Below the pieces are notes generated by a model. The model did not search any database. It was given only the letters and a program-made list of their open reading frames with translations, and was not told the origin of the DNA. Shown here in pieces: positions 1 through 32,978 of a stretch of DNA of 32,978 nucleotides. The stretch comes from a bacterium (GTDB taxonomy: Bacteria > Patescibacteriota > Microgenomatia > UBA10105 > UBA927): assembly GCA_021817785.1 (NCBI GenBank), contig JAKAFY010000017.1, positions 1 through 32,978 of the forward strand, read 5' to 3'. The translations under genes were made by a program, and so were the position numbers. How positions within the stretch are numbered: the first letter of the stretch is position 1; each line of letters opens with the position of its first letter.

Positions 1-2
1 TC

Positions 3-794
3 TATGAAAGCAGTCAAAACATACAACAGCAGCAACAGGAACAGCTTCAACAACAGCAGGAACAGCAGCAGCATGCCGCACAACAGGGTGCTGAGCAGCA
101 AAATCAAGTCACACAGCAAAATCAGGTGAACGTACAAAATAACGAGTCCGAGGTTCAATTATCCAACGGCGTAAAAGTAAAAACGAAAGTAGAGGACAAC
201 GGGACCCAAAAAATAGAAGCAGAATCGACCGGCGTGCATTTCAAGTTCCAAAACACTAACGGAGAGACGAAAATAGAAGCCGTCAATGATATAGGGGAAA
301 AGGTTTCCACGGCGGATGCCGAGGTGAAACGACTGGAAAAGAGCCTGCAGGACAAAGAAATAGCAGTATCGAGTACTGACGGGGTCATGGAAGTAGAACA
401 CAATGGCATCCGTGCCCGGACAAACTTTCCGCTTTCCGTGGATCCCACGACAAATCAGCTCGTGGTGACCACTCCCGCAGGAAAAAAGACAGTGGCCGTC
501 CTTCCTGACGATGCGATCAAAAATATGCTTGCCAACGGGTTTTTGACGACCATCGCATCCGGTTCCGCCAATACGAGTGGTGCAACTTCTTCTGCGGCTG
601 TCGCCGGAGCATTCCAGATGGCCGTGCATAACGGCACGATTGTCTATGAGATACAGGGCGAAAAGATGCAAAAACTGCTTGGCCTGTTCCCGGTGACGAC
701 GCCGCGTACCGTATTGGTCTCTGCACAAACCGGCCAGGCGGTAGCGCAAAACCAATCGTGGCTTTCCACGCTTATCAGCTTCCTGTCATTCTAA
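3..794 (+). CDS. Hypothetical protein, 5'-truncated by window edge, Gln-rich N-terminal part
   Basis: Frame is open from base 3 through the listed ORF (126..794). Translation begins YESSQNIQQQQQEQLQQQQEQQQHAAQQ, then a beta-rich repetitive domain. Confidence 0.75.
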   Translation, partial: YESSQNIQQQQQEQLQQQQEQQQHAAQQGAEQQNQVTQQNQVNVQNNESEVQLSNGVKVKTKVEDNGTQKIEAESTGVHFKFQNTNGETKIEAVNDIGEKVSTADAEVKRLEKSLQDKEIAVSSTDGVMEVEHNGIRARTNFPLSVDPTTNQLVVTTPAGKKTVAVLPDDAIKNMLANGFLTTIASGSANTSGATSSAAVAGAFQMAVHNGTIVYEIQGEKMQKLLGLFPVTTPRTVLVSAQTGQAVAQNQSWLSTLISFLSF

Positions 795-814
795 CGCAGT
801 TTCAGAACCGGAAC

Positions 815-843
815 TTGCTTCACCCTGCGTGATTGACTATACT
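815..843 (+). promoter_or_regulatory. Promoter for dcd: TTGCTT-N17-TATACT, 7 nt before ATG (probably leaderless)
   Basis: TTGCTT 815-820, 17-nt spacer, TATACT 838-843, ATG at 851. Confidence 0.6.
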
Positions 844-850
844 TGCGTTC

Positions 851-1420
851 ATGATTTTGTCGGACAGGGATATCAAAAAGGCGATTTCCTCGGGGAGAAT
901 CGCGATTACGCCCAAAATGAATATGAAGACCCAGCTCGGGTCGTGCTCGATAGACCTCCGGCTCGGCAGGCAATTCCGCGTCTTTAACCATAGTCAGTTT
1001 GCCTATATCGATCCCACCAACCCGAAATTGTCGACGGATATGATGCGTGAGGTGGTACTTAAAAAAAATGAACCGTTTATTCTACAACCCGGGGATTTTG
1101 TCTTAGCGATCACGATCGAATCTATTTGGATTTCCGACGACCTGATTGGTCGGTTGGAAGGCAGATCCAGTCTCGGCAGGCTGGGGATCGTGGTACATTC
1201 GACGGCCTCTATCTTTGAGCCCGGCTGGAACGGCGTCGTCGTCATGGAACTCGGGAACCTGGGGCGTATGCCGGTGGCCCTCTATCCTGGCATGCGCATT
1301 TGCAGTATGACGTTCGAACAATTGAGCTCGCCGGCGGAAGTTCCCTACAGCAAAAAGAAAACCGCAAAATACGTCGGACAAAAAACCGCACTCGCAAGCC
1401 GCATCGCACAGGAAAAATAA
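851..1420 (+). CDS. dcd: dCTP deaminase (dUTPase/Dcd superfamily)
   Basis: MILSDRDIKKAI...CSIDLRLG...EGRSSLGRLGIVVHSTAS...GWNGVVVMELGN matches the Dcd family. Confidence 0.92.
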   Translation: MILSDRDIKKAISSGRIAITPKMNMKTQLGSCSIDLRLGRQFRVFNHSQFAYIDPTNPKLSTDMMREVVLKKNEPFILQPGDFVLAITIESIWISDDLIGRLEGRSSLGRLGIVVHSTASIFEPGWNGVVVMELGNLGRMPVALYPGMRICSMTFEQLSSPAEVPYSKKKTAKYVGQKTALASRIAQEK

Positions 1421-1422
1421 CC

Positions 1423-2952
1423 ATGGATTGGCCCATCCTTTATAAACAAGTCTTACACGTCAAAGATCCCGCAAATCCCGTAGGGGTAGCGATCATGTGG
1501 ACGGAGCGCCAGGTCGTGGCGGATATGCTGAAGGACGAGAATTATTGTGCCATAGGTAACTTGTATTCCTCAGCCGGTATCTCCGCCATGATCCGCAACG
1601 TGTATGCCAACCCCCATGTGCGGAAAATCGTACTATGGGGAGCGGACCTTTCCCGCAGCGGCCAGGCGCTTATGGCGCTTATGGAAAACGGCATCGATGA
1701 AAACAACTTTATCATCGGCGACGAAAAAGGCGGACAGATCGAAAAAGAAATCGGGAAAGAAGCAGTCGATCTGTTCCGAAGATCCGTAGAAGTCATAAAC
1801 CTCCGGGGCAAGTCTCCGGACGAGTTACGCAGGACCGTCAACCGGTTAGCGGGAGAAACACCGATTCCGTTTACCGAGCCCAAAGTATTTCCGACCAGCC
1901 GCCCAAAACCCTTTACGTTTCCCTCCGAACAAATCGGCGTGCGCGTACATGGGACGACTGCAGCGCAGACGTGGCTGAAAATTTTACAAAACATCATGCG
2001 GTACGGCAGAAACAAAACGACACGGTATACACAGGAAAATGAATTAAAGGAACTGTTAAACATCATGGCCGTCGTCTACAGCGAAGATCCGGACAAACCA
2101 TACCTGCCGCACTTTTTTCCGTTTTCTGAAAAGGATTTGCAGACGTATTACCCGCAGGTTCTTTCTGCCAAACAAATTCCCGGCATAGCATATACGTATG
2201 GGCAACGGCTGCGGGACCACGACGGTGTGGACCAGATACAAAATATTATCGACCTTATCAAAACCCGGCCATTTTCCAAAAAAATGGTCGCATTTACGGC
2301 CAAAATCAAGGAAGATTGGTCCGTGGTAAATCGCGGGGACACGCCGTGTCTCACCCAGATTTTATGCAGTATCCAGGACGGAAAACTGTTTATGACCACG
2401 CATTTTAGAAGCCAGGATATGGTTCACGGGTGGCCCAGAAATGTGTTCAGTCTGCGCAAACTTCAGAAACTTATCTCCGATGAGTCCGGAGTAGCGATGG
2501 GTGCGTTTGTCATGATTACCCATAGTGCGCATATCTACAGCGATGATTACGAACTGGTAGAAAAAATCCTGAAAGATAATTATGACAAAGAATTGGGGTA
2601 CACGTCCCGCCAGATGTTTGAGGATGACCCGAGGGGCAATATCGTCATTTCCGTAGAAGAAACGGAAAAGAGCGGGGTAGGCAGGCCGACAAAATATGCC
2701 GAGAAACCCGGAGAAAAAACATGGGAAATCGTCGTAAAGCTCTACGCTCCCAACGGAGGGCTATTACTCAAGGAATGGCGGGGAAAAACCGCGATGGAAC
2801 TGTATATCGAGATGGTCAATATCGGAGAATACCTTGTGCTGCCGAGCCACCTTATTTATATCGGGACGGAATTGCAGCGCGCGGAGTTTTATATAAAGCT
2901 CGGGAAACCGGAACAATACAACCAGGATCCGGCGGCAAATAAAAAACTCTGA
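1423..2952 (+). CDS. Three-part protein: N-terminal MtrA-like domain, central thymidylate synthase domain, C-terminal DUF4346-like domain
   Basis: ATG 1423. N-term ANPHVRKIVLWGADLSRSGQALMALMENGIDENNFIIG resembles MtrA. Centre has a ThyA-type catalytic segment (DTPCLTQILCSIQDGKLFMTTHFRSQDMVHGWPRNVFSL). C-term DDPRGNIVISVEE...IYIGTELQRAEFYIKLG resembles DUF4346. Confidence 0.85.
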   Translation: MDWPILYKQVLHVKDPANPVGVAIMWTERQVVADMLKDENYCAIGNLYSSAGISAMIRNVYANPHVRKIVLWGADLSRSGQALMALMENGIDENNFIIGDEKGGQIEKEIGKEAVDLFRRSVEVINLRGKSPDELRRTVNRLAGETPIPFTEPKVFPTSRPKPFTFPSEQIGVRVHGTTAAQTWLKILQNIMRYGRNKTTRYTQENELKELLNIMAVVYSEDPDKPYLPHFFPFSEKDLQTYYPQVLSAKQIPGIAYTYGQRLRDHDGVDQIQNIIDLIKTRPFSKKMVAFTAKIKEDWSVVNRGDTPCLTQILCSIQDGKLFMTTHFRSQDMVHGWPRNVFSLRKLQKLISDESGVAMGAFVMITHSAHIYSDDYELVEKILKDNYDKELGYTSRQMFEDDPRGNIVISVEETEKSGVGRPTKYAEKPGEKTWEIVVKLYAPNGGLLLKEWRGKTAMELYIEMVNIGEYLVLPSHLIYIGTELQRAEFYIKLGKPEQYNQDPAANKKL

Positions 2953-3037
2953 TCGGGTATGTTACAGTGGCAACGGCCCTCCGCCGCGTCTTTATCGGCT
3001 TGACTCTGTTTTCCGTTTATCCCCATACTGGTACGGT

Positions 3038-3865
3038 ATGCTTACCCAGCTTATCGGATTGCTGCTTTGGATGTCAGGGTTTCATCGGCAGGGTATACGC
3101 CCCGCGGTGCTCGGGGATCAGACAATACAGTCAGAGCAGGCTGTCGGTCAAAACACTACCATCGGGACAGGTGTTCCCGTGGCCGGATCGTCGGGTCTTA
3201 TGCATGCTGCCGGGGATGTACAGCCGACACTGCGCGTTCTTGTCGCCGTGATGACCAAAGCGCAGGAAGATGCGTTCCAAAAGGAACGGACAGTGCGAGA
3301 GAATGCTCTGAAGCCAGTTATCGCAGCCCGCATTACTACGTTGGAGACGACGCTGATGGATGCGTTGCACCACAGGGAGCAGGAAGATGTGGCTTCCCAC
3401 GCAGCATTTCTCGCAAAGGTAAACGCCTTTCGCAGTCGTTCGAAAAAACAAGCCGTTCTCGCAGTGGACGATCGCTATCGTGCAGCGGTAACGACGGTTA
3501 TCACGACAATACAAAAGAAATTGGAATCGATGGCAACACTTTTGGATAACATATCCATAGCCGCCGCCGCGGCACAAAAACAAGGGAAAGATATCTCCCG
3601 GGTAGATTCCGATATTACGGCAGCCCAGGCAAAAGTAACGACTGCACTCACGCGTGTCACCACGACCGCCGGGAATATCCCTACCACTGTATCCGTAACC
3701 AGTGAATCATCCGCAGGTGCGGATGTCAGCAGGGCCGTCGCCGGGGCGAAAACGCAGCTCATGCTGCTGTACGGCGCGTTTATCGATGCGAAAACATCCG
3801 TTGGGGTTGCATTATCTGATATAGAAAATCTGACCAAAGCAGTTGACGTGACGCCGACACCATAA
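3038..3865 (+). CDS. Hypothetical exported/coiled-coil protein
   Basis: ORF with hydrophobic N-terminus (MLTQLIGLLLWMSG) and Ala/Thr-rich helical body; no family recognised. Confidence 0.6.
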   Translation: MLTQLIGLLLWMSGFHRQGIRPAVLGDQTIQSEQAVGQNTTIGTGVPVAGSSGLMHAAGDVQPTLRVLVAVMTKAQEDAFQKERTVRENALKPVIAARITTLETTLMDALHHREQEDVASHAAFLAKVNAFRSRSKKQAVLAVDDRYRAAVTTVITTIQKKLESMATLLDNISIAAAAAQKQGKDISRVDSDITAAQAKVTTALTRVTTTAGNIPTTVSVTSESSAGADVSRAVAGAKTQLMLLYGAFIDAKTSVGVALSDIENLTKAVDVTPTP

Positions 3866-3896
3866 TACGATAAACACAGATTTTCCGTCGAGCCCT

Positions 3897-4199
3897 ATGA
3901 AAAAATCATCACTCTTGGTCATCATCATACCGCTGGTGATCGCAGCGCTTCTCGTAGGCTCCGTATATGTGTTGCGTCATCTGGTATCCTATCAGGATCA
4001 GGAACACTCCATAGAACAGTTGACACCGGTACCCATTCCGTCGCTTTCCGTATCCAACGGAGGCAAACCGGTTACCGGGTTTGGCAATCTGCAGTCTGCT
4101 AATCCCGTATCGGATTTGCACCAGCAATACGATGCGGTGACCAACGATGCGGGTATGAGCGGCATAGATGCGGTGCAGAAACAAGCATCATCTCTGTGA
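3897..4199 (+). CDS. Small membrane-anchored hypothetical protein
   Basis: N-terminal TM segment (LLVIIIPLVIAALLVGSVYVL) and short extracytoplasmic tail. Confidence 0.6.
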   Translation: MKKSSLLVIIIPLVIAALLVGSVYVLRHLVSYQDQEHSIEQLTPVPIPSLSVSNGGKPVTGFGNLQSANPVSDLHQQYDAVTNDAGMSGIDAVQKQASSL

Positions 4200-4215
4200 T
4201 TTTGGATCGGAGCCA

Positions 4216-5445
4216 TCATAGAGCGTACGCTGCTGTTATTTTTTCTGCCGTTTCCTTCCAATCCAATGACGCGATCATTTTTGATGTATCGGTGCCGGTT
4301 GCCGGTGTATGAAGCAGGACATGGGCAAGTTTTTGGGATAGGAGAATCGGGTTATTGGCGCTGATGATGTGTCCTTTGGGGACTGCTCTCACCAGGGGAG
4401 AGATACCCGTGACGTCGGTGGCAATTACCGGGGTGCCGCAGGCCAGCGCTTCGAGTGCCACCATGCCAAAGGATTCATAATGTGACGGCATGACCAATAC
4501 TTCGGCTGCATTGTAGTATGCCGGCAATTGTTCCTGTGACTGGGCGGGGATAAATTTTACGGTAGTGTCGAGACCGAGCGTCTTTCTCAGGGTCTCCAAT
4601 TTCGTCTGTTCGGAATTCCAGGCCCGGCGTTTTTCTTCTACATCGCCGCCCACGATCCAGAGGCACGCATGGTGCGCGGCCTCGGGATTCGAGCGGACCA
4701 GAAGTTTCAGTGCATATAAAAGTACGTCAAAGCCTTTTACAGGATCGATTCTGCCGACGGAAAGGATGATTCGGTGGTTCGGATCCTCGCCAATTGTTTT
4801 TTTTGCCTCTGACTTGGGAATATTTCGAAACAGCGATGTATCTACGCCGGGGGGAATTGCTCTGATATGAGAGGCAGGAGCGTCATAGAGCGCGGAAAGA
4901 TATGCCACTTCACTGTCGCTGGTGGCGATAATGCGGTCTGCGGAAACCACCAACCGTTTCTCAATCGCAATGCGTTCGGATAATCCGCCCGACCGGGTTT
5001 GCGGCTGCGTTAACTGCTTGAGGAGTCCCAACGTGTGAAACGTCATGATAACGGGCAGGGGATACACCTGCGTGTTCCGCACGGCTTCAGCCACCGCTCC
5101 GGAGTAATAATAGTGCGCATGTATCAGGTTGTATTGCTTCTGCTCCTCACGCATGAAATTCTGCATGTTGTGTGTAAATTCCGGAAGATGCTGGAGCACA
5201 TCATCTTTGGGGATCGCAGTTTTTGGTCCCGCGGGTATATGAATCACGCGGGTTTTCTCATTAACCTGTACGACGGAGGGGTTTACGGTATCCTGCATTC
5301 TGGTAAACATGTCGACCTGCCAGCCGATACGCGAAAGCGCCTTGGCAAGTTCAAACACGTAGACGTTTATGCCGCCCCGCTCCTTGCCTTCGCTGGAAGC
5401 GAGCGGGCATTCGTGGACGGAAATCATGGCAATCCGTTTCGTCAT
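4216..5445 (-). CDS. Glycosyltransferase family 4
   Basis: MTKRIAMISVHECPLASSEGKERGGINVYVFELAKAL...PGVDTSLF...ILSVGRIDPVKGFDVLL...VMPSHYESFGMVALEALACGTPVIATDVTG. Confidence 0.9.
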   Translation of the reverse strand: MTKRIAMISVHECPLASSEGKERGGINVYVFELAKALSRIGWQVDMFTRMQDTVNPSVVQVNEKTRVIHIPAGPKTAIPKDDVLQHLPEFTHNMQNFMREEQKQYNLIHAHYYYSGAVAEAVRNTQVYPLPVIMTFHTLGLLKQLTQPQTRSGGLSERIAIEKRLVVSADRIIATSDSEVAYLSALYDAPASHIRAIPPGVDTSLFRNIPKSEAKKTIGEDPNHRIILSVGRIDPVKGFDVLLYALKLLVRSNPEAAHHACLWIVGGDVEEKRRAWNSEQTKLETLRKTLGLDTTVKFIPAQSQEQLPAYYNAAEVLVMPSHYESFGMVALEALACGTPVIATDVTGISPLVRAVPKGHIISANNPILLSQKLAHVLLHTPATGTDTSKMIASLDWKETAEKITAAYAL

Positions 5446-5590
5446 GGAAGTATTGTATACCTTTATTTGCTCTATCGAAATATTGCTGGTTTTTTTGCAC
5501 CTGGAGGAAAACGACAGACAGGAGCGAAGCAGGGGGGGCAAGAACACGGCGTTTCCGCTGGTGTACATCGGGTTTTAGGTCGGGGATAGT

Positions 5591-6430
5591 TTATCTCAAT
5601 ACGTGGGAGGCAACCGACTGAGGCATCACAACAATAACCTTCTGGCCTATTTCACGAAGTAAGGAGGATGGGTTTTCTTCGGAAACAGGTCCGAATAGCG
5701 CAGACTTCATATCTTCCTGGTATTGAGGATCGAGATCCATAAAAATAATTTGTTTCGCCCGCTGAATTGTAGCAATTCCCTGGCTGATCGCGCGGTCCGG
5801 AGATGTCTGCTTGCGTTCTATCTGATCCCGATACACCGTTTCTGCGGAAAGTTTTGCCACATGAGTCAGGCTATGTTTCGGCGTTCCTTTTTCATTAAAT
5901 CCCATATGCCCGCCGCAACCGATAGGGTGGAGGACCAGATCAATATCCGTATGCGCGAGTTTGTCTTCATAGGCTGAGGCGACTGCGTCGCCATCACTGC
6001 CCGGATCTGCAGGGATTTCATGAATATTTTCCGGTTTGATCGAAAGCGGACCCCACACGTTTTCTCGAAGGTACTTACGGAAGCTATCCGGATGATCCGC
6101 TGTTATGGGAAAGTATTCGTCCAGATGAAATGCCTGGACGTTGGCAAACGAGACCCCCCGTTCGTTTGCCAATCGTGCGAGCTTTTCATAGACGGATTTT
6201 GCCTGGTTTCCGGTAGGAAATGAGATAGCCGCATCGGGTTTATTTTGGACGACTTCAAGGATCTTTTCTGCGACAAATCGGGCGGCTTCACCACGGTCCG
6301 GTAAGACGAAAATAGACTTTAGTTCAGGGTGGGCGCGTTCATTGACACGTCCTTCCCAAAAGCCCAGCGGGACATGTACGGTATCAGGTATCGAATGCAA
6401 TTCGACACGTTCGTACGATACTACAGACAT
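5591..6430 (-). CDS. Glucosamine-6-phosphate deaminase/isomerase family (NagB-like)
   Basis: FPTGNQAKSVYEKL, FHLDEYFPI, IGCGGHMGFNEKGTP correspond to NagB motifs. Confidence 0.85.
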   Translation of the reverse strand: MSVVSYERVELHSIPDTVHVPLGFWEGRVNERAHPELKSIFVLPDRGEAARFVAEKILEVVQNKPDAAISFPTGNQAKSVYEKLARLANERGVSFANVQAFHLDEYFPITADHPDSFRKYLRENVWGPLSIKPENIHEIPADPGSDGDAVASAYEDKLAHTDIDLVLHPIGCGGHMGFNEKGTPKHSLTHVAKLSAETVYRDQIERKQTSPDRAISQGIATIQRAKQIIFMDLDPQYQEDMKSALFGPVSEENPSSLLREIGQKVIVVMPQSVASHVLR

Positions 6431-6480
6431 AGAAGCCTATAGTATACCTTGATCTCGTAAAATGCAAGCGTTTGTGAGTT

Positions 6481-8286
6481 CTATTTTACTGTCACACTTT
6501 TGGCCAGGTTCCGCGGCATATCCGGGTCAAAGCCCCGCTCTATGGTCAGATAATATGCCAAAAGCTGTGCCACGATCACATTGGGGATAATGGTAGCCTC
6601 TCCCGCGTCCATGACCGGGATGAAGTCATCGAACGCTTCGTCGTTTTTGAACGAAAGTCCGATCACATGCGCACCCCGCGCCTTCAGCTCCATCGCGCTG
6701 CCCATCACGTCGTGATATGTTTCATCATTGGGGGCGATGACGATACATTGTGTCCCTTTGGTCACAAGCGCGAGCGGTCCGTGTTTCAGCTCTCCCGCAG
6801 CTATCCCTTCCGCATGGATATAGGAAATCTCTTTAATTTTCAGTGCACATTCCAGTGCAACGGGAAATGATATTCCTTTCCCTATGACATACATGTGGCG
6901 TACGTCTTTTAGGGCTTTTGCCAGGTTTTTGATCTGGTCCACGGCCGACGAATTTATGACTTTCTGTGCGCTCCTGGCCGCCCGGATGATAAGTTTTTGA
7001 CCGGATGCGACGTCTCCCTTCATCGCGTAGGCAATAAGCAGGAGGTGAGCGATTTTGGACGTAAACGCCTTGGTAGACGCCACTCCTTTTTCCGGTCCCG
7101 CACCGATCGGCATGGTGAGATCCGCCATCCGCCACAGGGAGGACCCGACCACATTGACGATGGACAGGATTTTTATCCCTCTGTCTTTTGCCTTTTTGAC
7201 CACCTCGAGGAGGTCCATGGTTTCCCCGGACTGGGACAGCGCAATAAGCATGCTGGATTCGGATATGATCGGCAGCCGGTGGTTAAATTCGCTTGCGATG
7301 CCCCAATTTAGCAGGTAGTTGGCGATATCGGAAAATAAATACGTCGCTGCCCTCGCGGCATTGCCGGAGGTGCCTGCTCCTATGGCATAGACGCGGTCAG
7401 ACTCGCGTATTTCCCGGGCCAAGGCCTTCGCCTGTTCAGGGGACTCCGATGCGATCTCTGACAGCAATCCCGGCTGCTCATGCATTTCTTTGAGCATGAA
7501 ATACGGGAATTTGCCTTTTTCCGCATCTTTTTCCGACCAGGTCAGCAGCTGTTTTCTCGGCCGCACACGTTCACCGGTCCGTGCGTTAAAGATATGGATA
7601 CTGCCGTCCCGCACGATTGCCATTTCATCGTCTTCCAGATAATGCACTTGTTTGGTATGCGGCAGCAGTGCCGCAGGGTCGCTTGCCAAAAAGTTTTCCC
7701 CATCCCCGAATCCGACGACTAACGGAGAGCCGTTTCGGGCAGCAACCATTTCATGGGATGTGGTGTTTATCAGGATGATCGCGTTTAATCCGTCTAGGTC
7801 GTTAAACGCCTGCTGGACCGCTTTGGAAAATGCCGGTTCGGCATCCCGTGGCGCTGGTTTTGTATGTTTGAGATATTCTTCGACCAGGTGCACGATGACT
7901 TCGGTATCGGTCTCTGAGACGAAGGTATGACCCTTTTTTATGAGCGTTGCCCGGAGTTCCTCATGATTTTCAACGATACCGTTGTGGATAACGGCGATGG
8001 TTTTCGTGCAGTCCAGGTGCGGATGAGCGTTGATATCCGTCACCCCGCCGTGGGTAGCCCATCTCGTGTGGCCAAATGCGAGCGTACCCTTCGGCAACTC
8101 GCTGACCGACGCATCACCGATTTTGCCGGTCTTTTTTTTGACGACGATCACCGATTCCTTTTTGCCTTCCGGTACCACTGCCACACCCCAGGAATCATAC
8201 CCGCGGTATTCCAGCCGCTTTAACCCATCCAAAACGATGGTAGGAGCAGAATTGTTTTTCCCGACGTATCCGAATATGCCGCACAT
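6481..8286 (-). CDS. glmS: Glutamine--fructose-6-phosphate aminotransferase (isomerizing)
   Basis: MCGIFGYVG N-terminal Ntn glutaminase, two SIS domains, C-term DPDMPRNLAKSVTVK. Confidence 0.98.
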   Translation of the reverse strand: MCGIFGYVGKNNSAPTIVLDGLKRLEYRGYDSWGVAVVPEGKKESVIVVKKKTGKIGDASVSELPKGTLAFGHTRWATHGGVTDINAHPHLDCTKTIAVIHNGIVENHEELRATLIKKGHTFVSETDTEVIVHLVEEYLKHTKPAPRDAEPAFSKAVQQAFNDLDGLNAIILINTTSHEMVAARNGSPLVVGFGDGENFLASDPAALLPHTKQVHYLEDDEMAIVRDGSIHIFNARTGERVRPRKQLLTWSEKDAEKGKFPYFMLKEMHEQPGLLSEIASESPEQAKALAREIRESDRVYAIGAGTSGNAARAATYLFSDIANYLLNWGIASEFNHRLPIISESSMLIALSQSGETMDLLEVVKKAKDRGIKILSIVNVVGSSLWRMADLTMPIGAGPEKGVASTKAFTSKIAHLLLIAYAMKGDVASGQKLIIRAARSAQKVINSSAVDQIKNLAKALKDVRHMYVIGKGISFPVALECALKIKEISYIHAEGIAAGELKHGPLALVTKGTQCIVIAPNDETYHDVMGSAMELKARGAHVIGLSFKNDEAFDDFIPVMDAGEATIIPNVIVAQLLAYYLTIERGFDPDMPRNLAKSVTVK

Positions 8287-8311
8287 AGGAAATCTCCTTT
8301 GAGAGAATGTG

Positions 8312-8360
8312 CAATTTACAATTTTTTAATTTCGAATGAAAATTGTAAATTGAAAAATGA
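8312..8360. repeat. 7-bp-periodic inverted spacer element (upstream of glmS)
   Basis: CAATTTA|CAATTTT|TTAATTT|CGAATGA|AAATTGT|AAATTGA|AAAATGA; 14-bp perfect arms CAATTTACAATTTT/AAAATTGTAAATTG. Confidence 0.8.
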
Positions 8361-8389
8361 ATATGTATTGATGAAAGAGGGCGGACTCA

Positions 8390-8568
8390 GTTCCGGATGT
8401 GTTCTCTGTCCCGCCTTACGGCAGGATATTTGTATCCGGATTGCGGTAGTGAGTGCTACCGAGGCGTACCCGCAGATGTACCTCGCCGTAATCCCTGTAT
8501 CGGGATGTAGGCGGGTGTATCGATAAACGCCTTCCTCGTATCCCGCCTCCTCGGCGGGCCACACGCTA
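8390..8568 (-). ncRNA. glmS ribozyme (GlcN6P-activated self-cleaving RNA), predicted cleavage between 8567 and 8566
   Basis: Minus strand: A|GCG...CCCGCC-GAGGA-GGCGGG (P2) then TACGAGGAAGGCGTTTATCGA (family core xACGAGGxxGGxGUUUAUCGA), GCGGGTACGCC, GGTAG-cactca-CTACC, TCCGGAT...ATCCGGA (P4-like) enclosing CCTGCC-GTAA-GGCGGGACAGAG. Directly upstream of glmS. Confidence 0.92.
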
Positions 8569-8615
8569 AAAAATGTCCAGTTACCGCGCTCTGTAAATGT
8601 GCCTTTCTATTGCGT

Positions 8616-8645
8616 ATCGTACGCTTCCCGCCGATTCCTTGTCAA
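8616..8645 (-). promoter_or_regulatory. Promoter for glmS: TTGACA-N18-TACGAT on the minus strand
   Basis: Minus strand TTGACA 8645-8640 and TACGAT 8621-8616; predicted start about 40 nt upstream of the ribozyme cleavage site. Confidence 0.6.
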
Positions 8646-8676
8646 GCATGCCCGTTTATGATAAAACCCCAGTGAT

Positions 8677-9333
8677 ATGAACCAGGAACACGAATATATC
8701 GCCGTCATGGGGACATTAGGCAGCGGTAAAACTACCGCCGCACGTCTTCTGTCCCGGGAGCTCAACTTTACGCTCAATGAAGAAACCGTGGAAGAAAACG
8801 CGTTTCTCCCGAGGTTTTACCAGGATATGAAACGGTGGGCGTTTCATTCACAGACATTTTTTCTCATGGAAAAAATCCGACAGATGATCGCCACCAAGTC
8901 TCAGCTCAAAACTACGCCGGTGGTACAGGATACGCCTATAGTCCAGGATGTATTTTCCTACGCGAAAGCCCAGCATGCGCTTGGCAATATGGATGACGCG
9001 GAATGGGCACTATACCGAAAAATTTATGAAGAGTATGCCCCTATGTTTCCGAAGCCGGACCTTATAGTGTTTTTGGATACCTCCATTGCCGAGATAGAAC
9101 GGCGTATCCGTGAACGGGGACGGGGCTTTGAGCAGGACATTCCGACCGAGTATTTGCGTCTATTGGACTCGTTGAACCGCGAATGGTTAGCACAAAACAA
9201 CGATATTCCGGTGATCGTATTTCATTCCGACTCACTGGATATTTCGAGAAACAAAGATGTCCAAGCGCAATTTGTGTCATTGGTTCGAAATGCACTTCAT
9301 CCACCTGCAACCACGGATCCTCTGGCGTCATAG
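8677..9333 (+). CDS. Deoxynucleoside kinase family protein
   Basis: MGTLGSGKTTAARLLSRELNFTLNEETVEENAFLPRFYQD; IVFLDTSIAEIERRIRERGRGFEQ. Confidence 0.88.
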   Translation: MNQEHEYIAVMGTLGSGKTTAARLLSRELNFTLNEETVEENAFLPRFYQDMKRWAFHSQTFFLMEKIRQMIATKSQLKTTPVVQDTPIVQDVFSYAKAQHALGNMDDAEWALYRKIYEEYAPMFPKPDLIVFLDTSIAEIERRIRERGRGFEQDIPTEYLRLLDSLNREWLAQNNDIPVIVFHSDSLDISRNKDVQAQFVSLVRNALHPPATTDPLAS

Positions 9334-9502
9334 CAGATCACGACGTATAACGCTGCCGGACGTATTCAATCATAGGAGAATACCCAACCGCTTTTCCCGT
9401 CTTGAAGGAGACGGCATACGGCCGTACTATTATACAAAGTGCAATAGCAGGATAATACCGGGGTTTCGGCAACGATGAATCTTTGTGCACACACAAACGA
9501 CA

Positions 9503-10159
9503 ATGAATAACCCAAAACTTCATGGCATAAAGGTATTGATATGGGATTTTGACGGGACACTGTATCGGCAACAACCGGCGCTGTGGGATGCAATCCGCGC
9601 ATCGGAAATACGGGTCATCATGAACCATACCGGCTGGACGGAAGAGAAAGCAAAAGAAGCGTTTTATAACATATATAAAGTGACAACTCCGAGCGGCACC
9701 AAAACCGTATCGCAGCTAGCAAACATCACCAACCAGGAGTCATCGACGGAGTCGGCGGTATACGTAGATTACGCGGGATATCTTTTTCCTGATCCCAAGC
9801 TTGCCGCGCTTTTTTCATCGCTTTCATCGTATACGCATTATTTACTGGTAAACGGCACCCAGGCGTCCGTTGCCAAGGGATTGTCGCTTCTTGGCGTGCG
9901 CGCTTCGGTATTTGCCGAAATCGTGACATCCGAACTCATGGGAGACAGCAAGCCCAGCCCCAAAGGATATGAATATATTATGAAACACACCGGTCTGCCT
10001 GCTTCTTCGCATCTCATGATCGGAGACCGCGAACCGGTGGATTTGGCCACCGCCAAAACACTCGGGATGCACACCTGTCTCGTATGGTCGGATACGCCGG
10101 GTGCGATTGCAGAAATTACGGTACCCACCGTGTACGACGTGGCGAATGTGCTAGGATAA
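9503..10159 (+). CDS. HAD-family hydrolase/phosphatase
   Basis: VLIWDFDGTLYRQQ (motif I), VNGTQ (motif II), SKPSPKGYEYIM / MIGDREPVDLATAKTLGM (motifs III/IV). Confidence 0.88.
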   Translation: MNNPKLHGIKVLIWDFDGTLYRQQPALWDAIRASEIRVIMNHTGWTEEKAKEAFYNIYKVTTPSGTKTVSQLANITNQESSTESAVYVDYAGYLFPDPKLAALFSSLSSYTHYLLVNGTQASVAKGLSLLGVRASVFAEIVTSELMGDSKPSPKGYEYIMKHTGLPASSHLMIGDREPVDLATAKTLGMHTCLVWSDTPGAIAEITVPTVYDVANVLG

Positions 10160-10164
10160 AGTAT

Positions 10165-11283
10165 ATGCGGATATATTTTACGGCGGCGACGACAAATAAC
10201 GGTGATTACCTTTCGCAGGAAAAGGCAATCATAGACGAGTTAAAACGCTTGGGCCATACGATTACCTCCGGAGAACAGATCCTCGACCACCGGCTGCTGG
10301 AAAAAGATTCAGCCAAATCCGTAGAGGAAATATTCCAGCGCGAAAAAACGGCTATAGAAGAAGCGGATTGTGTGGTCGCCGAAGTCACCAAGCCAAGTAG
10401 CGGAGTAGGCGGAGAAATCGTGTATGCAATTACGCACCACAAACCGGTGCTTTCCCTGTTTTACAAAGACGCCAAAAACGAACTTTCCGCCATGATTGCC
10501 GGGAACCCTTCCGACCATCTGTTTTTGGAGCACTATGATGAAGAAAGTCTGCCGATTCAGCTCAAAAAATTCATGGCGCAGGTTGCGATAGACAAAGACC
10601 GTAAAGGGAAATTGATTGTGATCGACGGCGGAGACGGATCGGGCAAGACCACACAATCCGCCATGCTGGTATCATATCTGAAGGCGCAGCATATAGCCGT
10701 AAAGGCATTTGACTTTCCCCAGTATTACACATCGTTCCACGGGAAAATTGTGGGCCGGTTTCTGGCGGGGGAATTCGGCAAGCTGGATGAAATATCTCCC
10801 TATCTGGCCTCTCTTGCGTATGCCTTGGACCGCGCTTCCGCCAAAGACGAAATGGACCTATGGCTTGCCCATGGCGGAGTCATCGTGTGCAACCGGTACG
10901 CCACAAGCAATATGGCCCATCAGGGCGCCAGGTTGCCGGAAGACAAGCGTGCGGAATTTCTGGACTGGATCGATGAGCTGGAATACAAAGTACACAAAAT
11001 TCCTCGGGAAGATATCGTCATCTATCTCCATGTCCCATGGCAGTTTGGCATGGAACTCACCAAGAAAAAAGGGGAACGCGGCTATCTGAACGGCAAAGCC
11101 GCGGATATCGCGGAAGCGGATATCACGCACCGCCAGGCATCGGAAGCCATGTACCTGTCGCTTGCCAAAAGACGCAGGAAATGGGTAATCATCGAGTGTG
11201 TAGAAGATGGGAACATGCTTTCCAAGGAAGCCATTCATGAAAAAATCCTTACCGTTCTTCGGGACAAAAAACTCATACGCTAA
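10165..11283 (+). CDS. Fusion: N-terminal Rcl/DNPH1-like nucleoside 2-deoxyribosyltransferase-superfamily domain + C-terminal thymidylate kinase
   Basis: N-term IYFTAATTNN...EEADCVVAEVTKPSSGVGGEIVYAITHHKPVLSLF...LSAMIAGN; C-term LIVIDGGDGSGKTTQSAML...VIVCNRYATSNMAHQGA. Confidence 0.9.
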   Translation: MRIYFTAATTNNGDYLSQEKAIIDELKRLGHTITSGEQILDHRLLEKDSAKSVEEIFQREKTAIEEADCVVAEVTKPSSGVGGEIVYAITHHKPVLSLFYKDAKNELSAMIAGNPSDHLFLEHYDEESLPIQLKKFMAQVAIDKDRKGKLIVIDGGDGSGKTTQSAMLVSYLKAQHIAVKAFDFPQYYTSFHGKIVGRFLAGEFGKLDEISPYLASLAYALDRASAKDEMDLWLAHGGVIVCNRYATSNMAHQGARLPEDKRAEFLDWIDELEYKVHKIPREDIVIYLHVPWQFGMELTKKKGERGYLNGKAADIAEADITHRQASEAMYLSLAKRRRKWVIIECVEDGNMLSKEAIHEKILTVLRDKKLIR

Positions 11284-11886
11284 ATGACTACGCTGTATCT
11301 TATCCGGCACGGACAGTATGATAGTCCTCAACCCGTCGTTCCGTACCGTTTGCCCGGATACCATTTGTCCCAAGAAGGTGTTCAGCAGGCTCGGGCGATA
11401 GCAGAGCGGTTAGCACATGAGCCGATTCATGCGGTGTTTGCGAGCAAACTTGAACGCACCATGGAAACCGCAGTTATTATCGCAGCACCGCACCACCTGA
11501 TTCCAGTGGCTGATGACCGCTTACTGGAGGTCGACTCGCCGGCGCAGGGAAAGACAAAGGAATTTATCGACTCTTTAGGCGGATGGTTTATCTACGATAC
11601 ACGGTGGTATAAGGAGCGCAACGGAGAAACGCTGGACGAAATATTTTCCCGGATATACGGATTTGTAGAAGAGAAGCGGAAAGAATACATGAATCGGTCA
11701 GTTATTGCGGTTACTCATGGGGATCTGGTCATGCTTTTGGCTATGTATTATATGGGTATACCGCGGACGGCTGAATCATTGCGGAACGTTCCCTACGTAT
11801 CTATGGCGTCCGGTTTTCGGATAGATTTATATGCCAAGGATCGCGTACACGTGGCACCTATTGGAGAAACGGAAAGAAATACATGA
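11284..11886 (+). CDS. Histidine phosphatase superfamily protein (copy 1)
   Basis: LIRHGQYDSPQP RHG motif; VTHGDLVM C-terminal His motif. Confidence 0.9.
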   Translation: MTTLYLIRHGQYDSPQPVVPYRLPGYHLSQEGVQQARAIAERLAHEPIHAVFASKLERTMETAVIIAAPHHLIPVADDRLLEVDSPAQGKTKEFIDSLGGWFIYDTRWYKERNGETLDEIFSRIYGFVEEKRKEYMNRSVIAVTHGDLVMLLAMYYMGIPRTAESLRNVPYVSMASGFRIDLYAKDRVHVAPIGETERNT

Positions 11887-12467
11887 CGACTATATATATT
11901 GTCCGGCATGGGGAATACGTAAATCCAAACTATGTATATCCCGGCAGGTTACCCGGGTATCCGTTATCGGAAAACGGAATACAACAGGTGAAAAAACTTG
12001 CTGCGGCGTTACAGAACACACCGATTTCGGCGCTCTACGCAAGTCCGGTTCTTCGAACGATGCAAACGGCAGGTATACTCGCCGAGGTGCTCCATTGTTC
12101 GGTGGTGCCGGACGAACGTCTTATAGAGGTGCACACCCTGCTGGACGGTGCGCCGATGCAGCGCTTTGACGAAACCCGTGGTGAACTATCATTTTTACCG
12201 GATAATCTCGCCCGCGGCGCTGAATCTATGGAAGCGCTTGCCGACCGCATGTATGGGTTTATGGAAGAAAAACGCAAAGAACACGGGGGGAAAGAAATAT
12301 TGATTGTTACTCACGGCGATCCAATGCGGTTTGGAGTCATGAAGTACATGCACACTCCGATTGAATTTGAGGCTAGCCGGACCGTGTCCATCCCTCTGGC
12401 CGGAGGCTATAAAATCGTGTTTGATGAAGCTAACCAGCCTCAAGTTTATCCTATAGTTACTTCTTGA
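11883..12467 (+). CDS. Histidine phosphatase superfamily protein (copy 2, tandem paralog)
   Basis: IVRHGEYVNPNYVYPGRLPGYPLSENG; VTHGDPMRF; overlaps copy 1 by 4 nt (ATGA). Confidence 0.9.
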   Translation: MTTIYIVRHGEYVNPNYVYPGRLPGYPLSENGIQQVKKLAAALQNTPISALYASPVLRTMQTAGILAEVLHCSVVPDERLIEVHTLLDGAPMQRFDETRGELSFLPDNLARGAESMEALADRMYGFMEEKRKEHGGKEILIVTHGDPMRFGVMKYMHTPIEFEASRTVSIPLAGGYKIVFDEANQPQVYPIVTS

Positions 12468-12492
12468 CAGACACCCTCTCCAGTGGTATAAA
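12464..12492 (+). promoter_or_regulatory. Near-consensus promoter TTGACA-N17-TATAAA
   Basis: TTGACA 12464-12469 (overlaps upstream stop codon), 17-nt spacer, TATAAA 12487-12492. Confidence 0.75.
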
Positions 12493-12501
12493 TAATAAAA
12501 G

Positions 12502-12530
12502 CGCTCAAAAGCTTTTTTGAGCGATTTTTT
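12502..12530 (+). terminator. Intrinsic terminator
   Basis: CGCTCAAAA-GCTT-TTTTGAGCG (9-bp perfect stem) followed by ATTTTTT. Confidence 0.9.
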
Positions 12531-12711
12531 ATTTCAGACCTTTGCGAGCATAAGCGAGCTTAGGGCTGAATAATCCGCCAAAGATCGCTCTTTGAGCCGC
12601 ACTACGAATAGTAGCCAAAGCGAAAAGTAAGATCAGGTGGATAAAAATATATCTAAGGGTTTTTTCTCAAGTAACGCCACCCGGCCAAAAGGCTAGGACG
12701 TAGGACACCAA

Positions 12712-13572
12712 ATGAAAAACCAGGAATATCAGCCATATAGCCCCGTATCCCCCCAACGTCCATTGCGCGCAGAAGAACTCCCGATTACGTTCGTTACGTC
12801 GTCCGACGGCCATAATAAAGCGACCGTTTTCGAAACACACCTTCCCGGGTGGAATATCTCACACCGCGAACCATTTTTTAATGAAGTAGCCATCCATGAC
12901 CGTGCGCCGCACACGGAGCATCGTCCGCAGGTCATCGCGGAACACAAAGCCAAAGATGATGTGACCATCGCCCAGGCCATGTCACTCATTGCCGATACGG
13001 TTACCCGAGACGGCACCGTATATACCAACGGCGCCGAAAAGATGATGCTATATACCGATACGGTGCAGATGGTGCACGTAAACGGCAAGGATGACATGGA
13101 TATCGTTATGCTGGAAAAGCCCACAGAAGATCCGGTTACCTGGGCAACCAACTCACCGGAAGCCATGATCCAGTCGGGTAAAGACGTGGAAATCGTCAAC
13201 GCACTGACCGGGATTCGGGTAGGCAAAGACGGTGTAGGGGAACCCAAGACCGTCATGCTCCGTGTGCGGTTTAGTGCCAAACCCTTTACCCGGGAGCAAA
13301 TCATCGCCTATGCCAACACGCCTGGCAATACGATCGCTCAGACATCGGGAGGGCTGTCTGTCGCCAACGGCGCGCGGGAGTTTTATGACATGGATAAGCC
13401 GCTTGTGGTGAGCATGGCAAACAACATGGATGAAATACCGACCGAAATTATGCGTTTCGACACCTGGCACCATCTCACCAAAGCGGACCTCAAGCCATTT
13501 ATCTGCGGCGCTGTCGAGCCGGCGATTGCCCGGGTAGTAGAGAAAACGCGGGAATCTGCGAAGGTGGTATAA
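12712..13572 (+). CDS. Hypothetical protein; weak resemblance to the Maf/HAM1 nucleotide pyrophosphatase fold
   Basis: LIADTVTRDGTVY and VNALTGIRV...VMLRVRFSAKPFTREQIIAYANT are reminiscent of Maf ADTVV... and TxVxFxxLSxxEIxxYV segments; remote similarity by eye only. Confidence 0.5.
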   Translation: MKNQEYQPYSPVSPQRPLRAEELPITFVTSSDGHNKATVFETHLPGWNISHREPFFNEVAIHDRAPHTEHRPQVIAEHKAKDDVTIAQAMSLIADTVTRDGTVYTNGAEKMMLYTDTVQMVHVNGKDDMDIVMLEKPTEDPVTWATNSPEAMIQSGKDVEIVNALTGIRVGKDGVGEPKTVMLRVRFSAKPFTREQIIAYANTPGNTIAQTSGGLSVANGAREFYDMDKPLVVSMANNMDEIPTEIMRFDTWHHLTKADLKPFICGAVEPAIARVVEKTRESAKVV

Positions 13573-13581
13573 TTCTTGGCA

Positions 13582-14886
13582 ATGACAGATACCATGCTTA
13601 CCGACCTGGTTGCCCGCGAAACTTCGCGCCAGGAGGAAACGATCACCCTTATTCCCTCGGAAAACTATACGTCACGTGCCGTGCGTGAGGCATTGGGGTC
13701 GGCGCTTACGAACAAATATTCAGAAGGATACCCGCACAAACGGTATTATCAGGGCAACACCATTATTGATGAGATAGAGGATATCGCCATCGACCGCGCC
13801 AAAAAATTATTTGGCGTGCCCCACGTAAACGTCCAGCCGTATTCCGGTTCTCCAGCCAACGCGGCGGTCTATATGGCACTTCTTTCTCCTGGCGATACGA
13901 TTATGGGATTAAAATTGTCCGGCGGAGGGCACCTCACCCACGGACACCCGGACATTACGTTTTCCGGTACGTTTTTCCGTTCTGTTCAGTATGATGTCTC
14001 TCCGGATGGACGTATAGATACCGAAGACGTCGCAGCATTAGCCCGAAAGGAAAAACCCAAGATTATTGTCGTCGGCACGACGGCGTATCCCCGGATTTTT
14101 GACTGGGAGAAATGGCGCGCGATCGCCGATGACGTCGGGGCGTTTCTTCTGGCGGATATTTCCCATATCGCAGGACTCGTTGTCGGCGGGGCACATCCCT
14201 CTCCGGTGCCGTATGCCGACGTTATCATGACTACCACCCACAAGACGCTTCGCGGACCGCGGGGCGCGATGATTCTCGTGACAGAACGGGGTCTCGCAAA
14301 AGATCCTGCGATGGGCGAAAAGATCGATAAAGCGGTATTTCCTGGGCTTCAGGGTGGGCCGCATGATAATGTGACGGCAGGGATAGCTACAGCGCTTTTT
14401 GAGGCAAGCCAGCCAGAATTTCGCGTATATGCCCAGAACATAGTTTCAAATGCAAAAGTTCTCGCCTCGACGCTGATAGAAGGTGGTTTGACGCTCACGA
14501 CCGGAGGGACGGACAATCATCTGATGGTCGTAGACCTGCGGCCGCAACATGCCATAGGAAATATCGTCGCCGAAGCGTTGGAGCGGGCCAATATCGTGGT
14601 CAACAAAAATAGTGTTCCGCACGATACAAACCCTCCTTTTTATCCCTCTGGTATCCGGATAGGAACGCCGGCCATCACCACCCGAGGGATGGGTGAGAAA
14701 GAAATGAACATCATCGGGAATTGGATCGTTGAGGTGGTCCGCGAGGTATCTCACTATCATTTGCCGGAAACAAAAGAAGGCAGACGGGGATTTTTATCAA
14801 CGGTGAAGAAAGAATTGGAACAGAATGTAAAATTGAAGCAAATAGCTCATGAAGTCGCTGTCCTGTGTCGCCGTTTTCCTCTGTAG
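13582..14886 (+). CDS. glyA: Serine hydroxymethyltransferase
   Basis: ETITLIPSENYTSRAVREALGSALTNKYSEGYPHKRYYQGN; TTTHKTLRGPRGAMIL (PLP Lys). Confidence 0.97.
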   Translation: MTDTMLTDLVARETSRQEETITLIPSENYTSRAVREALGSALTNKYSEGYPHKRYYQGNTIIDEIEDIAIDRAKKLFGVPHVNVQPYSGSPANAAVYMALLSPGDTIMGLKLSGGGHLTHGHPDITFSGTFFRSVQYDVSPDGRIDTEDVAALARKEKPKIIVVGTTAYPRIFDWEKWRAIADDVGAFLLADISHIAGLVVGGAHPSPVPYADVIMTTTHKTLRGPRGAMILVTERGLAKDPAMGEKIDKAVFPGLQGGPHDNVTAGIATALFEASQPEFRVYAQNIVSNAKVLASTLIEGGLTLTTGGTDNHLMVVDLRPQHAIGNIVAEALERANIVVNKNSVPHDTNPPFYPSGIRIGTPAITTRGMGEKEMNIIGNWIVEVVREVSHYHLPETKEGRRGFLSTVKKELEQNVKLKQIAHEVAVLCRRFPL

Positions 14887-15098
14887 CCTCTGGGTGTTAT
14901 TGTAACACCGTCAAACACAACGCCCTCACCTCTAATAACTGCGCTGTTACATCCATGCCTATCACGTAGCGCTGATATTATTTCACCAGGCGTATGTCTG
15001 GCATTACACCGATCTGGCGATGCAAAACAGCATCCTGCATCGCTGCATCCCTGTAGCAGCCGTAGAGCCTGTTCGTACTCGGTATCATTTAGCGGCAT
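14847..15098 (-). CDS. Small hypothetical protein (83 aa), convergent with glyA and overlapping its 3' end
   Basis: ATG-initiated ORF MPLNDTEYEQALRLLQGCSDAGCCFASPDRCNARHTPGEIISAL... with protein-like composition filling an otherwise empty spacer; no homolog recognised. Confidence 0.4.
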   Translation of the reverse strand: MPLNDTEYEQALRLLQGCSDAGCCFASPDRCNARHTPGEIISALRDRHGCNSAVIRGEGVVFDGVTITPRGYRGKRRHRTATS

Positions 15099-15118
15099 AC
15101 GTGCGAATATACTCCATC

Positions 15119-15147
15119 TTGTATGGAGTTTCCAATTTTGGTATACT
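15119..15147 (+). promoter_or_regulatory. Promoter of the rpsB leader: TTGTAT-N17-TATACT
   Basis: TTGTAT 15119-15124, TATACT 15142-15147. Confidence 0.6.
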
Positions 15148-15162
15148 TCGATTTATTCCGCA

Positions 15163-15216
15163 CACTCGAAGAGTATCTCTCCCGAAAAGGGCATCGAGTG
15201 GAAGGTCAAGAGATAC
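15163..15216 (+). ncRNA. Candidate H-type pseudoknot leader RNA upstream of rpsB
   Basis: CACTCGA 15163-15169 / TCGAGTG 15194-15200 interleaved with GTATCTCT 15173-15180 / AGAGATAC 15209-15216, plus inner hairpin CCC-GAAAA-GGG 15181-15191. Confidence 0.55.
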
Positions 15217-15230
15217 AGAACCTAATATAA

Positions 15231-15254
15231 GGCGCTGTATCCAGCGTCTTTTTT
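15231..15254 (+). terminator. Intrinsic terminator/attenuator in rpsB leader
   Basis: GGCGCTG-tatc-CAGCGTC followed by TTTTTT. Confidence 0.75.
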
Positions 15255-15266
15255 AATGGAGAAACT

Positions 15267-15329
15267 TAAATATAAAATCGTAAATCTCTCTAGATTTTCG
15301 TTTTTTAGATTTTAGTTTTACGTTTTTAT
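15267..15329. repeat. 7-bp-periodic inverted spacer element (upstream of rpsB)
   Basis: TAAATAT|AAAATCG|TAAATCT|CTCTAGA|TTTTCGT|TTTTTAG|ATTTTAG|TTTTACG|TTTTTAT. Confidence 0.75.
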
Positions 15330-16149
15330 GCAGGACATAACACTTGAACAATTATTGGAAGCAGGATGTCATTTTGGCCACAAATCGGAACGATGGCACC
15401 CGAAAGCATCCGTATTTATCTGGCAGGAAAAAGACGGCATTCATATCATTGATCTTGCCAAAACCAAAGCCGGGTTGGATGCAGCCATGCAGTTTGTGCG
15501 AGATACGGCAGCCACCGGCGGCACCGTGTTGTTTGTCGGCACCAAGCGTCAGGCACGGGGAGTGGTCAAAGAAGCCGCGCAAAAAGCAGGTGCGTCGTTT
15601 TTGGTCCAGCGGTGGATCGGCGGATTTATGACCAACTGGGAAGGTGTGCATAAAAATCTGCAGAAAATAAACAAAATGATGGCAGATCAGGCAAACGGAG
15701 GTTGGAAAAAGTTCCCCAAGCACGAACAAACTAAGCTCGGGCGGTATCTGGAACGGCTCAATGTCGATTACGAAGGCGTACTTGCTCTTTCCTCGCTCCC
15801 TGATGCCATTGTCGTCGTTGACGTCCGCAAGGAACAGGCAGCGGTTCGGGAAGCCCGACGCATGGGTATTCCGGTCGTTGGGATCGTAGATACCAATGCA
15901 AACCCCGAGAATATCGAATACGTCATTCCGGCAAACGACGACGCGGTGGGTTCTGTCCAGCTGATCGTTTCGGCAGTCGCGGAGGCGTATCGTGAAGGTC
16001 GGGAACAGGCAGCCAAGGATGCCGCAGTAGCCGCCGACAAAGCAGCGAAAGAGGCAGAAAAAGCAGCACAAACCAAAAAAGCAGAAGCCGCTAAAAAAGA
16101 AGCGCCAAAAGATTCAGAGCCGGAAAAGATGACCGTTACGGTCAAATAA
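15328..16149 (+). CDS. rpsB: 30S ribosomal protein uS2
   Basis: LEQLLEAGCHFGHKSERWHPKASVFIW...FVGTKRQARGVV...RWIGGFMTNW; Lys/Ala-rich C-terminal tail. Confidence 0.98.
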   Translation: MQDITLEQLLEAGCHFGHKSERWHPKASVFIWQEKDGIHIIDLAKTKAGLDAAMQFVRDTAATGGTVLFVGTKRQARGVVKEAAQKAGASFLVQRWIGGFMTNWEGVHKNLQKINKMMADQANGGWKKFPKHEQTKLGRYLERLNVDYEGVLALSSLPDAIVVVDVRKEQAAVREARRMGIPVVGIVDTNANPENIEYVIPANDDAVGSVQLIVSAVAEAYREGREQAAKDAAVAADKAAKEAEKAAQTKKAEAAKKEAPKDSEPEKMTVTVK

Positions 16150-16175
16150 GCCGAACGGAGCGAAAGGAGCATACT

Positions 16176-16634
16176 ATGGAAGTGTCTATTGATCTTCTCA
16201 AAAAACTTCGTCAGGAAACGTCTGCAGGTATTGCCGATTGCCGTACAGCGCTCGAAGACGCCAAAGGGGACTACGAAAAAGCGCGGAAGCTTATCATCGA
16301 ACGCGGACTGGAAAAAGCATCCAAAAAAGAAGGCAAAGAAACGTCCCAGGGAGTGATTGCTTCCTACGTGCATCAGACCGGGAAAGTCGGCGTGTTAGTA
16401 GAACTCCGGTGTGAAACGGATTTTGTGGCGAGGACTGATGAATTTAAGGCATTGGCCCACGAGATTACGCTGCAGGTGGCCTCGATGAATCCGGAAAAAG
16501 TGGAAGATTTATTAAAGAGTCCGTATATTCGAGATCCCAAGGTTTCCATTTCCGACCTTATCAAACAGACGGTGGCAAAAGTAGGGGAAAACATCACGGT
16601 AGCAAAATTTACCCGCATGCAGCTCGGGGAATAA
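16176..16634 (+). CDS. tsf: Elongation factor Ts, short form
   Basis: LLKKLRQETSAGIADCRTALEDAKGDYEKA...VELRCETDFVARTDEF. Confidence 0.97.
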   Translation: MEVSIDLLKKLRQETSAGIADCRTALEDAKGDYEKARKLIIERGLEKASKKEGKETSQGVIASYVHQTGKVGVLVELRCETDFVARTDEFKALAHEITLQVASMNPEKVEDLLKSPYIRDPKVSISDLIKQTVAKVGENITVAKFTRMQLGE

Positions 16635-16640
16635 CACATG

Positions 16641-16707
16641 TATCACGAGATGCGTTTTCTGTGTCACATATTTACTTGACACCTGACGCCTGATACCTGA
16701 TACTACG
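16641..16707. repeat. 7-bp-periodic spacer element (upstream of frr)
   Basis: TACTTGA|CACCTGA|CGCCTGA|TACCTGA|TACTACG; weaker inverted counterpart on the left (TATCA...TGTGTCA). Confidence 0.7.
16676..16704 (+). promoter_or_regulatory. Promoter TTGACA-N17-GATACT upstream of frr, embedded in a 7-bp repeat array
   Basis: TTGACA 16676-16681; 17-nt spacer; GATACT 16699-16704; ATG at 16715. Confidence 0.5.
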
Positions 16708-16714
16708 TCTAAAG

Positions 16715-17278
16715 ATGATCGACAATATCCTACACTCCACCCGTGACCGGATGAAAAAGGCGATAGAGGTCACACGAACCGATCTTTCCTCTATCCGTTC
16801 GGGTAGAGCCACCCCGGCCCTCGTAGAAAATATCGTCGTGACGGTATATGGCGGCACGCAGCACCTCAAAATGATGGAACTTTCGACGATTACCACGATG
16901 GATGCCAAAACGATCATGATTTCTCCCTACGACCCGTCCATCATTACCGAAATTTCCCGCGGGCTGGAAGCTGCCAATACCGGACTTACGCCGGTCATCG
17001 ACGGAGAAATCATCCGTATTTCCTTGCCGCCGCTTTCCGAGGAACGCCGCCAGGAATACATCAAGCTTGCCAAAACGAAGTTGGAAGCAGGCAAGGTTAT
17101 GGTGCGGGGGGTGCGTCACGACGCGATGAAAGAAATCGCCAAAACCGAAGCAGACGGTACGGTATCGGAAGACGAGAAAACGCTTGCGGAAAAGAAAATC
17201 CAGGAACTGACCGACGAAATGATAGCAGAGCTTGATGCCATGGGAGAGAAGAAAGAGCAGGAGTTGCTGCAGGTATAA
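16715..17278 (+). CDS. frr: Ribosome recycling factor
   Basis: LSSIRSGRATPALVENIVVTVYGG...LPPLSEERRQEYIKLAK. Confidence 0.97.
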   Translation: MIDNILHSTRDRMKKAIEVTRTDLSSIRSGRATPALVENIVVTVYGGTQHLKMMELSTITTMDAKTIMISPYDPSIITEISRGLEAANTGLTPVIDGEIIRISLPPLSEERRQEYIKLAKTKLEAGKVMVRGVRHDAMKEIAKTEADGTVSEDEKTLAEKKIQELTDEMIAELDAMGEKKEQELLQV

Positions 17279-17348
17279 TCTTCCGTATCCGATCTCATGA
17301 ATATTTGACCCCTTGTCGCATGTTGGGCATTGGTGATTGAATAGTACT

Positions 17349-18449
17349 ATGCTACTTACCGCGGTCACATTCCTCGTCATTCTGACAATTTTAGTTCTCA
17401 TTCATGAACTCGGTCATTTTACTGCGGCCAAGCTAATCGGTGTCCGGGTGGAAGAATTTGGCTTGGGTTTGCCTCCCCGGATATTCGGGAAAAAATTCGG
17501 CGATACGATCTATTCCTTAAACTGGCTTCCTATCGGGGGATTTGTACGGCTTGCCGGGGAAGATCTGGAAGATATACAGCAATCCAAAGTGAAATCCGCG
17601 CAGCGCGCACAGTACTTTTGGGCACGAAGCAAAAAAGAACGCGCCGTCATCCTGTCGGCAGGCGTCGTCATGAACTTTCTGCTTGCCGTAGGAATTACGG
17701 GATTTTTGCTTGTGCACGGAGTCAAAGAGCCCGCGGGTCGCGTGCATGTGGAAGTGGTATCCCCGGGCACTCCGGCCGCCGCCGCCGGCTTTATGGTTAA
17801 CGACGTCATCACAGATATTGAGCTTACGGGTACACCGACGGTTCCCGGCATCCATGTTCCGAAAACGACGGACGCAATCATCCGGTTTTCTCATACCTAT
17901 GCCGGCAAATCATTGGCGATTACCGTTGTGCGCATGGGACAGACAGTACACCTGACGCTGGTGCCCCGCGTAAAGCCGCCGCCAGGCCAGGGACCCATGG
18001 GGATTGCTATTTCGAACATGGAGGTGCACAAATACACCTTGGCTGAAGCACCCGGGAAGGCCGTATCCGTAACGCTTCTGCGTGCACGCGATATGCTGGT
18101 ATCGCTCGGGACGACGATCGGGCGTTTGGCCACACTCCGTCCGCCGCAGGCGGAAGTAGCGGGTCCCATAGGTATTGCGGAAGTTACCGGTCAGGCGGTG
18201 AAGTTCGGTTGGGAAGCAGTGTTGGAATTTGCCGGCATCCTGTCATTAAACCTTGCGGTGCTTAATATATTGCCGATCCCCGCGTTGGATGGGGGAAGAC
18301 TCGCGTTTGTATTTTTGGAAAAGATATTCCGCCGCCGCGTAAACCCTGTCTTTGAACGGAACGCACATCAGATCGGTATGATTATCTTGCTAGCGCTTAT
18401 TTTGCTGGTTTCCATAAACGATATCATGCGATTAGCACACGGAGGCTAA
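17349..18449 (+). CDS. rseP: RIP/site-2 protease family zinc metalloprotease (RseP-like) with PDZ domain
   Basis: LIHELGHFTAAKLIGVRVEEFGLGLPPRI; NILPIPALDGGRL. Confidence 0.95.
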   Translation: MLLTAVTFLVILTILVLIHELGHFTAAKLIGVRVEEFGLGLPPRIFGKKFGDTIYSLNWLPIGGFVRLAGEDLEDIQQSKVKSAQRAQYFWARSKKERAVILSAGVVMNFLLAVGITGFLLVHGVKEPAGRVHVEVVSPGTPAAAAGFMVNDVITDIELTGTPTVPGIHVPKTTDAIIRFSHTYAGKSLAITVVRMGQTVHLTLVPRVKPPPGQGPMGIAISNMEVHKYTLAEAPGKAVSVTLLRARDMLVSLGTTIGRLATLRPPQAEVAGPIGIAEVTGQAVKFGWEAVLEFAGILSLNLAVLNILPIPALDGGRLAFVFLEKIFRRRVNPVFERNAHQIGMIILLALILLVSINDIMRLAHGG

Positions 18450-18525
18450 CCATTTCTGCACCTCTTCAGAAGATTCTCTCGCGTTGGTTGACATCATTTA
18501 CTGCGATAGTCTATCGTAGTGGATA

Positions 18526-19398
18526 ATGCATAAATATATAGACTACCTGAGTTGGGGATTCATGGTATTGTTTGCGGTGCCGACCCTTCTGATCATGGGT
18601 TCCTGGGGAAGTCTGCCAGGGGATCTCATGTATCCCGTGAAACTCGGCCTGGAACAGGTGTTATTGCTTGCGGCCCGGCCATCGTACGCGGCAGAAGCGT
18701 CACTCAACGTAAAGTACACGACCCGTAGGCTTACGGATGCAAAAGTATTGCTTGCCAACGACCAGTCCGGAAAAGGATTGTCGTATCTTTCCCAGCAGGT
18801 GATCGCAACGCAGGCAGTCATCAACCGGGCGCCGGATCCCGTCACCAAACAAAAACTTGCAGAACAGTATATTGCCACCCTCCAGACTGCATCGTCGGAG
18901 CTTTCCCAACAGCGTCAGCAGATAGCGATTACTGCCGGAACCAATGCGGTTTCGCCGTCTGCGCTAGTCGGATCCCAGGCCACGTTGCCAACCGAAGTCA
19001 CTGCCTCTCGTGGCACTACCGTTCCCGCTATGCCGACTGCATCGCCGCAACACATTGTAGCGCCGACTCAAACCGGATCGCAGAACGCCAACCGGGTTAT
19101 TGTTCCGACAGCCGTTCCCACCGTGGGTACACAGACTGCGTCCACCACGTCGCCGCAGGACTCCAGTCCCGTAGCCGTCGTATCTCAAATTGATGCGACA
19201 CAAGAGCAAATCCAGCAGACGATCGACCAACTGCAGGCCGCGGTACAGTCAGCGCCAGAGGAGAGCAAACATTCAGATACAACTACCGCAAACGATCATA
19301 ATGCCAATGGTCAACAAACCGGGTCAGACAACTCCGGAAACCATGAAAATGATGCAAACAACGCCAAAAATACGAATACGAAAAACAGCGATAAATAA
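18526..19398 (+). CDS. DUF5667-like membrane-associated protein with low-complexity C-terminus
   Basis: GSLPGDLMYPVKLGLEQVLLLAARPSYAAEASLNVKYTTRRLTDAK; Thr/Ser/Asn-rich tail. Confidence 0.65.
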   Translation: MHKYIDYLSWGFMVLFAVPTLLIMGSWGSLPGDLMYPVKLGLEQVLLLAARPSYAAEASLNVKYTTRRLTDAKVLLANDQSGKGLSYLSQQVIATQAVINRAPDPVTKQKLAEQYIATLQTASSELSQQRQQIAITAGTNAVSPSALVGSQATLPTEVTASRGTTVPAMPTASPQHIVAPTQTGSQNANRVIVPTAVPTVGTQTASTTSPQDSSPVAVVSQIDATQEQIQQTIDQLQAAVQSAPEESKHSDTTTANDHNANGQQTGSDNSGNHENDANNAKNTNTKNSDK

Positions 19399-19411
19399 AT
19401 AGGCCGCCTAT

Positions 19412-19440
19412 TTGACAAGGAAAGACGATCGCAGTACACT
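19412..19440 (+). promoter_or_regulatory. Promoter of proS leader: TTGACA-N17-TACACT
   Basis: TTGACA 19412-19417 and TACACT 19435-19440. Confidence 0.65.
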
Positions 19441-19446
19441 CAATCC

Positions 19447-19697
19447 GGTTTCAGAAACGCGTCAGAAACATCCTGCCACCGAACAGGATGATCCTATACA
19501 AAGGAACGCGGCTCCGCCAACAACGGAGACGGGTGCGCCCGTAAGAGCGACAAACAAGAGTTGAAAGTAGAAAGTTCATAACGTTTGTAAAGTATCTTGC
19601 TTTATAAACTTTGAAACTTTATAAACTTTTGACTGAATTAAGGTGGTACCCCCTCCGATATGGAGGGCCTTAAAACAAACGGTACCTTTTTTTGTGG
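19447..19697 (+). promoter_or_regulatory. T-box riboswitch leader of proS
   Basis: Antiterminator TTAAGG-[TGGTACC bulge]-CCCTCC-gatat-GGAGGG-CCTTAA at 19638-19673; downstream GGTACCTTTTTTT can pair with the bulge region as terminator; upstream hairpins CATCCTG/CAGGATG closed by CGCGT/ACGCG. Confidence 0.88.
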
Positions 19698-19729
19698 GAA
19701 AAACGTACACTGATGAAAGGAGCATGCAT

Positions 19730-21415
19730 ATGAAATATTCAACACTTATTGGAAAAACGAGTAGGCAAAAATTGCCCGGGAGCGAAATAACGAGCCATCA
19801 GTTATTGTTGCGTGCCGGATTTATCACGCCGGTTGCTGCAGGGATATATTCGTTTTTGCCCTTGGGGTTTCGGGTGCTCGAAAACATTGACCGCATTATC
19901 AAAGAAGAATTTACCAAGCGTGGTATCCAGCACATCATTATGCCATTTGTTCATCCTGCCAGCCTGTGGAAGGAAACAGGGCGGTTTACAAAATGGGCAA
20001 AAGCACTTGCAGTGTTTGATGCGAAAAGCGGTGGCAAATACTTGCTGGCTCCCACTCACGAGGAGACCGTTACCGATATCGCGCGTAAATTCGTACTGAG
20101 TTATAAAGATATGCCAGTAATCGTCAACCAGAACCAATGGAAGTATCGTGATGAAGTGCGGGTAAACGGTGGGTTATTGCGGACTCGCGAATTTTTGATG
20201 CAGGATGCATATAGTTTTGATAAAGATGAAGAGGGCCTAGCTACAAGTTTTGATACGGTGAGCGAGGCATACCATGCCATATTCGATCGAATCGGATTGC
20301 CCGTCACCGTAGTTAAAGCCGATAGCGGTGCAATTGGTGGGACAGGAAGCGAAGAATTTATGGTCGAATCCGAAGTAGGTGAAGACCGGATATTTGTCTG
20401 TGACCGTGGGGACTACAAAGCCAATGTCGAAAAAGCCGAGTCAGCATTTCCTCAATTTAACCAAATGGGAGAAGAAAAAAAACCTATGCAGGAAGTCCTT
20501 GGCGAAGGCATCATCGGTGTCGAACCGCTCGCGAAATTTTTGAATATTCCCGTGCAGAAAACAACGAAGACGCTTTTGTATCAAGCGGATGATCGCGTGG
20601 TAGCAGTCTGTGTCCGTGGAGAATACTCTGTGAGCGAGATAAAGCTGTCCAACATACTAAAGTGCATGAATCTTGGCCTCGCATCAGCAGACACCGTCAA
20701 GCGGGTGACCGGAGCGGACGTAGGCTACGCCGGACCTGTCGGACTGCCAAAAGACGTTGAAGTCATTTGGGACAAATCAACAGAGGGTCGCGTGAATTTT
20801 GAGTGTGGCGGCAATAAAACGCATTATCATAACATAAACGTCAATTTTGGGGCCGATGTCGCAACGCCGAAGCAGTTTGTGGATGTTCGGGAAGTAAAAT
20901 CCGGAGAAGGATGTCCTAAATGTGACGGCACACTTTCTGAGGCGCATACCATAGAGCTTGGACATGTATTTAAACTTGGCACGATTTATTCCAAAGCAAT
21001 GCACGCCGAATTTATCGATCAGGACGGCAAAAAAAAACCGATTATCATGGGCTGCTACGGCATCGGCATGACGAGGCTTATCGCCGCAGCGGTCGAGGTG
21101 TTTCATGATGAACGCGGCATCATCTGGCCTGAAGCGATCGCTCCGTTTCGCGCACATCTTATCTCATTACCCGGCGGGGAGACTAAAGCAGCTGAAGTCT
21201 ACGATGCGCTTTTGAAAGCAGGGGTCGATGTACTGTGGGATGACCGTGAAGGTTCGGCTGGGGTGAAATTTGCGGATGCTGATCTTATAGGACTACCCTG
21301 GCGGTTTGTCATTTCCAAAAAAACTGAAGGTAAAATTGAAATCAAGAAACGTACTGAGTCAGAGGCAAAATTAGTTTCTGAAACAGAGTTGATGTCTTTA
21401 CTTGCAAACAAATAA
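19730..21415 (+). CDS. proS: Prolyl-tRNA synthetase
   Basis: ATG 19730 after AAAGGAG; SRQKLPGSEITSHQLLLRAGFITPVAAGIYSFLPLGFRVLENI...APTHEETVTDIAR. Confidence 0.96.
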   Translation: MKYSTLIGKTSRQKLPGSEITSHQLLLRAGFITPVAAGIYSFLPLGFRVLENIDRIIKEEFTKRGIQHIIMPFVHPASLWKETGRFTKWAKALAVFDAKSGGKYLLAPTHEETVTDIARKFVLSYKDMPVIVNQNQWKYRDEVRVNGGLLRTREFLMQDAYSFDKDEEGLATSFDTVSEAYHAIFDRIGLPVTVVKADSGAIGGTGSEEFMVESEVGEDRIFVCDRGDYKANVEKAESAFPQFNQMGEEKKPMQEVLGEGIIGVEPLAKFLNIPVQKTTKTLLYQADDRVVAVCVRGEYSVSEIKLSNILKCMNLGLASADTVKRVTGADVGYAGPVGLPKDVEVIWDKSTEGRVNFECGGNKTHYHNINVNFGADVATPKQFVDVREVKSGEGCPKCDGTLSEAHTIELGHVFKLGTIYSKAMHAEFIDQDGKKKPIIMGCYGIGMTRLIAAAVEVFHDERGIIWPEAIAPFRAHLISLPGGETKAAEVYDALLKAGVDVLWDDREGSAGVKFADADLIGLPWRFVISKKTEGKIEIKKRTESEAKLVSETELMSLLANK

Positions 21416-21498
21416 AGATGAATCCGGAAGCTGTGTCGCCTGCGGCAAGCCAGCTATCCATCTCTGGATATTTGCGCAGTCGTATTAGTTAGTAGGGA

Positions 21499-21921
21499 TT
21501 ACGCTGGTGTCCGATTCGATGCTATAGCCTTGCGGAAGCCTATTTTTTGTCTGCGATGCTCTACGAATCCCCGGAGTTGACGAACTTTCCATGCCTGCAT
21601 ATTTTTATCATATTTTTCACGCAGCACGTAACCAGCTTGCTCCAGTGCTGCCATGACCATTGACCCGTAGTATTTCGGATTTAGTTCATGTCTCGGTATA
21701 TTAAATGTATCGCCAACTATATTGCTTAGGTCCCGCATTTTTATCAGATGATGCCAGATGAGCATTGGATTATTCTGTACGGCTTTGACGACGGCATCAA
21801 CTAATTGGCGGCCCGTAATATTTTTCTCCGCCTTTGTTATGAATACACAATCAAGATAATCTCCAGATCCAACAAACTTTTCTTGCGTATATACATATTT
21901 TGATATATTTATTACTGCGAT
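21499..21921 (-). pseudogene. Open frame (minus strand) lacking a start codon in its upstream half; truncated gene remnant or unannotated start
   Basis: Frame open from 21921 to 21499, protein-like (YVYTQEKFVGSGDYLDCVFITKAEKNITGRQLVDAVVKAVQNNPMLIWHHLIKM...), but no ATG/GTG/TTG before the internal ATG at 21765. Confidence 0.4.
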
Positions 21922-21944
21922 TCAAGCAAACATGCCATATCTGG

Positions 21945-21950
21945 TATACT
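21945..21950 (+). promoter_or_regulatory. -10 box TATACT, 6 nt before ATG (leaderless)
   Basis: CTGGTATACT-actttc-ATG (extended -10, TGG). Confidence 0.5.
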
Positions 21951-21956
21951 ACTTTC

Positions 21957-22787
21957 ATGAAAACCATTGTTGTCCACATCGGTCCGGATTTGGATGCCAT
22001 TACGAGTGCGTGGATGGTCAAAACGTTTTGGCCCGGGTGGGAAGAGGCCAGTATCGCCTTTGTGCCGGCCGGCACGACGCTTGGCAAAAAAGATCCTGAT
22101 GCAGATCCCGAGATACTCCACACGGATACGGGATTCGGCAAATATGACCATCACCAGACCGACGCGGATACCTGTGCGGCGATGCTTATTTACGAAGAAA
22201 CAAAGCGGCTTCACGGACCGGATCCGGCACTCGAGCGTATGGTAGCGGTAGTGAATGATGTGGATCATTTCCGCGAAGTGTTTTACCCTAATGCATCAGC
22301 AGATTTTTGGGAGTTTTGGGTGGTCGCCCAGATAGACGGGTGGCGATTAATCTACAGCGATAACCCGTTAAAGATTATGGAACTCGGGTTCCTCACACTG
22401 GATGGCATCTACAAAGTGATGCTCAATAAAATTTGGGCAGAAAAGGAACTTGCCACTGCCAAAGAATTTGCGACAAAATGGGGCAAAGGCGTCGGATTTG
22501 AAACGGTCAACGATGAAGTGATCCACCAGGCCCAAAAGCGTGGATATGCCGTCGTTATCCGGAAAGATCCGAAAAAAGGCTATGTGCGCATCAAAACGCT
22601 TCCGAAAGAGGAAATTGACTTGACCGCATTGTATGAACGTCTAAAAAAAGACGAGCCCGACGCTACCTGGTTTTTGCATGCGTCGCGGCATATGATATTA
22701 AACGGCAGTGCCAAAAATCCGGATATGAAACCATCACGCCGCACACTACAAGAATTAGTCGCAGTTATACAGGAGGTGTGCGCCTAA
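21957..22787 (+). CDS. DHH/MYG1-like phosphoesterase-type protein
   Basis: VVHIGPDLDAITSAWMV... and TGFGKYDHHQTDADTCAAMLIYEE (DHH-type motif), VNDVDHF. Confidence 0.65.
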   Translation: MKTIVVHIGPDLDAITSAWMVKTFWPGWEEASIAFVPAGTTLGKKDPDADPEILHTDTGFGKYDHHQTDADTCAAMLIYEETKRLHGPDPALERMVAVVNDVDHFREVFYPNASADFWEFWVVAQIDGWRLIYSDNPLKIMELGFLTLDGIYKVMLNKIWAEKELATAKEFATKWGKGVGFETVNDEVIHQAQKRGYAVVIRKDPKKGYVRIKTLPKEEIDLTALYERLKKDEPDATWFLHASRHMILNGSAKNPDMKPSRRTLQELVAVIQEVCA

Positions 22788-22788
22788 A

Positions 22789-22858
22789 TTTATAATTTTA
22801 AATTTTTAATTTTCAATAAAAATTAATTGAACATTGTAAATTGAAAAAAGAAAATTAT
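22789..22858. repeat. 7-bp-periodic inverted spacer element (upstream of HIT gene)
   Basis: TTTATAA|TTTTAAA|TTTTTAA|TTTTCAA|TAAAAAT|TAATTGA|ACATTGT|AAATTGA|AAAAAGA|AAATTAT. Confidence 0.78.
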
Positions 22859-23270
22859 GAACGACTGTATCTTTTGTAAAATCATAGCCAACGAAATTCC
22901 GTCCTACACGGTGTACGAAGATGCCGATACCAAAGCGTTTCTGGACATATTTGGCGCGACCGACGGGCATACTATGGTTATTTTAAAAAAACACGGGGAA
23001 ACCATCCATGCCTACGACGCCGAGGAATTGAAAAAATTGTGGTCCACAGTACAAAAAGTTGCGGCAGCAGTGGAAAGAGCATTTGATACCACCATTTTAT
23101 CCATCGGCATAAACCACGGCGAGCCGGCCGGCGTGAAACACCTGCATGTCCATATTATGCCTCGCTTTGAGGGCGACGGAGGTGGTATAATGCAATCACT
23201 TCCGGGGAAGAAATTAACCAATAAGGACTTTTCAGGAGTAGCGGAGAAGATTAAAAGTAAGTTGGAATAG
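22857..23270 (+). CDS. HIT family protein
   Basis: CIFCKIIANEIPSYTVYEDADTKAFLDI; HLHVHIMPR histidine triad. Confidence 0.95.
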   Translation: MNDCIFCKIIANEIPSYTVYEDADTKAFLDIFGATDGHTMVILKKHGETIHAYDAEELKKLWSTVQKVAAAVERAFDTTILSIGINHGEPAGVKHLHVHIMPRFEGDGGGIMQSLPGKKLTNKDFSGVAEKIKSKLE

Positions 23271-23273
23271 AAA

Positions 23274-23382
23274 GTCCGCCAAACCTTACTTTATGCCTTT
23301 TCACTACTATTCGTAGACGGCATAAAGAGCGGTTGAGGGGCGGACCTAAGAACGAGTAATCCACTTTGTGGAAACTCGTTCT
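23274..23382 (+). ncRNA. Candidate structured leader upstream of rpsU (two long hairpins)
   Basis: GTCCGCC/GGCGGAC (7 bp) enclosing CTTTATGCC/GGCATAAAG (9 bp); second hairpin AGAACGAGT..CCAC-TTT-GTGG..ACTCGTTCT. Confidence 0.5.
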
Positions 23383-23407
23383 AAGGAAAGTGAGGTGTTT
23401 TATTTTT

Positions 23408-23608
23408 ATGGTATTTGTTAAAGCACAACCAGGAGACACATCAGACGCACTTATTCGTAAATTCATGCGCAAAGTGCTCAATGAAGGCATTTTGCAGGAT
23501 CTGAAAAAGCGTGAATTTTACGTCAAACCCGCAGAAAAGCGGAAAGAAGCGAAGAAAGAGTTAAAGCGCAGGCTGCGCCGCAATAATCGTCACAGTAACA
23601 GGGGATAA
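23408..23608 (+). CDS. rpsU: 30S ribosomal protein bS21
   Basis: MVFVKAQPGDTSDALIRKFMRKVLNEGILQDLKKREFYVKPAEKRKEAKKELKRRLRR. Confidence 0.88.
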   Translation: MVFVKAQPGDTSDALIRKFMRKVLNEGILQDLKKREFYVKPAEKRKEAKKELKRRLRRNNRHSNRG

Positions 23609-23612
23609 CGTT

Positions 23613-24059
23613 ATGTTACTTACGGATATTCAATCAACAGTCGTCACATCGCTCAAAAAAGGCGATGCCGTATCCGTGGAGACGCTGCGGTTTCTGATCT
23701 CCGCGGTGCGAAATGCCGCGATCAATAAATACGGCGCGGATGCGGAATCCAAGATCACCGACGCGGATGTGCTGGACGTCATCAAAAAACAGGTCAAAAC
23801 GCATAAAGAATCCGTAGACGCATTTGAAAAAGCCGGACGAAGCGAACTTGCCCAAAAAGAAGCGGCTCAGTTGGCCATTTTGGAGGCATATTTACCAAAG
23901 CAGGTATCGGACGACGAACTCAAAACGCTGCTTACTCCCATTGCTGCTGCCGGAGGTGATTTCGGCCCCATGATGGGTAAAGCCATGGCGGCAGTTGGAG
24001 GCAAAGCAGATGGTGCTCGTGTATCGGCAATATTAAAAAGCCTTCTGCCTAAAAGCTAA
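23613..24059 (+). CDS. GatB/YqeY domain protein
   Basis: LRFLISAVRNAAINKYG...EAYLPKQVSDDEL...FGPMMGKAMAAVGGKADGARVSAILKSLL. Confidence 0.92.
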   Translation: MLLTDIQSTVVTSLKKGDAVSVETLRFLISAVRNAAINKYGADAESKITDADVLDVIKKQVKTHKESVDAFEKAGRSELAQKEAAQLAILEAYLPKQVSDDELKTLLTPIAAAGGDFGPMMGKAMAAVGGKADGARVSAILKSLLPKS

Positions 24060-24097
24060 GCTTTTTTCTGCAAAATTGCCCCAGAAAGCTTAGCTTT
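24052..24097 (+). repeat. Long inverted repeat overlapping the yqeY-like stop codon
   Basis: AAAGCTAAGCTTT(TTT)CTG ... CAGAAAGCTTAGCTTT: 16-bp complementary arms with a 3-nt bulge. Confidence 0.8.
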
Positions 24098-24107
24098 GTA
24101 ACTGTCT

Positions 24108-24503
24108 ATGATAACCGTATTATTCCAGACCGAGTCCCACTTTCCTGTTTCCACCGCAAAGATAAAAGATGCCGTAGTATCCTATCTTTCGACCCGTGTA
24201 AAAAGTAAAACCGAAATAAGCATCACCATTATCGGTGACCGGAGGATGCAGGAGCTGAATAACCGGTACAGAAAGATAGATGCGACCACCGACGTGTTGT
24301 CTTTCCCGCAAAACGATCCGTCCCAGCAGATGGCCCCATTCGTAGAGGCTCCGGACGGCGTACTGCGTCTCGGAGATGTGGTGGTATCGTATCCGCAGGC
24401 CGTCGCAGAGGCTACAGACGAAAATAAACTTGTGGATGATAAGGTCGTTGAACTTATCGAACACGGGATCAATCATCTTCTTGGTATTCATCACCCGGAA
24501 TAA
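24108..24503 (+). CDS. ybeY: Endoribonuclease YbeY, short form
   Basis: DATTDVLSFP; LGDVVVSYPQA; HGINHLLGIHH matches HGxxHLLGxxH; ends right after the motif. Confidence 0.88.
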   Translation: MITVLFQTESHFPVSTAKIKDAVVSYLSTRVKSKTEISITIIGDRRMQELNNRYRKIDATTDVLSFPQNDPSQQMAPFVEAPDGVLRLGDVVVSYPQAVAEATDENKLVDDKVVELIEHGINHLLGIHHPE

Positions 24504-24578
24504 ATCGAAGAAGGAAAAGGGAAAATCGAAGATGTAATATAAGTTGATAGCTTTTCGTTTTTCTATTTTCGTTTTAAG
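24502..24578. repeat. 7-bp-periodic inverted spacer element (upstream of dnaX)
   Basis: AAATCGA|AGAAGGA|AAAGGGA|AAATCGA|AGATGTA ... CTTTTCG|TTTTTCT|ATTTTCG|TTTTAAG; arms 49 nt apart, same phase. Confidence 0.75.
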
Positions 24579-24586
24579 ATTGCACT

Positions 24587-26056
24587 ATGTCATTTTACCG
24601 CACCTACCGGCCGCAAGTTATAGAAGATATCGATAATGCCGCAGTACGTACTCATTTACTGGCACTGCTTTCCAAAGACAAAAAAGAATTGCCTCACGCA
24701 TACTTGTTTACCGGACCCAAAGGTGCCGGCAAGACGACGGCTGCACGAGTTATTGCGAAATTGTTTAATTGTGAAAAACCTACGAAAGCCGGCCCGTGCG
24801 GTGCGTGTGATCAGTGCCGATCGATAGCCAATGGCACCAGTCTGGATGTGATAGAGATGGATGCAGCAAGTAACCGCGGCATAGACGAAATACGGCAGCT
24901 TCGGGATCGTATCGGATTGTCGCCGGCATCGGCTCCGTACACGATTTATATCATCGACGAAGTGCATATGCTCACGACCGAAGCATTTAACGCGCTGTTA
25001 AAGACGCTGGAAGAGCCGCCGGCGCATGCGGTATTTGTATTGGCTACTACGGATAGGGAAAAGGTGCCGTCCACGATCCAGTCCCGGTGTATGACAATCA
25101 CGTTCGGAAAAGCATCCGCCGATGAATTGGTACATGCATTGGCTCGGATTGCGAAAGCCGAAAAAATCACTATAGATGACGCAGCCCTTGCCCGTATCGC
25201 GAAATCCGCAGATGGGTCGTTCCGGGATGCCGTCAAATATCTCGAACAGCTGAGTTTTTCAAAGGGAACGATCACCGCGGATATGGTGGGGGAAACGCTT
25301 GCGCTTTCGGACGTGTCGCTTCGCGAGGCATTGCTCTCGCATCTTATCGCCCACGATGTGAAAATGGCGCTCGCGGATATTGAAACAGCGGTTTCATCCG
25401 GGAGTGATATGAAGCTCTTACTTACGGATCTGTTGGGCGATCTGGAACGCAAAATGGTGGCAGTGGCGACCGGGAATACACAGGATGCATGGAACATGCC
25501 GGATATCCGTGGCGCGATACAGAAATTTACCAAAGCGTACACAGAGTTACGGTTGAGTCCTATTGCCCAGTTACCCGTAGAAGTTGCTATTGTGGAATTT
25601 TGTGCGGGCGTCCCTGACGCCGTGTCCGCGGCATCTCCGAAAGAATCCCGGCCGGCTTCTCCCCGTGTGCCGGCCCCCATACCGCAGTCTGCGGCAGTGG
25701 CGGCGCCTCAACCGGCGCATGTTGCTTCGACGCCTGCCGTTACCGTTTCGCCTGTTTTGCCTGTGCCGGATGTTGTTCCGCCTGTTCCGTCGCTGGGATT
25801 GCTTACGTATGAAAAGCTGGTGGAACACTGGCCGGACTTTATTACGGCAACCAAGCCGTATAACCATTCCGTAGCCGGCGTGCTGCGTTCATCTAGACCA
25901 AAGGCTGTGGAAGGTGGTATAGTAACCATCGAAGCGTTTTATAAGTTCCATCAGGAAAAACTTGCGGAAGTCCGCACCAAACAGGTGTTAAGCGAGGTCT
26001 TAAAGAAACTGTTTGGGGAAAAGGTAAAGATAGAGATAGTTTTGGGAAAAAAATAA
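24587..26056 (+). CDS. dnaX: DNA polymerase III subunit gamma/tau
   Basis: HAYLFTGPKGAGKTTAARVIAKLFNC; Cys cluster CGACDQCRSI; DEVHMLTTEAFNALLKTLEEPPAHAVFVLATTD. Confidence 0.97.
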   Translation: MSFYRTYRPQVIEDIDNAAVRTHLLALLSKDKKELPHAYLFTGPKGAGKTTAARVIAKLFNCEKPTKAGPCGACDQCRSIANGTSLDVIEMDAASNRGIDEIRQLRDRIGLSPASAPYTIYIIDEVHMLTTEAFNALLKTLEEPPAHAVFVLATTDREKVPSTIQSRCMTITFGKASADELVHALARIAKAEKITIDDAALARIAKSADGSFRDAVKYLEQLSFSKGTITADMVGETLALSDVSLREALLSHLIAHDVKMALADIETAVSSGSDMKLLLTDLLGDLERKMVAVATGNTQDAWNMPDIRGAIQKFTKAYTELRLSPIAQLPVEVAIVEFCAGVPDAVSAASPKESRPASPRVPAPIPQSAAVAAPQPAHVASTPAVTVSPVLPVPDVVPPVPSLGLLTYEKLVEHWPDFITATKPYNHSVAGVLRSSRPKAVEGGIVTIEAFYKFHQEKLAEVRTKQVLSEVLKKLFGEKVKIEIVLGKK

Positions 26057-26124
26057 AACGTAAAAACGTAAAAGTAAAACGTGTTCGTCACGATACAAAA
26101 GATATTTTCGATTTTCCATATACC
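26055..26124. repeat. 7-bp-periodic inverted spacer element (upstream of ybaB/ebfC)
   Basis: AAAACGT|AAAAACG|TAAAAGT|AAAACGT|GTTCGTC|ACGATAC|AAAAGAT|ATTTTCG|ATTTTCC|ATATACC. Confidence 0.72.
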
Positions 26125-26153
26125 TTTTGACATTGCGACGGAAAGGAGCGTCT

Positions 26154-26420
26154 ATGTTTAATCCATTCAAAGCGTTGGGAGATGTAAATGCCATGCGTCA
26201 GCAGGCGATGCAAATCCAGTCTGCACTCGAAAAAGAAGAATTCGAAGTGGTACAGGGCAACGTGCGGATTTTAATTTCCGGCAATCAGAACGTAAAGGTT
26301 GTAGAAATCGATGGTGTGGCAAATGAAGATGTCCGCCGTGCGTTAAACGACGCGATCAAAAAATCCCAGCAGGCAGCGGCCATGAAACTGGCCGAGCTTT
26401 CGAAGAATTTTCAACAGTAG
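26154..26420 (+). CDS. YbaB/EbfC family nucleoid-associated protein
   Basis: MFNPFKALGDVNAMRQQAMQIQSALEKEEFE...NVKVVEIDG...RRALNDAIKKSQQ. Confidence 0.85.
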   Translation: MFNPFKALGDVNAMRQQAMQIQSALEKEEFEVVQGNVRILISGNQNVKVVEIDGVANEDVRRALNDAIKKSQQAAAMKLAELSKNFQQ

Positions 26421-26427
26421 TTTCAAA

Positions 26428-26504
26428 TATCGAGCATCGAGAAACGAGAGCCGAGAAATACACATCCCGATACTCGATTCTCGATACTCGCGGCTTTGTG
26501 TATG
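26428..26504. repeat. 7-bp-periodic inverted spacer element (upstream of PfkB gene)
   Basis: TATCGAG|CATCGAG|AAACGAG|AGCCGAG|AAATACA|CATCCCG|ATACTCG|ATTCTCG|ATACTCG|CGGCTTT|GTGTATG. Confidence 0.82.
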
Positions 26505-27515
26505 CACGTCATCGTTACTGGTTCATTAGGCTATGACTTCATCATGGATTTTTCCGGACGGTTTGCCGACCGTATCATGCCGGACAATCTTCACAAGATT
26601 TCTTTATCGTTTTTGGCGGACAAACTGAATAAGCAGTTCGGCGGCACGGCAGGCAACATCGCGTATTCGCTGAACCTATTGGGCACGGAGCCTACGATCG
26701 TATCGGTCGCGGGAAACGACTTTGGTCCGTATAAAACATTTTTGGAAACCAACAAGATCGATATAGCGGGTATCACCGTTTTCGATACGGAACCGACAAG
26801 CTGCTACTTTGTTGTGACGGACAAAGACGATAACCAAATCGGCACATTTTATACCGGTGCGCAGAAATACGCCTCAAAACTTTCGCTCACATCCATACTG
26901 AACACTAGGGCACATTCTGAGAAATCCTTTGTCATTATTTCTCCGCAGGATCCCACAGCCATGAAAAAATTTGTGGCGGAATGCCGGGAAATACATGTGC
27001 CGTATTTGTATGATCCGGCGTTCCAGATAGGCACGTTTACCAAAGACGAATTGCGGCAGGGTATAGAAGGAGCGGAGCTGCTTATCGGTAACGATTATGA
27101 AATAGATCTTATTATTCAGACGTTAGAGATTTCCCACGAAGAATTATTGGTTATGGGTCCAAAAGCGGTCATTACAACGCTTGGAGCGAAGGGCTCGATT
27201 ATCGAGACGCGACATGACGCCATCCACGTAAAGCCCGCGAGAGCCAAAAACGTATCCGACCCGACCGGTGCGGGAGACGCATACCGCGGAGGATTTATCG
27301 CCGGTTACGTCCGAGCATTAGCTTCCGACCCCAGGGGTCGGGGGGCTTTGACCCCTGGGGTCGTGACCACAGATCAGCTTCTTGTCTGCGGACAGATGGG
27401 GGCAGTAGCTGCCGTCTACACCGTCGAAAAATACGGCACCGTCACGCATCACTATACGCAAGAGGAATTTGTAAAGCGGTATAAAGAAAATTACGGTAAC
27501 ACGGTTGATTTATAG
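26502..27515 (+). CDS. PfkB family carbohydrate/adenosine kinase-like protein
   Basis: FGGTAGNIAYSLNLLG...SDPTGAGDAYRGGFIAGYVRA. Confidence 0.93.
   Translation: MHVIVTGSLGYDFIMDFSGRFADRIMPDNLHKISLSFLADKLNKQFGGTAGNIAYSLNLLGTEPTIVSVAGNDFGPYKTFLETNKIDIAGITVFDTEPTSCYFVVTDKDDNQIGTFYTGAQKYASKLSLTSILNTRAHSEKSFVIISPQDPTAMKKFVAECREIHVPYLYDPAFQIGTFTKDELRQGIEGAELLIGNDYEIDLIIQTLEISHEELLVMGPKAVITTLGAKGSIIETRHDAIHVKPARAKNVSDPTGAGDAYRGGFIAGYVRALASDPRGRGALTPGVVTTDQLLVCGQMGAVAAVYTVEKYGTVTHHYTQEEFVKRYKENYGNTVDL
27326..27363 (+). repeat. GC-rich palindromic element inside the PfkB CDS
   Basis: CGACCCCAGGGGTC-ggggggcttt-GACCCCTGGGGTCG; 14-bp perfect inverted arms. Confidence 0.85.
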
Positions 27516-27560
27516 TTTTCGATTAAGGGAACCAATAGATCAGAATATACCAAAACGTTC

Positions 27561-28238
27561 ATGAAAATCAGTGTTCTTGCAGCGGCTGAGTTTGAAGCAG
27601 AGCCAATAGCCAAAGCGTTTAATTTGAATGGTCCCGTATCATACCACTATACCAAGGTTTGGAAAGGGAGCGACTTTTTATTGGTTCAAACGAATATCGG
27701 CAAGGTCCATGCAGCTGCCGTTACGCAACTCGTTATTGATACAGAGCACCCGGATCTGATCATAAATGTTGGGATAAGTGGCGGATTTGCGAAAGAAGTA
27801 GTATTAGGCGATGTTGTGATGCCGACCGAGGTAATCCAATATGATTCTGATCAAACAAAGTTAGGGTACCCGTTGGGAAGAATTCACAAAATTGAAAAAG
27901 CTCAAATTCCGCTCTTGACGATTCGGGGAAAGGGTTTTTGGAAAAAAGGCCTATGCATTACTGCCGATAAGATTTTGTCGGACAATAACGAAGGATCGTT
28001 GCTGTACAAGAAATTTCATCCGGCCGTTGTAGATATGGAGCTTGGTGCAATTGCACAAGTTTGTTATATGAACAAGGTCAAATTAGTCGCGCTTAAAAGC
28101 CCAGTCGATATTGTTGAGAGAGAAGAGGTAGCGAGTTTTACACGTCGAATTGATCGAAGTATGAGCCGTTTGAACGAGGCGCTGAGCATGGTATTATTGT
28201 TGCTATCAAAAGACGTCCTATGGAATTTGGAAAAATAA
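27561..28238 (+). CDS. MTA/SAH nucleosidase-like (phosphorylase superfamily)
   Basis: MKISVLAAAEFEAEPIAKAF...DLIINVGISGGFAKEVVLGDVVMPTEVIQYDSD...VDMELGAIAQVCY. Confidence 0.85.
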   Translation: MKISVLAAAEFEAEPIAKAFNLNGPVSYHYTKVWKGSDFLLVQTNIGKVHAAAVTQLVIDTEHPDLIINVGISGGFAKEVVLGDVVMPTEVIQYDSDQTKLGYPLGRIHKIEKAQIPLLTIRGKGFWKKGLCITADKILSDNNEGSLLYKKFHPAVVDMELGAIAQVCYMNKVKLVALKSPVDIVEREEVASFTRRIDRSMSRLNEALSMVLLLLSKDVLWNLEK

Positions 28239-28768
28239 TTTCATCGTTCAAAAGCAAGAAAGGGAACACCGTTGTTTTCCGCTATCCCAAAGAAGATGAT
28301 TTCTCCTCGATTTGGCAGTTTGCAAAAGCCCTTGCCCGTGAGGATACGTTTATCGAACTCAATCAGGAACCCACAGAGGAAGAGGAGCGGAAATGGTTTG
28401 ATGACATGATCACAAAGGTTACAAAAGGAGAATCCATATACCTTTGCGCATTGGTAAACGGGGTGTTCGCCGGAAACGTCCATGTGGAGAAAGGCAGATA
28501 CAGACGCCGTCACGTCGGTCACATGGGTATTTCATTATTAGCGCCGTATCGGGACGAGGGGATAGGGAGCGTGCTCATGCAAACGGCTATTGACGAAGCA
28601 AAGACACGTGGACTACGATTGCTCACGTTGACGTGCTTTGAAAATAATCCGAGGGCTCTACATGTGTACGAGAAATTGGGATTTCAGAACGTGGGGGTCA
28701 TTCCGGGGGATCTTGCATACAAGGGCGACTATATTGGTTCTATACACATGTACCTGCCGCTTGCTTAA
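28220..28768 (+). CDS. GNAT family N-acetyltransferase
   Basis: HMGISLLAPYRDEGIGSVLMQTAIDEAKTRGLRLLTLTCFENNPRALHVYEKLGF. Confidence 0.92.
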   Translation: MEFGKIISSFKSKKGNTVVFRYPKEDDFSSIWQFAKALAREDTFIELNQEPTEEEERKWFDDMITKVTKGESIYLCALVNGVFAGNVHVEKGRYRRRHVGHMGISLLAPYRDEGIGSVLMQTAIDEAKTRGLRLLTLTCFENNPRALHVYEKLGFQNVGVIPGDLAYKGDYIGSIHMYLPLA

Positions 28769-28913
28769 GGCCTGTAGGGTTTTTTGCATAGATCCGTGCC
28801 AATTACGCATATTTTCACGGATTGCCCGCAGCAAAGTATATAGAAAAATGCTTGACTGGATTGTCAGAAAGGGATAAAAATCGCTTATTATAAATTATTA
28901 CAAAAGGGGGCGT

Positions 28914-30182
28914 ATGACAAAAATCAGTACACATGATGTCAAAGATCTGAAATTGGCAAGTGAAGGAAAGAAAAAAATCGAATGGGCCGGACAAAACATG
29001 CCCGTGACCAAACTTATTACCGAAGAGTTTAAACAAACGAAACCGCTCAAAGGAATTACGATTGCCGCATGTTTGCATGTCACCAGTGAAACCGCGAATT
29101 TGGTTTTGGCATATATGGCGGGAGGCGCCAAAGTCGCCCTCTGCGCCAGCAATCCGCTTTCGACACAAGATGTGGTTGCGGCGTCACTGGTCGCCGACTA
29201 TGGCGTTTCCGTGTTTGCTATACACGGAGAAGACCGGAAAACCTATTACAAGCACCTGAACCAGGCGCTGGACACGCACCCGCAACTGACGGCAGACGAC
29301 GGAGCGGATTTAGTGAATTTACTGCACACGGAACGCACCAAACAAATACCGGAGATTATCGGGAGTGCCGAAGAAACCACAACCGGTGTCATACGTCTCA
29401 AAGCCATGGCCAAAGATAACGCGCTCAAGCTTCCGGTTTTGGCGGTCAATGATTCCGATACCAAACACATGTTCGATAACCGCTATGGTACCGGGCAATC
29501 GACCGTCGATGGCATCATCCGGGCGACAAATGTGCTGCTTGCCGGCAAACGCGTCGTCGTATGCGGATACGGCTGGTGCGGCAGAGGGATAGCCGCACGT
29601 ATGCGGGGGATGGGCGCGCATGTCACCGTCGTCGAGGTAGATCCGGTCAAAGCGTTGGAGGCGGTGATGGACGGATTTTCCATAGATCAGATCGGTCGGG
29701 CCGTGCGATACGGTGATCTTTTTGTGACGGCCACAGGCGACAAGCAGGTGATTACGCTGTCCCACATGAAGCGCATGAAAGATGGGGCGATTTTGGCAAA
29801 TTCCGGACACTTTAATGTGGAGTTTGATTATGATGGGTTAGCCAAACTCGCCAAATCCAAACGGATGCTTCGCAACAATTTAGAAGAACTTACGTTGCCA
29901 TCCGGAAAGAAATTGTTTGCGTTAGGCGAAGGCAGGCTCGTAAATCTGGTAGCCGCCGAGGGACACCCGGCGGAGGTCATGGACATGAGTTTTGCCAATC
30001 AGTCACTGGCTGCGGCATGGTTCGTAAAGCGCCGGGGCACCCTGCGGCCCAAAGTATATACGTTGCCCAAGGAAATTGATCAGCGGGTGGCGCGTCTCAA
30101 GCTTCGGGCCATGGGCATGCGCTTTGACCGGCTGACACCAGTGCAACGCAAATACTTGCACAGCTGGCAGGAGGGGACATAA
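28914..30182 (+). CDS. ahcY: Adenosylhomocysteinase
   Basis: LHVTSETANLVLAYMAGGAKVALCASNPLSTQDVVAASL; NDSDTKHMFDNRYGTGQSTVDGIIRATN; VVVCGYGWCGRGIAARMRGMGA. Confidence 0.96.
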   Translation: MTKISTHDVKDLKLASEGKKKIEWAGQNMPVTKLITEEFKQTKPLKGITIAACLHVTSETANLVLAYMAGGAKVALCASNPLSTQDVVAASLVADYGVSVFAIHGEDRKTYYKHLNQALDTHPQLTADDGADLVNLLHTERTKQIPEIIGSAEETTTGVIRLKAMAKDNALKLPVLAVNDSDTKHMFDNRYGTGQSTVDGIIRATNVLLAGKRVVVCGYGWCGRGIAARMRGMGAHVTVVEVDPVKALEAVMDGFSIDQIGRAVRYGDLFVTATGDKQVITLSHMKRMKDGAILANSGHFNVEFDYDGLAKLAKSKRMLRNNLEELTLPSGKKLFALGEGRLVNLVAAEGHPAEVMDMSFANQSLAAAWFVKRRGTLRPKVYTLPKEIDQRVARLKLRAMGMRFDRLTPVQRKYLHSWQEGT

Positions 30183-30195
30183 ACGTACATACAAC

Positions 30196-30657
30196 TTGTT
30201 TTTTGACAATAGACTGATGATTGAATTAAAAGGTGATGATGTTGTTGTCTCTTCCGGTTCTGATTTAATGTCTCTCCTTACTCGATCGTCATCAAACTCC
30301 AAGAGGCCAGTACGAATGTCCCGACAAGAGATACAAGATGTTGCGAATGATATTGAGAGTTTTTTACGCGGAGGCCGTCATCGTAAGCCAAATATTACGG
30401 ATCCAACACTACTTTTAGCGGATGTAGCGCTACGTGGGGGAATGGATGGTGTTAGTGAGTTGGGACGCGTGCTGGATCTTACCCCGGGACAGCAGCACCG
30501 CTTGTTGACGAGGGCAAGGAAAGCGGGGAAAGATACACAATTCGCGCGCGACGATGTCTCCCTTGCAGTCGTATTGCAAAAATCATTTGAGGACCGCCGA
30601 AAAACCGCCTCGCATGGTCTGTCTTTACCGAAGCTTGTATACCGTATATTCCGGTAA
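30196..30657 (+). CDS. Hypothetical protein
   Basis: 153-aa ORF immediately after ahcY; no family recognised. Confidence 0.5.
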   Translation: MFFDNRLMIELKGDDVVVSSGSDLMSLLTRSSSNSKRPVRMSRQEIQDVANDIESFLRGGRHRKPNITDPTLLLADVALRGGMDGVSELGRVLDLTPGQQHRLLTRARKAGKDTQFARDDVSLAVVLQKSFEDRRKTASHGLSLPKLVYRIFR

Positions 30658-30712
30658 GTATAATGGACGTGAGTATTAATATCCTATAGTCCCATTGATT
30701 CTTCTTCTACTG

Positions 30713-30741
30713 TTGACTATAATACAATTCTATTGTAATAA
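30713..30741 (+). promoter_or_regulatory. Promoter TTGACT-N17-TAATAA
   Basis: TTGACT 30713-30718; 17-nt spacer; TAATAA 30736-30741. Confidence 0.5.
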
Positions 30742-30753
30742 TTATTACATAAC

Positions 30754-30776
30754 CAGGCTCGTCTGAGCCTGTTTTT
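30754..30776 (+). terminator. Intrinsic terminator
   Basis: CAGGCTC-GTCT-GAGCCTG followed by TTTTT. Confidence 0.88.
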
Positions 30777-30787
30777 GATTTTATTCT

Positions 30788-32143
30788 ATGTCAGTCGAGC
30801 AAATCGCGAATAGTCCCGCGCGGGTAGTTCACCGCCTTCCCTCTGTGCGCACGGAAGAAGCTCATCCAAAACGTGCATTGTTGCAGGCCACCTATGCCAA
30901 TGATTTTGCCGAGATGGATAAAACAGTTCAGGTGCTTAGCGCGCTTCAGCAAGGCAGGCAAAACGCGGTTGAGCACTTTCGTCGTGAAGATGAGCGGAGA
31001 CGAATCGATTTAAACGGCCCCACATTGAAACAAACTCGTAGGCTTGAATCTAAAGTTCGCAACCAGGATCATACGTTAGAAGTCCACGTACGTAAACTGC
31101 TTCGGTTACCGGTCATGTCTGCTCCCCAGTATTACGGGAGGCAAGACGGGGCCAGCGGATTAAATTATAAAACCCCCGAAGGAATACGAGCCAATAGGGC
31201 ATTTTCGTTATTAGAGCTGGCACCCAACAATGCCTACGCCGCACAAGCGATTGTTCATACGATAGTAGACACAGCATTGAAACATGGTGATTATGCATTT
31301 CTGGGAGGAGATGATTTTCATCGTGCACTGTTTCAGTATGCAAATCACTATGACACCGCAAACAGGATGAATATCCTTCAAGCAGCCGTAGAAGGATTTG
31401 TTACGCGCACCAGAGCACTACTCGACGGAACGAGTATGACCTCGAACCGGCAAAGCGACACACGGCGCGCGAAAACAGTATTTCCCGTTTTTGATAGCCG
31501 TGCACACACCATGAATGATGGTGATATTCAGGAGGTATTGGATGTCTTTCGGAAAATACAGAGATTTCAACGGAGCATAAAGGAAGGACGCGATATGGAT
31601 GCTGTTTCTCACGCATATGAGAATGTAGTAACTGCTCCCGTGTTGAGTACGGGTCACGTGCTAGGTGCAAACGATCATGCGGAATTTACTGATTTTCATC
31701 ATACGCGTCTGTTTACCCTGTCGGTCCCCGGGTTGGATATTCCAACTGTGGATGAGGTCGTTCGGCGCGCCGTACATGTGCCATCACGGCGCAATATGAT
31801 GGGGTTTGACGGTCTAGCGGAGGGAGTGCTGGAACGGGTGCGTCCAGCAGCACGGCGGAAAAAAGGATTTCCTGCCGCCGCCGAAGATATCCGGTATCAT
31901 CTGTTATTTGATTGGCCGGAGCCCGAACTTCCTGCCGTACCTGGTGCTCGTCAAAAACCTCGAGAGGAAAGCGGTATGCGGTCAGACGGGAGAGTAGTTA
32001 ACGTAACTCCGGCGCTTGGAAAGTTGATAGAAGCCCATGAAGCCGGACGGCGTGCTAAACGCTTATATGCACGGCAGGAGCACAGGCCTATTGTGCTGAA
32101 TGTGCGTTCACGCCGTAGGCATAACGCCGGCACTTCTGCGTAA
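30788..32143 (+). CDS. Hypothetical protein, 451 aa
   Basis: Long ORF, basic, predicted helical; no family recognised. Confidence 0.7.
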   Translation: MSVEQIANSPARVVHRLPSVRTEEAHPKRALLQATYANDFAEMDKTVQVLSALQQGRQNAVEHFRREDERRRIDLNGPTLKQTRRLESKVRNQDHTLEVHVRKLLRLPVMSAPQYYGRQDGASGLNYKTPEGIRANRAFSLLELAPNNAYAAQAIVHTIVDTALKHGDYAFLGGDDFHRALFQYANHYDTANRMNILQAAVEGFVTRTRALLDGTSMTSNRQSDTRRAKTVFPVFDSRAHTMNDGDIQEVLDVFRKIQRFQRSIKEGRDMDAVSHAYENVVTAPVLSTGHVLGANDHAEFTDFHHTRLFTLSVPGLDIPTVDEVVRRAVHVPSRRNMMGFDGLAEGVLERVRPAARRKKGFPAAAEDIRYHLLFDWPEPELPAVPGARQKPREESGMRSDGRVVNVTPALGKLIEAHEAGRRAKRLYARQEHRPIVLNVRSRRRHNAGTSA

Positions 32144-32167
32144 CCACTTTATATTTGTTACAATAAA

Positions 32168-32978
32168 ATGATGACGCAAGCTCAGGTTTCTCGACGATTA
32201 TCACGTGTTCCTGCCTCTCCCATCCGCAAGCTCGTGCCGTATGCAGTCGCCGCTAAAAAGCAGGGAGTACACGTCTATCACCTCAACATCGGAGACCCGG
32301 ATATTAAAACTCCCGACGTCATGCTCAACGTGTTAAAGACCTGGGACAAAAATCCCATCGGCTACGACCAGTCGCAGGGAAATCCGGAATTTTTGGAAGC
32401 GATGAAAACGTATTATCACGGATTAGGATTTACGTTTCTCGAAACGGCCAATATCCAGGTGACGAGCGGGGGATCGGAAGCGATCTCCATGGCAATGTTT
32501 GCCACCTGCAATCCTGGAGACGAGATACTGACGTTTGAGCCACTGTACACCAACTACAACTCGTACGCGGTGGTAAACGGAGTAACATTGAAAGCGATCC
32601 TTACGAAATCCGAAACCGGTTTCCATTTACCATCGCGAGAAGTTATTGAGGCGGCAATAACCGATAAGACACGTGCGATCCTTATTTGTAATCCCAATAA
32701 CCCCACGGGTACCGTCTATACGGAGGCAGAAATCCGGATGCTTGCCGATATTGCCAAAGCACGAGGATTGTTTCTTCTTTCAGATGAAGTCTACCGGGAA
32801 TATACCTACGACGGCCGGAAACATGTGTCACTCCTTTCCTATATGCAGGAAATTCCGGATGCTGCCATCGTTTTGGATAGTATGTCTAAACGATACAGCC
32901 TATGCGGGGTTCGATTAGGAACACTCGTTACGTTAAACAAGGATATTTTATCCGGTGTGCTTGCCGTATCCCAGGGAA
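32168..32978 (+). CDS. Class I/II pyridoxal-phosphate aminotransferase, truncated by window end
   Basis: HLNIGDPDIKTPDVM...QVTSGGSEAISMAMFATCNPGDEIL...ICNPNNPTGTVYTEAEI...SDEVYREYTYDG...DSMSKRYSLCGVRLG. Confidence 0.95.
   Translation, partial: MMTQAQVSRRLSRVPASPIRKLVPYAVAAKKQGVHVYHLNIGDPDIKTPDVMLNVLKTWDKNPIGYDQSQGNPEFLEAMKTYYHGLGFTFLETANIQVTSGGSEAISMAMFATCNPGDEILTFEPLYTNYNSYAVVNGVTLKAILTKSETGFHLPSREVIEAAITDKTRAILICNPNNPTGTVYTEAEIRMLADIAKARGLFLLSDEVYREYTYDGRKHVSLLSYMQEIPDAAIVLDSMSKRYSLCGVRLGTLVTLNKDILSGVLAVSQG

Follow-up and report, generated by a model that had tools for sequence, protein, structure and literature searches.

Degenerate Heptamer Arrays with Inverted Partners in the Spacers and Genes of a Reduced Bacterial Genome and Its Relatives

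Many intergenic gaps in the tiny genome of the studied bacterium, as well as in genomes of its relatives, are filled with imperfect 7-base repeats, which are often followed by a mirrored copy of the array. Similar segments have been added in frame to essential genes as well, and the overall picture points to some copying or insertion of DNA in seven-base steps; a regulatory switch is the less favored reading. Ever since heptanucleotide simple repeats were noticed, their over-representation in bacteria has called for an explanation. In two relatives, G042 and G060, many repeat words occur together with inverted copies, and copying leaves a gradient that can be measured; sequence data thus give access to the process that generates the arrays. 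Furthermore, the in-frame copies in LepA, IF-2, and ArgS show that such DNA reshapes conserved proteins of small genomes, too.

Heptamer Elements of the Analyzed Window

The window, i.e., the whole analyzed stretch of DNA, comprises 32,978 nt. The initial annotation described seven of its spacers as arrays of 7-bp units, and this description was borne out: when lags 3–15 were compared, the self-match was maximal at lag 7 in all seven intervals (values of 0.46–0.67; p = 0.0005–0.004, 2000 dinucleotide shuffles), while the probability of any lag from 3 to 15 reaching the observed lag-7 value was 0.0005–0.044. The ungapped inverted-repeat (IR) score was significant in five elements (p ≤ 0.017) and non-significant in the tsf/frr and dnaX/ybaB spacers; thus, the annotation was correct in stating that the array is followed by an inverted partner "in most" cases. 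Six of the seven elements fold better than shuffled sequences (RNA folding z between −2.2 and −3.3).

None of the seven elements is assigned to a strand. The heptamer hairpin in the 5′ leader of glmS (8312–8360; lag-7 self-match 0.67, p = 0.0005; IR p = 0.003) is flanked by the glmS ribozyme (8382–8578, minus strand) and the glmS start codon (8286, minus strand), and has a stem of 15 bp (8312–8326/8338–8352; fold z −3.25). The array upstream of rpsB (15267–15329; 0.54, p = 0.001) has an imperfect inverted partner (IR p = 0.010; fold z −2.8), whereas the tsf/frr spacer (16641–16707; 0.47, p = 0.0015; IR p = 0.24) contains TGACACC/TGATACC units and a weak left inverted half. An A+T heptamer hairpin (22789–22858; 0.62, p = 0.0015; IR p = 0.013) separates the gene at 21900–22787 from a HIT-family gene, and another heptamer hairpin lies between ybeY and dnaX (24502–24578; 0.59, p = 0.0005; IR p = 0.017; fold z −3.25). 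In the dnaX/ybaB array (26055–26124; 0.46, p = 0.004), AAAACGT units give way to a degenerate pyrimidine half; this is the weakest of the seven hairpins (IR p = 0.63; fold z 0.1). Finally, the ybaB/pfkB hairpin (26428–26504; 0.54, p = 0.0005; IR p = 0.003) is composed of CGAG/CTCG heptamers.

Preference for the 7-nt Step

The genome-wide comparison of lag 7 with shuffles and with lags 5–10, which had been proposed together with the initial annotation, was run on a 1.02-Mb sample of the same genome (616 spacers; genes called with a hexamer-scored caller). Lag 7 leads with 18 strong spacer segments (0.3 in shuffles), followed by lags 8 (9 segments) and 9 (4 segments), with none at lags 5, 6, 10, 11, and 12. 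The mean lag-7 match over all spacers is barely elevated (0.265 vs. 0.259) and does not exceed that of lags 8 and 9, and hence only a minority of spacers carries the signal; a genome-wide rise of the mean was dropped as very small. The density of arrays is 190 per Mb in spacers versus 16.5 per Mb in coding regions. Thus, like heptanucleotide simple sequence repeats (SSRs) of the LSSR/STRR kind, the arrays are mostly noncoding, with real coding exceptions, and the claim that none occurs inside a coding region holds within the window and fails for the genome.

In relatives, 94 lag-7 segments were observed for G042 (0.7 expected in shuffles), and 110 for G060, where lags 14 and 21 yielded 103 and 64 segments, respectively, and lags 4–6 none; a large share of the spacers in both genomes bears arrays. 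The class sample contains 14 segments at lag 7 and 0–1 at each other lag from 4 to 13. Lag 7 also leads in non-CPR phyla, whose contigs have 16 segments at lag 7, 8 at lag 9, and three or fewer at each of the remaining lags below 14. A unit of exactly 7 nt is preferred over other lengths, as in heptanucleotide SSRs. Several words are A+T-rich, as would be expected of chance or low-complexity A+T-rich sequence; this explanation is scarcely credible, being refuted by the shuffled counts for the own genome and G042, and the GC-containing words CGAG, TGATACC, and GCTATCC behave likewise.

Comparison of Orthologous Junctions

Comparison with congeners revealed lineage-specific gains at orthologous junctions. 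At the HIT gene, the site is occupied by a 69-nt array, whereas four congeners have a −4 ATGA gene overlap instead; the 22789–22858 element is a lineage-specific gain. The tsf/frr array is missing in six congeners. In the ybeY/dnaX spacer, the right half of the element (approximately 24538–24578) is common to the congener G006, whereas the left inverted half is not. The dnaX/ybaB array is absent from congeners, and G006 has a different hairpin there, of the CATTGCGA type. The ybaB/pfkB spacer varies between −1 and 16 nt in five of six congeners, and in the sixth it is 100 nt long and of different sequence; a DNA search of 23 other family members gave no match to its CGAG element. On these comparisons, the arrays are lineage-specific gains.

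This lack of conservation weakens the view that the elements are selected regulatory structures, in which a hairpin, or a protein reading the 7-nt geometry, would act in leaders or at the ends of transcripts. Such a role would agree with the folding of six window elements and with the location of one of them in the glmS leader, adjoining the ribozyme. Nonetheless, the 26055–26124 element does not fold, arrays also occur inside coding regions, and G042 and G060 show no preference among co-directional, divergent, and convergent spacers. Invariant unit positions are no more frequent than in neutral simulation, and altogether we consider a regulatory origin very improbable. Two narrower candidates were rejected, namely a terminator or leader role, given the absence of spacer-class bias in G042 and G060, and, as a general rule, a core-plus-variable-position model with a protein reading 4–5 fixed bases (invariant-position ratio of 0.94 vs. 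0.92–0.95 in neutral simulation; 1.03 in the own genome).

Arrays Inside Genes

The lepA gene contains two heptamer insertions that are missing in five congeners; they are in frame, with 60 nt at one site, and the second site is a hairpin. A second kind of hairpin, of the GTCATTGCGAG type, is also inserted in LepA. IF-2 exceeds its E. coli counterpart by 11 aa at an in-frame array that is absent from the E. coli protein. The in-frame element in argS resembles the 26428–26504 hairpin (75% over 69 nt) and folds strongly, and ArgS is approximately 12 aa longer at this site than the archaeal ArgRS 2zue. The second LepA site and the ArgS site resemble Rickettsia palindromic elements in being in-frame palindromic insertions in conserved genes, absent from orthologues. 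G042 and G060 both bear arrays in the same loop of a membrane protein, with units that are related yet different and with different lengths. Local templating by native gene sequence, an idea prompted by an M16 peptidase, was dropped: homologues align without gaps at the array, which is thus not an insertion.

Since a 7-nt step shifts the reading frame, single-unit growth in lepA, IF-2, and argS would pass through frameshifts, which favors multi-unit events. The in-frame arrays therefore speak against ordinary one-unit replication slippage at heptamers, with inverted arms arising by chance or by later rearrangement, and so do inverted partners far above shuffles. Slippage of this kind would agree with the perfect GCTATCC array described below, with the block structure of variants, and with the over-representation of heptamers reported for many bacteria (Mrazek, 2007, as cited in PMC4679880 and PMC4692102); we nevertheless regard it as unlikely.

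Inverted Partners, Unit Drift, and Word Families

Inverted partners scored better than all 20 shuffles for 6/37, 36/108, 10/28, and 11/19 arrays in four groups (5% expected), i.e., above chance in every group tested. The identity between units declines with distance, from 0.83 to 0.57 in the own genome and from 0.75 to 0.35 in G042, whereas a star (fixed-word) simulation run through the same detector stays flat. This decay favors neighbor-to-neighbor copying with a 7-nt step and fold-back. Identical variants form side-by-side blocks, e.g., five TTAGCTG units followed by four TTAATTG, or seven GCTATCC followed by three GCTAAAT. Perfect arrays also exist (GCTATCC, seven copies), while overall about 15–22% of array bases deviate from the array consensus. 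Heptanucleotide SSRs typically have near-identical units, with a single fixed word or just a few in each genome; the arrays differ in this respect, as their words are many and drifting.

The words had been annotated as unrelated between loci, which is only partly true, since word families recur genome-wide: 80 pairs were counted at distance ≤1, compared with 34 ± 5 for letter-shuffled words. Alignments of 60–79 nt that span both arms were obtained within two of the families (A+T-rich and CGAG/CTCG). Kin of the 22789–22858 element were found at three other loci of the genome (C21, C25, and C29; 73–81% over 62–79 nt). One word family is common to the ybaB/pfkB spacer, argS, lepA, and a DUF2298 gene. 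Such recurrence, with some copies in genes, makes some dispersal likely. Second copies of at least 50 nt exist for most array loci in G042 (70/96) and G060 (79/90), where the many arrays are consequently not independent events; dispersal thus occurs as well, and strongly so in these two relatives. The word recurrence and the alignment of two families over both arms are dispersal-like and count against a copying process.

These observations would also suit small non-autonomous palindromic mobile elements of the Rickettsia palindromic element, REP, or MITE kind, having arms of heptamers by chance and copied in trans, by a transposase or an enzyme like it, to spacers and to in-frame positions within genes. 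The shared word family, the alignments spanning both arms, the dispersal in G042 and G060, the second hairpin kind in LepA, and Y1-type transposase domains in the own (5), G042 (4), and G060 (3) genomes are all in line with this explanation. However, a common tag or end sequence was not found, and words differ among families and genomes: in the own genome, no shared consensus or ends stand out (about 73–81%, arms only), although dispersed composites are clear in G042 and G060. The CGAG element of the window is unmatched in 23 family members, and Y1_Tnp, present in five of six genomes, was not found in the array-rich G053. Moreover, MITE and REP models predict neither a 7-nt period common to unrelated words nor the decay of unit similarity. 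The flanks of the LepA and spacer insertions have diverged, so that target-site duplications are not visible there. We treat mobile elements as a real possibility, though not a likely one.

Proposed Process

Of the two origins offered in the initial annotation, slippage or template switching fits better, because of the similarity decay, the blocks of identical variants, the absence in congeners, and the lack of spacer-class preference in G042 and G060; a selected hairpin or binding geometry gained no positive support. We put at about an even chance that the arrays arise as by-products when DNA is copied in 7-nt steps and folds back, and that they are kept where harmless. The growing strand end would repeatedly realign about 7 nt back, so that the newest unit is recopied with errors, and at times it would fold back, the array then being copied in the opposite direction. 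The 30–80-nt product would be retained where harmless, mainly in spacers and occasionally in in-frame protein loops. Retained arrays would decay and be re-expanded, and in some genomes they may spread further as composite repeats. We infer this realignment and fold-back scheme, and likewise that a single event can generate an array and that the elements are functionless. As a tentative and rather doubtful extension, Patescibacteria and several other phyla may share a so far undescribed activity, error-prone and working in fixed 7-nt steps, that synthesizes or repairs DNA; in one event, it would make a drifting array with its fold-back copy and join it into a break. Reduced genomes could generally obtain new spacer DNA and new in-frame protein loops in this way.

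Comparison with Known Repeats

Like the arrays considered here, Rickettsia palindromic elements occur in a reduced genome as palindromic insertions, both between genes and, in frame, within them. Their families possess family consensus sequences, and we know of no heptamer arms in them.

Among heptamer repeats, the cyanobacterial STRRs, initially named as the nearest precedent, are not the sole one, since the GGGAATC heptamers of Xanthomonas already include 70–75 inverted convergent pairs per genome, with stem-loop potential (PMC4692102). The Xanthomonas repeats and the GGGGA(C/T)T heptamers of Nostoc, which vary in length and sequence between related species, resemble our arrays in the 7-nt unit, strong noncoding bias, and inverted pairs (PMC4692102). 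In contrast, each of those genomes has a single fixed, G-rich word that could form G-quadruplexes (PMC4692102), whereas the genomes studied here have many drifting words, mostly without G runs, and in-frame copies in conserved genes. The intergenic TAACTGA direct repeats of marine Beggiatoaceae, cyanobacteria, and Bacteroidetes share the 7-nt unit and lie beside the start codons of genes that are unrelated to each other, among them ribosomal protein genes (PMC4679880). That system has one word in direct copies, with one indirect repeat noted and related heptamers rarely repeated (PMC4679880), unlike the many words and inverted arms described here. For long simple sequence repeats, length 7 is over-represented, with polymerase slippage suggested as the cause (Mrazek, 2007, cited in PMC4679880); as cited, these are runs of a fixed unit, whereas the units of most arrays in this study differ by 1–3 bases. 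Degenerate arrays of this kind would probably escape exact-repeat searches. Heptamer repeats, inverted pairs included, are already known (PMC4679880; PMC4692102), and the arrays of this study are a degenerate, multi-word, and partly intragenic variant of them.

Seven-Nucleotide Periodicity in Spacers

The initial annotation held that seven spacers (intergenic DNA) of the window consist of 7-mers varying around a local word. This was borne out, since a self-match offset of 7 nt (lag 7) was the best among lags 3–15 in all seven intervals (8312–8360, 15267–15329, 16641–16707, 22789–22858, 24502–24578, 26055–26124, and 26428–26504; p 0.0005–0.004, dinucleotide shuffles). We extended the analysis to 1.02 Mb of the genome containing the window, a 1.28-Mb draft of 38 contigs in which the window is contig C10; its gene content, including rpsB-tsf-frr and ybeY-dnaX-ybaB, and its nearest dnaX matches, which are from CPR (Levybacteria, Peregrinibacteria, Uhrbacteria, and Moraniibacteriota), suggest that it belongs to the Patescibacteria. 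Also covered were 15-kb syntenic stretches of six congeners (G001–G006), 786 kb (a single contig) of the class member G042, 400 kb of its congener G060, and 20-kb samples from each of 14 further class members. Spacers were delimited by a hexamer-scored gene caller.

In the 616 spacers of the window's genome, 18 strong segments were detected at lag 7, versus 0.3 in shuffles; lags 8 and 9 gave 9 and 4, respectively, whereas lags 5, 6, 10, 11, and 12 gave none. The 433 spacers of G042 yielded 94 strong lag-7 segments versus 0.7 in shuffles, with harmonics at lags 14 and 21, and the 220 spacers of G060 yielded 110, 103, and 64 at lags 7, 14, and 21, respectively, and none at lags 4–6. Lag 7 thus exceeded shuffled controls and was preferred over neighboring lags, contrary to the outcome that would have refuted the proposed periodicity; the 7-nt arrays are real and extend beyond the initial account. 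The mean lag-7 match across all spacers of the window's genome is only slightly raised, and only a minority of spacers therefore carry arrays. This genome also shows separate, weaker excesses at lags 8, 16, and 17, and G042 shows others at lags 10 and 20; heptamers do not explain them.

Outside CPR, noncoding DNA around dnaX (contigs of Chloroflexi, Deltaproteobacteria, Clostridia, Omnitrophota, and others) contains 16 strong segments at lag 7, followed by lag 9 with 8; no other lag below 14 exceeds 3. Lag-7 arrays are not universal, since 11 records of Bacillota (183 kb) gave a single segment.

Inverted Arms

An inverted partner had been described for most of the seven spacers, and the inverted repeat is indeed significant in five of them; six fold better than shuffles. 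We compared the best reverse-complement match in array flanks with 20 shuffled flanks. The partner beat all 20 for 6/37 arrays in the window's genome, 36/108 in G042, 10/28 in other CPR, and 11/19 in non-CPR contigs (5% expected), and the arms are thus real in all four groups. Clear non-CPR pairs include 4588–4631 of stretch L047 and 8880–8914 of stretch L056, each with a downstream partner. The spacer before ybeY also carries an inverted repeat without a heptamer array (24054–24107, AAAGCTAAGCTTTTTTCTG ... CAGAAAGCTTAGCTTT).

Gain and Turnover of Arrays

The junction before the HIT-family gene is a 69-nt heptamer hairpin in the window, an ATGA overlap in four congeners, and a 7-nt spacer in one; in G003 alone (stretch L173), about 1 kb with an apparent extra gene separates the orthologues of the HIT gene and its neighbor g21900. 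The ybaB|pfkB spacer measures 81 nt here versus −1 to 16 nt in 5/6 congeners. Between ybeY and dnaX, the right half of the array is common to G006 and the window's genome, and the left inverted half is missing from G006, whose dnaX|ybaB spacer has a different hairpin of the CATTGCGA type. Of G042 and G060, one has a 4-nt spacer at a junction where the other has 187 nt of heptamer DNA. Arrays are thus lineage-specific. Orthologous membrane proteins (G042 455406–456971, G060 285294–287033) carry arrays of different units and lengths in the same loop, which indicates word turnover in place.

Arrays also lie within lepA, the IF-2 gene, and argS of the window's genome, although none had been seen initially in coding regions. 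LepA is 672 aa long versus 611–635 aa in five congeners, and its gene (4377–6395 of L042, which is C20:20001–40000) has three insertions: a 20-aa heptamer insertion preceding YILNLIDTPG; a CGAG/CTCG heptamer hairpin farther along (+18 aa relative to G006, +8 aa relative to the other congeners); and an in-frame insertion of the GTCATTGCGAG type. Hairpins starting with GTCATTGCGAG, a string occurring 10 times in the 1.02 Mb, are a second dispersed kind, and also occupy the tsf|frr and dnaX|ybaB spacers of G006 (L168). In IF-2, a TTTGACT x4 array encodes EVKSQKSKVK, where the E. coli protein is without 11 residues; close to its C-terminal end, ArgS carries a heptamer hairpin, at which it is ~12 residues longer than archaeal ArgRS 2zue. 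A P-type ATPase of G042 exceeds that of G060 by 7 residues (21 nt) at a TTTTGAC array. Because 7 nt is no whole number of codons, single-unit growth would shift the frame, and multi-unit events are probably favored in genes. One array, a short one in an M16 peptidase, is not an insertion.

Word Families and Dispersal

Words had been considered unrelated between loci. This holds only in part: 80 pairs of words are identical or one base apart, versus 34±5 for letter-shuffled words, and two families, an A+T-rich one (C10, C21, C25, C29) and the CGAG/CTCG one (pfkB spacer, argS, DUF2298 gene), give alignments of 60–79 nt that include both arms. Second copies of at least 50 nt exist for 70/96 array loci in G042 (control 24/150) and 79/90 in G060 (control 11/67). 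Dispersal therefore belongs to the picture, and the main rival explanation is that arrays are mobile elements. Y1-type transposases occur in 5/6 genomes and are absent from G053, which bears arrays. Spacers of G042 and G060 also hold long composites, with alignments of up to 408 nt, in which several heptamer words follow one another in constant order at dozens of loci.

Unit Anatomy and Proposed Mechanism

Unit similarity drops with distance, from 0.83 to 0.57 over seven steps in the window's genome, from 0.75 to 0.35 in G042 (where part of the decay may come from arrays spanning both arms or several composites), and from 0.77 to 0.37 in the rest, whereas simulated arrays whose units diverge independently from one word remain flat after the same detection. 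Identical variants form blocks (TTAGCTG x5 then TTAATTG x4; GCTATCC x7 then GCTAAAT x3), the array at C37:15811 drifts from ACCTGTT to ACTCGCT, and changes are not concentrated at fixed unit positions beyond neutral simulation. These observations fit neighbor-to-neighbor copying; selection for a fixed word does not account for them. The best-supported mechanism would be a 7-nt re-copying step, in which a neighboring unit is copied again, accompanied by fold-back and followed by secondary dispersal.

Position and Function

Array frequency per spacer base is about equal in co-directional, divergent, and convergent spacers of G042 and G060; the 17, 2, and 1 arrays, respectively, of the window's genome are too few for comparison. 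Since orthologous sites are also unconserved, the data argue against a leader or terminator role and against the hairpin or protein-binding geometry suggested initially as a target of selection. The hairpin at 8312–8360 sits in the glmS leader, between the start codon of glmS (6481–8286, minus strand) and the upstream glmS ribozyme/riboswitch (8382–8578, minus strand; RF00234, 55 bits). A conserved, structured-looking stretch lies upstream of rpsB (~15165–15225) and in the same place in six congeners. It reads GAGTATCTCTCCC...GGTCAAGAGATAC, has a terminator-like hairpin after it, and had no Rfam match at the gathering threshold.

Comparison with Known Heptameric Repeats

Heptameric repeats are a known kind, and the present arrays are a variant of heptanucleotide repeats. 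TAACTGA repeats are known in Beggiatoaceae, cyanobacteria, and Bacteroidetes (PMC4679880), and Xanthomonas GGGAATC repeats form 70–75 inverted convergent pairs per genome (PMC4692102); the latter paper, citing Mrazek 2007, suggests polymerase contact length as the reason for the 7-nt unit. Searches of open-licence literature turned up no account of degenerate, drifting, many-word, dense, in-frame heptamer arrays in CPR genomes. Unlike the TAACTGA and GGGAATC repeats, the arrays reported here have degenerate, drifting units and many words per genome, are very dense in CPR genomes, and include in-frame copies in conserved genes.
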